Positions 1 to 64,000 of a stretch of 64,000 nt of DNA are shown here, piece after piece. Made by a program: the position numbers and the translations under genes. Source of the stretch: Branchiostoma floridae (Eukaryota > Chordata > Leptocardii > Amphioxiformes > Branchiostomatidae); contig NC_049993.1 of NCBI RefSeq assembly GCF_000003815.2, forward strand, positions 17,330,656 to 17,394,655, written 5' to 3'. How positions within the stretch are numbered: the first letter of the stretch is position 1; each line of letters starts with the position of its first letter. The notes under the pieces were generated by a model that was not told the DNA's origin, ran no database searches, and was given only the letters and a program-made list of their open reading frames with translations.

Positions 1-220
1 ACGAGTTTGATACATAACTCCATTCATAGTATCAATATTAACGTAATTACATGGTAATAAGATAGTTGAACTTGTTTCAGACAAGGAGGGTTGGGTCCCT
101 TGTATTCCCATTATTGTATATACCCGAGTCTTGACATAGGATGTATTCCATTGTATTCACCTGTCCTCTAGCAACCTATATATCTCCAATATGAAGTCTC
201 TACCATGAAGTGTAGAATGG
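1..220. other. No gene seen; probably ALG2 intron
   Basis: I see no exon, RNA gene or clear repeat here. It lies 5' of the first visible ALG2 exon, so it is probably intron. The N-terminal part of ALG2 (roughly 70-80 residues by comparison with the family) must lie to the left of the window. Confidence 0.5.
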
Positions 221-383
221 TAGTCTCCAAGCAGACCCTACGGTGCCTTAGAAATAGTATCAAAGCTGGCAAGGCAAGGTGCCCGTTTGACTCCCTTAGC
301 CGGCTATCTCCCTTTGGTCGGCTATACTCCTTTGCCAGCTTTGATACTATTTCTAAGGCACCGTAGGGTCTGCTTGGAGACTA
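221..383. mobile_element. Foldback MITE with 8-bp target duplication (hAT-like)
   Basis: The element begins TAGTCTCCAAGCAGACCC and ends with its reverse complement. The two arms (about 221-275 and 331-383) are nearly perfect inverted repeats, with a short spacer containing GCCGGCTA. The 8-bp sequence TAGAATGG flanks both sides (213-220 and 384-391), as expected of hAT-class insertions. It has no coding capacity. It sits directly upstream of the first exon echo of ALG2. Confidence 0.8.
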
Positions 384-391
384 TAGAATGG

Positions 392-624
392 TTGGTGTAC
401 GCAGCGCTGTGGCCAGGTTTCACTCCCAAGTAGACTCACGGTTTCTACTCGCCTCTTGTGTTTCAGGTACGCTGTCCATGACGGCTGTAGAAGACTGGCT
501 GCCCTGGTTGGTGCCTGGGCACTGCTACGTGCTGTGTGCGTACCTATGGATGGTGTACGCAGCGCTGTGGCCAGGTTTCACTCCCAAGTAGACTCATGGT
601 TTCTACTCGCCTCTTGTGTTTCAG
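392..624 (+). repeat. Exon-edge minisatellite, acceptor side of ALG2 exon 625-802
   Basis: A unit of about 159 bp is repeated ahead of the intact exon. Each unit has the end of a partial exon copy (GTGTACGCAGCGCTGTGG), a short piece starting CCAGGTTTCACTCCCAAG, then the acceptor TTGTGTTTCAG and the start of the exon. A partial exon copy runs 467-571, preserving the acceptor and about 100 nt of coding sequence, and then drops into the next unit. The tail of an even earlier unit is at 392-411. The copies differ from the exon at several positions, for example VEDWLPW instead of VGDWLPR, so they are not recent identical duplicates. Confidence 0.85.
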
Positions 625-3600
625 GTACGCTGTCCGTGACCGCTGTAGGAGACTGGCTGCCCCGTTCTGTACTGGGCCACTGCTACGCACTGTGTGCGTA
701 CCTACGGATGGTGTATGCGGCTCTATGGCTTGTGGTGGCGAGCCGCTGGGACTACCAGGTCGTCTTCTGCGATCAGATCTCGGCATGTGTGCCCTTCCTC
801 AGGTAAGTGTGTGTGTGTGTGTTCTTGTCTACTTGAAGCATTACTAAGTCGATCTATAGTAACTAGGGCTGGGTATCGGTACAGCGTACCGGTACAAAAC
901 CGGTTTTTCTTATTGGACCGGTCCAGAAAAACCGGACCTGAAAAAGTTAGATGGACCGGATGTTGGACCGATTAGAAAATTAACATATTATTTTATCAGG
1001 CATTCACACCTTTTGGCGCTTGCAGTTGGAAGAAAATGACAAGAGTGAAGTAGAGTAGAGTTTATAGTAATTTCTACCAAGGTTTACAGTCAATCGTACA
1101 GGTGCAGTTAGCGCTGTAGGATTTTAAAACGCCAGTGTAAGTCTAATACTCCACCAAACAGATTTCTTTGTAGTGAAATGGACAATTGGTATGAGTCATA
1201 CTGAATCAGGTCCAGGTTCAGGTCCGGACCTGGACCTGATCCTTTGGACCTGAACCGGACCTGGACCTGAATTTTCTGTACCGGTACCCAGCCCTAATAG
1301 TAACCATTCAAATCACTTTGTTATATACAAATCTTCATGTGTATGTACAAGGAACTGTTATGTGTGTATATGTGAATGTGTTGTGTCACTGTGTGTGTGT
1401 GTGTGTACATGTGTGTGTGCAGTATGTACTGTATATGTGTGTGCATACCTACGGATGGTGTACGCGGCGCTGTGGCTAGTGGTGGCGAGCCGCTGGGACT
1501 ACCAGGTGGTTTTCTGCGATCAGATCTCAGTGTGTGTGCCGTTCCTGAGGTAAGAGGAGCGCATGTTTGTAAGTGTGTGTGTGTGTGTGTGTCTGTGTGT
1601 GAGCGTGTGTGTATGTGTGTCTGGATGTGTGTGTGTCTGCGAGGGCATGTATGTGAGGTCTCCATATTACATTACTTAATACCATCACACACTTTGACTC
1701 TGATACATACACTTTTTAGACTCAAAAATTCCTGACTTTCCCCCTTGTTATCCCAGGCTGAACCGCTGGGCCCGTGTGATCTTCTACTGCCACTTCCCCG
1801 ACCAGCTGTTGACTCAGAGACGCAGCGCGCTCAAGCGGCTGTACCGAGCACCCATCGATTGGCTGGAGGAGACCACCACCGGCATGGCTGACTGTGTGCT
1901 GGTCAACAGCAACTTCACAGGTGTGTACACGTGTGTGTAGTGTGTACTGTATGTGTGTGTGTGTGTGTACATGTGTGTGCAGTGTGTACTGTATTTGTGT
2001 GTTTACATGTGTGTACACCCATCGACTGGCTGGAGGAGACCACAACAGGCATGGCCGACTGTGTGCTGGTCAACAGCAACTTCACAGGTCAGTTGTTGTG
2101 TGTGTGTGTGTGTGTGTGTGTACATGTGTGCAGTGTGACTGCTGTATTTGTGTGTTTACATGTGTGTACATGTATGGGCACCCATCGACTGGCTGGAGGA
2201 GACCACCACAGGCATGGCCGACTGTGTGCTGGTCAACAGCAACTTCACAGGTCAGTTGTTCACTTAAGCTGTTTGTGTGTGTATGTGTACGTGTGTGCAG
2301 TGTGTAATGTATGTGTGTACATGTGTGAGCGCCCATCGACTGGCTGGAAGAGACCACTACAGGCATGGCCGACTGTGTGCTGGTCAACAGCAACTTCACA
2401 GGTCAGTTTGAAAGCTAGCTGTTTGTGTGTGTGTGTGTGTGTGTGTGCACACGTGTGTGCAGTGTGTACTGTATGTATGTGTGTACATGTGTGTACACCC
2501 ATCGACTGGCTGGAAGAGACCACACTACGGGCATGGCCGACTGTGTGCTGGTCAACAGCAACTTCACGGGTCAGTTGGTTAGGTAGCTGTGGTACACAAT
2601 CTTTTACTGTCAGGAGCTGACTTCCTCTAGAGGCCTGACCAGCAGAAAAGCTGCTGGAAGCATAATTTAGTCAGGCGAAGTTCTTCATTATGGTTTACGT
2701 ATGCTATCATGGTGTAGGAGAAAGTTTCATCATCTTTTTTTCTTGTTACAATCTTCATTCCACCCTTATACTACAAGTACGAAAGATGGTTACCTAGCTA
2801 ATGTTTTGGCAACTGCCGTCCTCAGGGCCTGATGAAGTTAGTATTTCTTGCTACAGGGTGGCCAGAATGATGTTTTGAGTTGCCAAAATGTTGGTCAGAC
2901 ATTGTGTTAAGATTATGTACAAAGAACCTTATTTTCCAATAATAACTTGATAAAGAAGTGCAATGTATTCATTGATCTTTTCCCAACGCACAGAAATGGT
3001 AGATGTGCAAATGTAAAATGTACTGATCAAAAACAAAAGTTTAACAATGAGTGATTTCGTGAATTTCCTCCCCCTCTCAGCTGGTGTGTTCAGAGACACG
3101 TTCCGCTCGCTGACACACGTGACCCCCGCCGTGTTGTACCCCTCCCTCAACTTCTCTGTCTTTTTTCTGTACCGGTGCCTAGTACTAAAATTAGCATTGT
3201 TACTGATATGTGTGGACCATTTCTCTCTCTGCAGCTGGTGTGTTCAGAGACACGTTCCGCTCGCTGGCACACGTGACCCCCGCCGTGTTGTACCCCTCGC
3301 TCAACTTCTCCGCTTTCGACGCGACCGTGGACCCGCCCGGAGACCTCGTCCCGCAGGGGGTGGGAACCGTCTTCCTGTCAATCAACCGCTACGAGAGGAA
3401 GAAGAACCTCAGTCTCGCCATCAGGGCGCTCGGTAGGTATTACAAGGGTGTGCTTCCATCAATTACCTAAAATGATGACCAACTTCTTTTGTTTGAGAAG
3501 ATATTACCTTCACACAGAACATACCATAAAGAGCTGCACATTTGGCAATGAGATTTGGCATTTTCAGGTCAAAACTTTTCATGCCAATTTTGGTGATCTT

Positions 3601-6600
3601 GCATGGATTCACTCAAGAAAGGGATTACATGTATCTATCAATTTATTTGGGTCATTGGATTCAGTGTCATATGACAGCTGCTCCAGATATCTCAGCCTCA
3701 TGTCATAAACTTCCACAACTCAGGCCAAGCCATAAGGAAACTAGAGTTCCTCGAACACATATCTTCGCCAAATAAACAATTTCTATGGAAGATAGTTCTT
3801 TTTGAATGATTAATGTGTATAAGTCCATACATTATCTAGTCACATCATGTAGTGGTTGGTTGGATTATGAACATTGTGAGTAGATTAGTCTATTCTGTCG
3901 GTGTACATAATGCAGCAAATGTTTTGGCGATGTGAATGAATGTCTTTGCATAATCAGAACAATTTGTACAGGTATGAGGTTACTGTTCTATTTTGTGTTG
4001 TCATAATTACTTTCGGAGAGCTGGTTATGTTTTGGGTAGCGTTTGTATGTATGTATGTATGTATGTATGTATGTATGTAGAAACCAGCAAATTGAAGACC
4101 GGCTGAATGGATTGAAGTGATATTTGGTATGTGGGTAGGTCTTGGAAACCTGGAAACCACAGGAAGTCACGCCGATAATTGCATTCGTCACTCACCAAAC
4201 CCCGGCCACTGTAACAGTTGTTCCTTCCAATTTACGGAACTTTTTAACTCACCAAGGGTCATCTAAGGGCCATATGTAAGGATTGCTACGACCCCCGCCT
4301 TGGTGAACGTTTGTTTCAATCTCATGAAAATAGAAAGTAAAGTTTTGCAGTCGCGAGTTAAGTCAGAGGTATTTTACAGAGTCCAAGGTTATGATTTCTG
4401 CGACTGTCCGATGACAGCCGCCTGTCACCTTTGGCGATTTGTATTTCTCGCAATGATGTCAGTTCTTTCTAGCCGACCTTTCCCTTACAACATGACATCT
4501 CTGTTAAGAGTTGAGGAATGCGTGGATAATTGACGGTGACCCTTTTGACCTAAGTGCTGTTCTTCAACATGTTGGGTTTGTCTTGTCCCAGCACTTGGTC
4601 ACTTGTTGTTTTAACCTAGTTCACAGATGTAAGTACTATGTGTTACAAGCCGTCATTGTTCAATTATGTTATATTACTGACTTTACATAGTACTTATTCG
4701 TTTGTTTAGACCCATGTAGTGTTACTGGCACATGGAACACCAAGTTTCCTTGCAGTCCATCATAAGAAAATACACCTGAAGTGTCTCGTAGATATTAGCT
4801 CTACATCTTTATATCAAGTGATATTCGTCAAGTTCCCTCTACTACATTTTTACCGTTCCTATGATATAGTGTTGCTTTTATTGTTGATCTGTATATAGAT
4901 ATAAGCAACACTTGTATATAGATATGTTATATTTCAACTGCTATGAATCCTTTGCTGTGTGCCGTCGTATTGACATCAATTCAGCAAGCTATTTAATTGC
5001 TTAATTTTATAGATACGTGTTGGACGCGGTCAGGCTTTGTATTTTGCTAACATGAACCATGACCATTTATAGGCATTTTTCAGCCAGTAGTCTCTACCAG
5101 ACTCCATCCTGGCGGAATAGTACACGGATGACCTAGTAACATCCCTGGTCAATCAGAATTTCATGCTTCCAAGACAACGTCTGACCCACCTCTTCTCTAT
5201 TTTTAGACATCTATGGGTCGATTCAAGTCCTTTCAGGTGACTCCGTCACAAGTATTTTTCAACCGTTATAGAAGTTTCCCTAAGTAATTATATTAAATAC
5301 AGAGTGATTTATATAATTTGCCTCTCATTATGTTGATAATCATCCAAAGTACCTACCTACCAAAAACAAAAAATATCCATCAATCCCCTCAGGAGTTATC
5401 CATCTAAAAAGTTACGAAATATAACACCCACTGCAATTCCAAACAAGCTGCTAGGGGGCCCAAAATTAGACCATTGACTCCTAGTACCAACAGCTATCCA
5501 CCAGTAAAAAATCACGAACCTGGCACTTCTGGAAAATTTAGGCGCAAACTTTGATGCTCACTTGCAGTACCAAAACAATTTGCCAGGAGGCCCATTATCG
5601 AACTTGACCTTCCTTTCTGTGTCCCCTACCTATCAACCAAATATCATTAACATCCATCAAGAACATCTCGAGTTATCTTGCTTACAGACAAACGCACTTA
5701 CATACAAAGCCAGCTACAGCACCATAGGTAAAAGGTAGCTAAACCATTCTCGCACATGGCAATCCTTTCCACAGCCGCTACAGACCTGCCAAATATCGTG
5801 GAAATCGCCCAGCTACATTTTGACTTATGCCTCCCGAAAAAACACCAAAAAAAATACCAAGCTCGCTAATGTACCATAGGAAAACGCCAGGTAACCCATT
5901 TTCGAACTAGGCATGCCTTTAAACAACCGCTACACACCTGCAAAAAATAAAAAAGTTCCATCCACAATTTCTCGAGTTATATCCTGTTGACCTACATACA
6001 AACCCAAGTCGGCAAAAACATAAGCTTCTTGGCGAAGCTAAATAGTTACCCTACTTTCCTTACATGTATTATGGGAATGTGTTAGAAAAATAGGGCCTGA
6101 CAATGCTATAATCTTCCATCCAAACAGCTGCTTGAAGATTTAGTCTCAACTATCAAGCTGAATAACACAGTTCCAACAGAAAAACTATTATTATTTAACA
6201 CTACAAATCTGTCCATTGCAGGAAAAGTGAAGGACACTGTACCAGTCGACCAGTGGCCAACAGTACATCTCATCATGGCCGGCGGTTACGACAATCGCGT
6301 CGTCGAAAACGTCGAGCATCACCAAGAACTTGTCTCACTTGCGGAAGAGCTCAACCTCACAGACCACATCACTTTCCTGCGTTCCTTCAGCGATGCCCAG
6401 AAGAGAACTCTCCTCACCCACAGTACCTGCCTCCTGTACACCCCTAGTAATGAGCATTTTGGTATCGTCCCGCTGGAAGCGATGTACATGAAATGCCCTG
6501 TGATCGCAGTCAACAGTGGCGGCCCTTTGGAAACCGTTGGCGATAAAGAAACCGGTTTCCTTTGCGATCCTGACGCTGAGAGTTTCTCCAAAGCGATGCG

Positions 6601-6826
6601 GAAGTTCGTGGAAGAAAAGAATTTGTCTAAGAAATACGGGAACGCGGGAAGAGATCGGGTTGAGAAGAAGTTCTCGTTCAATGCGTTTACTCAACAGCTA
6701 AATAAGGTAGTGGAAGATACCATGAAGCTGGAACCGAGGGGGGGTTGGGTGATGACAACATTCGTGACCCTACTGTTCATAGTTGGTGTGGGTCTTGCAG
6801 CTATCCTGGCCCAAATGTTAGGATAA
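625..6826 (+). CDS. ALG2: ALG2, alpha-1,3/1,6-mannosyltransferase (5' partial, four exons)
   Basis: ALG2 adds the second and third mannoses to the dolichol-linked N-glycan precursor on the cytosolic face of the ER. Exons are 625-802, 1757-1920, 3235-3432 and 6222-6826 (stop TAA 6824-6826); splice phases join without a break and encode about 381 residues. Diagnostic stretches are [88 protein letters not shown] and [18 protein letters not shown]. The last holds the GT-B/GT4 catalytic E-x7-E motif (EHFGIVPLE). The final about 20 residues ([19 protein letters not shown]) form a hydrophobic tail anchor. The N-terminus lies outside the window. Echoes of exons 1, 2 and 3 surround the real exons, so gene finders may insert false duplicated exons. 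It converges with the TRIM gene at 7654. Confidence 0.95.
864..1296. mobile_element. hAT-like MITE, 433 bp, inside ALG2 intron
   Basis: Termini are TAGGGCTGGGTATCGG and the inverse, ending ACCCAGCCCTA. The flanking direct repeat is ATAGTAAC (856-863 and 1297-1304), an 8-bp target duplication typical of hAT elements. The interior has repeated GGACCTG and CCGGTAC blocks and no ORF. Relatives occur at 14553-14940 (degenerate), 41244-41671 and 44101-44412. Confidence 0.9.
1441..1549 (+). repeat. Exon-edge echo, donor side of ALG2 exon 625-802
   Basis: This repeats the last 109 nt of the upstream exon (encoding [20 protein letters not shown] and onward) and its donor, here GAG|GTAAGAG. It is flanked by TG-rich simple repeat. 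It has no acceptor of its own and lies downstream of the intact exon, as a tandem duplication across the donor would predict. It differs from the exon by silent and a few replacement changes (SVCV for SACV). Confidence 0.85.
1921..2580 (+). repeat. Exon-edge minisatellite, donor side of ALG2 exon 1757-1920 (four copies)
   Basis: Four extra copies of the last about 72 nt of the exon end at 2087, 2250, 2401 and 2569, giving spacings of 167, 163, 151 and 168 bp. Each carries [15 protein letters not shown] followed by VLVNSNFT and a donor TTCACAG|GTCAG. Between copies are (TG)n tracts. The last copy has two extra bases (ACCACACTACGG) that break the frame. Because no copy has an acceptor and the next real exon starts at 3235, they should all be intronic. 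Confidence 0.9.
3081..3163 (+). repeat. Exon-edge echo, acceptor side of ALG2 exon 3235-3432
   Basis: A copy of the acceptor (CCCCTCTCAG) and the first about 80 nt of the exon lies 154 bp upstream of the intact exon. It encodes [20 protein letters not shown], then turns into CTGTCTTTTTTCTGTACC, which is intron. One replacement (T for A in RSLAHV) separates it from the exon. Confidence 0.85.
3738..6044. mobile_element. Probable non-autonomous Helitron/Helentron-like (pearl-type) element
   Basis: This 2.3-kb part of the last ALG2 intron begins near CTAGAGTTCCTCG and ends in a short hairpin, CTTCTTGGCGAAG (about 6029-6041). A (TATG)n microsatellite lies at 4045-4079, and degenerate internal units contain GCTAGGGGGCCCAAA (about 5449). 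The element at 54655-55728 has the same layout and the same internal motif. The 3' hairpin, internal repeats and microsatellite resemble non-autonomous Helentrons such as bivalve pearl elements. The class assignment is inference and the left boundary is uncertain. Confidence 0.4.
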
Positions 6827-7531
6827 AAGAAACATGTGACTGTATGTTTTAGATGTAGATTTAGATGGCCATTAAGTTACTATAAAATTAATTCTATAAT
6901 TCTAAGTTACTATAAAGCATCCAAATCATCCAAACTATTGCTTTTACATTCTTGTAACAAGGATAGCCCTTTTGTAAGTGTGCTGAATGGACAGCATTGC
7001 CTGAATATTATGTATGTATGCTGCACAATAGCCAAAAAAGTACAAAATGTACAATGTTATGATATTTTTACTGTAATGGCATTCCAGTAATTAACAAAGT
7101 TGTCGCAAATGTGAAATTGAGTGCTATTTAAGTTGAGTACAACTTTTTGTCTTCTTGCAATGCATTGCCACATTGTACAAGATTATGCATGTTTAAAAAC
7201 ATGGAGACATTACCATTATTTTTTAAATTAATACCTTTGTTATGCAGCAAAACTTTTGTACAGCAAATATTTGAATTGAAAAGATGTAATACTGGTAAGT
7301 TGGCTCATTGTGTACTAGAAATCACAAATCCTACACAATCATGTACATGTATATACAATGTTAAGTACAAATAACGAATAAGACAAGTAATTACAGTTTG
7401 CGTGAGAGCTGCATTGTTTTCTAAATTCTTCAAGAAGATAAATGGATCTATAGTTTTATACAATGACTTGTTTTATATCAGCTATTATTTACCAAATTCA
7501 GAAAGTCACAAATGATTTGTACTTGTTTTGC

Positions 7532-7537
7532 AATAAA
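7532..7537 (+). terminator. Poly(A) signal AATAAA, likely for ALG2
   Basis: AATAAA lies about 700 bp after the ALG2 stop and about 120 bp before the end of the convergent TRIM coding region. It implies a 3' UTR of about 0.7 kb (6827 to about 7560). The sequence between is AT-rich with no other feature. Confidence 0.5.
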
Positions 7538-7653
7538 AGAACTCTGAAGTCTTCATTCATATGGACATTTGTATAATAGTAGACCACAGTTTTCTAAAGG
7601 AAAGATATACACGATTTTTTAAGCTACGTGAAAGAGAAATCAAATCTAGTTCC

Positions 7654-9843
7654 TCACATATATTTGTACTTCCTAACACAGTGGTCAGCACTGTCCACAA
7701 CAAACACATGTCCATCCTCTGTTACAGCCACCCCTTGTGGCTTGTTCAGTTTGTCCCCATCGCTGCTTATTGTGGACACCCAGGTTCCGTCTGGGCGGAA
7801 CACCTGAAGCTTTTTGCCATGTTCTACGCCACCTACGTCAGAGTTATCCCCAGCATTTACCAGAACTATGTTACCCCTGCTATCAACCGACACCCCTGTA
7901 GGGCCCCACATGTCCTGTGGCTGTCTGCCGTGCTCCCCAAACTTGCGTATGAAATTCAGGCCACTGTCAAACACCTGAACACAGTGCTGGTGCGAATCCA
8001 CCACAACAATGTTACCCTCCTTATCCACACAGACAGAAGATATGTGCTTCTGCATAAATCCCTGCCCTTTCAACTGCGTCACTAGCGTGCCATCCGCTTC
8101 GACAAACAGAAAGATCTTCTGACTAGAATCTACCACAACAACCCTCCCATCCCTCTGTACAGCCAGGCCACTGATCTTGGCACAATGTTCACCCAAGTAG
8201 AGTTTCTTCTGTAATTCTACTGATGGTGAAAATTTCAGCACTTCCTCACCGCATTGCACTACTATGGTGCCATCAGCCTGAACTACAAGTGACTCTGGGT
8301 TAGAAGTTGTCGCAAACAAGGAGCAAAACTTGCCATTCAGATCAAACACCTGAACACGCTGGTTATCAGTATCAGCCACATACAGCCTGTCACCCCTGAC
8401 TGCTACATCCATAGGCCTGTCAAACTGCCCCTGCTGGCTACCTTTGTTCCCAAACCTTAGCACAGGACTGTTACTGCCCACCTCTACAATCAAAGGCGTA
8501 CAACCCTCTTTTCCTGAAAACCTACCCCATCTCCGCCTCCCTGTAGTCTCACCCCCTCCCCCTGTTTGAACCACGCCCACCACATGCCTCCCTGACGTCT
8601 GCGGTCTCCATACAGCTTCAAATACCCCCTCACTGATTTTGGTGGTCTCCAACGTTACACAATACCCACTAGGGGAGGTGACTGTGATTTGAGGTGCTCC
8701 CTTTTCTTGGCCTTTCTGTGGCCAGAAGACAATAATAGTTGGCACACTTTCCACAGGGGAGTCTACGATGACAAGTTGCTTACAGGTCAGGTTAAGCTCA
8801 TACTTAATTTCAGTGCTAGGCTGGAACGTTATGTGTTTTTCTAGTGGTTCACGCTTTGCCTGGTTTGCCGCAAGAAACTTAAGCCTGTCTTCTAGCTGTC
8901 CCATGAGTGTAACAATCTCTACATCATTATTTCTAGCAAGAACATCAGCACAGAACTTAACTCCATCTTCAGTGGATCTTAACATATCTTCAAAACCTTC
9001 CTTTTCCTCGACCAGAGGTTCTCGCTGTTTCTTCTCCATTTCCTTGAGTTTGACCATCATGTCCTGTTCTGCCTTCTCCAGTTTTTCCTTTAGCTGTACA
9101 AAATGTTCCTTGATCTTTGCCTTCTCTACTTGAGAGTTTGTTGTGATGGTGGCCAGTTCTTTCCCTATGGTGTTGCTTGTGTTCTTCAGTGCGTCAACAG
9201 TGTCCTGTGTTTTCTGTACTAAAGTCTGCAGTCTGTCCTTGTACTTTTGCGCCACTTCACTGACCTCTCGTGGGCTGTGCATGAAACCCTGCCTGTGTTC
9301 GTTGATGGTGCACTCTCGGCACACGAGCTTGGCACAGGGCTGGCAGTAGAAGGTCGTGCGTACGTCAGGGTGTTTGGGACAGTACTCTGCCCCGGTGTAC
9401 TTCGACCTGCTGCCAGGGTCCTTCAGATCGTGCAGGGTGATGATGTAATGGTCCTTCAGTGCAGGAGAGTTGCCGTGTGCGGTCAAACAGTTCCCGCACA
9501 GGAGAAGTTTGCAGTCTGCACAGACGCTCTCCACCCTGGTGCCCGACTCACACATCTCACAGCGGGCTTCCTCACTGTTGTGTAGTGCCCAGAAGTTCAG
9601 CAGTTTGTTGATGTAGAAGTTAGAGGGAAGATTCTTGATCGAATCTTCGTTCTTACACTTCACCTGGTTCCCACAAGTAGGACAGGTGAATTGGTTCATT
9701 TCCTCTCGCAGCTGTTCCAGACACTGGGCACAGAAGGTGTGAAGACAAGGCAAGACTCGGGGGTCATCGTAGATGTCCTTGCAGATAGAACAAGTGAGGG
9801 ATTCGTCCACAAACTCCTCTTGAAGAGAGTCTACTGCTGCCAT
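7654..9843 (-). CDS. TRIM-NHL protein (TRIM2/TRIM3-like RING E3 ligase), single exon
   Basis: An uninterrupted ORF of 729 codons. I take the ATG at 9841-9843 (GTCATGG context); the few codons upstream in frame lack an ATG. Order: RING finger (Cys18, 21, 33, His35, Cys38, 41, 54, 57); two B-box zinc fingers (about residues 90-135, and 153-195 with CPKHPD and CxxCxxLVCREC); a Lys/Glu-rich coiled coil (about 200-330); an immunoglobulin-like filamin domain (about 350-450, with ITVTSPSGYCVTL); then NHL repeats to the C-terminus (RFGNKGSQQGQFDRPMDVAV, FIRKFGEHGRQP). Length and order match vertebrate TRIM2/TRIM3 (about 744 aa), cytoplasmic ubiquitin ligases whose NHL propeller binds substrates or RNA. 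TRIM genes are greatly expanded in amphioxus, and an intronless copy fits a retrocopy or lineage expansion. Orthology to a single vertebrate TRIM is not established, so no symbol is given. Confidence 0.93.
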   Translation of the reverse strand: MAAVDSLQEEFVDESLTCSICKDIYDDPRVLPCLHTFCAQCLEQLREEMNQFTCPTCGNQVKCKNEDSIKNLPSNFYINKLLNFWALHNSEEARCEMCESGTRVESVCADCKLLLCGNCLTAHGNSPALKDHYIITLHDLKDPGSRSKYTGAEYCPKHPDVRTTFYCQPCAKLVCRECTINEHRQGFMHSPREVSEVAQKYKDRLQTLVQKTQDTVDALKNTSNTIGKELATITTNSQVEKAKIKEHFVQLKEKLEKAEQDMMVKLKEMEKKQREPLVEEKEGFEDMLRSTEDGVKFCADVLARNNDVEIVTLMGQLEDRLKFLAANQAKREPLEKHITFQPSTEIKYELNLTCKQLVIVDSPVESVPTIIVFWPQKGQEKGAPQITVTSPSGYCVTLETTKISEGVFEAVWRPQTSGRHVVGVVQTGGGGETTGRRRWGRFSGKEGCTPLIVEVGSNSPVLRFGNKGSQQGQFDRPMDVAVRGDRLYVADTDNQRVQVFDLNGKFCSLFATTSNPESLVVQADGTIVVQCGEEVLKFSPSVELQKKLYLGEHCAKISGLAVQRDGRVVVVDSSQKIFLFVEADGTLVTQLKGQGFMQKHISSVCVDKEGNIVVVDSHQHCVQVFDSGLNFIRKFGEHGRQPQDMWGPTGVSVDSRGNIVLVNAGDNSDVGGVEHGKKLQVFRPDGTWVSTISSDGDKLNKPQGVAVTEDGHVFVVDSADHCVRKYKYM

Positions 9844-10289
9844 GACGTTTTTCAACAAGTTCTCTCAGCTTTTGGTTGTAAAAAATCCACGAATTCTACA
9901 CAAACTTTCACACAGAGTTATAACGGAAGTGACTGGAACTAGAATATTGGTTCCCACACAGCCTGGGCTGGATCTAAAATAAGAGTCGTCAGTGATTGGT
10001 TTAGAGGGAAAACGTGCAAACATTTTATTTGACTAATGATATACAATGCATGGGACCTTTGACTATGTACATTATCAAGACCAAAGACCATGTAGGCCCC
10101 CTCACAAATGGGTAAAGGTTAAAACCGGGCAGACTCTGTGTTTGCATTCCACATGTTTTTGTTCAAACATTAACATTGATAAAATGATTTTCTTAGTCTC
10201 CACCAAAAGAGGTCATGTTTTTAGTGTTAGCTGTAGGTGGTTTGTGGATATTTCTTAGTGACAGACTAACAACATTTCTTTGTCTGAGG

Positions 10290-10800
10290 AAGACATTACT
10301 TGAGGCATGGCTAAAGTAATTTTCATAATGTTTGGCAAGTGGTTTTTTGACAATACTAAGATGGCAAAAGGGCTAGCATGTTGTTCCCCATGCATTTTTG
10401 TAACTAAAAAGATTTTGCTACAGATTATAGCAAGACAACTTGCTGCATGTTTTACTAGATCATAATGATACATAACATACACAAACCCACAAAGGTTTTG
10501 TTAACACAAAAGACAAGATGGACTATGGACTATGGATGCCAGAGCCACTGTTTGTTTTTTGTCACTCTAAAATCTTGCGATTCAAGAGAACTTGATGCAT
10601 GTATTACTATGATACATCATGCACAACCTGGTGTGTTGGTAACACAAAAGACAAGATGGACTATGGATGCCAGAGACAGTGTGTTTTTTCCTTTATACCA
10701 GCTTGAGTTTCTTCTAGGCAGACGTAGTGTCATTCTCCTCGGCTTTCTAATGTCTTCTCTGCCAGTCTAGACTTTAGGGTCAGGGTTTAGTACTTAAAAA
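10290..10800 (-). repeat. Tandem repeat downstream of WDR70 with a decayed last-exon copy
   Basis: Units share AACACAAAAGACAAGATGGA, and that core occurs at about 10503 and 10644. At 10696-10790 there is a copy of the WDR70 last exon (CCAGCTTGAGTTTCTTC through CTTCTCTGCCAGT) with about 25 bp deleted from the middle and point changes that break the frame. It is another exon-edge echo, this time on the 3' UTR side. Confidence 0.7.
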
Positions 10801-10907
10801 TCTTGCTACAGAGAATCCCAATAAAACTTGCTGCCCTATGGTGGGACAGGCATGACATACTAGGAAGATATTTGTTAAACAAGTTGGCCTTCTTAAGTTG
10901 TTTTCCC

Positions 10908-13900
10908 TTATGCCAGCTTGAGTTTCTTCCAGGCAGGTGTTGTGTCCTTCTCCTTGGCCTCCTGTTCGTCTATCTCCTGTTCTAACGTCTTCTCTGCCAG
11001 TTTAGGGTCAGGCTGCGTTCTGTAGGAGATACAAGACAATAGATACAGTTTTTTAAAAACAAGACAAATTTATATTTAAAATCTGAACAATATACGTTTG
11101 AATGAAGTAGAACAATCAAGACTTTAAAATCGATCATGTACATTCAACAAGTAGAGCTACTTTCAACCTGAAGTGATGTTCACAACGATACTAGAAGCAG
11201 AAATCTTCCCAACATGTATCTACAGTCATGTCCCACATATCACCTCAAGTTCTTTTACTACAATGCCCAAATAACGTAAGAATAGACTTGTTGTGCAAAT
11301 AAATACAGAAAAAAAACACACAGTAGGAAACATACATCTTGTACACGTGACCGAGGTACACAGGGTTCTCCTCTGCCTCCTTAGCGTGGCGCAGGATGGA
11401 CTCTCGAGGGTTGGAGTCATCGATGATGTTGGGGGCAATGGTTCGGGAGATGTAGGATGACAGTGTACTGCCGGTCGCTCCCAGTCTACCACCAGCACCT
11501 GTGATAGAGGAAATATAGTCAATAGCAAAATTTACAATGCACTATAATATATCCGCTTGTCTTAGTCTTACTGCAACATAACTGTAAAGGTAAGCTCCTC
11601 CCAGAAGATTCTATCCCTGTATGTCACTCCCAGTCTACCGCCAGCACCTATGATAGCAGAAATCTAGTTACTATCAACATTTACAATGCACTATCATATC
11701 TGGTTTGTGTAAACTATGTAGATGTTGGGGGCGATGGTTCAGGAGATGTACAACGACAGCATACTGCTGGTTGCTCCCAGTGCCTGTAATAGGGGAGGTC
11801 AATGTCAACATCTACAATTCACTATGATAATCGTATCTAAGAAAAGGTAAGAAAAGGACATACCAGCTCCACTGACAGGGAGGTCGGGTCTGTGAGACCG
11901 CAGGGGGTCCAAGCGATCCTTCTTTGGTGCAGTTTTGCACCTATTACTCTTATATTACTCTGAACGACCTGTCACCTTTAACCTGTGACCTTTGCGTACA
12001 AACAAAAGAATAGAAGAGGCAGTGACGTACCAGCTCCACTGACAGGGAGGTCGGGTCTGTGAGACCGCAGGGGGTCCGAGCGATCCTTCACCAGCTGTTT
12101 CCACGCCATCCGCCCGCGCCGGTTCTCTCGGAATATCGGAAGGGCGTGAGCTGTAGTGACAGCAAACAGAATACATCAAATCTGTGCAGTGCTACTGTAG
12201 TAGACAAATTTCCATAAATACCATCTGGTCATTGTGACCCCTTTTTGGTGGCTGCTAGGATTTTTCTATTAATGAACTATGTATTATAAAGCCAGTCTAT
12301 AGTTGCCACCTGTCTTTTGTGACTATTGTCTTCAAGTCCTTGAGTGGTTTGGCTATACATCACATCTTAGATAATTGTACATCAGGTCTTTGAGGAGACT
12401 TGTGACAACTCACTGACTAGTAGGTCTACAGGCATTAGAATGAGCAGTGAATAGACTGGCAAATATAACAATCTGGTACCATAATACACACCACACATGT
12501 ACTATGTAAGTGCACACACTACTAGGCCAAGTCTAGGGCACTTGCAGAAGGTTGGTAAGATCTGACAATTAAAAGAAGACTTTATGGGGGGCTTTAGACT
12601 CAAGTTAACAGAATGTACCATAGAAAAGGCACTACTGTAGTAATTTTCAATCCAGTGATGTAACCTTGAATGGAGATGTTCGAACATATAAAAATGTCCT
12701 GCATTGCTAATTTATTGATTGACTGGTACTTGTACTTACGTGTGAGGATCTGTTCATGCACCACAGTCTCCACCTGTTTCATACTTCTCTTGGTCTTCAC
12801 AACACACTGTTTGGCTCCTCTGTTATACAATTATAGAAAAATACACAACAAATTCAGTCTATTTTTCAAGAAACACTCAGCATCCTCCAGATATACATCT
12901 CTAATGACTATCGCAACTTCAGCTACTGCTTTCTACATGATAACATTTTCTTTACAGATGTGAGGGTAATTCTCCCTGAAGAAGTTCAAGGTTTGACTCA
13001 AACTTTCAACATTTCATGTTTATTTTTGTTTAATTGCTGATTAAACTTAACATGTCATGTTGTTGGGAAAGAAGACAGTTTGAGTCTTAAATTTTAGTCA
13101 GGACATCTATACCAACAGATTTCTTTATATCCTTAAGTAACAAAACTTGTATGAAACATAAGAAAACCTACTTGTGGCTCTTGTTAGGATCGTAGAAGAC
13201 CTTAGCCTTGCCGTTGCTGCACCCAACAATGATCTGGTTTAACCTGTAATGCCACAGACACCGGACTACACCCTGGAAAAAAACACACAACAAATGTCAA
13301 TAAGACTTACACTGTTACAGAACCTGAATATCTTTATCAGTGATTACGATGGCTAGTATGTTGATTCAATCTATAGTCACATAAAAACATGACATCTTTG
13401 CCCAACATTGTACCTATTCCTAGTCAAGAGAGACTTTTACAGGTTTTCAACCACTTTAAGCAAAGCATCTTTTTATACTAAAACTTTATTTTAATACATT
13501 AAATGAATGGAAAAAATGCTGTGGATTATAAATGCTTAATTTTTTTAGGCAAAGCACACAAATTGTTTTCATTGACATGTGTGCAATGGCTAACCGTTGT
13601 AATCATTGAGAAAATAGCATCATTTCATCATATCATTATCAAATGGTGTAAACCTATGTGTTAACAAAGTGCTATTAATGATAGAGACAGAGTCTAAGGG
13701 GAAAAACTCACAGTATCCTCCAGTTCTATCTCATCCACCGTCCTGAAGGTTTCCCTGTCCAGGAACACCAGTTTGCCATTCCCCTCTCCCTTCTTCACCT
13801 GTGTACCTGTCACCACCATCTTATCATCAGGGCTGAACGTGCAATCAGTCCTGAAGGACAGAGACAAAATAAAATGCATCTCAAGCAAGGCAGTAGTATA

Positions 13901-16900
13901 AAATTCTTTAAACTCAACCTAAAAGACCTTTACCTGGATAACGTTAAAACAACTTCCGTTTTATCATCATTTAGGCCTGAATGGACTCCTTGAACTACAT
14001 TATGTACTTTGACTTTAACTTAATTTTGAATCTACAATTAGCATGACATTTCTGTTAGCTATTCTCCCTGTGCTCCTATGAAGTACATCAATACAATCTC
14101 ACATGATAGAGAGAGATACTAAAACAAAATCACAATAAAATACCTAAGAAACTAATTACTCCTTGCTGCAATGAAAATATTGCCCCAAGCATGACAGAAT
14201 CTACAACTGTTACTGTTACTGTATATCCCCCTTTTCCTCTTGTTCATGACTCACCAGGTGTAGATTTTCTGAAGTAGGTACATGTAGTCTCCTTGTAGCC
14301 TTGGTGCCTAGTTTGGTAGGTGGGGCTTCTTTAGAAACTGTAATCCTCTCTGTCTATGACCTTGCAATTGGTTCCCTCCCAGTAGATCACATGGTTCTTT
14401 CTTTTAAGATTTGTTATTCGGAAGACTTTTACTTACATTGGGTAGAAGCACTGCAGCTTGGTTGCTACGTTTAGTGGTCTCTTGAAGCTCCTGATGTCCC
14501 ACAGTTTCATGGTGTCATCACCTGTAAAGCAACAGGAAAACTGTGAAGTTAGGGGTGGGTACTGGCACAGTGTTCAGTTCAGTTCATCCTCATATGAGGT
14601 GCCATTAACAATGTCTAACCATGCATCTCTATCAAGCATGGCGGCTAGCAGGTTGTAGTCCTTTAAACCGACCTCCTCCTCCAGAACTTTCTTGAGTGTC
14701 AGGTTTGGTCGTCCCCTTTTTCTCTTTGCATCAGGTTCCCAGAGGAGAACTTTGGCAGCCATCTCCTCATGATGTGCTACATGGTCAGCAAGGGCCAGTC
14801 TTGTTTACTGAATAGTTCTAGTGATTGGGGGAAGTCCATTGTACAGTTTTTTGTTTTTGGCAGAGTGTACCGGTACAAAACTTTTTTGGTCCGGTCTAGA
14901 AAAGGCGGAGCTGAAGAGCAACAGGAAAAACATAAAGCCTTCAATTCTACACCTGATTGTCTTTAAGTTCATCATCATCATCGGTCGACGTGATCAAATG
15001 TAAACATGTTCGCACATGTTCGCACACGACGGGGTGATACCGCCCCTTTCGGGGTGACATACCCTTTCGCTGGCTAATTACAAGACGGGGATGCGCCAGG
15101 TCTCCCGTCCGGGTGAATGATGTAAATCACCGTGTGGCTGATACGGTATGGAGGTTCGCCAGGCCTCCAACCGGGTGATTTGAAGTGAATCACCAACTCC
15201 GGACAGAAGGGTTTGCTCCAACCACACCGCACCATCGCACGTGTGGGGGTTCTTTAACGTGCATGGGGTGTGACTCTCCCCATACACGGGACCTCCATTT
15301 AACGTCCTATCTGAGGGACGACTCATTTTTCACTGGAGTAAAGTGAGGAAAGTCGTGTAAAGTGCCTTTCCCAAGGGCACAAGACCGGCAACACGGAGGC
15401 GGATTCGATCCGGCGACCTCTCGGTCACGGGCCGTATACACTACCACTGTGCTACGCGGCCCCACACGTAGTCTTTAAGTTATGTGTAACCAGTTAACAG
15501 CAAAGCAACATTATTGATATTTATTGATAATCTTTATTGCATATTCATGCCTGTACTACTAGGCTGTAGGCTAAATGCACATTAAAGGACCACATGTGGT
15601 CTTATGGATGAAAAAAGATAACTAAACTGTACAATAATTCTAAACTAGACTAAATGGAAAATGACATTCTGTATTACTACTGTAACAGGAAATATCACTA
15701 TTACAGTCAACTAATTGTTTTACCTTTTTGGCAACAACTCAAAGGTGACATTTAGAAACATAGGCTTAACTGCCATAATGATTGACATATTTCTAAGAAT
15801 GTATGAACTTTGTATGAAATTTGAACTTGACATGTTCTTTCTTCCTTCTTTCTTTTATTCATTTAATGTACATTGTTGACAAGTCCTCCTACCTCCCCTT
15901 GACAGCAGTGCTCTGTTATCATATGAGAAGCTGACACAGGTGATCCCAGCTCCATTCTGATGGGCTGTTCTCTGCAGATACTTGGTGTGGACCTGGGGCA
16001 GGGGAAGTGAGCAAGACAGTAAGAAAATGGCTTTGGGACTGTTTACCTCTATTGACCCATGATTGACTGTCGGGAATCTTGGCAGAACTATGAAATCTAT
16101 AGTTTAGGTTATCAAAGATGTCCTAACACAATGAAAGCTGATGGTGATATTATGCATGTGTACATTACAATCTTATAACACATGTACAGTAATAGGACAG
16201 GCATCAGGACTATCATTGGGTGAATGGAAGGAACTAAATCAAAACAAAAAGGTGGAATGGCAATAGATGTGATGGAAAAAAAGAATACGTAAAGAGTGAT
16301 TATTGAACATTACTCAATATAGCAAGTGCCTCAGTATGGTCAAGGAGGTTGTATAACCTCCTTGGTATGGTTACTTACATTCAAGTTGGCATCCCAGATC
16401 TGAATGGATCCATCCTGAAAGATAAAACATTGCATTATAATGTTATATGAAAGACAGTATGGTGAGATCTTCCTTTTAACATATTTCTAGAGTCAGATTA
16501 GATCTATTAGTCTATCAACTTCTACTGCATTGTAGAGAAAGGCTTGCTTATCACCATTCCTTGAGCCAAAATGGAACCTGAATTTCAAACAAACAAACAC
16601 AGAAACCCACCCACCTCACATCCCCCCACGATGAGTTTTCCGTCCCTGCTGAACCCACAGGAGGTGACTCCAGTCTTCCTGCCCTGCTGAGATCGGGCCT
16701 TGAAGGCCGTCTTGTGTTTCTTACCCTCCGACTCAACATCCCATATTCGGACTGTGCTGCAATAAGAACAATAAGCAAATATATCACATGTACTTCATAG
16801 CCTGACTAAAATCACACTCCTTGCGACCGGACTGAAAGTTACTGCCACCCTTCCCCAGCCAGCAAGAGATTGTGTAAACACAGGCTAATGTACTTTAGAA

Positions 16901-19900
16901 TTCACACATTTTACTCAATATACATTTATTCCTAATGACAGTGCATGTGAGAATTGCTTGTTTGCTTGCCAAGAACATTTATGTCAACATGGAAGTGATT
17001 TGGATACAGTTACTACAAACAACATGCACAGACTGAAGATTGTTTCTGTGACCGAACTACTGAATCTTCAAACAAGTCCCAAATTTGGGATGGTTTCAGT
17101 AAGTTGTAAAGATCTTACCTATCATCTGAGCAGGTCAGAAACAGTCCCTTGGTCCTTGGGTGCCAGCAGGCACTGTTGAGGGACGCTACATGGCCCTGTA
17201 GTATGGGAAAATGTCACATCACGTAATTGTAATCTCGAAACATCTAGCTGCAGTAAATCTTTGTTTTTATCCAGTTGTACTTGTAGAGATTGAGCTACAT
17301 TGCTTCATTTGTTCCTTTCATTCATTCATCATTTCTTCATTCATTCATTTATACTAAATTATAGTTGATTCAAAGACAAACCTTAGTCTTGGCCATGTCC
17401 TGTAGATACTGGTCTCCTTTAGAACACTCCAGCACTTCAAACCCATCTCTGTCAAAAACCTTGGCCTGGGAGTTTCCTGCTGCTATCAGGATCATGTCAC
17501 CCGTTATGGTGTAGGCCAGGGATCTGATGTTGTGGCTGGAATGGAAAATTAGTATTAGGTCAACTGACATGACGATCATTCCTCCCTCAAATATTCTGAA
17601 ATATTCAAGTTAGTTTAGATGTACATTAAGGACAGAATTCAGGATCATGTGTCCCGTTATGGTGTAGGCCAGGGATCTAATGTTGTGACTGGGGAGGGGA
17701 ATTTGTACTGGGTCAACTGGCATGAAGATCATCACTCCCAAAAATACTGTGCAAGAAGATATGTGTCTTATGCTTTATCAATCATCTACTGCAAGTCAAT
17801 AAATGTACATGCACATGTAGACCTCTGGCATAGGAACTTACTCAATAGGGGACAACAAAATTAATAGTGGCAGTTCAGTTCATCCAAGGAGAGGTGACAC
17901 CATAGTGTCAGCTGTTACAAAATTGTCCATGAAGCTAAAATCATTTCTGATTTCAAACACATATCTTAGCTAACAGCAAAATTTGCCCCTCAAAATTAAG
18001 GACGAAGCATTTCAGAGGGTCAAGATTTCAACATTTTCCCATGGAGCATAACCCTGGACCCCCCTAGGATCGCCGTGCCTTTAATTATAGGATTTCCATT
18101 CAAAATCCAGGGGACGGAAAAAAAATCAGGCTGGCTAGAACATTGATTCAGACAATAAAGTAGATAGATGGGTTGAAAACTCACCATTCGCAGGGTTGTA
18201 TTGTGCGGAAGGACTGGAGGCTGGCATCCATCGCCGCAAAGTCCCAGAACCTAATGTCGTAATCGTAGCCTCCTGTGATCAGCCGCGACCCAGACGGGTC
18301 AAGGGCAAGGGCAGACACCTGAAAGATAAAACATCATGTACATTTCTACTTTAACTTACATATACTACTGTGTAGGCATTATGCCTAGTGAGCATCAAGA
18401 ACTTATCCCTGTGTGGCCAGTGGTCATACAGTAAAACAAAATGGAGTGCATGACATAGTAAAATAAACATGTGTTATGTGATTATACATAGTCATGTACA
18501 TGCCTTAGCAGCAGTTGGGAATGCATGTACCTGGGGATTTTTCATACTACACATGCAATTAAGTGTGGGGACATGTGTAGCACAGTAGTTTGTTTGATGC
18601 GCATTTGTCTTAATCTGAATTGGTCAACAATCTAGCTTTACAGTCATGCACAGATAACTATCAATTTGCAGATAGAGACCATCATGTCCTATGGTTCTTA
18701 TATTGTCATAGACAATATAATGATGTTAATCCGTGAAGAAATACCACAATTTTACTTACCGTTTTATTTCCATGTTCCAATGTGATCTCATGACTCGCAG
18801 GTATTCTCTTATCAAGGGGCTGGAAGAGAAGGGGGAAAATCATATATATACAAGAAATGGAATAAAATCCTTCAAAGTGTTAGAAGACACTACATTACTT
18901 AGTAGTCCCCTGTTATTTTGTATGGAATTAGGAGGAGTGGTCCAACTCTCTGTCATTCTTAAAAAAGGCAAATACATCTCCATTATTACAACATGCAATG
19001 TCAAAACTGATCAATGTTATCTGAGATCTGTCATTTAATGAAAGCCACAAATGAAGATTAGTTTGATCATCAACACTACTGAGACCATTTCTTACATCAT
19101 AACTTTAAAGTAATTAACCAACCAACAATGCTGACACTAAAAACAGTCACATGACTACACCATAATGTACAGTGATTGGTCAAGAACTGCTATGACTCAC
19201 ATCCTCCTCCTCTTCCTCATCACTGTCCTCATCAGAGTCCCTGGGAGGCAGAGGAGGGCCGATAAACTCTTCATCTGCGTCTTTACCTGCAGCTGTCTTC
19301 TGTAATGTAAAAGTATAACTTAAAATTTGGTTATACACCTAGACTTGCATTTAATGAAAACCCTTGTGTGACCATTATTAGAATATTCTTCAATCAGTAA
19401 TGATTTGAAAGGCATATAAAAACTACATCCCTCCCTGTGTGACCATTGTGAACACTTTTTGATCTTAGAACACTACAGTTTTACTTCTAGTTCCAATATA
19501 TTGCCTGCCTACTGTGACCATTTTCCTTGACTCTCCAAGGAGGTTACTGATGAACTTTATTAAATTGCTCAACATTTGTACATAGTACAATGTATGGCAA
19601 CGACTGATAAAAAAGGCAATGGTACTGCCAAAACTATACAGGCTTGACTGTACTTGTGATACTGGAAACTTTACTCTAAATATTGGGTTACTGATGAGAG
19701 GAACAGAAACTGAATACCTACATGTACTAGTATAGTGGTAACACCAAAGGGACAATTTGTTCAAGGATTAGAAAAATGCCAGCATTAGATAAATGAATAC
19801 ATGTAACAGAACCGGAAAGCCTAGTTGGCTAAACAATTATTTTCTATAATAATAATAATAATAGCCTTTGGTTATCCCTTTCCTAAGAATTACTTTTACA

Positions 19901-22900
19901 GCAATCTCACTTGAGGTGGAGGTAGTGGTGGTCCGATCATTTCATCATCTGATGAGTCTGAATCATCTGAGTCTGAATCTGGTGATGGTTTCTGGCTGGC
20001 TGCTGAGGTGGAAGGTTGGGGGCCAGAGCGAGGTCTGGGAGGGGGTGGGGGCATCCTGTCCTCATCTGAACTGTCACTTCCTCTTGCTGCCTCTCTCTCC
20101 TCTGGGATGGGAAAAAAACAAAACAAGGTTTTCATTACTGAAGAAAACTTATATGTCTGTATAAGTTAACATTACATTAACATTGTAACAAGTGACACAA
20201 GTAGGCTTGAGTGTAGTTGGTAATTAGTTACTAGTAGTAGGTTTGCATTAATACTAAATAAAATTATTGTATATCAAAATAAATATTGATGTTTCCTAAA
20301 TCTTATCATCATGTGAGTTTGGATCAAAGTTGGTCCTAGGAGAGATCCCGATCGCAATCAGTACTAGTAGAATCGCCGATTGTCCTAGGACAGATCACAA
20401 TCGCAGTCTGTTTCCCGTGTCTGGGCGGCATATGAGTTTGGATCGGAGTTGGCCCTAGGAGAGACCCCGATCGCAATCTATACTAGTAGAATCACCGATT
20501 CTCCCAGGAGATCTAGAGATCCCGATCGGAGTTGGCCCTAGGACCAGCTCCGATAGCGATCTCTCCTAGGAGAATCGACGATTCTACTGGATCGTGATCT
20601 CTACTGTGACGTATACATAAGCAACAGACTGCCTCATACTCATAACATACCACACAGTCACAAGTTATGAAGTTATAAAGTGGGGGCTTGTGACCAGGGC
20701 TTGTTTTCAATATATATATATACTGTCACTTCCTCTCACTGCCTCTCTTTCCTCTGGGATGGGACAAGAACAGAACAAAGTTTTCATCACTGAAGGAAAC
20801 TTAAAGGTTTGTACAAGACCTTAGCACTAGTGCAGAAAGGATGAACTGCCTGATAGAATAATACACCATTTGTGTTAATGTACCCAGAGAGCTGATAACA
20901 TAGTTCACTTCCTTGTTTTCCTGGTCCAGAGGCAGGCTAGATCTAATCTTTGTAACTAGTTGGATAGGACGTTAAATGGAGGTCCCGTGTCTGGGGACGA
21001 GAACCCCCACACGTGCGATGGTGCGGTGGATCAAATCATTCTGTCTGACTGGAGTTGGTGATTCACTACAAATCACCGGATAGAGGCCTGGCGAACCTCT
21101 GTCTCGTATCAGCCACATGGTGAATTACATCATTCACCCAGACGGGAGACCTGGCGCATCCCCGTCTTGTAATTAGCCAGCAAAAGGGTATATCACCCCG
21201 TAAGGGACGGTATAACCCCGTCGTGTGTAAATATGTGCAATCACACGACCGATGATGATGATGATGAGATCTAACCACAGAATATTTCAATACCATGAAA
21301 ATTGCTAATATATACAGGTAACTTTGCATATACTACATGTAATTTATGATATATCATTACGGCACAGCTTACCAAACACTTTCCGTGACCTTTCTTGCGC
21401 TGTCTTCTTGGTCTGTTCAAGTATGGAGTCAAGGTCAAAAGTCATGGCTTTTTTCTTTGTTCCTGTTGGTCAGATAAATTAATGGATAAAGATTACAAAA
21501 TCATGTGTGGCAACAAAAACATAGCATGTTCAAAAGTGATTGCTAAGGACTGACAATTCTTTTTGACTTTCTGCTAGTGAGACTTTTAGACTATTAGGAG
21601 GGACATCAAGGTGTGCAGTCTAACATAGTAACAGGGATGGACCCACTAGACAGAGACGCATGGAGGCGCAGTGCGAAGACTAGACTGCTGCCTACCCCTG
21701 TGTCAGGGATTCCAGCAGCAGTATAATAAAAAAAAAATGGATACTACTACTATTTATTTGTTTATTTATACTACTACTTTATTGATACTACTACTACTAG
21801 TTGGAGAAGTGCCTAACATAGCGGTATGTGCAGTGTACATTCCTCCGGGATCACCACATACCGGCGCTTTGGTCGAACACCTGAGCACCGTGGTTGATCA
21901 AATACGATTGACAACCCCTAATGCTGGAATATGTATCGCCGGTGATTTTAATCGCGCAGACGTCCAGGACCTCTGTCGTGGTAATCAGCTCCGGCAAATC
22001 GTCGATGTACCTACGAGGCTAGACGCCACCTTGGACTTAGTTATCACCAACCTTGGACACATGTACCTCCCACCTTCTTTGCTACCTCCCCTGGGCTCAA
22101 GTGATCACAAGATTCTAAACTTACAACCCAGGGCTCAAGTTGAAATACCCAAGACAAGGTCAAAGGTTGTTAGACCCATGCCCGACTCCAGCGTCAGATC
22201 CTTCGGTCAATGGCTGGTAAACCACGAATGGACTGAAGTTCTATCTGCAACAGGCGTGCAGTCTAAGACTGACGCTTTCTACCAGACATTGCACAACAAG
22301 ATCGACCAGTACTTTCCTGTAAAGACTATCAAACTCCATACCAACGATAAGCCATGGATCAGTCCCAAAATCAAAAGCCTCATACAACAACGACAACAAG
22401 CTTTCAATGCCCAAGACCATGACAGGTACAAGCAACTTCGACACAAAGTAAAACAAGAAATACTAAGTGCAAAGAAAAACTTCTACAAGGACAAAGTGAA
22501 CACCATAAAGAAAGAAAACCCATCAAAATGGTACCAGCAGATCAAGGTCATGACGAACACGTCAGGAACAGGTCTCACCCTCCACGTTGAAGGTGCACCA
22601 CCAGGAGACAACAAGGCTGTCGCTGACGCAGTAAACAATGCTCTGTGCACAATAACCTGCTCACTCGACCCACTAGACAACACTAGACTACCAACATTTC
22701 TCCCAGCTAGGCCTTTGGACGAGGTGCAGCCGTGGCAAGTGTACGAAAAGTTGAAACACGTCAAAGTGAACAAAGCCGCAGGACCGGACGGTCTTTCCAA
22801 CAGAATCATCAAGTGCTTTGCCTATGAGATTTCTACACCAGTAACGTCCATATTGAATGCCTCACTATCGGAGGGGGTCGTCCCAGAACAATGGCGACAG

Positions 22901-24660
22901 GCAAATATCATACCACTACCTAAAACGCGCCCGCCGTCGATCAGCGAACTTAGACCCATATCCCTGACACCTACCCTAGCAAAAGTAGCGGAAACTTTCA
23001 TCTCGAAACATCTGTACTCCGACATCAAGCACAGCATTGACCCAAACCAGTTTGGTTGCATACCAGGTCGTTCTATGACACACTGCCTCGTTGATTTAAT
23101 TGACCAACTGGCTAGAACAGCAGATAAGAGGGAGACAATAACAACGCTGATAACTACGGATTTTGCCAAGGCGTTCGACCTTGTGGACCACAGCATAGCC
23201 ATTTCAAGCCTACTTGGAGCAGGTCTACGAAGCTCGCTCGCCAAATGGGTATGTTCGTTCCTGTCCACTAGAAAGCAGAGAGTGATGTACAAGGGAACGT
23301 ATTCAGATTGGAGGGAGACGACCTGTGGCCTACCACAAGGAACAGTGTTAGGCCCCTTAATCTTCCTTGCTCTAATCAACAGTGCAAGTGAGGATTCCCT
23401 TGCTAGGAGGTGGAAGTTCGTGGATGATCTTAACTTAGCTGAGAGCAGGTTGATCCGGGACACCTCAACAATTCAAACGGACCTCAACAGCCTCGACAAA
23501 TGGGCATCCACAAGAAAGATGAAACTTCACCCCAAAAAATGCAAAGCCATGCACGTGGTCTTTACGAGAACAGTCCTTCCACTGCCACCCCTGTCTATTG
23601 CTGGCCAACCGTTAGAGGAGGTCAAGATAGTTAAACTCCTCGGCTTGTTCATCCAGGCTGACCTTGGTTGGAACGCACATGTAGACCACATTGTCAAACA
23701 AGGCAACCGAAAGCTATTTATGCTTAAACAACTCAACCAGTTCGATCTGTCTAGGGATGACATACTTACCTGCTACAAAACATTCGTCCGTCCAAGCTGT
23801 GAGTACGCAGCGCCTGCCTGGCATCCTGGACTAACTGCTAGACAGCGACGAAGGATCGAATTCATCCAGAAACGCGCATGTCGGATAATACTCCGCTCTG
23901 CCTACACTTCATACCCAGAGGCGTGCCGGATTCTGAACTTGTCTACCCTAGATCAAAGGAGAGACCACCTCTGCCTGCAGTTCGCCCAGAAACTCCTCCA
24001 GTCACCGGACTTCCGTCACTGGCTACCACAAACCCGGGGGGCTATCACTGGGAGAGCCACAAGGGCCAGCAACCAACTAGACACTGTCAAACCCAGAACT
24101 GAGCGCTACAAAAAAAGTGCAATCCCATATATGATATGCCTGCTGAACAAAAATAATGGAAATTAATGTTAACAATGCAACTGCATTGTATTGTATATAT
24201 GTAACGTGATTTTATTGTATTTGTAGCACAGAGGTGCTGTACAACAAGGCCGTAATTCAACCTCTGGTTGCCAGTGCCTTGTTTTTATTCTGAATAAACC
24301 ATTTGATTGATTGATTGATTGATTGATACTACTAGTAAATCCACTGACCAAGCAACAGGACTACAAATGCTATTAGTAATAATAGTATTATAGTATTTAG
24401 ATCCCTGTGTAGCAGTTACTCAAGCAATGGATATGATTTGTCGCTGTCACTTGCGATAGGTACTGTATGTTATCTGAAACAGCTGACCGTTTCCCAAATG
24501 ATCTCCAATGACTTAGCTACTATTTGGCATATCTTATTACCTAGACGTCTTAACTTCACTAACGTAGCCAGAATAATATGATATTTCGAAAAAGAAGATG
24601 ATACAAACCTCCAAAGGAAGAAAACCCCATGACCTTTGACATGTCTGTGTCTTCATCCAT
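10908..24660 (-). CDS. WDR70: WDR70, WD-repeat protein (complete, 18 exons)
   Basis: Coding exons, 5' to 3': 24609-24660, 21373-21462, 19911-20101, 19201-19299, 18760-18819, 18185-18318, 17382-17535, 17119-17195, 16615-16756, 16379-16414, 15893-15992, 14437-14521, 13712-13850, 13172-13272, 12740-12819, 12031-12150, 11336-11498 and 10908-11019. They sum to 1935 nt, exactly 645 codons (644 aa; human WDR70 is about 654), and all GT-AG phases agree. It starts MDEDTDMSKVMGFSSFG. An acidic, Ser-rich region follows with two EMIGPPLPP/EFIGPPLPP motifs, then HEITLEHGNKTVSALALDPS opens the WD40 propeller (GGYDYDIRFWDFA, VRIWDVES, IQIWDANLN, MKLWDIRSF, KVFYDPNKS). The C-terminus is Lys-rich (TPAWKKLKLA). 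WDR70 is a nuclear protein linked in animals and yeast to the DDB1-CUL4 ubiquitin ligase and histone H2B ubiquitylation. Introns carry a LINE, two SINEs and five exon-edge echoes. Confidence 0.96.
11632..11790 (-). repeat. Exon-edge echoes, acceptor side of WDR70 exon 11336-11498
   Basis: At about 11622-11655 the acceptor and the first about 20 nt of the exon are copied (CCCAGTCTACCGCCAGCACC on the plus strand). A longer, more decayed copy is at about 11723-11790 (TTGGGGGCGATGGTTC through TGCTCCCAGTGCCTG). Both lie upstream of the intact exon in gene orientation. Confidence 0.7.
11872..11934 (-). repeat. Exon-edge echo, donor side of WDR70 exon 12031-12150
   Basis: A near-identical copy of the last about 60 nt of the exon (LDPLRSHRPDLPVSGAG) and its donor GCTG|GTATGTCC, followed by intron. 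It is downstream of the intact exon in gene orientation and spaced by about 160 bp. One base change converts S to L at the start of the copied part. Confidence 0.85.
14553..14940. mobile_element. Degenerate hAT-like MITE split by a LINE 3' fragment
   Basis: The outer parts (GGGGTGGGTACTGGCAC at about 14551 and GTGTACCGGTACAAAAC at about 14865) match the 864-1296 family. Between them lies 14578-14765, which reads on the minus strand as a C-terminal LINE tail, with KRKRGRPNLT and then a VGLKDYNLLAAMLDRDAWLD segment. That pattern is known from the end of non-LTR retrotransposon polyproteins. This suggests a LINE insertion into an older MITE within a WDR70 intron. No target duplication was identified. 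Confidence 0.6.
14969..15464 (-). mobile_element. tRNA-derived SINE, full-length-looking, with (GATGAT)n tail
   Basis: On the minus strand the head has a box A (TAGCACAGTGG, 15444-15454) and box B (GGATCGAATCC, 15401-15411), spaced as in tRNA genes. A body of about 400 bp follows, ending in GATGATGATGATG. The body includes GTGAATGATGTAAATCACC-type inverted segments. The same family appears truncated at 20966-21262 and internally deleted at 35167-35455. Confidence 0.85.
15470..15890. other. WDR70 intron, no further feature
   Basis: AT-rich intron between SINE and exon. I see no exon, promoter or repeat that recurs in the window. Confidence 0.5.
16341..16365. repeat. 25-bp palindrome CAAGGAGGTT..AACCTCCTTGG
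   Basis: A near-perfect palindrome in a WDR70 intron (CAAGGAGGTTGTATAACCTC plus CTTGG). The same arm sequence forms longer hairpins at 37403-37445 and 47051-47090 and occurs singly at about 53284 and 60118. It looks like the core of a tiny foldback repeat family. Confidence 0.6.
17640..17692 (-). repeat. Exon-edge echo, acceptor side of WDR70 exon 17382-17535
   Basis: GTTATGGTGTAGGCCAGGGA and the surrounding about 53 bp copy the first part of the exon (HNIRSLAYTITG) with its acceptor, about 150 bp upstream of the intact exon in gene orientation. The flank is copied too: GTCAACTGRCATGA..GATCAT follows both. Confidence 0.85.
20314..20600. repeat. Cluster of direct and inverted repeats rich in CCTAGG and GATCGNNATC
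   Basis: A block starting GAGTTTGGATCAAAGTTGG, then CCTAGGAGAGATCCCGATCG and TACTAGTAGAATCGCCGATT, occurs at 20314-20385. It recurs at about 20430-20505 and partly in inverse orientation at 20516-20600. CCTAGG occurs five times. I cannot assign it to a transposon family. It lies in a WDR70 intron. Confidence 0.6.
20729..20800 (-). repeat. Exon-edge echo, acceptor side of WDR70 exon 19911-20101
   Basis: CTGTCACTTCCTCTCACTGC and the following intron sequence (GGGATGGGACAAGAACAGAA, TTTTCATCACTGAAG) match 20070-20145 closely. They reproduce the acceptor and the first about 35 nt of the exon. It is upstream of the intact exon in gene orientation, but about 650 bp away. Confidence 0.8.
20966..21262 (+). 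mobile_element. tRNA-SINE fragment, 5' truncated, (GATGAT)n tail
   Basis: This matches the body and tail of the 14969-15464 SINE in the opposite orientation (GGACGTTAAATGGAGGTCCC through GATGATGATGATGATGAGA). The tRNA-like head is missing, which fits 5' truncation during target-primed reverse transcription. Confidence 0.8.
21801..24321 (+). mobile_element. CR1-like non-LTR retrotransposon, 5' truncated, RT ORF intact
   Basis: The open reading frame covers about 21800-24166. It begins inside the apurinic endonuclease domain (AVYIPPGSPH, then AGDFNRADV and the SDHKIL catalytic region) and continues into the reverse transcriptase with KAAGPDGLSNRIIK, TTDFAKAFDLVDH, GLPQGTVLGPLIF and FVDDLNLAES. 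The C-terminal domain has DQRRDHLCLQFAQKLL. The 3' end is a (TGAT)n run at 24303-24326. ATTGATACTACTAG-like sequence flanks both ends (21781-21800 and 24322-24335), consistent with a target duplication. The N-terminal half of the endonuclease is missing, so the copy should not be autonomous. It lies antisense in the first large WDR70 intron. Clade is inferred from motif style and the microsatellite tail. Confidence 0.88.
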
Positions 24661-24731
24661 GTTGTCTGAAGTGAGAAAACAAATCAACTGTCAATATATG
24701 GTCACAAAGGCATTCCTGTAAATTGAATGTC

Positions 24732-25458
24732 GGACGACTCGGACCATTACCAACTCGGCCCAGTCAACTCGGCCCATCTGCCGGGACAACTCGGACCATC
24801 CCCCCTGGACAGATTTTTTTTCGAAAAAGTAATCCCCAGCACTAGTTTTATATGTATATACTCTGAAATGAGAAAACTGTAGGTTGCATTGAGTGGATTG
24901 TGTAATTCATCTGAACTTTCGGCATTCCAGGTGGCGCACATTAGGTCGTTGACCCCGAAATACGCAGCGTGTGTGGACACGTGGATAGGTGTGAGGCGCT
25001 TCTAGTTCTAATAGAGGACAGTAGTAAACTTTATCATTACTTGCTCTTCGGAATAGCTTTAGACAAATAAGATGTGGGCATTGATATGATCAGAGTATGA
25101 GTCATTCTTGTTGAAAATTAATTGCTAATTAAGAATTTTTTCAAGCCGAGCGTGTCCACTTTGTTTTAATATTGCGGTTTTAATATCGCCGGCGCCCGTG
25201 GCACATATGATACTAGATCAAAGAACCGCCACTCTGTATGACCAGGAAGCTTCTGACGTTCTAATAGTAGCAGCTGGGGACAATCTCTATAATTCTAGTA
25301 CAAATGTACCAAGAAATGTCAATTTTTTTTTTCAAAAGATAAGTAATTTGGTCCGACTGACTGGTAACGTTACATGGCGGTGGTCCGAGTTGACCAGGGG
25401 GGTGGTCCGAGTTGACCAGATTTTCAATGGGCCGAGTTAGTAATGGTCCGAGTCGTCC
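24732..25458. mobile_element. TIR element with iterated CTCGGACCA/CTCGGCCCA motifs
   Basis: The left end (GGACGACTCGGACCATTAC, then AACTCGGCCCA repeated) is inversely repeated at 25375-25458. The inner part is unrelated and has no convincing ORF. CCTGTAAATT occurs just outside both ends (24715 and 25466), but with unequal spacing, so a clean target duplication is not proven. The iterated 10-12-bp motifs inside each arm look like transposase-binding repeats. It lies directly upstream of the WDR70 start codon. Confidence 0.65.
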
Positions 25459-25469
25459 TGATTCCCTGT

Positions 25470-26520
25470 AAATTACAGTACACTCAGTCTGTTAGACTTT
25501 CCTTTCTTGTTGCATTTAACAACAACAATTACTATTATACCAAGGTCCTTATTACATCGAGCTATGGTTGCATGTAACGACACAAGAATATTTCTTTTTT
25601 ATTGAGAAATGTTTTTACTTCTTGTCTACCAATATGTAAGCCAAACGAAGCCGTTTAAATTTCACAGAAACTTGGTTTCACTTGTTGTTCTTCTATCCTT
25701 TTCGCTCCTTTTGGTGGAATGATTCAACCCCCAATTCCTACATGGTGTATGCACGAAGTTGATACTGACTACATTGCAGCACGACACTACTTTTTTTTAG
25801 CACTTACACTATCAGTTTGCCCAGGACAGAGCTGTAAAGCGTAACATCCGAGGAGCTTTAGCTCTTCCAGTCTTCGTGCAATAACAAACGTGGGGAGGGG
25901 GGCAAGGACAAAACATTTGAGCAGCGTTTTTTGCCGCAATAGAAGAGAAACTCACCCTTCCTGTGGTTGTATCAACACTTATCTACCAATATTCTGTTTC
26001 GAGGAACAATCTGGCCACAGAAGACTGATAAAAAGACACACAAACCTTGATTTTCGACGTTGTCGCTCCGTTTTAGTGACGCCAAGCTCTGGTTGACCCC
26101 TGCTGACCTTTGATGACCTGACCTTTCTATAATCCTGGTTACCCACATAGTACTTGGTGTGCTAGCCTGTATGACTAACGCTGTCCAACCAACTGTCTGC
26201 GATAAGAAGTGACCGTTGGGGCGAAACGGAGCAAATATAAGATAGGAATGGATATCAAGCTAGCATGTGAGGGAGTATAGGGGGTAAGACTTCTGTACCT
26301 CAAATGCTGAAAATCTGGCGGACGATAAATATTCCCTCGACAGTCTTTTTATTGGCTGGTACATGGTGAAATAGGTCACCAATTCATTTTTTTTTCAGTC
26401 AATATCCGTCCACACCTCTTTCCAGTGTATGCGTCTATCATTTCTAATCATGGCCGGCAATAACTGCTTTTAGAGCAAACAGGAGAGATAAACGACACTG
26501 AATCCCATGTCGGTACACCT
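25470..26520. other. Intergenic, no gene recognised
   Basis: Between the WDR70 5' side and the lectin gene 3' end. Only short ORFs without family features are present. GTGAGGGAGTATAGGG at about 26266 also occurs at 28864, marking a small shared repeat. Confidence 0.4.
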
Positions 26521-26525
26521 TTTGT

Positions 26526-26531
26526 TTTATT
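26526..26531 (-). terminator. Poly(A) signal AATAAA (minus strand), likely for the lectin/EGF gene
   Basis: TTTATT on the plus strand reads AATAAA in gene orientation, about 880 bp after the stop at 27406. If used, it gives a 3' UTR that includes the (CAA)n tract near 27030. No nearer canonical signal was noticed. Confidence 0.4.
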
Positions 26532-27405
26532 TCAAACAACACATCATGACAAAAAGAAATAGAATACAAGAACTGATAAATACAGAAACCACGGATCCAA
26601 AGGCAACTGATACGTATTATAATAGAGATTACATAATAGGTAGAAGCAAAACGTGAACTGAGACATACGTATAAGTAATATCAATGGTATGAAGAAAAAA
26701 CAGAGAAAACAAATGGCTAATCAATTTGACAGGATCTTAACTACAAAATGGAAATTTATCTACGACAAAGTTATGGTTACCCTAATCAAAATAACAAAGA
26801 AAAAACACAACCACAGTAGTACAGAAAAAGACAAAGAAAAATGTAGAGAGCTTGGGAAGGGAAGATCATTCTTCGATCTGCGAAGATAATAAAATCACGT
26901 GCACGCATTACAAACGTTTACGAAATCGACCTAAACGTTAACTGAATATTGACTAATTCTGTCTGCATCATTACATTGTAAATCTTATCAATAGAAGTCA
27001 ACAAGAGCCAACACAAGCTTAAGCAACAACAACAACAACAACAACAAAAAACACCAGAAACTAGCCATCCTTCGCCACTTCATTAATCCTGAACACATTG
27101 CTATAACGCTCGATGAAACAAGCACTAGATGGGGTATCTCTAACGCCCAGACATACAATTTGTGGCTATAGGCATAATTCACCAGTTCCTGTCACCATAC
27201 AATATTAAAACAAAGCCAAACCAGACGTCCAGCTCTCCAAGTATCCTACTACAATATCAGTGCCTTTCATCTTGGCAGACTGTCCAACTACGGACACACA
27301 CCAGTGCAAACAAACAAACAGATTATAATAACTCCGTTTTCATGGAAGTATCTATGTGTAGTATCTTCCAATGAACCACAGTACGTTGGTAAGTAACGAA
27401 GCTCG

Positions 27406-30400
27406 TCAGTGGAGTTTCAGGATGCAGGAGTACCCAGTCGTGCCAGCCTCGACACAGGTCCATCCAAAACCGCAGGGGGACGACTTACAGAAGGCATCGG
27501 CAGCTCTGACTCCAACGGTTACTGCAGTGCATTGCCAACATACCCACAATTAACGCTAACAAGTAAATGTTTTTTTTAGAGATCCAGAGAACAAAGAAGT
27601 AAACGATTGTGATTTTCAGATTGCTATTTGGTACGTCGATGAAGGTTAGGCATCCGGGTAATAATATACGCCAAATGGCAATTACTCAAACAACTGGATA
27701 TGGTTTTGGAAAATCATATCCAGCAGCTTGACCACCTGCTATTTGGCGTATATTATTTGATACGCAACACAAATACATCAGACTTAATGAATTCCAAACG
27801 ATTATTTGATATGCTGTAATGTTTCTTACAATGGTTTTCAATGTTATCTCTACTACAAGAAAGTAGTTTTTTTGTATATAATTTTTGTATTTTGGTAATT
27901 CTTTGTATCGGTAGGTCTTAGTAGTTCTTTGAAAGAATAAAATGAAGAGGGTAAATCAATTGAATCTGGCGAGGAACACTAACTTGCTTGCATGGAGATC
28001 CATGAATCTTCCTTGCTATTTCGTCCAACACGAGAAAACGATAATTCTTGCTGAGGGGAAGATCAAAATATGGTTGCTAACCTTCGCAGCCGAATCCCAG
28101 AACTTTATCCACGCAGGTAAAACCAGCTGGACAAGGGTAAGGGTCACAGTAGTTGATATCTGTAGGAATAGTTTACAGGTATGAATTTAATTTGGTATGA
28201 AATTCAAAATTGAAAAAAAATAGAATAAAAAGTATTCGTCAGCAGCAATTATAATTAGGAACCATAACTAACATTAGTTCATTCATTACACTCTCGAAAG
28301 GACGAATCATTCATTACCCAGATAGTGATTATTGTGAAGCAGACAATGGCTGGCAAGGTAAAATCCCTCACCATTTTCACACAAATCTCCGGCATACCCA
28401 AGGCGACAGGCACAGCTGAAGGAGTTGAGACGATCCAGGCACGTTCCTCCGTTTTGACAGGGGGTAGACTCACACTCTTTTATTTCTGAAAAAAACAAAA
28501 ACACAACAACAATCAAAAGTGATTGGACTGATCATAAATATCATAATAAAGAATTTGACACGTACTTTGAAAAAAAAACGGTGCTGCCAAACAAGCATCA
28601 ATGATAAATATTTTTGTACTTGTGTAATACTAGTAGTTGTTTGCCATACATTGTATCATGTACATTTGTCGTGCAATAAAGTTTTTGATAAATAGGGGCT
28701 ATGAAACCAAGCATCTACCTGTCTCGCAGAGAAGGCCGGTATACCCCGGAGGACAGTCACACACGGGAGAACCGACGAAACACGAACTGCACTTTCCTCC
28801 GTTCTGGCACACGTTAGGCTGGCATGGTGTAACAGCTGTTGGAGGAGCATTGAACACATTCATGTGAGGGAGTATAGGGCGTAAAACACATATCAGTTTG
28901 AATCTAGTCATGAAATGCATTGCTAATTCCTTTCTTATGCAATGGTCGTATTTAAAAAAACTGACACAATATGTATCCCTTATGATCTGCTCGATTCGTC
29001 AAGCAATTAATATGGGCTAGTAATATCAATGACTTACGAGACTCGCAGACGTAGTTGTGTTGTTCCGTGCAGGCGTGGTAGTCTCCTTCGTAATTCTGGT
29101 CTCGGTCCAGGAGCACACATATGTCGAAGGGGCTGTAGATATCTCCAGCCATCCAAGATGACTGCACTGTAAACACATCATGTTGAATTTGGTAAACATT
29201 GATTCAAGGCGGAGAGGTCTTATTTCATACACTCAATCATAACTTGAAAAAAGGTCCGCAAAGAATAATCAAGGAAACTACGGTTTGGATGATAGGCACA
29301 TACGGCTATGCACATATGACACAGTCAGAACCTACCTTTGGGGCGTTCGAGTCTCAGGCAGAAACTAAAACGCCATAGTCAATCTCGACCACGTGGCCAC
29401 AAGGCTGACCACAATGATGACAGCGTGGTATGAAAACCGACATTAACTCTTAAGTCACTTTAAACATACCCAAATGTGTAATTCAGCATAGAATCTAAAT
29501 GGCATCAGTAAGTCCGGCAATGGGAATTACTTCACGCTTTGTGAATTCCTCTCCATGAATATTATGTGTATCCAAACAGAAGCTGTATCTGTACCTACAA
29601 CGCCTGTATATCCGCCCTTTGGCGCAACACACTAGATAGATATCAGCTCACCAGAGAAGGGGAATCCGTCCCCGTGAAAGAAATGGGGAAGCTGTGACTT
29701 TATGATCGTCCAATAAGAGGCATTGATAGACTGCTGGATGATGCTGGCCAGCATATCCTGGTCTGATGGTTCCTTGACATCTGCCAGCTGCCCTCCAATG
29801 CTGACACAGGCAGCAGAGGCCTCCTTGTGGGACAGGGCGTCTTTTGACTGCCGATAACATTTGTTGTTGTAGACTAACATGTGAATGTAAAATAAGACAA
29901 TTAGCTGTGGCAACAGCACAAAGCAGTGGATGCTATCATGGAGTCTATACAGTCAGAATGCCATACGATTGTTGTACCCCATATTAAATCTCTGTCAAGC
30001 TGTGAAACATGACGTATAGGACGGCAAAGTATGGACCTGTGTTTACAGCAGTGCAACTGGTGGTTTGTTGTACTATCAGCGTGAAAAACTTCAAACACGT
30101 ACCTGTTTCACAAAACAGGAACTCGTCCACATAGAGGCCATCAGAGCACACCGGCTGGGAAGGGAGTCGAGAGCGTTTGAATATTTATAAAATGTCTCCC
30201 TCTGTTATAATAATCATGGTTTCAGCAAAGGATGCACATAATTTTGAGGTAGCTACAAACAGCGCCGTTATGGATCGGTGATAAATTCTAAAGTTAAAGT
30301 TTTTGCCGATTATATAGCCAATGGTGGCGTGAAGGTGACTCTTTCGGAAGACCAAAATATTAATGTACCTACCTGGAACGTGACTGTCGTCACCAACTTT

Positions 30401-33400
30401 GCATTGTTGGTCACCGTGATCACGACGACGTAATCGTGATCATGTGACCCCAGAGGGATGTCCATCTTGCTGAGGTCGGGCACGATCTCGTAGTTCCGGA
30501 AGTAACACTCGCTGTCCTTCGGGATGCAGGCGCAGTGAGGCGGGTCACACTCGGGATGGAGGACCTGGGCGTCAACACAGGGCAAGTTAATCGGTTATGA
30601 CCGCCACAATTAGAAATACACATCTATATATATGTACAAATCTTCACTTACAGATGGTCTTCTGACTGCCAACTGCCCTTCCCCGTGTACAATGGAGCTG
30701 TTGAGGAAGTCCTGAAGACTCCAGTGGATGTTGTGTAGTCCGCTGTGGTCGTCAAACGCCTCAAATCCAAACCTATTAATATTAGATGATATTTGGTTAT
30801 ACTAATCATTCAATTCAAATGTCATTGATGTCATTCTGTACTTAACTTATCTGCATACCAAAAGTTATCCATTCTTAAGGTATTCACTTCAATATATTCA
30901 ATATATCACATGTTTCAAACAAAATCGGCCACAAAAGTTCCGTAAAAGCTTTATAAACATTTGAAAATCAAGACCATAGCATGTAAAGCATACTTTCTAA
31001 TCATTACAAATGATAACCAATATACCGTAAACCGAAACGTAACACACAACGACGCACACCTTATTGTGAACAGATCAGATGAGTGATTTCCGACCAAGGC
31101 TGTTACTCCGTGTTTCTTGAGCCAGACGTTCTGCACCACAGGCGGAGAGGAGTCGACGTGAAGGAGGACATCCTCTTGAACGAAGTTTCCCATGACGTCA
31201 TAGGCTTGCAGCCACAGTCGAACAGAGTCACCGTCTTCCCTAGGAATGTCCAGATCAACTCGTTCTGCCTGGGGATGAAATACAGATTTTGGAGCTTGAA
31301 GTCTAGACATTGATACAAACGATGTCATACATATATGTAGGGCGATACTCACGTCCGGTCACTTTTTCCCCCAAATTGTTGGTTGGAAATATTCAAAACA
31401 AACAAACAAAGATTGTACTTAGCTCATATTTTGCTTTAGCTTTTCCTTTGTTTATCACTGGATTACGACAAGTCAAATATTGTTCACGGCTAAGAATACC
31501 TCTGACTAAACTACACGTGCAGAGGTTTGGTGTTGTAACAGGTCGTCCAGTGTAATATAACCAGCTGCTGCCACGCCGCGTGCCTGCGAAGCTGGTGTGT
31601 TAGGCCAAATGGTGGCTATACTAGCTATGCAGATATCCGGCAGACATTAGAAACATTGGCGATTGGTATTAGGGTAATTCGTAGCTCACCATGACGTCAG
31701 GCACTGTTGTCCAAGTGTTCGGTGGAGTGGTGATGCTCCGTCCACCGGCGTGGTCTACAGCGAACGCACTCTCAGCAATGATGATTCCATAAGCGTTGGG
31801 AATGGCCTGTCGTGATCTTGAAAACATGTTTACTAGGATATGATTACACTCATTTTTTTTAAAGGTTAAAGGAACACTTCTGGTGTGTAGAATGTTCCAA
31901 CAGCGAAAACTAGTCATCCAATCGGTTCATTATTGTGAACCATAACTTTGATCGGTATAACGGAACGTCGATGTGGTTTAAACGTCTAACGGCAGGAACT
32001 AAAACGGGTTGTAAGTAAAAGCCAACCTTTGCATTGGAGGAAGACCAGTGACCTCCTCGTACCCAGCTGCAATGGGAGGGTCGTACGGCTCAATGGAGGC
32101 CAGCAGTTTGTGTTGATGGTGGAACAGGTTACGGTACCGTCCAGGCCACTTCAGAGATACCTATACTCACAAAAACAAAAAGGGACCGAAAAGTTAATCG
32201 ATGATGATCTATACAATCTGACACAATTTGAATATTTAAGCACTAGAACAGGCCACTTGGTTGTCTGTCAGGCCATTGATTCATATTCCCTACAGTCATC
32301 CATCCATCCAATTTCATATATTTGTTCGTCTTTTACCCACCTTAGTCCCCGCGCCAAGTGAGTTCTGTAGGTTGGTTTGCCACAGATGACTCGTGTTTGC
32401 TGCAGCGCTGTCGGTCCACAGTGGTTGGTGCGCGTCCACCGTCACGTTGTTGACGTCATCGTAGATCAGGAACCTTCGGGCGCGCTGATAGTTTCCGGCA
32501 ACGTCATTAACGGTCAGGAGAAAGCAGTAAGTACCTGAGAGAGTAAATTCAGACAGATTTAGAGAAACAAGGTGCAAAGTCACTGTGAGGACTCGACATG
32601 CCACATGGCAATATCCAATGAAAGTGAATGATGAAACTGTCACCGATTACAATCACCGATTACAAAGTTTGTTTGAAGCTACCTTTATCTGCAAAATCAT
32701 TTAGGATTTTTCATTGTAATGCAGAACCTGGTTCACTCAGTGTCACGTCCACCATGCCTGCTCCTCTTGACACGTTCTGAGACCCTGACATGACGGGAGT
32801 GACGGACCTCATACCCAGCACATCTCCGTACGGCTGGAGCTTGTACACCACGTACTCATACCGGCCCAGACCTGAACCTTCGTCACTCCAGCCTGGCCAG
32901 CTAAGCTGGATCTGGCCCTGTAAGTTCAGAGGAGTCTTATTTATTTGCTTAATAAAGTTTATCAAAAGGTATCGTTTATCAAAATCACGAGAAATCATAT
33001 TCCCCAGTGATTTTTTTACATCACTTTTGCTGACTGCTCTAATAATTTTTGCACACAGAATGAAAAAAAATTTATGTATATATAGAACAAATGTTAAGAT
33101 TTTTGTGAGTTTTATTGCCTATGCAACAAACGGATAACATGTTGGCAAAAGTTGTCCTTGGAGATTTCTGTACCATTTTGGACCTTCTTTCTGGGACGCA
33201 ATAATATACCTCTACAGAACTCACTTTTTTGGTGTATGGAGGACCGATCTCCATGAGTTTGGAGGAGCAACTGCTGGCAACAGAGCAGTGGGCGGGGTCA
33301 CGGAGGTCATAGGTGAAGTGGGCAGTGTGGGTGACCTCTGACCCATGGTAGTACTGACGGGCGTTCTGGGTCACAACCCCGTCCGAACGGTCGTGGTTGT

Positions 33401-34459
33401 TGATGACGACATAACCGCCGTTGGTCGCTCGGGCTTTAAACTCCAACCTTTAAATGGATGAATAAATTGGCAATGGAAGGATGTATTGGATAGATGGAAT
33501 GAGTGAAATTAATTGGATAGAAACGCACAATCAGATTTTGGGATGATTTGATCTCGAAACAAGTAGCCTACTGTTTCTTGCATGGTAGATCGTTTGTTGG
33601 TACGTCGTAAATTCACAATGTTTGAATACGCATAGCCATTTTGATGAGGTGGATAAAGGCAAGGTGGGAATGATGCAAACAGGAATGAGATTCTGAATAG
33701 GGACTTTAGGGAATTGACCATTCATAGCGCTAGCGGGGTACTTTCTAAATATGCTGAGGCAAAGAAAAGAAGCATGCTGACGTAGATACCAATTGTTCAA
33801 CCCGTATGGCTGGAGCATTAGTCAAAGTCACAAGAATACAAGGTATTGACATACTTGTCGCCATGCTGGAGTGTTGGTAGTCCCAGGTTCTCATGATTCA
33901 CACAGTCATTCAGGTTTGTATCCGGGTTGCCCTGGCTGTGCCCGATGCTGCACCCGATGCTTGTTCCTGACCGCAGTGCTGATCCGTCTTCAGTTAAATA
34001 AGAGTGATAATTCATTATTATGCATACTAGTACATCCTTACGTGTGTTCCGACAAGTGACAAGTAGTGAGGAATACGCCTTTCACATATTGTCTAACTCC
34101 GTCACTCACCCAGTCCATCATATCGTCTACTCTCTTATATATATCTCAACATGAATATCTATTTCGGAACGATCTTTGTCAATCAAACATGATAGGCCTT
34201 AGAAAAAGCTGACGTCATAAATGCAAGAAAACCTATTTCCCAGTAGCAAAAGTAATTGAAACCTGAAAAAAAAAGAATGTGTATACCTATTAAGTGGCTG
34301 TCTCTATCAATCATTTGAAGTTAAAACTTACCCCTGAGCAGTCTCCAAGTTGTGGACGCTGTGACGATGCCAACCCGGAAGTCTTTGAAACTATCCAGAG
34401 AAGATGCCCCTACTGTGCTTGTTGATAACAAATTCCACTTTACAATGATCATCATAGTT
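27406..34459 (-). CDS. Modular extracellular protein: Ig/FN3-like region, C-type lectin domain, EGF repeats (5' partial)
   Basis: Sixteen exons join in phase for about 777 residues: 34332-34459, 33855-33987, 33225-33447, 32728-32917, 32341-32534, 31690-31806, 31060-31268, 30652-30772, 30373-30564, 30103-30154, 29652-29873, 29038-29166, 28719-28835, 28372-28485, 28082-28159 and 27406-27521 (stop TGA 27406-27408). The N-terminal half has beta-sandwich-like segments (GQIQLSWPGWSDEGSGLGRY, TVNDVAGNYQRARRFLIYDD, LWLQAYDVMGNF, FEAFDDHSGLHNIHWSLQDF) of a type I cannot name. Then a C-type lectin fold spans two exons (NNKCYRQSKDALSHKEASAA, then DYHACTEQHNYVCES). It lacks an obvious EPN/QPD sugar motif. 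Two six-Cys EGF domains follow (NVCQNGGKCSSCF.., STPCQNGGTCLDRLNSFSCA), then two four-Cys modules (CDPYPCPAGFTC, CKSSPCGFGWTC). The end KLH has no membrane segment, so it is probably secreted. The signal peptide and first exons are not in view. Confidence 0.85.
27659..27760. mobile_element. Small foldback element, about 100 bp
   Basis: AATATACGCCAAATGGCA at the left pairs with TGCTATTTGGCGTATATT at the right. The inside (ACTCAAACAACTGGATATGG) matches the foldback element nested at 39845-40537 and a relic near 24500. It lies in the intron between the last two lectin/EGF exons. Confidence 0.6.
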
Positions 34460-35166
34460 CTAGGAAAATACGAATATCTTAATACATCAATCCTAGGTTG
34501 GTAACTCTGGTACTTGGAGTCATGGCCGCTGTTTCTTTATTTTTTGACAAATGTGAGAATGGTCATTGTCTGGCACATGGTTGTCTGCCTAACACGAACA
34601 TGACAAATGGAGATACTGTTGTGTGTGTGTGTGTCTGTCTGTCTGTCTAGACTGTGTGTGTTTCTGTCTGTCTGTGTCTGTCACGGATTTATGTGTGCCT
34701 ACATTGCATTTCCCTCTCTTTATTTTTGGTAAGACAGTCCACAAACTTTTCTGCACTTTAGTGATGTCATTTGAACATTTTCCCAAAATTGTAAATTTGC
34801 TCCAAACATTCAGAAGTAATTCAGGAGCTTTGGAGATATGTCCAGAAATACTGTAATTCACTTTGTCTTCTCGGTACCAAACTTTCATGGTCGGAGAAAA
34901 TTTAACTTGTTTTCGGAACTAAGTGTTCACGGTGGCAGCAGGTGCACATGAAAAAGTCTCTTGTATTATCTGTTATCAGTAATGATAAATTCACGTTACA
35001 GTCGTCACCAAGCAAACTGTGAACATATGAAGTACATTGAAAAAATCAGGAATTACAGTATGTGATTTATTTATTTATTGCCAATGATACAACTCATTAC
35101 ACGGATCTGCCTAGGCAGCTTTGGGCTGGTAGCGGCAGATCCACAGAGATACAGACGAACATACAT

Positions 35167-35455
35167 CATCGGTCGACATGATCGCACATGTTTACACACG
35201 ACGGGGTTATACCGCCCCTTGCGGGGTGACATACCCTTTCATATGCGCCAGGTCTCCCGTCCGGGTGAATGATGTAAATCACCCTGAGCCGTAGCTAGGT
35301 ACTCATTTTCACCTGTCGTATAGTGAGGAAAGCCGTGTAAAGTGCCTTTCCCAAGGGCACAAGATCGGTAACACGGCAGGCGGATTCGAACCCGCAACCT
35401 CTCGGTCACGGGGCGAACACGGTCCCACTGCGCTCAAGGTCCCACCCCACCCCAC
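35167..35455 (-). mobile_element. tRNA-SINE with internal deletion
   Basis: Same family as 14969-15464 (GGTCGACATGATCGCACATG, GGGTGACATACCCTTTC, GTGCCTTTCCCAAGGGCACA). A central block is missing. The box B region reads GGGTTCGAATCCGCC on the minus strand. It lies just 3' of the last visible AKR exon. Confidence 0.8.
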
Positions 35456-35469
35456 TTTCTTACATGTAC

Positions 35470-38400
35470 CTGAGAGTTCTCCAGGATCCTGGCAGGTGAG
35501 GTGCTCTTCGGGACGACAACCACGCCCCTCTGTACCTGCCACCTGAGGCACACCTGTGGAAGATGGAACACCTGGTTAGTCGCTCACCTCACCTTTATTA
35601 CACCTCATAAAAATTTTTGGTCAATTTGGAGGGTCATGTTCAACATTTTTTTAGACCTGATCAGACACTGTTCCACAAGTAAAAACTTGCAATGTACCAC
35701 TGCATTGGTTGAAAATGCACCAGCTAGAGTAAATAGATTGAACAAAAGAACTCAAGTTATACCTGTGCTGGAGTTTTCTTGTGCTTTTCTGCGATTGCAA
35801 TCACCTTTGGATCCTTGAGGGGACTGACACCATGCAGGCTCTCCTCCCTGGAAGAGAGAACTTGCTGTGAGTCTGAATTGAAGTCCATGTCTGGACCTGA
35901 ACCTGGACCTAATTATTGTGTGTGAACTTGGTCCATTTTGCTACAAAGGAAATTCTACATTTGATGGTTCAGGAGTACTATCTTCAATATCAAAGACATA
36001 GTTTTTTTTACGAACAACACCAATTGCCTCTGTTGACCAAGTTTCGCTGTCTTGTGTTGGAACAAGGAAACACAAAGAAATTTGATGCAGTTATATGAGC
36101 ATTAATAATGGTTGTATGATTTCCTCGCCACATCAGAACATGAACACAAAAAAATAAATACAATGTACCGGCAAAATCAATATACTTTCCGTGCAACCAG
36201 CACGCCCGGATGATGATGATGATACTTTGCTATTTAACTGTTTAAGAACTGATCAGTCATATAGCAGTCAATTACTGATATTTGATTGTTGTATAAAAGA
36301 AAAACAGATTTGTACAGTACCCAGGTCTGCCAAGTGGGCTGAATGCCGTTATGATGACATTGTTGTCTGCAGCACACTTCAGAAGCTTGCTGCACACCAG
36401 GTAGGGGTGGGACTCCACCTGGAGATTGGGAGGGAGAAATAAAATGTGACTATATTAGAAAGCAACACCTCCAAACAATATTGCTGCTAGTATTTTATCT
36501 CTATTTGGGTTGCATACAATGTATTTCTGATTCATTTTTTATGTATTCACCAATTGATCTAAAATGGGAAAATTCAAATAACTGCATTACACAGTCACCT
36601 CTTCTCCACTGATACTAAATGCATTTTGCACCGGGTAGATTAAAATATAATGTTTCTTCTCTTAAATCCCTGCGTAAATTAACTGCATGGGTGTGGGTGG
36701 GTGGTTGTTTGGCTCTGGGGGTTGTAACAGTGTGGTTTATGCGCCGCCAAAGGGTCTGAAAGTGGTTTGCGGTGTTAGGTTTGTGAACTGACGGCACTGG
36801 TTTGGCACGGGCTCGAATAATAGGAGCCAGGGTTTATACTTGCCCCTTGTGTTTCAGGGTTAACATAAGGCAAAGTTAAATAATTAAGTGTGATACATTC
36901 TCAAGTACAGTAGAAGCCAGTTACTTGATTGACAGCTGGTTTGATCCTACCATTGGTCAGATTGTTCAAATGAAATGGAAGTGACCTTATAAGGTAAATT
37001 CTGGGAGGATCTAACTTGATTGACAGCTGGTTTGATCCTACCATTGGTCAGATTGTTCAAATCAAATTGAAGTGACCTTATAAGGTAAAATTCTGGGAGA
37101 AGCTTACTTGATTGACAGCTGGTTTGATCCTCCCATTGGTCAGAACCTCTTCCATCTGTGAGATGTTGAAGTTGGACACACCGATGGCCTTCACCAGTCC
37201 TGCGTCCACAAGCTTCTCCATGGCCTGAAAAAGATGAAAAAATTAAACATAATAACTGATAGGGAAAAATAACTTGTTTTTGCTGATGTGTTCTTATTTC
37301 TTCATTTTCTTCTTCAGTACTTACACAGTAGTAGCTGTTCAATATGAACAATGACAGTGTATTTTCGAGGTGACCGGATAAGGATTTGGAGGATAGGGGT
37401 AACCAAGGAGGTTGAACAAGGGGCTTATAATTCAGCCTCCTTGGGGTAACAGTTCAGTTCAGTCATCCATATCAGGTGACATATGCTGTTTAAGTTGAAG
37501 TGTAAGGTGTAGTTTCTAAAATATGCATTATGTCTATTAAAAAGCAGGTATACATAAACTTTTTGGCGAATCTTATTACCTGGATGTCTAACCTACATCG
37601 ACGTGTGTGTATGTCGACTGAGAATATCATTGATCATTTTCTTAGGATAACATTAAGAATATATTGCAAAATCTTACTGACCTCATTAACATAATTTATG
37701 CTATTTTCAAAAACAGACAAAGATTTAGGTAGATACTGACAATTCTGAAAACCTAACATATTTTCATTTGCTTAAACCTTCAAATAACACTTGTACGCTA
37801 GCATTTCCACCAATGTTAAATCTTATGGTTTTTAAAACCTAATAGTAGTGAAAGACCATACAGAGTATATGATATATTTTGGCATCAATAACGATGCTGA
37901 CCTAGACAGCTTTATTACGTCATTTCCGGAGTTAATCCGTTAATTCTAATTGTTTTTGGACGCCCATGATTGACGCTTTCAATACATGGGTGGATTTACA
38001 CACAAAGGAAGTTGTCTGAGTCTAGCGGTAGGCCGCCTGCCAAGGAATTGTTGTCGTGGATGTTATAAAGAGTCAACAGATAATGGCTACCCACTGCGCT
38101 CATAAAATGCCCCCGTCAGCGCACACTCATGGCCCTATCAAGAAACATGTTGAGATTGAGAATAATTATAGACATATTGTCTTGTTACGGTATCATCCTG
38201 TTCTGGTCATTTTCGAAGAGCCTTTTTTGTCCTCTAATATAGGCTAAAGGGACTGCCTGCTTTTTTCCGTAAGACATATAGACAGCCTATTTTCATTTCC
38301 TCGTAGGGAAAAAAAAAATTACCATCTTATCTACGTAATTCGTAGCGAGGCGACCAAATTTAGCATAATTGCCTTCCTTGATTAAGCGAAATACGTAGGG

Positions 38401-41400
38401 GGTTCTTCTGAATTCAGCGTAAATCATTGTCAGGACCGGGCCCCATGCAGACCCAGCTAACGCTAGAGCAAGGCTGTTCTGCAGAATGCATTCAGTAAGC
38501 TTAATCTCCCGATCATTGTGGTACAGACCTTATTAACATAATCTTTGCTATTTTTTAAGACTAGACACAATTTGTAAGTAACTGCTGACAATTCTGAAAA
38601 CCTAACATAGTTGATGTGCTTTATTTTTTACATAATACTTATAAGCAGGAATTTCCACCTATGTTTGGTAATAATCTTCCAGTTTTAACAGCCTGTATTG
38701 TAGTGGAAGACCATAAAGTGTATATGATGCATTTTGGCATCAACCATGATGCTTGCATGATCATCTTTCTATGCGATAATGGCGGATTTTGGTTCATTTG
38801 GATCATTTAATTTTTGGACACCCATTGGCGCCTTGAATGGCCGCCTTTCAATGGGTGGATCTAAACACAAAGGAAGTTGTCTTTTGATCAATCTAGCTCC
38901 ACAGGATACTGTAAATGCAGAAATGTTCGTGGTGGATTAATGTTTGTAGTTTTCACTGTGACCACTTCACCGCGAACTTAAATCCACCGCGAACATTTTT
39001 CTCTTATGGTATTAGACTGCAGTCTATGGTGTTACAGCGTGATCAAAACCACCTCGAAAAGTCCTTTTTCCCGCTACCGCGAAATTAAATCCCCGCAAAC
39101 TTAAATGCATTTACAGTACTTTGGCCTGAGGCAAAAAAGACCAAATTGAATCTATATTCTCTGCAACAGCTAATTTTTCGTTCCTACAAATATGATGTAG
39201 CAACTAATATTCAAGCCTGTCATTAATGATGCGCACTGGCCTTACCGAGAAACATTTTGAGATTTAGAATTATCTGTATCTATATATAGCCGGTATAACC
39301 GCCCTTCGGCATAACACACCAGCTTCGCAGGTACACGGCACGGCAGCAGCTGGTTATATTACGCAGAACGACTCGTTACACCTAACTTTTGCACATCTAT
39401 CTGCAAGCGTTCTTTAAAACTACCCAGAGAAGATGCCCCTACTCAGCCGTACTTGGTGATAACAAGTTCCACTCTACAATAATTCTGGGAAAATACGAAT
39501 TTTTGAACACATCAATCCTAGGTTCTTGGTAACTCTGGTATTTGAAGGCATGACTAAATTAGAGATATATTGTCTTGTTTCATCCTTTCTAAGAGGATTC
39601 TTATCCTCTAATATATACAGGCTAGAGCAAGTCTGTTGAAAAGAATGCATCAGTACTATACTAAAGTAAGCCTAACCACATCCACTAACTCAAATATCAA
39701 TCCCTGATGATTTTGGTATAGACCTTATTAGCATGATTTATGATATCTTTAAGACCAGAGAAATTGTAAGTACCGTATATTCTCGAATAAAGTACGCACC
39801 CCAATTAAAGTACGCACCCCTGATTTTGGACAAGTCTTAGACAGGCCAAAATAGTTACTCAAGCAACTGGATATGGTTTTGAAACGGTCAGACGTTTCGG
39901 AAAGAATCCACTTTCCTTCGTCAGTGACACTGAAGTGATCTGCAAGAAACAGGTCTTTTATACTCTAACTATGAATGAAGACAATTTCAGATGTCCAATA
40001 GGAAAGGTTGTAAGACAATTCAGACTGAAGACAATTTGGATTCCAAAGAAAACAAAGCTAAGTCAAAGTCAAGCTGAAGACAATTTGGATTTCAAAGGAT
40101 ATCAAGGCTAAGACACAGTTAATGCAAATGAGTCAATTAGCTCCTGTTGTTTTAGTTACAGGAGCTAAAAGTTTTGTTGGCGGGGGGGGGGGGGAAGTTC
40201 CATACGTAGCCCCCCTTTTCTGTTGAGGGTGGGATTGTATATTCTCTCATATATTCTTTGACTTAGCTTTGTTTTCTTTGGCATCCAAATTGTCTTCAGT
40301 CTGAATTGTCTTACAACCTTTCCTATTGGACATCTGAAATTGTCTTCATTCATCTGAAATTGTCTTCATTCATAGTTAGAGTATAAAAGACCTGTTTCTT
40401 GCAGATCACTTCAGTGTCACTGACGAAGGAAAGTGGATTCTTTCCGAAACGTCTGACCGTTTCAAAACCATATCCAGTTGCTTGAGTAACTATTTTTGGC
40501 GTATCTTATTACCTGGATGTCTAACCTACATCGACGTAAGTCTTAGACAGATCTTTGGGACTGAAAGGTAAAATGGAAAAACTCAAATAAAGTACGCACC
40601 CCTTCTCCACCAGTTTTGAACAGACCTTTAACTAAATAAATTCGAATTTATGATGTTTTCCCCAGGTCATTTTGCATAAAATAACCTGGGTTTACACTGT
40701 CATTGTCTCTATAAACTTGTGAATTGCCTGCTGCAAATTATAAAAATCACTGAGAGCTGGTAGAAGAAATCAGGCAAAACCAGTTGTACAAGTCAAAGTC
40801 ACTAACTCAAAAGGATTGTATGCAAATGCCACTGTTAATATGTAAATCATGTTAAGACAATTTCTTTGTTTCATGTTTAGACAACTTCAAGACAACAACA
40901 ATGTGTATGTTTTGAAACATTACTAGAAGTGTAGCTCCACCTTGCTTTATTTTAGGCTTTTCTTACCATTTATCTGTGCAGTAACCTCAAATAAAGTACG
41001 CACCCCAACTTTGGCAACAACTTGTAATAACTTGTAGCACCTTTTCAATTTTGAAAAGTTAAAAAAGTGCGTACTTTATTCGAGAATATACGGTAAATGC
41101 TGAGATTTCTGAAAACCTAACATAGTTGATGTGCTTTATTTTTTACAGTACACTTGTAAGCAGGAAGTTACACCAATGATTCGGGTAAATCTTACAGTTT
41201 TAACAACCTGTATTGTAGTGGAAGACCATATAGTATATGTGACTAGGGGTGGGTACCGGTACAGAAAATTCAGGTCCAGGTCCGGTTCAGGTCCAGAGGA
41301 CCAGGTCCAGGTTCGGACCTGAACCTGATTCAGTATGACTAAAAGCAATGGTCCATTTCACTACAAACAAATCTGTTTGGTGGACTATTTGACTCACACT

Positions 41401-44400
41401 GGCGTTTTAGAATCATACAACGCTAACTGCACCCTTACGATTGACAGTAAAACCTGGTAGAAATGACTATAAACTCTGTACTCTAGTTCACTCTTGTTAT
41501 TATCTTCCACCTGCAAGAGCCAAAACGTGTGAATGCCTGATAAAAAGTCTGTTAATTTTCTAATCGGTCCAACATCCGGTCCACCTATTCTTTTCAGGTC
41601 CGGTTTTTCTGGACCGGTCCAATAAGAAAAACCGGGTTTGTACCGGTACGCTGTACCGATACCCAGCCCTATATGTGACGCATTTTGACATCAATCATAA
41701 TGCTAGCGTGATCAACTTTTACGATACAGAACCTTCTTGAATTTGTTCTTTTCATATTTTTTGGACACCCATTCAGCGGCCTTTGGCGCTTTTCAGCGGC
41801 CTTGGCGCTTTCAATAAATGGGTGAATTTACACACAAAGGAAGTTGTACAGTTAAGGTCTCATTGATGTATTACTCCGCGAGTGGGTAACCCTAAAATAG
41901 ATACGAGCCAAAAACTAAACGGCTGTATAGACGCATGTTTTTAGCGGTGAGAAATTCCCTTTTAGCCAGCGGAACTGATATCAAAAGTTAGATTGGTGAA
42001 AGCTTGTTTGTAACTGAAGAAATTAGCAGGTAAAGCTTTGCAGCCGCGCGCTAGGTCGGAGGTACACAGTCCTGGGTTCTGAGTGGTGCGGTTGTACACT
42101 AGCAGCGAAAAAGTGCCTTTTGTGGGGATTAACTAATCGTAGTTTGTAATTGCTATAAAAAAAAGAACCTACGTATAGTTGACGTTGGCAATTTTTCCCC
42201 ACGATAAAGGATAAATGTGCTCAACAGAGAATGAAAAATCTGCTAAAATTTTACTTAGCTTCATTAGAACGCGGCCATGTAAACCACGAATTATAACATA
42301 GAAGTCTATGGGAAAAAGAAACTCATCAATGAGACCCTATTAAAGCTAAGGGCACAACCCGCCGTACGTGCAAATACGTGCTGTCTACGTGCCAAAACGT
42401 GTGCAATCTTTTGGGATCCGTAAGTGGTAAGTACTGCCTCCGTACGAACTCGTAGGGAATCCAACGGATTTTGGAGCACACAGACACGCCGTAGAACTTT
42501 ACAATGTACGTGCAGGCAAAACTTTGTGTGCCATCTGGCTGCGGATTCGCCCCCCGTACAGTTTTGTACGTGCCAGTACGGGCAACGCGCCTGCCCTGTA
42601 CAGCCTGAACGATTTCAGAAATACATGGCCGACGTGGCCTCCCAAAAAACGGACGGACAAATTGCATGTATGGCGGGTTGTGCCCTTAGCTTAAGCAAAC
42701 ACACTCTTTTCATCAGTCTATCCTCTAACAGGCTTTTTGTAGACCTTATTAACATAATTTATGCCATTTTTAAGACTAGACAAATTATAATATGCTGAGA
42801 ATTCTGAAGAAAACCTAACATAGATTTGTGCTCAAACCTTCACATAACACTTGCAGTCAAGTTTCACTTGTGTTTTGATAACTTTTAGATTTTTTACTGC
42901 TTGTATTGTGGTGAAAAACCATAGAGAATATGTGATGTACTTAGCAAAAAGCTAAGATGCTAACTGTCCTTTATTTCACCAAACCGTACAACATTCCCTA
43001 TAATTACTAATTCGAATTATTTTTGGAAACCCATGATTGGCGCTTTCAATACATGGGTTGAAATAAAGATGAAAGAAGTATGAACAATCTTACATTAACA
43101 GTCTTTTCCAGGCTCTATAGAAATATTAAACCCTCTTCCCAAATGATTTTGGTACTGACCCCATTAACAAAATACTTCCTTTTATTTTTAAGACAGTTTT
43201 GAGGATAATATTATAGACTACTTGTACTGGAAAGAACATGTTATATTCTGCCCTCCCCCAATCCTTTTTGATAACAGGCCTCATTATCATAATTTATGCC
43301 ACTTCCTTAAAAAGTCCAAAATTTAAGTAAATGTATGAATTCTGAGTACTTGATATACATTTTATGCTGACTACCTTGATGATTACTTATACAATGAAAC
43401 TTTTGATCTATGTTTTGTAAGATATATGAGTGAATAGCCTATAACATTGTGACAAAACCACAAAATAAACACAAAACCTTTTGGATTTGGACATGGAGAA
43501 TGAGTAGTTTACTCATTTAATGAAGCTAATCCCCATACTGGGGGGTCATTATGATCCGATTTAAACAAATTTTTGAACACCCATGTTGGCGCTTCAACGT
43601 GGGTAGAAATAAACAAAAAAACATGATAAAATGTTTATTGCTATAGTGAGTAAACACTCTTATCTTTAGAAACTTAAGGCATACTAAATGTCCCCACAGT
43701 CTTTGGGTCAGGAGGAACAGCATTTTATCTCAAACTGCCCCCTTGTAAAAGAAAAGGTTCTAAGTATGATCAAGAGAGGAAAGGGCTCTTAAAAGAAGTC
43801 ACCAAATTCTATCCTAATATCTCCATGTTTACAGACAAAAAGAAAACTGTTCTTTTAACGTCGCAAAACTCACACATTACTGTACAGAAGAAGTGAGATC
43901 TTTTGTCTTCCACTGTCTCAGAAAAAGAAGTCCAACCTAATAAGTTATACATCTTTAACTAGTTTAAGTTAGACTAGAGTAGTTCCTTACTATACTGTTT
44001 ACCATTACCCGTATGTCATTTTTGTCACTTGCAATTAGCCCTCGGGCAAGAATTTGCAATAAAACTTATCTATTTTATTAAGCTCTCCCATTTTGATCAA
44101 CTGGGTATCGGTACAGCGTACCGGTACAAAACCGTTTTTTCTTATTGGACCGGTCCAGAAAAACCGGACCTGAAAAAATTAGGTGCACCGGATGTTGGAC
44201 CGATTAGAAAATTAACATATCATTTTATCAGGCATTCACACGTTTTGGCGCTTGCAGTTGGAGTTTAAGTTTAAGTCTAGACAGAAATCTGTCTAGTGAA
44301 ATGGACCATTGGTATGAGTCATACTGAATCAGGTTCAGGTCCGGACCTGGACCTGATCCTTTGGACCTGAACCGGACCTGGACCTGAATTTTCTGTACCG

Positions 44401-46870
44401 GTACCCAGCCCTAGTGACAACATTAGAAAGCAACACGTCCAAACAATATTGCTAGTGTAACAGTGGTGTTCAAGTACTGTCTATCGTCCTTGCCCAACGG
44501 CACTAGTGCTTTTGTGGCGACAGTGATAGCGTTCGCGATTTGTAATCTGCCGCCCCGGGTTCGATCCCCGGGTGGGGGCATGTTGTTTCTTTCTGTTCTT
44601 ACCCGCCCCTCTATATTTCTACACTGGTTCCCATGCCGACCCTGTGAGTAACAGGCTAGCGGATGTGCCACACAGGGATGTCGAACTCGGAGATTCGAGG
44701 ACGAATCTTGAAAAGAAAAGGGGGAGTAGTGTAACAGTGGTGTTCAAGTACTGTCTATCGTCCTTGCCCAACGGCACTAGTGCTTTTGTGGCGACAGTGA
44801 TAGCGTTCTCGATTTGTAATCTGCCGCCCCGGGTTCGATCCCCGGGTGGGGGCATGTTGTTTCTTTCTGTTCTTACCCGCCCCTCTATATTTCTACACTG
44901 CTAGTATTCTTTAATATGTATTCACCAAATCTAAAATGGGGAAACTCAATAACTGTATTACACAGTCACCCCTTCTCCACTGATCTTGAAAGCATTTCGC
45001 ACCAAGTAGATTAAAATATAATATTTCTTCTCTTAAATCCTTGCGTAATTTTGCATAAATAATAAGAGCTTGTTTACAATGTCCTTGTTTATATTTGTGA
45101 AATTATATGTGTGGCATTAGGTGATCTGCCAGTTCTGTACTTCAGTTCTTCCTGCACAACATTAATTACATAGAACTTTTGCTGAAGCAAGTACTGCGTT
45201 TCTTTGCGGGGCAGCAGTACAGTAGGTGACTTACAGTATACTGTAATGCATTTAAGTCCGCGGGGATTTAATTTCGCGGTTGCGGGAAAATGGACTTTTC
45301 GCGGTGGTTTTAATTTCGCGGTAGCACCATGCACTGTAGTCTCTTACTGTTATGGAAAAATTTTCGCGGTGGTTTTAAATTCACGGTGAAGCGGCCGTCG
45401 CAAAAACCACGAACATTAATCCAACGCGAACATTTCTGCATTTACAGTATGGCACAGCACAGGGAGCTCACAGCCAAAGCGAACACTCCATTCCAGCTAC
45501 TGCGAAATTAAATCCCTGCAAACTTGAATGCAACACAAACCAGAGACAGGAAACCATCATGGTATGAGGTGACCTCTTCCCATTCAATGATTCATCCCAG
45601 TTAGTAGTGTTCATAGTCCAACTTGGTTAGTGGCCCTGCCTCTGGAACTAGAAGCCGTGAGTTCGATTCCGGCTTTGTCGCTCACCCGACATGCACGCTA
45701 CTGGAAACGGTTGCAGTCCTCAGGATGGGACGTTAAGACGTAGTTCACTGTTCATTGTGCTTGCTGAAAAGAGCTAGGGGAATATTCCCAGTATAATGAA
45801 CCTGTACTGTACCCTAAGCGTCTGTCTAATCTCTGTCACGACCAGTGGAAGACTAGCTCTTCAGTGAGATAAAACTGGATCGAGATCACGTTACTTTTTC
45901 CATAAGTTTACTTTCCTAGCAACTTTAGTAACACTTAGCCGAAGCGACTTTTAAATGTTGTAAAAAGTGTATCAAAGAAAATTAACTGCATGGGTGTGGG
46001 TCAGGGTGGTTGTTTGGCTCTGGGCGTTGTAACAGTGTGGTTTATGCGCCGCCAAAGGGTCTGAAAGTGGTTTGCGGTGTTAGGTTTGTTAACTGACGGC
46101 ACTGGTTCGGCACGGGCTCGAATAATAGGAGCCAGGGTTTATACTCGCCCCTTGTGTTTCAGGGTTAACATAAGTCAAGGTTAAACAATTAAGTGTGATA
46201 CATTCTCAAGTACAGTAGAAGCCAGTTAATTGCACAAAAGATTAAAGCACACTTCTGCTAACTGCACGGAATCCCAAAAGCCCAAACTGATGTGGTCCAG
46301 CTGGATAACTTCACATTATTGCACCAACCAGATAATTGCACAAAATTCACTGGCAAATAGGTCGTGCAATTAAGCGGCTTCTACTGTACTTTCAAAAGCT
46401 ATATTGATGCTATATATTATTGATCACATTAATAGAAAAATCTATAGTTCCTATTGGCTGAGAGGATTCTTACACTTACTAGATTGACAGCTGGTTTGAT
46501 CCTCCCATTGGTCAGATTGTTCAAATCAAATTGAAGTGACCTTATAAGGTAAAATTCTGGGAGGAGCTTACTTGATTGACAGCTGGTTTGATCCTCCCAT
46601 TGGTCAGATTGTTCAAATCAAATTGAAGTGACCTTATAAGGTAAAATTCTGGGAGGAGCTTACTTGATTGACAGCTGGTTTTTCCTCCCATTGGTCAGAT
46701 TGTTCAAATCAAATTGAAGTGACCTTATAAGGTAAATTCTGGGAGGAGCTTACTTGATTGACAGCTGGTTTGATCCTCCCATTGGTCAGAACTTTCTCCA
46801 TCTGTGAGATGTTGAAGTTGGACACACCGATCGCCTTCACCAGTCCTGCATCCACAAGCTTCTCCATGGC
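35470..46870 (-). CDS. AKR1-type aldo-keto reductase, C-terminal half only, with a duplicated exon
   Basis: Exons in gene order: 46754-46870 (copy B) and 37108-37224 (copy A), each 117 nt, both encoding [20 protein letters not shown] and [19 protein letters not shown]; then 36321-36418 ([20 protein letters not shown], ending AFSPLG), 35763-35847 ([17 protein letters not shown]) and 35470-35553 ([20 protein letters not shown], ending ENSQ). Phases fit. The sequence matches the second half of the AKR (beta/alpha)8 barrel, closest in memory to AKR1A1 (LLRWQVQR, PKSxTPxRIL), an NADPH-dependent carbonyl reductase; the PKS motif binds the cofactor phosphate. The catalytic Asp-Tyr-Lys-His half and the final exon after ENSQ were not found. 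The gene may be incomplete here, or be a fragment. Copies A and B differ at E/K (MEEVL against MEKVL) and lie in two halves of a segmental duplication. Confidence 0.75.
36925..37051 (-). repeat. Exon-edge minisatellite, donor side of AKR exon A (two copies)
   Basis: The last about 36 nt of the exon ([12 protein letters not shown]) are copied at 36925-36960 and 37016-37051, spaced about 92 bp. Each is followed by the intron unit TGACCTTATAAGGTAAA-TTCTGGGAG. Both lie downstream of the intact exon in gene orientation. The first copy's junction reads TTGATT|GTAACT in place of the exon's donor. Confidence 0.85.
37403..37445. repeat. Hairpin CCAAGGAGGTTGAACAAGG..
   Basis: An imperfect inverted repeat (AACCAAGGAGGTTGAAC paired with TTCAGCCTCCTTGG). 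Its paralogue at 47051-47090 has a different but still pairing sequence (AGAAGGTTGAACAAGG with CCTTGTTCAACCTCTT). Confidence 0.6.
38907..39118. mobile_element. Palindromic MITE, TACTGTAAATGC termini (copy A)
   Basis: Begins TACTGTAAATGCAGAAATG and ends with the inverse (GCATTTACAGTA). The interior has repeated CCGCGAA blocks in both orientations. The paralogous site 48614-48829 is also filled, so insertion preceded the segmental duplication. A separate copy in inverse orientation is at 45238-45449. Confidence 0.8.
39410..39552. pseudogene. Fragment of the lectin/EGF gene first visible exon, copied into the array
   Basis: This aligns with 34380-34525: CCAGAGAAGATGCCCCTACT, GGGAAAATACGAAT and ACATCAATCCTAGGTT are shared. 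It therefore includes part of exon 34332-34459 and its upstream intron. The coding frame is disrupted. The same fragment occurs in copy B at 49181-49318. Confidence 0.7.
39773..41093. mobile_element. Tc1/mariner-like non-autonomous element with TA target duplication
   Basis: The terminal inverted repeat CCGTATATTCTCGAATAAAG is found at both ends, inverted at 41065-41093. TA flanks both ends (39771-39772 and 41094-41095), and the motif AAAGTACGCACCCC is iterated inside. There is no transposase ORF. The paralogous position in copy B (TA at 49535-49536) is empty, which confirms the boundaries. Confidence 0.9.
39845..40537. mobile_element. Nested long-foldback element
   Basis: Arms at about 39848-39990 and 40350-40500 are inverted copies (CAACTGGATATGGTTTTGAA, ACTTTCCTTCGTCAGTGACA). 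The right end carries an extra tail, CTTATTACCTGGATGTCTAA. AAGTCTTAGACAG (13 bp) flanks both sides (39832-39844 and 40538-40550). A 10-base G run sits near 40183. It is inserted inside the 39773-41093 element. A fragment of its right end is at about 37563. Confidence 0.8.
41244..41671. mobile_element. hAT-like MITE, 428 bp, copy A only
   Basis: Same family as 864-1296 in inverse orientation, starting TAGGGGTGGGTACCGG. The target duplication is TATGTGAC (41236-41243 and 41672-41679). In copy B the site is single and uninterrupted (49678-49685). Confidence 0.92.
42343..42693. mobile_element. MITE with GCTAAGGGCACAACCCGCC termini (copy A)
   Basis: Inverted termini at 42345-42372 and 42665-42692 bracket 350 bp rich in TACGTGC repeats. 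TTAA lies at both edges, which would suit a piggyBac-type element, but one base is out of register. ORFs of over 100 codons inside it are by-products of the inverted structure. It also occurs in copy B (50353-50702), and a single end lies at about 61900. Confidence 0.75.
43620..44100. other. Unique sequence between duplication copies
   Basis: No exon, RNA gene or recurring repeat recognised. Confidence 0.4.
44101..44412. mobile_element. hAT-like MITE, shortened, at the left edge of copy B
   Basis: Family of 864-1296 (CTGGGTATCGGTACAGCG to GTACCCAGCCCTA) with about 120 bp missing from the middle. The left terminus lacks the TAGGG bases. The homology between copies A and B begins immediately after it, so it may mark the duplication breakpoint. 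Confidence 0.75.
44456..44899. mobile_element. LTR retrotransposon in miniature (TRIM-type) with tRNA-like sequence in its LTRs
   Basis: Two 170-bp direct repeats (44456-44625 and 44730-44899) begin TGTAACAGTGG and end TTTCTACACT; they differ at only about one base. They flank a 104-bp interior. The interior starts GGTTCCCATGCCGACC, where a primer-binding site would be, and ends in a purine run, GAAAAGAAAAGGGGGAGTAG. The 5-bp target duplication is GCTAG (44451-44455 and 44900-44904). The paralogous site in copy A is empty (about 36486-36490). There is no coding capacity. Each LTR contains CCCCGGGTTCGATCCCCGGG, a tRNA T-arm with box B. Confidence 0.82.
45238..45449. mobile_element. Palindromic MITE, TACTGTAA..TTTACAGTA
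   Basis: Independent insertion of the family at 38907-39118, in the opposite orientation (TTTCGCGGTGGTTTTAA blocks). It is in copy-B-specific sequence. Confidence 0.75.
45605..45900 (+). mobile_element. tRNA-derived SINE, second family
   Basis: Box A-like TTGGTTAGTGG (45623-45633) and box B GAGTTCGATTCC (about 45659-45670) are 26 bp apart, as in tRNA genes. The body runs through CAGGATGGGACGTTAAGACG to about 45900 and resembles no other element in the window. Confidence 0.65.
46481..46698 (-). repeat. Exon-edge minisatellite, donor side of AKR exon B (three copies)
   Basis: Copies of the last about 36 nt of the exon lie at about 46481-46515, 46572-46607 and 46664-46698, with the intact exon at 46754. 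Spacing is 82-92 bp. All carry the same intron unit (TTGAAGTGACCTTATAAGG). Copy A has two such copies, so the array has changed size since the duplication. Confidence 0.88.
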
Positions 46871-47050
46871 CTGGAAAAAAAAGATGAAAAAATTAAATAT
46901 AATAACTGATAGGGAAAAATAACTTGTTTTTGCTGATGTGTTGTTATTGCTCCATTTTCTTCTTCAGTACTTACACAGTATTAGCTGTTAAATATGACCA
47001 ATGACAGGTTCTTTTCAAGGTGACCTGATTAGGATTTGGAGGACGGGTAA

Positions 47051-47090
47051 CCAAGAAGGTTGAACAAGGGCCTTGTTCAACCTCTTTGGG
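47051..47090. repeat. Hairpin paralogous to 37403-37445
   Basis: CCAAGAAGGTTGAACAAGG is followed by CCTTGTTCAACCTCTTTGG, a nearly perfect stem that is better paired than in copy A. Confidence 0.65.
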
Positions 47091-48613
47091 GAAACGTTTG
47101 GTGTTTAGATTGCAGTGTAAGGTGCAGTTTCTAAAATACATATATTGAATACATTATGTCTAAAAAGCAGGTATACACTGACTGTCAGGTATATTGATCC
47201 TGCAGATATATTATTAACCATTTCCTTAGGGTAAGATTAAGTCTTATTAATAGGTTTTAAAATGCATCATTCAGTAAAAAAAGGTAACCCCACCCAGTCA
47301 AGAAAAGTTTCCCTAGTCTACCCCTGGAATCCTTACTGACCTCATTAACATAATTTATGCTATTTTCTAAAACAGACATTGGTGTTTTCAGAACTCCCAG
47401 TATCTACGTACATCAATGTCTAACATAATTTTCATTTGCTTAAACCTTCAAATAACACTTGTACGCTAGCATTTCCACCAAATGTTAAGTAAATCTTATG
47501 GTTTTTAAAACCTAATATTTGTGAAAGACCATACAGAGTATATGATACATTTTGGCATCAATAACGATGCTGACCTGGACAGCTTTATTACGTCATTTCC
47601 GGAGTTAATCCGTTAATTCTAATTGTTTTTGGACGCCCATGATTGACGCTTTCAATACATGGGTGGATTTACACACAAAGGAAGTTGTCTGAGTCTAGCG
47701 GTAGGCCGCCTGCCAAGGAATTGTTGTCGTGGATGTTATTAAGAGTCAACAGATAATCAGGCTACCCACTGCGCTCATAAAATGCCCCCGTCAGCGCACA
47801 CTCATGGCCCTATCAAGAAACATGTTGAGATTGAGAATAATTATAGACATATTGTCTTGTTACGGTATCATCCTGTTCTGATCATTTTCTAAGAGCCTTT
47901 TTTGTCCTCTAATATGGGCTAAAGGGTCTGCCTGCTTTTTTCCGTAAGACATAGACGAGGGTCTGCATGCTCTTTTCCGTAACGTGTAGGCAGCCTATTT
48001 TATTTCCCGTAATTCGTAGGGAAAACCATCTTATCTACGTAATCCGTAGCGAGGCGACCAAATTTAGCATAATTGCCTTCCTTGATTAAGCGAAATACGT
48101 AGGGGGTTCTTCTGAATTCAGCGTAAATCATTGTCAGGACCCCCCATGCAGATCCAGCTATTAAAGGCTAGAGCAAGGCTGTTCTGCAGAATGCATTCAA
48201 TAAGCTTAATCTCCGGATCATTGTGGTACAGACCTTATTAACATAATCTTTGCTATTTTTTAAGACTAGACACAATTTGTAAGTAACTGCTGACAATTCT
48301 GAAAACCTAACATAGTTGATGTGCTTTATTTTTTACATAATACTTATAAGCAGGAATTTCCACCTATGTTTGGTAATAATCTTCCAGTTTTAACAGCCTG
48401 TATTGTAGTGGAAGACCATAAAGTGTATATGATGCATTTTTTGGCATCAACCATGATGCTTGCATGATCAACTTTCTATGCGATAATGGCGGATTTTGGT
48501 TCATTTGGATCATTTAATTTTTGGACACCCATTGGCGCCTTGAATGGCTGCCTTTCAATGGGTGGATCTAAACACAAAGGAAGTTGTCTTTTGATCAATC
48601 TAGCTCCACAGGA

Positions 48614-48829
48614 TACTGTAAATGCAGAAATGTTCGTGGTGGATTAATGTTTGCCGTTTTCACTGTGACCACTTCACCGCGAACTTAAATCCACCGCGAA
48701 CATTTTTCTCTTATGGTATTAGACTGCAGTCTAGGCATGGTGTTACCGCGTAATTAAAACCACCGCGAAAAGTCCTTTTTCCCGCTACCGCAAAATTAAA
48801 TCCCCGCAAACTTAAATGCATTTACAGTA
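48614..48829. mobile_element. Palindromic MITE, copy-B paralogue of 38907-39118
   Basis: Same boundaries and flanks as in copy A (CACAGGA before, CTTTGGCCTGAGG after). Point differences accumulated after duplication. Confidence 0.8.
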
Positions 48830-49002
48830 CTTTGGCCTGAGGCAAAAAAGACCAAATTGAATCTATATTCTCTGCAACAGCTAATTTTTCGTTCCTACAG
48901 ATATGCTGTAGCAACTAATATTCAAGCCTGTCATTAATGATGCGTACTGGCCTTACCGAGAAACATCTTAAGATTTAGAATTAATATTATCTGTATCTAT
49001 AT

Positions 49003-49145
49003 AGCCGGTATAACCGCCCTTCGGCATAACACACCAGCTTCTGTATCTGTATCTATATAGCTGGTATAACCGCCCTTCGGCATAACACACCAGCTTCGCA
49101 GGCACGCGGCGCGGCAGCAGCTGGTTATATTACGCAGAACGACTC
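49003..49145. repeat. Repeat family CTGGTATAACCGCCCTTCGGC..
   Basis: The segment TATAACCGCCCTTCGGCATA then ACACACCAGCTTCGCAGG and GGCAGCAGCTGGTTATATTA has inverted ends (CTGGTATAAC against GCTGGTTATA). In copy B its first half is tandemly repeated. Relatives are at 39285-39365 (copy A), 31555-31640 (inverse) and a relic at about 29610. Probably a short TIR element. Confidence 0.6.
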
Positions 49146-49180
49146 GTTACACCTAACTTTTGCACATCTATCTGCAAGCG

Positions 49181-49318
49181 TTCTTTAAAACTACCCAGAG
49201 AAGATGCCCCTACTGTAGTTGGTGATCACAAATTCCACTCTACAATAATTCTGGGAAAATACGAATTTTTGAACACATCAATCCTAGGTTCTTGGTAACT
49301 CTGGTATTTGAAGGCATG
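49181..49318. pseudogene. Lectin/EGF exon fragment, copy B
   Basis: Paralogue of 39410-39552, sharing CCAGAGAAGATGCCCCTACT with exon 34332-34459. Copy B keeps TGTAGTTGGTGATCACAAAT where copy A has an insertion, so B is closer to the source. Confidence 0.65.
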
Positions 49319-50352
49319 ACTAATTAGAGATATATTGTCTTGTTTCATCCTTTCTAAGAGGATTCTTATCCTCTAATATATACAGGCTAGAGCAAGTCTG
49401 TTGAAAAGAATGCATCAGTAATATACTGAAGTAAGCATAACCATATCCACTAACTCAAATATCAATCCCTGATGATTTTGGTATAGACCTTATTAGCATG
49501 ATTTATGGTATTTTTAAGACCAGAGAAATTGTCACTAAATGCTGAGAATTCTGAAAACCTAACATAGTTGATGTGCTTTATTTTTTACATTACACTTGTA
49601 AGCAGAAAGTTACACCAATGATTCGGGTAAATCTTACAGTTTTAACAACCTGTATTGTAGTGGAAGACCATATAGTATATGTGACGCATTTAGACATCAA
49701 TCATAATGCTAGCGTGATCAACTTTTACGCTACAGATACAGAACCTTCTTGAATTTGGTTTTTTCGTATTTTTTGGACACCCATTCAGCGGCCTTTGGCG
49801 CTTTTCAGCGGCCTTGGCGCTTTCAATAAATGGGTGAATTTACACACAAAGGAAGTTGTACAGTTAAAGGTCTCATTGATGTATTACTCCGCGAGTGGGT
49901 ACCCTAAAATAGATCCGAGCCAAAAACTAAACGGCTGTATAGACGCATGTTTTTAGCAGTGAGAAATTCCCTTTTAGCCAGCGGAACTGATATCAAAAGT
50001 TAGATTGGTGAAAGCTTGTTTGTAACTGAAGAAATTAGCAGGTAAAGCTTTGCAGCCGCGCGCTAGGTCGGAGGTACACAGTCCTGGGTTCTGAGTGGTG
50101 CGGTTGTACACTAGCAGCGAAAAAGTACCTTTAGTGGGGATTAACTAATCGTAGTTTGTAATTGCTATAAAAAAAAGAACCTACGTATAGTTGACGTTGG
50201 CAATTTTTCCCACGATATAGGATAAATGTGCTCAACATAGAAATGAAAAATCTGCTAAAATTTCACTTAGCTTCATTATGAACGCGGCCATGTAAACCAC
50301 GAATTATAACATAGAAGTCTATGGGAAAAAGAAACTCATCAATGAGACCCTA

Positions 50353-50702
50353 TTAAACCTAAGGGCACAACCCGCCGTACGTGCAAATACGTGCTGTCTA
50401 CGTGCCAAAACGTGTGCAATCTTTTGGGATCCGTAAGTGGTAAGTACTGCCTCCGTACGAACTCGTAGGGAATCCAACGGATTTTGGAGCACACAGACAC
50501 GCCGTAGAACTTTACAATGTACGTGCAGGCAGGCAAAACTTTGTGTGCCATCGGGCTGCGGATTCGCCCCCCGCACGTGCCAGTACGGGCAACGCGCCTG
50601 CCCTGTACAGCCTGAACGTTTTCAGAAATACATGGCCGACGTGGCCTCCCAAAAAACGGACGGACAAATTGCATGTACGGCGGGTTGTGCCCTTAGCTTA
50701 AG
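50353..50702. mobile_element. MITE with CTAAGGGCACAACCCGCC termini (copy B)
   Basis: Paralogue of 42343-42693 with identical position in the duplicated block. It differs by small indels in the interior (for example, an extra GGCA and loss of about 14 bp). Confidence 0.75.
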
Positions 50703-51185
50703 CAAACACACTCTTTTCATCAGTCTATCCTCTAACAGGCTTTTTGTAGACCTTATTAACATAATTTATGCCATTTTTAAGACTAGACAAATTATAATAT
50801 GCTGAGAATTCTGAAGAAAACCTAACATAGATTTGTGCTCAAACCTTCACATAACACTTGCAGTCAAGTTTCACTTGTGTTTTGATAACTTTTAGATTTT
50901 TTACTGCTTGTATTGTGGTGAAAAACCATAGAGAATATGTGATGTACTTAGCAAAAAGCTAAGATGCTAGCTATCATTAACTTCACCAAACCGTACATCA
51001 TTCCCTATAATTACTAATTCGAATTATTTTTGGAAACCCATGATTGGCGCTTTCAATACATGGGTTGAATTAAACATGAAAGAATGTTTCTACCATGCAT
51101 GATGTACTCGCAATGGACAGTTGATTATTATCATAACAAAAGACTTAACATATACTAGTGTTTTGTGAAATGACCATGCTTAGTC

Positions 51186-51282
51186 CGGCTACAGCAATCC
51201 GGTCAAGTTGGTCGCCCATCCAAGAACTGACCGGACTGTCGCGTTGCTTAACTTCTGAGATCAAGGGATCGGGTGTATGCCT
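51186..51282 (-). pseudogene. 5S rRNA-derived sequence
   Basis: The minus strand reads GCATACACCCGATCCCTTG, then GATCTCAGAAGTTAAGCAAC, then CAGTTCTTGGATGGGCGACC and GGATTGCTGTAGCCGG. This follows the conserved 5S order (GATCTCGGAAGCTAAGC, AGTACTTGGATGGGAGACC, TGCTGTAGGC), including the internal promoter region. The 5' part is altered, so it is a 5S pseudogene or the head of a 5S-derived SINE (SINE3). No clear tail was identified. Confidence 0.7.
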
Positions 51283-51627
51283 TGAGCTTGTTTTTATGCT
51301 CCAACTATAGGACCCTACAAGCAATAATTATTGCAAGTCCACTAGTGCAGAGTCCCTTATACATACCCTGCTTTACTCGCACATCCTACAAATACTGTTG
51401 AATGCTATGCAATGGCTCTCCCTCCCAAAACTATACTCTTCATCAAACAAGGCGCAGCATTTTTCTTTGGCCATTTCTATCCAACTGGGTGTTCGAAATG
51501 GAATAGGGGATTCTATTTGTTTAATATTGGCATTCAACAGGATCGTTCCATTGCATACTTTTCACGTAAAATACAGAGAACTGTTAACTTGTTTGGAAAT
51601 TTACAAATTCATCATTCTTTAACAGGA

Positions 51628-51713
51628 AACTGTGTGAAAAGGAAGACCAGCAGATGGAGAAGGCCCTGAACTTGGAGGAAGCTGTCAGGGAGGAGAGATG
51701 CTGTAAGATGTAG
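51628..51713 (+). CDS. Possible orphan terminal exon
   Basis: After an acceptor-like TTCTTTAACAG, one frame reads KLCEKEDQQMEKALNLEEAV then REERCCKM and a stop (TAG 51711-51713). Composition looks coding (Glu/Lys-rich helix, a terminal Cys-Cys-Lys-Met). No partner exon was found and the family is not recognised. Confidence 0.25.
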
Positions 51714-52581
51714 ACAGTAATAATAAGGGAAGCCTTCTGCACCGTTTTTAACTAGTCTCTACCAGACTCCGGGTCACTGGAAAACCGTTGTTGTTGTTGT
51801 TGGATGTACATCGTCACTTCGATGAAATGGAACAAATAATAACCGTATAAATGGAACAAATAGAGGAGTAAGCCGGCCAGAGGAGTATTCCCGGCTAGGG
51901 AACAGTACGCAACCTGCAGAGTCTGTGAGGGGTCACTATCTTGTTTGATGTCCACTAATCGCTATCTAATAGGTGCGGAGTGGCTAAATAACCCTTTTAT
52001 TGCTTTTTTACTTATGACAGGTCATGCGCTGTTCCGTAGCCGGCTATAGTCCTCTGGCCAGCTTACTCCTACGAGTAGGAGGAGCGGCTCTGTATTTTTT
52101 TCGACTACTAGTATATCTCCGTGACTCGACCTCTGCTTGGAGAGTACTTACTCCTCTATTTTTGGCGACGCCTCAGGGGCGAGCCTAATGTTTATAGTGT
52201 GCGACCGTTTGACAGGAATTCTAGGAATTCCGCAGGCATGCGAGGAATTTTTCTACGGGTATTTTTTTCTACGGGTATTTTCTACGGGTATTCCCTAGGG
52301 AATTTGTTTTTGTGTGTGACTTTAGTCTGCTTTGGGTATGGCGTATAATAAGATGACGTGACCGATGTTATAAACCAGGATTTCATGTTTTAATACTCGT
52401 TTCACCATCAAGTATACAGCACATTACATTTTTTAACAAAATACCCGATATTATGTATCGTTAGGGTAGAATTGTGGGTCAGTTATATTTTTTGCTTGAC
52501 CATTCGGCGTAATGATGTCGTGTATGTATGAGGATTGTTTTGTTTCGTTTGAAGGTTTTTATTTCATATCTTTCTGTTATT

Positions 52582-55500
52582 TCATTTTGTATGGTTGTGT
52601 GACGCTTGAATCCCTTTTTTTCTTATTGCTGTGATGTTCATTTGGTTACCAAACCATCGCGACAAAGGGGTGTACTTGTCAGTCGATTCTTCCTGTAACC
52701 TGGGGGTTGTCATGCCGGCGTTCACCTGTGGGGACAGATTGTGAGAAAGGATTGATATGAAGTATTTTTGTAGTCTGTGTAACACAAACTCCGCTGTCCA
52801 GGGCTCTAACTGGCCCCTCCCCGCGGAGTTTGTGCTCCACTAGCTATAACCTGGGGGAACTGTTGTAGAAAATACCAACACCAATGGCAAGCCAGGATTT
52901 TGGTCAAGCCCCCATTACCGTGGAAACCAGTATATTAGCATGTCTCCACCACCCAGACGGTGGGCGGGCTAGTTGCCTCTCCCATTGTCTGTGCCGGGCT
53001 GTGGTTCTCTGTGTGAAGGACCCATGGGAGCAGAGGCATGTTTGTGTTTAATAGGAAAACAACGTCTTGTGCCAGTTGTGGGGATTTCAAGAAACTTGAA
53101 GGAATCTTGGAGCGCAGACTTTCCTGGAACTATTATTTTGCCTGGTGGTGAGATTTTATGTGGCCAGCAACGAAAGCCCAAGGCATAAAGTACATTTTTT
53201 TAAATCTACATAGGCAGAGAACTGCAGAAAAACAGTTGGTTCACAAAAATGCGCCATGTTGTTGTGACAGTTGAAGCCTGTCAACCTCCTTGGTCAAACT
53301 TCTCAGAACCATGATATGTCCCTCCTATAATGATTGGCACATCAAAAGTTATGCCACAGGCACATCTACCTAAATGAATGCTATTCTATGTATTGAAGGG
53401 TAATTTTCACATTAGTTCTTCGGTGTAGCGGTTGTTAGAAAAAGACATCATTTTATAATAGTAGAACTCTGTTCCCACCATCAGTACAAGTGGCACAGAT
53501 CAGAGAGATCAACTACAGATAAGAGGTGTGATGCTGTCAATCACCACATAGCAACCCACCCCAGTCCATAGCAACCCAGGCTCTGGTGGGCTCCCGGCAA
53601 TTACATACATTATCCATATATGGAAAACCCAGTTCCCTTGACTAAGGGCTATTCTCTATCAAGCTGATAGTGGGCCGGCGGATGTTTGGCGGGCTGCTAT
53701 AAGCGAGATTTAATCAGGCTAAGTATTTTTGCAATAGTGATACTAACTTAGCAACTTTTGTATGTCTGGATCGGTAAAGTGTTGTTTTCTGTTAGTTACA
53801 GGCCGTCGGTAGTGATGTAAGATATCAAAGTAATTCAGATATGATTTATAGCAAAAGTCATACATATTGAATTACAGCGCTTATATTGTCATGTCAAGTC
53901 AAAGTCCTTCCCGCTCCATGGTGCATAGGGCGGCGCCCATGTTCTTGGAGTAACCCTGGGCCAAACAAATGCAATTACTACAGTAGGGGGCCAGGACACT
54001 GGCTGTGGTGTGTGTTCAAATTACATACTCTTTCCCGAATGCTGAGTGCTAAGCTGAGAAATTAGCACGACCATTTAACACGTCATACTATATTGGCCGG
54101 GGATCGAACTTACGACGTACCGAATGCATGGCGAAGACTTTTCCCACTCGTCTCATTGCACCGGCGATAACGCTTGTGCAGCCAGACAACAATACTCGTG
54201 ATGCTAACGTGCTGTTACTTTGACCGATGAGGTCTATTTCTCTTATAACCAAAGGGCACAAAAGTGCATTATCATTTACCTTTTGGTGTAGCCCGAGTTT
54301 TGAATCATTAAAGAAGTTTCAGAAATAAAATGTACCACCGTGAATAAGAAATAATGACACAAAATATTCTTTCTCGGCTTGGCTTCGCATGATCGAAGGC
54401 ACATCACAATATCAATATACATGTCGGCTTAAAAGCCACAAGCGACGGCTATCGGGTCTAAAATGCAGTACACTGTTACGTCGGGTTGCGTAAACCAGTA
54501 TACAGAATATTTCGTCCATCATACAAGTAAAACGGCTGCATTTGCAAGAGATATCCAACTTCTACGTGTGGAAGGGAGGTAAAGGTGATTGGAAAAGCAT
54601 CCTGTATACAACGGCTATATCATCACCAGCCTGTAATAAGACAGAATGAAACTAGAGTTCGGCGACCTCATACCTCCATGAAAATTTAGAGCTTTCGTAA
54701 ATTCCATGCAATTGACTAAAACATTAACATAATTTATGCATGGTGTTGTTAATCATTGAATAACGTACATATGTCACAATTATAAAATTCCCATTATTAA
54801 TCATAAAGTGGTTTTGCAATTTTTGCATAAATTATGCAAATAAGTTCCTCATTACCATATTTGGTATCTGCTTATATTCCACCTATCATAATCAACAATG
54901 TGTTACATGTATTGAGGTCCAGTTATTGAAAACAATTTCCTCATTAATTATGCAAATAAAGTCCTCATTTGCATAACATGTATATCATTATGAACATCTT
55001 TGCCTAAGCTACCTGCATGCCTAAAATGCAGGCAATCCGTTGTTCCTTTCTGCAGTTATCCTCTTTGGAGTGTCTTGACAAAAACACCCCTGCAGTTCCA
55101 CAATTAAATGTTAGGGGGCTGAAACTTGTCCCACTTGTTTATGGCGCTAAAAGCTATCTACCACCTAAATGTCAAGACCATAGCATGTCTGGACCAAGAG
55201 ATACATTGAAAAAACTGCTATGATAGAATATTCTCATTAATTATGCAAATGTACTCCTATTTTGCATAATTAGTATCTTATGTTGTAAAACATTGTCTAA
55301 GGTACCTACATACCAAAAATGATGAAAATCCGTTGTTCCCTTCTTGAGTTATCCTCTTCAGAAGTTTTTGACAAAAATGCCCCTGCTATCCCATAACTAG
55401 ACGCTAGGGGGCCCAAACTTATGTCATTTCTTCCTGAGCACAAGAGCTATCTAATACTGAAAAATCGTGACCATAGCATGTTCAGAACACCGAGATAGCA

Positions 55501-56627
55501 AAACCGGAAGTTGCGCTGCAGTACCAAGGGGAGCCGCTAGGGGGCCCAAAATCTAATCATTTCCAGCTTTTATCACACACTACCAACACACCGAGTATGA
55601 AACCAATCCACCCAACCCTTCATGAGTTATGCTGACCACAAATATGCGGACACACAGACAGACACACACACACACAGACACACACACAGACACACCAAAA
55701 ACTATACCTCCATTTTTTCATGGAGGTAATAAGTCACATGTACGCTCACCGCTATTAAACTGCTTGGAGGACAATGGGTGATCAGATTACCGGTACCGTT
55801 TTGGCTACAGTCAGAGTGATAAGACGGCGGGCGATCGGAGGACGGATGGGAGTATGGCAGTTCCGGCAATCGTCGGTTAATTGACGACTCGTGCTCAGCA
55901 GTATTACTATAGAACTGTGGATACGTGCTTGACTGTACTAGTCCACAGACGATAAAGGGTGAGTGAAACGCAGAGAAAAAGATGATTGAGAACGGGGACC
56001 CCGGTAACAAATCGTATCTTTTACTTTAAGATCACGGGAAACAGATGAATATGACCACGAGAAACAGAAACGTTTGTTGTTCGGCGGCGGCAAGGTGGCG
56101 AATGGAATTCCACAGGAGGGCCTCATGGAGCGCTGATATCTTCGGCCGATCAAAAACAAAAGGGTTGTGCCTGGTTGTGCCGTAAACAACATGTGGTATG
56201 AGTAACAAACTGCCAAGAAGTTTCCACGTTGAAAGATATTCTCTAAACAAAATCAAAAAACTCTGGCGAAACAAGGTCACAGATGAAGACTAATTCCTAC
56301 GCAACAATACGCTGTAAAAATGCCAAAACTATAATGCCGTTAATATGGGACTCATATTTTATCTTGCCGAAACGTGATGTTGGCGGACTTTTTGAAGACC
56401 AAGGTCTCGGGCGGTTTGGGGTAAGATTTGGGCCCACGAGATTAAGGTTGGCAGTGTTACTCAACCCAAGCACACAGTCCCAAAATCCACCTGGTACGAT
56501 TCACATCGTAACGCTCTCGGTTTATTTAGCTCTAGTCACTCTTAACAACTTGTGACGTATCTATTATACACATAATACATGCTATCATTAGCAAGGTACT
56601 CTCACCGAAATTGAGTCGCTTGTGCAT
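52582..56627 (-). CDS. Small three-exon gene, ~117-aa protein of unknown function with PPxY motif
   Basis: Exons 56606-56627 (MHKRLNF), 55750-55937 and 52582-52725 join in phase to give 118 codons including TGA (52582-52584). The acceptors are CTAG|TACAG and TCCCCACAG|GTGAAC, the donors G|GTGAGAG and GCG|GTGAGC. AATAAA in gene orientation lies only about 20 bp past the stop (52558-52563). The protein is hydrophilic, with ELPYSHPSSDRPPSYHSDCS (a PPxY WW-domain ligand) and a C-terminus containing LQEESTDKYTPLSRWF and ending ASHNHTK. There is no signal peptide or membrane segment. I do not recognise a family. Exon 1 is inferred mainly from its donor phase and position in GC-rich promoter-like DNA. 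The long intron contains a Helentron-like element and a SINE. Confidence 0.5.
53890..54170 (-). mobile_element. tRNA-derived SINE, third family
   Basis: The minus strand has GTAAGTTCGATCCCC (box B, plus coordinates about 54100-54114) and an upstream box-A-like ACGAGTGGG about 40 bp away. The body goes on through GGGCGCCGCCCTATGCACCA. It lies in the large intron of the small gene. Confidence 0.6.
54655..55728. mobile_element. Helentron-like non-autonomous element with internal repeats
   Basis: Starts near CTAGAGTTCGGCGACCTC and contains two to three internal units (AATCCGTTGTTCC, AGTTATCCTCTT, TAGGGGGC, GACCATAGCATGT). A (CA)n/(ACAGAC) microsatellite follows at 55655-55697. The 3' end is the hairpin TACCTCCATTTTTTCATGG. 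This layout (unit repeats, microsatellite, terminal hairpin) is that of Helentron-type HINEs. Relative of 3738-6044. Confidence 0.55.
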
Positions 56628-56720
56628 GTTCACTGTCCAGTTGAAGCGCCGCGTCTAACTCGGCCGACCTTGTCCGCCGCGCCATCTCCGCCTGACTAGA
56701 TAGTCAGTGATCGATCTTTA
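56628..56720 (-). promoter_or_regulatory. GC-rich likely promoter of the small gene
   Basis: CpG-rich sequence (CTTGTCCGCCGCGCCATCTC, GGCGCCGCG-like steps) directly upstream of the inferred first ATG in otherwise AT-rich surroundings. No TATA box is seen. The transcription start is not resolvable. Confidence 0.3.
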
Positions 56721-56799
56721 GTGGGAAGCAAACTGACGCTATTCTGAGGGCTGCCATTGGTTGGAAAATGTACTTGTGCAGTTCCTATTTGTCAATGTT

Positions 56800-58440
56800 T
56801 ACAGACTGACGTCAGCACGGTGACCAATCCCAAGACGATGTCCAGACGACGGCCAGGGACCGCCCGTTTTGTTTGTTTTAACTATCCAAGCGGGGACGAT
56901 ATAGACACAGCTTTCAAAACGGGGATTGAAATGTAACCAAAAAGGATCTATTTTACGATGGGTATATTGCAACCTAACAACGCTAAAAGCAATAGCAGCG
57001 AATCAGAACATTATAACCCGGAACTTTTTCATGCCTACCTTAAAAATTAGTACTAAGTTTTAACGGCTACAATGTTTCCTGTTTATTGACGAAGCGTAAA
57101 ACAATAGATATATCTTGTACCGTCTTCTCTGAGGTGCGCTTATCGGGTAGTTTAGTTGATATTTTTGATCATGCATCATATACTGGGCGATGTTAAATTC
57201 AGTATCTCCGGTAACAGTCCTGGTTATATTGACCTCTTATTTTCTTTTTCCAAAATGTGACTAGACATTGCATCTCCGAGGTTTATACTACTCTAATTAG
57301 ATACAAAAATAAAGGACTTTGCCCTTTCATCTTGTATGCAGATACACACCAACATGTGTTGTATCAATCACACACGAATATATTGCCATTTTAACAAAAA
57401 GAACTAGTCTATATTGTGACACGCTGTAACTATTGTGGGGAAATAAGATATACATAGTACATAGGTAGAATGATCTAGCAAGACCTCAAAATTAACCCAA
57501 ACACGACTGCGTACTATTTACCACTCGTACATTGCAATTGACCAGTATTTATTTTCTTTCTGAGTACCTATCGTAATCCACAATGTTTGGGTTACATGAG
57601 TTATTACCTCGTAAGCTACCATTTCTTAAGCTGGCTCTATCTCACTCCTATACAAGGGAAGAATGACACTTAAATACACAGACATGTCACTTGATGACAA
57701 TGTTTTATTCACTTTAGAAGAACCAACATTCAATGCTATACCTATGTCCGATTAAATGGTCATGTTTGAGAAATGGCTGTGTGTTGTCATATAAAAATAT
57801 ATTCTGTGTATAAAAATCACTATAAAAAACAAACACTCAATGCTACACTTGTGTATATAAATATCTATTGTACAGTGGTCAAAGCTAACCTGTTCATTGT
57901 CGATAACATCTCTTTTTGTATGTCACCTGATATGCCCGGCGTGTGCTTAAACCTAAAACTTACGTCAGGTCTACGCGTGCGTATTATCAAGATTCTCAAA
58001 CCCATTGCCGATAATAACAACAGCCTGGGCCACGACATTCACCAGACCTGAACGGTATTGTCTATTGATAGTGTCGGTACCACTTTGTATCGGTGGCATC
58101 TGCAACTGATTGGAGCAAGATGCCGCCGTGCAAATTAATGACGGGATCTTCTCTTTGTATCTAACTCGAAGCTCGGTATGTGGCCCAGACGTGCCAGGCG
58201 CTGTCTGTATGCGTCTAGTACCCGTGTCCCCAGACGGTCAAACCACTCGCGCATTGTGCGAAGAGAGACGCAGGGTCACACCCGGAACCCCCCCCCCCCC
58301 TCACCCACTCTCGCATATAACAAGACTATTACATAATCTTTATTGACACGACAAAAGTACAGCGACTTTCGTAAGGTCTACATGTATAACAACTACTTAC
58401 AGTACAACTAAACACATATATATGGATATCTATAGGTATG
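56800..58440. other. Intergenic, nothing convincing
   Basis: Only short ORFs and an 11-base C run (about 58290). No exon pair with consistent splice phase was found. Confidence 0.4.
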
Positions 58441-58446
58441 GATACA

Positions 58447-59391
58447 TCAACATAAAGGGTTTAGCATGTCATTTACACTATTGGTTCTACGGTATAAACA
58501 ATCGTGGATATATTTGCCTACTTGTACACAATGTGGATTATCGCTTCCCAGAATGTACTTGAATTTATCTATAGAACAGAGAGTAGCAAAGTCTTTAGAG
58601 GAAGTGGAAAGTAATGTGAACAGCTCTGTGCGTTTATCATCATATCGAGAACATTCCATAACGAAGTGACGTTCGTCTTCGATCTCATTTGGGCAGAATG
58701 GACAAAACCTCTGGTCACGGGGAATTTTAGAATATCTTCCGGCTTCTATATTTAGTTTGTGACTACAGATTCTTATCTTTGTAATTGCTCTACGAAGTTC
58801 GAAATTGTGTACATTCGAAAGATACTTCTTTTGTCCGTATCTTTCCTTTAGCGTAGAATAAATGGAAAGTTTTGAGTTATTCTGGATAGAAGAAATGCAT
58901 TCTTGAATGTATATATCCTGTAAACGGAGTCGTAATTGGTCGATTAGCGTATTACCATGATACAACCTCGGGTTTGTCCATACATACCCAAAACCATTAT
59001 AGTTGAGAATGTCAGTTACGTGATTTGTCCAATCGTATTCACCGGAAAGTACAACATCATATGCTTCACGTAGTAAAGAATCTTCGGGTAAGTTTGCTAG
59101 ACGGTGCCAGTATTTGATTAATTGTATCTCAGCGTTGATCGAAATAGGAAATGATCCTAACTCACCACGGATGCCGTCATTTGATGATTTTGCATGTACT
59201 CCAAGTAAAAATTTTTGGAAATTCATGTCAATGGTATCAAATTCTGGGATACTAATATGTGAAGGAAGTCGTATGTTTTCAATTGCGAAGTTGTCATTTT
59301 CTAATTTCATTCCTGATGCCAGTCTCAATAATCTATCCTTGTCTGATCTTTTCTTAAAATGGATGACGTAAGTATGAGTGAGGTCTAACAA
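58447..59391 (-). mobile_element. Non-LTR retrotransposon polyprotein, C-terminal fragment
   Basis: An open frame of about 314 codons with no ATG-proximal domain. It contains QRFCPFCPNEIEDERHFVME and a following CSRYDDKR, the zinc-knuckle-like Cx2C..HxxxxC that lies after the reverse transcriptase in many animal LINE ORFs. The upstream part (LTHTYVIHFKKRSDKDRLLR) has no RT motifs. Unlike the 21801-24321 element, the family is a different LINE clade. The frame has stayed open, suggesting a fairly young or selected copy. Confidence 0.65.
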
Positions 59392-59409
59392 GACTCGAGT
59401 CGTGCGTAG

Positions 59410-60340
59410 GAAATTATCCTAGATCCATTCCGTGTAGCAGATGATTTCATGTTGTGCAAGCAAGCATTTGTTGTGTCCGTTTTGGCGTAGAGGTTATCAT
59501 TTTTCTATGTATTCAGAATATGTATAGACTGGCCATCGAGAGAACTGTTATACGGCATGGTGTGAATTAATACCTCCCGCGAGGCATTCTACCACCCTCT
59601 TGTAAGGCCACATTTGTAACAAGGAGGTTTTATCCTTGATTGTATAAATAGGTAACGGCGGAATTTTGATATCGCAGCGTTGACCAAACTCCCAACGAAA
59701 GCAGTAATGATTACAGACTTCAACCCCCGTACACGCCCGACAACACGTAGAAACTAAGTTTTCTATGCTGATCTTAGAACATGGCCATCTTTCCTCAGCC
59801 AATCTGGAGCGAGTATTTCTTGTGAAAATCCACATAGTATGGCGTCCCTAGGGGTAGGGGTGTACCAACCAACGAATAAATTGACTAAGGTGGAGACGCC
59901 CACCTTTCTCATGCAAATAAAAGCACTTAAAGAATTAACAAAAAGGGAAACGGCAAATCAACCTATGTTATTGAACATCTTTATTCATAACATGAACAAA
60001 GGAAATTCAGAAAGGAAAAGTCAGAAAACGAACAATACAATAATAAAGAGTTCCTTGTAACAAGAAAATGTACGGACAGCATTATCTAGCTAGTTACATC
60101 AAATACATGAAAAATATAACCTCCTTGGTTACATCAAGCTAGGGAACAGGTTCTCAAGATAGTAAAGAAAAACTTTAAAATGTAGAGATAAAAACATGCG
60201 CGTTAAATTGATAAAAATGGAGCAAACATGTGGTATACGATCAATACTTCCATAAAACTTTAAAAGAGAAACAAACTAAAATGGAGGAAGATGTGGTCTA
60301 CCAGGAACGGGTCGAACTGGGAACAGGACAGCTCGTCAGG
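59410..60340. other. No supported gene; AATAAA in minus orientation at ~59970
   Basis: TTTATT near 59970 could be the poly(A) signal for the weak exon at 60345-60560. Short ORFs show no family features. Confidence 0.3.
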
Positions 60341-60344
60341 ACGG

Positions 60345-60560
60345 TTACTCCAGCAGGGTGAATGAAATGGGGGAGGGGGCAGCGACATTGGCTGGTCTGT
60401 CTGGCAGGAATTGGTCAGTATCAAAACTACAAAACAGTTCGGTAGAGATACTGCAGCAAAACGTCCGCCAGCTCGAGTTGGAACTCAGCTGGAACTCGGG
60501 CTGTGTACGGAACTCGCCTGCCTGTACATACTGTGAAAACGGCTGAACATACTCGAGAAA
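60345..60560 (-). CDS. Possible terminal exon, minus strand
   Basis: One frame reads QAGEFRTQPEFQLSSNSSWR, later DQFLPDRPANVAAPSPISFT and a stop. Two acceptor-like sites (TTTTCACAG and TATGTACAG) precede it. No upstream exon was matched and no family is recognised. Confidence 0.2.
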   Translation of the reverse strand, partial: FLEYVQPFSQYVQAGEFRTQPEFQLSSNSSWRTFCCSISTELFCSFDTDQFLPDRPANVAAPSPISFTLLE

Positions 60561-61314
60561 TTGGCCTTCAAGAGATGCCACGTCCTACTCATTTGAGGTC
60601 AGGTTGGGAACTGGGATCAATCTGACCTCCTTGATCTGACATACACCCAAAAAACAATGGCATTGTGGTGCAAAAAGTGTTGTAAAACCTGACATGAATT
60701 TCACACAAGCCTCATGAGGAAAGGTGTGAGGCGCCATCACCAGGGTCATGAATGAGAAGGAGAAGAATGTAGCCTGTCTGTCCGCTTGCTAGGAAAACAA
60801 ACTACATGTTTCTAGTGACTAAAAAGTGTATTTTTGCTTCGGAAAGAAGGCCGTTCTAAGTCAGTTAGATCATGGGAGTGGCCTGACTACGTGGATTTGG
60901 TACTCCGCCAATCCTCACAGAAAGTTGAGAATGAACAAACAAGGCATAGCCACAAATGGGAAGTAACAGAACATATCACGAGACAGATACATTTTAATAT
61001 ACAAAGGAGGTTTCTTGTTGATACAAAAGTCCGGTGAGAGACAATAGAGGCACGCCTGCGAATGTGGTGAAATTTCACCAAATTGCACTATTTTGGTTTT
61101 TCGTCTGCTTTCATTGTATGTGACCCCGGCGGTGGAAAGACTCTCCTGTCCCGAAGTTAGCCTGGCCAATCCACGGTAGACTGGATTCCAGGTTATTATT
61201 ATTACTTTTGTACCCGCTCGATCTTCATGGATTGCAGCGCCGTGATATTTACTGTACATGTTATTTGCTTTTGAATGTATATTCCATTACATTATTTTGT
61301 CGTACCCAACAGAA

Positions 61315-61860
61315 ACATACTTTCTAAAGATACTTTACTGCACCTTAAGGTGTTTGATACAAACTTCCCCAAGTGCATAGTAAACATGAACACACTCTTC
61401 ATGCGTTGTCGACTTACAGTATCTTTGGTTTGGAATGTGGTAGTCACCCTTTGAGTCGGTGTGACAAATGGGCCTGTCATGCTCACGACTCTCTACACAT
61501 ACACGACTTATTAGCCCCAGGCAGGACTGAGTCCGGCATGTTATGACAAATTTTCCCCTTTTTCCTTTTATTTCTATGTTGTAGGACCATTCGGTGCAAG
61601 CCGGGCTAAGAAAGCTACGAGAGGTGTGCCTCGATCACAACATTCATGTATATCCCTTAAAGATGAGTCGCGCCCTGGACCGCCTGATCAAGACAGGCAC
61701 GCAGGCGAAACCCAACAAAAACATACTGTATTGTCCAAACATTACGTAGTATAGCTTAAAGATACCTTTCTGCACCTTAGGGTGTTTGATACAAAATGTC
61801 CAAGGTATAGTACAGTAAACATGAATACACTCTTCATGTCGTGTAGACTCAAACATCAAG
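61315..61860. repeat. Direct repeat, two ~110-bp copies ~440 bp apart
   Basis: 61315-61420 and 61755-61855 share CTGCACCTTAAGGTGTTTGA, AGTAAACATGAACACACTC and TTCATGC/TGTCG blocks at roughly 85% by eye. Between them lies the candidate exon 61585-61749. Confidence 0.65.
61585..61749 (+). CDS. Possible orphan terminal exon, 54 codons
   Basis: After the acceptor-like CTATGTTGTAG one frame reads DHSVQAGLRKLREVCLDHNI then HVYPLKMSRALDRLIKTGTQ and ends CPNIT at TAG. The composition looks like real protein, but it sits between two repeat copies and no partner exon was seen. It could be a captured gene fragment. Confidence 0.25.
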   Translation, partial: DHSVQAGLRKLREVCLDHNIHVYPLKMSRALDRLIKTGTQAKPNKNILYCPNIT

Positions 61861-63201
61861 ATGTTCTTGAGATACATAGCAGGACTGGTCTAACCATTTT
61901 AAAGCTAAGGGTACAAACCGACGCACGTGCAACTGCGAGTGCGTGGTGTCTACGTGCCACAACTGGTGCTGGTAAACGGGCTGCTAACTTCAGCTCGGTC
62001 TTGCAGATGGGGCTTTGTGGACGGTTATAATTGTTTAACTTAATTCAAGGTGAAATATGGTCAATGAGATCAGCCGAGTTGTATTTTATAAGGTCAAAGG
62101 TCACATAACAGCGTTTAACGGTTCATTTCTTATGGAATCCTATACTGGTCTACCCATAACTGTTGTTAGGCATAATTTGGAAAGATGTAAATGTTTTGAA
62201 GAAATATTAGACAAGTAAGAGAAGACGTCCTAGTCACAACGAGGTATGATTAGAGGATGTAGTGCCCCATCGTTATACACATGGTTTAGCGTTTCTGTGT
62301 TTGTTCAGATCAGAATAAATGCGTTACTGATAACCAAAGGCATCCATGAGGGAGGGCCTCGAGGAAACAAGTACCACATAAGCGCCCCCCCCCCCTTCAC
62401 GGAGATGTAAACAAACCGCCACTGATCATTAGAACAGAACCACTCACACTCACAGAACAGAGCAGAACCATCGCGACGATAATCACGCTTACCCAAAAGG
62501 ATGACATGTCTCTTCCTCCTCCTGACATCCTCCATGCCCCATCTCATGTTCTCCCTGGAGGGCCCAGCTTCAGATAAGGGCCCGGGCCCGGTCACCCACG
62601 TTACCAAGTGGCAAGCGGGGAGATGGCACCCCGGCCCGTGGCCGGCATGGGCCCGACGAACACGTGTCCCGGAAGTAGGAAGTAACCCTTCAGATTGACG
62701 TAAACCCGACGTAAACCCGACCTCACTATCCTTCTGGGCCTCCAAAACGTTCATCGCTAGGTCGCTGCACGAAAACGTGGACGTATGGGAAACAAGAAAT
62801 CTTTTTAAAAAAGCTGTGCCTTGCCGCGTGGTAGGAATATCGTCAGGAAAAGGTAGGTCGGCACTTCAAGCCCGGCAAGGCAAAATGCTGTGCCTTGGCG
62901 TGCAGTAAGGATAATTTGCTTGTCTGCTAAATACGTATTATTAAAATTTTGACACTAGAAACCACGAAAATGAGAAAATCTTACGATTATATTTGAAAGG
63001 CAACACTCTGAAAATACAAATGGCATTCTGTGCCCATCATCAACCCAAAATACGATCTTTTTCACGTGTTTACGGTATAGGCCGCATGTAGCCAGTCACA
63101 AGTATGCAAATGAGCTAACTATATTTAGTACCATGCAAACACCGCATGTGACCATGTTGGAACACGTTTTCAGCTGTGTTTGCCGACGAATACGCGACAA
63201 T

Positions 63202-63300
63202 CCAATCTCGTTGGGAGGTCTCGCGAGACTGTAATCTGGCCGCGCGCGCGCGTGATTTGACAGTCGGACGGTAACAGCCTTCAGCAGCCCGCGGCTAACA
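63202..63300 (+). promoter_or_regulatory. TATA-less promoter-like region with CCAAT and TCTCGCGAGA
   Basis: CCAAT at 63202-63206 and the palindrome TCTCGCGAGA at 63219-63228 are followed by a (CG)n stretch (63240-63252). The first well-placed ATG (ACAATGG) is at 63301. TCTCGCGAGA is a known core element of CpG-island promoters in vertebrates, bound by BANP. The downstream frame from 63301 closes after 20 codons (MASPNIDSIESTSEIRCAII), so the first coding exon is not settled. A possible acceptor is TTCTTTTTCAG at about 63942-63952. Confidence 0.5.
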
Positions 63301-64000
63301 ATGGCTTCTCCCAACATCGACTCGATCGAGTCAACTTCAGAGATTCGTTGTGCTATTATTTAGCAACATCCGCCGGTAAATCGGCATGCCATGAGTAGAT
63401 AATATTGTTGTGAACCTATGGACTCGATATCGTGCTGTAAATTTGCAAATTTCTGGTCATTTTCACAATTTTTGCAGGCGGTTTATGCTTGCTTGTCGTG
63501 AGAAAAACGTGCATATAGGCGCGTCGCCTTACTTGTAGTTACTCGGATAAGTTTGGCTCAAGCCGTAAAAATATCCCACAAAAGCGTACAAGTACCATTA
63601 TTGGATCATTGTAGATCCAAACTCGTAAGACTTTCGGCGATTTTGACCGTAAATTAGTCGATGGCAACATATCGACTTTGGGAGTTTACGCGTACGTGAG
63701 TTGGGGAGGGGGGCGTGTTTCCGCGTATATGCGTTCGTTTTGATCAAGGCGGAGTCACTTTTCCGACTATGATTTCAGTTTTCGCCGGATGAAACTCCAC
63801 AAAAACGTGCACATATCGATGTAGGGTCCTTCTGGGTAGAAATCTAGCATGATTTTGGCGGCTTTGTGGCCGACTTTTTTGGTTAACTTAATATGTAACG
63901 AGTGGGTATGTCTGCAAATGTATAACGTTTGGCATTTGCTGTTCTTTTTCAGATCAAAGCGTCGCGATCGAAATTCACATCATCAGGGAAATACTGCAAA

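Follow-up and report, generated by a model that had tools for sequence, protein, structure and literature searches.

In amphioxus, tandem repeats that span exon-intron boundaries, called mirages, have been published for Adh3, TnC, the globin genes BflGb6 and BflGb9, and PGBD5 (PMC3087553; PMC3902484). Unit lengths in the globin mirages are 150-160 and 157 bp, and one haplotype is reported with 6 units and another with 3 (PMC3087553). The published units of Adh3 (10-72 bp) and PGBD5 (60 and 108 bp) are shorter than the 140-199 bp peak described below. In the portions of this literature drawn on here, mirages are treated gene by gene, their mechanism is called unclear, and they are proposed as raw material for new introns (PMC3087553). 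Satellite DNA units, according to the part of PMC8122249 used here, are mostly of nucleosomal length or 5-10 bp long.

The window analysed in this work is a stretch of 64,000 nucleotides of Branchiostoma floridae DNA. It contains copies of exon ends, termed echoes here, in the ALG2, WDR70 and AKR genes. These echoes are amphioxus mirage minisatellites; the kind is already known and the genes are new. The first-pass annotation of the window had linked them to mirages, and this link is correct (PMC3087553; PMC3902484).

Echoes at the splice edges of three genes

Arrays were found by self-BLAST, TRF and pairwise alignments. The genes were identified by tblastn with human protein sequences as queries, and WDR70 in addition by a PDB sequence match (6zym_p, E 2.2e-85). 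A splice-edge echo, i.e. an exon end with its splice site copied into the adjoining intron, is present at 9 of the 48 mapped edges (ALG2 4/7, WDR70 4/33, AKR 1/8), or at 10 edges if the duplicated AKR exon is included (Table 1), which agrees with the earlier estimate of about ten exon ends copied beside an intact exon. According to the alignments and exon maps, each echo unit spans the exon-intron boundary, the live exon is intact and the surplus units are intronic. Both 5' and 3' exon ends are echoed, and AG or GT is retained in many units. At every echoed edge mapped, the copy is upstream of the exon on the acceptor side and downstream of it on the donor side, which is the geometry that tandem duplication across the boundary must give, as the annotation had argued; the donor arrays that it listed (four copies in ALG2, two and three in AKR) were found here as well. 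Chance is ruled out, since no local duplication appeared in 232.5 kb of second-order Markov control sequence.

Table 1. Echoes and related local duplications, in positions of the window
Feature	Position	Strand	Unit or lag	Live exon or boundary
ALG2 exon 2 acceptor echo	388-545	+	unit/lag 158 bp	first exon base 625
ALG2 exon 2 donor echo	1438-1554	+	lag 747	last exon base 801
ALG2 exon 3 donor echoes, four	2016-2577 (~2016, 2178, 2329, 2496)	+	spacing 151-167 bp	last exon base 1920
ALG2 exon 4 acceptor echo	3069-3163	+	lag 153	acceptor ~3235
WDR70 last coding exon, copies of its end behind the stop codon; no splice boundary	10395-10834	-		
WDR70 acceptor echoes, two	11622-11832 (~11622-11708, ~11701-11832)	-	units ~148 and ~131 bp	exon 11336-11498
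WDR70 donor echo (preceding exon)	~11832-11922	-	lag 167	exon 12031-12150
WDR70 acceptor echo	17639-17754	-	lag 153	exon 17382-17535
WDR70 local duplication, purely intronic, away from a boundary	20322-20588	-	lag 202	
WDR70 acceptor echo	~20722-20829	-	lag 652-655	exon 19911-20101
AKR exon donor echoes, two	36923-37107	-	unit 91 bp	exon 37108-37224
Duplicated AKR exon donor echoes, three	46475 to ~46751-46790	-	unit 91-92 bp	

The echoes of ALG2 differ from their live exons in dissimilar ways. In the exon 2 acceptor echo 13 of 75 exon bases differ (7 synonymous and 6 non-synonymous differences), against 2 of 79 bases before the splice site. The exon 2 donor echo, which a dispersed element at about 864-1315 separates from the live donor, has 11 synonymous differences and 1 non-synonymous difference in 36 codons, and none of 4000 neutral simulations was as extreme. 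Echoes 1-3 of exon 3 have synonymous to non-synonymous counts of 4:0, 3:0 and 6:0; the fourth carries a 2-base insertion, and its count of 2:0 refers only to the part behind the insertion. Exon 3 read in frame into the intron runs into a stop. The exon part of the exon 4 acceptor echo differs at 3 of 75 bases, and its intron part is weakly alignable.

In WDR70, the farther of the two echoes of acceptor 11498 contains an in-frame stop. The echo of donor 12031 has a single difference in 57 exon bases, next to a poorly alignable intron part, and encodes Leu where the live exon has Ser; the human protein also has Leu at this residue. A duplication of the whole intron was rejected as the origin of the echoes at 11498 and 12031, because the donor echo is followed by the acceptor echo, which is the wrong order. 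A search for a hidden array between acceptor 20101 and its distant echo (652 bp) gave no convincing units.

The AKR region is duplicated inside the window, so that two gene copies of one assembly can be compared: one has 2 echoes and the other 3. Both echoes of the smaller array share a variant that is absent from the other five units.

Local duplications were not detected in the TRIM open reading frame, nor in an EGF-like region at about 27.4-33.5 kb. The latter has a Pfam EGF match, and a codon-score scan gives about a dozen candidate coding fragments there, at a resolution below that of an exon map; a PDB sequence search with its open reading frame 30951-31358 gave no match. There was also no match in a Pfam scan of the plus strand at 51-61 kb. 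The annotation was right that TRIM has no echoes, but duplications within a coding frame would be selected against, and their absence there is thus uninformative.

Background rate, boundary bias and unit length

In a 232.5-kb sample from other parts of the genome, local direct duplications cover 10.9% of the bases (12.2% of 192,620 bases and 4.5% of a further 39,900), and they likewise cover 10.9% of the window. The first-pass annotation had suggested that a general mutational process favours splice boundaries, and had proposed that the rate at edges be compared with that at other positions. In the three genes, the coverage of 9/48 edges has a P of 0.07-0.12 against the genome background. Among helicase exons, a small control located by a Pfam search with loci hand-picked among the 112 matches listed, about 1/40 edges is covered; these edges were taken collectively from the Pfam matches, so that copies missing a match by a few bases escape the count. 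Pooled, 10/88 edges are covered where 9.6 are expected (P 0.49), i.e. without excess. Judging from this small sample, the echoes are not aimed at splice sites, and the suggested bias is not supported.

The test within the genes points the other way. There, an edge is spanned by 9 of the 11 local duplication loci, where position alone predicts 3.1 (P 0.0002) or, with a 1.4-fold detection advantage allowed for, 3.8 (P 0.0014); this count excludes the WDR70 set behind the stop codon and enters the WDR70 array at 11.4-12.1 kb twice, once per edge. An alternative count of 8 of 9 loci gives P 0.0002, or 0.0013 at a 1.5-fold advantage. Boundary bias is thus favoured by the in-gene test and not by the genome background.

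Unit lengths were tabulated for 36 tandem loci that lack homologues in a sample of 337,322 bases. The class of 140-199 bp holds 24 of them, with 8 at 90-139, 1 at 40-89, 0 at 200-259 and 3 above; 6 of the 9 echoed edges are also in the 140-199 bp class, and the AKR units are outside it. A fixed-window lag scan of 24 sampled 10-kb stretches gave 63 blocks, 25 of them at 140-199, 3 at 100-139, 2 at 200-259 and a further 10 at 260-319. Using TRF, 10 of 91 clusters were at 140-199 and 1 each at 100-139 and 200-259. At the helicase loci, however, the fixed-window scan placed more blocks at 55-99 (8/17) than at 140-199 (5/17). The Markov control gave no false matches, and detection improves with longer units.

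To be unique in the sample is not to be unique in the genome. Of 8 non-exonic loci checked genome-wide with a DNA search that skips common words, 4 were without a second match, 1 matched partially at one more site 7 kb away and 3 were dispersed repeats (one of them weakly), so that part of the unit-length peak comes from repeat families. A single ancient satellite behind all units was not seen: of the 190 pairs formed by 20 units, only 2 exceed shuffled sequence in alignment, and those slightly. Many of the tandem units probably arise by a process at the scale of a nucleosome or an Okazaki fragment, a link that the unit lengths suggest.

Origin and fate of the echoes

Some ALG2 echoes and echoes in two helicase genes differ from their live exons almost only at synonymous positions, a pattern that neutral decay does not give. 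At helicase locus L046, echo A has a ratio of 11:0 (0/5000 simulations) and echo B of 10:3; the echo at locus L031 has 5:0 (P 0.004). For the echoes in the window, such counts are used here for 10 of 14 rows, as the first echo of WDR70 acceptor 11498 and three AKR rows are out of register. The L031 echo is 75 bp long and in frame, with AG in front and GT behind; 5 of its 75 exon bases differ from the live exon, against 0 of 38 adjoining intron bases. It matches a neighbouring paralogue at 95% and its own live exon at 93%, a gap of one base. At a RecQ-like exon edge, one neighbouring paralogue has an array spaced at about 144 bp, and others have fewer copies.

Selection at the protein level on echoes that function as alternative exon ends or cassette exons would account for the nearly exclusive synonymous changes in ALG2 (exon 2 donor and exon 3), L046 and L031, and for the open frame of the L031 echo between its splice signals. 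We nevertheless regard it as unlikely. The 7:6 count of the ALG2 exon 2 acceptor echo and the stop in the farther WDR70 11498 echo indicate neutral decay elsewhere, the insertion in the fourth ALG2 exon 3 echo and the stop met beyond exon 3 fit poorly with coding use, and 38 identical intron bases at L031 are not expected of an old selected copy. Moreover, L046 was selected for its match to a protein profile, which favours coding-like echoes, and the globin and Adh3 mirages are reported, in the portions of PMC3087553 drawn on here, not to disturb regular splicing. There is a better, though still less than even, chance that the synonymous-only echoes carry the silent differences of a second working copy of the exon, either allelic or paralogous, because exchange with it created or overwrote them. 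Exon and intron parts have different histories at the WDR70 12031 donor, the ALG2 exon 2 acceptor and L031, the L031 echo is nearer to the neighbouring paralogue, and gene conversion at heterozygous sites in B. floridae is described as exceeding new mutation in probability by orders of magnitude (PMC12862219). However, the average silent diversity given in the same source, 0.0397, is well below 11 silent changes in 36 codons, DNA searches of the genome with ALG2 exons 2 and 3 found no second copy of the gene, and the preference of the L031 echo amounts to that single base.

Two further explanations concern the arrays as a whole. A mutational process directed at splice boundaries by way of transcription, splicing or nucleosomes positioned on exons, for instance, would fit the in-gene excess, and exons do hold positioned nucleosomes; we consider it quite improbable, as edges are covered at the background rate once the helicase exons are included, the EGF-like region is free of local duplications, and the window was chosen because of its echoes. 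An assembly artefact, in which pieces of the other haplotype are set in tandem, would be conceivable in view of the high heterozygosity of B. floridae (PMC12862219) and the duplicated AKR region. It is very unlikely: the window contains no N bases, multi-copy arrays are regularly spaced, similar structures occur in unrelated genes and at published loci, the PGBD5 repeats being backed by re-sequencing (PMC3087553; PMC3902484), and the silent divergence is well above the allelic average.

We consider it likely that the echoes are those members of the genome's background of short local tandem duplications that fall on exon edges. According to this background model, a duplication could land anywhere in the genome; if wholly in coding sequence, it would mostly be purged by selection, and if it covers one splice site, the frame would be kept together with a complete splice site, and the extra copy would turn into intron. 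The extra copy would thus have to lie upstream of the exon on the acceptor side and downstream of it on the donor side. Splicing would then skip the echo copies, and arrays may later grow, shrink and exchange sequence. Many units would come from a process at the nucleosome or Okazaki-fragment scale, with the AKR units of 91-92 bp and others as shorter classes. The unequal copy numbers of the AKR arrays and the private variant of the two-echo array support the exchange step, and the paralogues at the RecQ-like edge also fit the model. Against a background explanation, purely intronic duplications in the three genes are fewer than position predicts; against a wholly inert copy stand the synonymous-only echoes.

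A bolder proposal, which we regard as doubtful but not far-fetched, is a general duplication process that works in units of one nucleosome repeat or Okazaki fragment, with mirages as its exon-edge trace and with echoes that keep exchanging with working exons, so that introns would store coding-competent exon ends that record past alleles. More generally, our results suggest that mirages, rather than being a phenomenon of splice sites, are among the products of a common tandem duplication process, in part of nucleosome scale, whose traces can be tallied across the genome. Should the unit-length peak persist after repeats are masked, it would point to chromatin or lagging-strand replication as the source; should echoes remain without amino-acid changes, they either are in use or are renewed by exchange, two possibilities open to direct test in amphioxus. 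The peak and the synonymous echoes thus deserve a genome-wide test.

Comparison with known systems

The tandem-duplication model of intron gain likewise involves tandem copies bearing splice signals, but the echoes described here sit within existing introns. Nucleosome-length satellite DNA shares the unit of about 140-200 bp with the peak class, though not with AKR (91-92 bp); it differs in that the arrays here are short (1.4-9.4 copies) and scattered, with mostly unrelated units, and in that 4 of the 8 loci checked match nowhere else in the genome. The closest system is that of the published amphioxus mirages, with which the echoes share tandem units over the exon-intron boundary, a live exon that is kept, splice signals in the intronic copies, occurrence on acceptor and donor sides, differences in copy number (here between the two AKR copies and between helicase paralogues) and, in the globin genes, units of 150-160 and 157 bp (PMC3087553; PMC3902484). 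In the portions of these papers drawn on here, synonymous-only echoes are not mentioned. Unlike the published cases, the present ones lie in new genes (ALG2, WDR70, AKR and two helicase genes), occur several to a gene and are counted against the genome background.

Echoes of exon ends in three genes

Using self-BLAST, TRF and pairwise alignment, we found echoes, i.e. copies of an exon end with its splice site and some intron, adjoining 9 of the 48 mapped splice edges of the window (ALG2 4/7, WDR70 4/33, AKR 1/8); the duplicated AKR exon also has echoes. This confirms the first-pass annotation, which had noted copied exon ends beside intact exons in ALG2, WDR70 and AKR. Its proposed geometry, with acceptor-side copies upstream and donor-side copies downstream, holds without exception in these echoes. 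A further set repeats the last part of the WDR70 coding sequence behind the stop codon (10395-10976); no splice boundary is involved, but the set follows the same side rule. A second-order Markov control of 232.5 kb contained no local duplications.

Features of the window (C15:17330656-17394655 of the 513,431,437-bp B. floridae genome sampled)
Feature	Position	Strand	Basis or remark
ALG2	exons 625-801, 1757-1920, about 3235-3431, about 6222-6823	+	exon map; 5' exon not found
TRIM-like ORF, intronless	7654-9864	-	ORF; TRIM name from first-pass annotation
WDR70	10908 to 21462	-	17 coding exons found
EGF-like region	about 27.4-33.5 kb	-	
AKR gene	35470-37224	-	four exons found; one duplicated at about 46.8 kb
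Segmental duplication, AKR region	36530-39772 / 44906-49537; 41670-43077 / 49676-51084		pieces 86-97% identical
174-bp segment	44453-44626; 44727-44900		99.4% identity, 274 bp apart, away from mapped exons
Long ORF	21650-24166		resembles non-LTR retrotransposon reverse transcriptase (by eye)
Inverted repeat	220-387		arms about 50 bp, MITE-like (by eye); abuts left end of first ALG2 echo
Dispersed element	864-1315; copies in AKR region, 41244-41671, 44101-44432		in ALG2 intron 2, where it separates exon 2 from the donor echo

The duplicated pieces of the AKR region may stem from a real tandem duplication or from two haplotypes put in tandem. The AKR arrays hold two and three echoes, and a GGT-for-GGG variant is common to both echoes of the A array and absent in the other five units. 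Outside the window, an exon edge of the helicase locus L031 has one clear echo there, a single match at C6:2727939, and five matches in a paralogue (C6:2640424-2641059) spaced by 144, 144, 144 and 129 bases. Such array differences fit expansion, contraction and homogenisation.

Position and unit length of the duplications

Edge-spanning loci made up 9 of the 11 local duplication loci within ALG2, WDR70 and AKR, while 3.1 were expected from random placement sparing coding sequence (P = 0.0002), in a window that had been selected on account of its echoes. In simulation, boundary duplications remained detectable 1.2-1.4-fold longer because the live exon is conserved; a 1.4-fold detection advantage raises the expectation to 3.8 (P = 0.0014), and a 3-fold one to 5.7 (P = 0.04). 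As background, 20 stretches of 10 kb at hand-picked round coordinates elsewhere in the genome (192,620 bases without N) had 12.2% of bases in local duplications (0 to 45% in single stretches), four further stretches (39,900 bases) 4.5%, and all 24 pooled 10.9%. Set against this background, the echoed fraction of window edges (18.8%) gives P = 0.07-0.12. For exons outside, we took 18 regions surrounding matches to the helicase C-terminal domain; the choice, made from 112 matches listed, fell mainly on short, stop-free ones resembling internal exons. Locus L046, picked for its doubled match, was excluded from the edge count; the remaining 17 loci held 20 coding matches, one of which (L031) shared at least 12 bases with a local duplication. 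The helicase set was taken as 1/40 edges, a rough value that may undercount, since edges were not mapped singly and duplications in five other loci could touch unmapped exons. Pooled with the window, this gives 10/88 edges covered, with 9.6 expected (P = 0.49). The two tests disagree, the in-gene excess standing against background-level coverage. Our reading is that duplications strike exon edges at about the background rate and that the boundary bias proposed in the first-pass annotation is mostly ascertainment; despite the in-gene figure, the small outside sample lends it no support.

Unit lengths were compiled from a sample of 337,322 bases made up of the window, the 24 stretches and the 18 helicase regions. 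It contained 36 tandem loci that had no homologue at another place in the sample, and 24 of these had units of 140-199 bp; the other 12 comprised 8 at 90-139, 1 at 40-89, 0 at 200-259 and 3 above. The 24 stretches alone gave 24 loci, with 17 at 140-199, 5 at 90-139 and 0 at 200-259. Because detection probability increases with unit length, the drop at 200 bp is not a detection effect. A lag scan with a fixed 50-base window, scored in blocks of 400 bases among which a single array may count repeatedly, placed 25 of 63 blocks in the 24 stretches at 140-199, 3 at 100-139, 2 at 200-259 and 10 at 260-319. At 140-199 there were 8/18 blocks in the window and 5/17 in the helicase regions, where 8/17 fell at 55-99. 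TRF clusters of the whole sample numbered 10 at 140-199, 1 at 100-139 and 1 at 200-259, and TRF periods of 10-29 bp predominate (50/91). The 140-199 bp class is one class among others.

It includes six of the nine echoed window edges, with lags of 158, 151-167 and 153 in ALG2 and 153, 148 and 167 in WDR70, and also helicase echoes (144; 142 and 164). Outside it lie the ALG2 exon 2 donor (747, across the inserted element), WDR70 20101 (652) and AKR (91-92). Among 20 units, 2 of 190 pairs slightly beat the best shuffled pair. When eight tandem loci were searched genome-wide, four (units 158, 168, 175, 191) had no other match, one (unit 155) had one partial match 7 kb away, another of unit 155 had weak partial matches elsewhere, and two (units 164, 167) were abundant dispersed repeats. 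In the sampled stretch L024, a 147-bp unit is present in about nine copies (8618-10000), the array reaching the end of the stretch. The unit size suggests the nucleosome repeat or the Okazaki fragment, a link that we infer.

Silent differences and likeness to mirages

An inert echo should gain amino-acid changes, and the live exon silent ones. A simulation with a neutral echo and a live exon limited to silent changes was compared with 13 in-register pairs (10 of the 14 rows of the window set and three helicase pairs). The ALG2 exon 2 donor echo has 11 silent differences and 1 other (0/4000 simulations as extreme). As silent:other, the ALG2 exon 3 echoes give 4:0 (P = 0.011), 3:0 (P = 0.035), 6:0 (P = 0.001) and, counted behind an insertion, 2:0 (P = 0.11); L031 gives 5:0 (P = 0.004). 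L046 gives 11:0 (0/5000) and 10:3 (P = 0.001; last codon at the unit junction), but this locus was selected on an echo match to the protein profile, a choice biased towards coding-like echoes. Neutrality fits ALG2 exon 2 acceptor (7:6) and exon 4 (2:1), and WDR70 17535 (2:1), 20101 (2:1) and 12031 (0:1); the second WDR70 11498 echo, read by eye in the alignment, contains a stop. Among 13 pairs, lone P values near 0.01 weigh little; the ALG2 exon 2 donor and L046 are strongest. At 680-1480, L046 holds several acceptor-side echoes of the helicase exon (lags 142 and 164 bp), two of which differ from it in few amino acids or in none.

Within a single unit, the exon part and the intron part can diverge very unequally, in either direction; in L031, 38 unchanged intron bases adjoin the five silent changes. 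Such a mosaic would speak for exchange with another working exon copy; the L031 echo matches a paralogue 48 kb away at 95% and its own live exon at 93%, a difference of only one base. However, a DNA search of the genome found no second ALG2 copy, and the mean silent diversity of B. floridae, 0.0397 (PMC12862219), is too low for 11 silent differences in 36 codons to come from an ordinary allele.

The nucleosome-scale class and the silent-only echoes are the parts worth full-genome study; the literature matches listed, with subscription journals mostly outside coverage, included neither a genome-wide mirage count nor an account of repeat-unit lengths for an amphioxus genome as a whole. In structure the exon-edge echoes are not new but of a known kind, the amphioxus mirages, minisatellites whose unit spans an exon-intron boundary. 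The first-pass annotation had made this link, and PMC3087553 and PMC3902484 bear it out. Mirage units measure 150-160 and 157 bp in globins (PMC3087553), 60 and 108 bp in PGBD5 (PMC3902484, where troponin C is also named) and 10-72 bp in Adh3, cited with other loci in PMC3087553. The latter calls the mechanism unclear, considers that mirages may be general in cephalochordates, and describes globin mirages with two haplotypes carrying 6 and 3 units.
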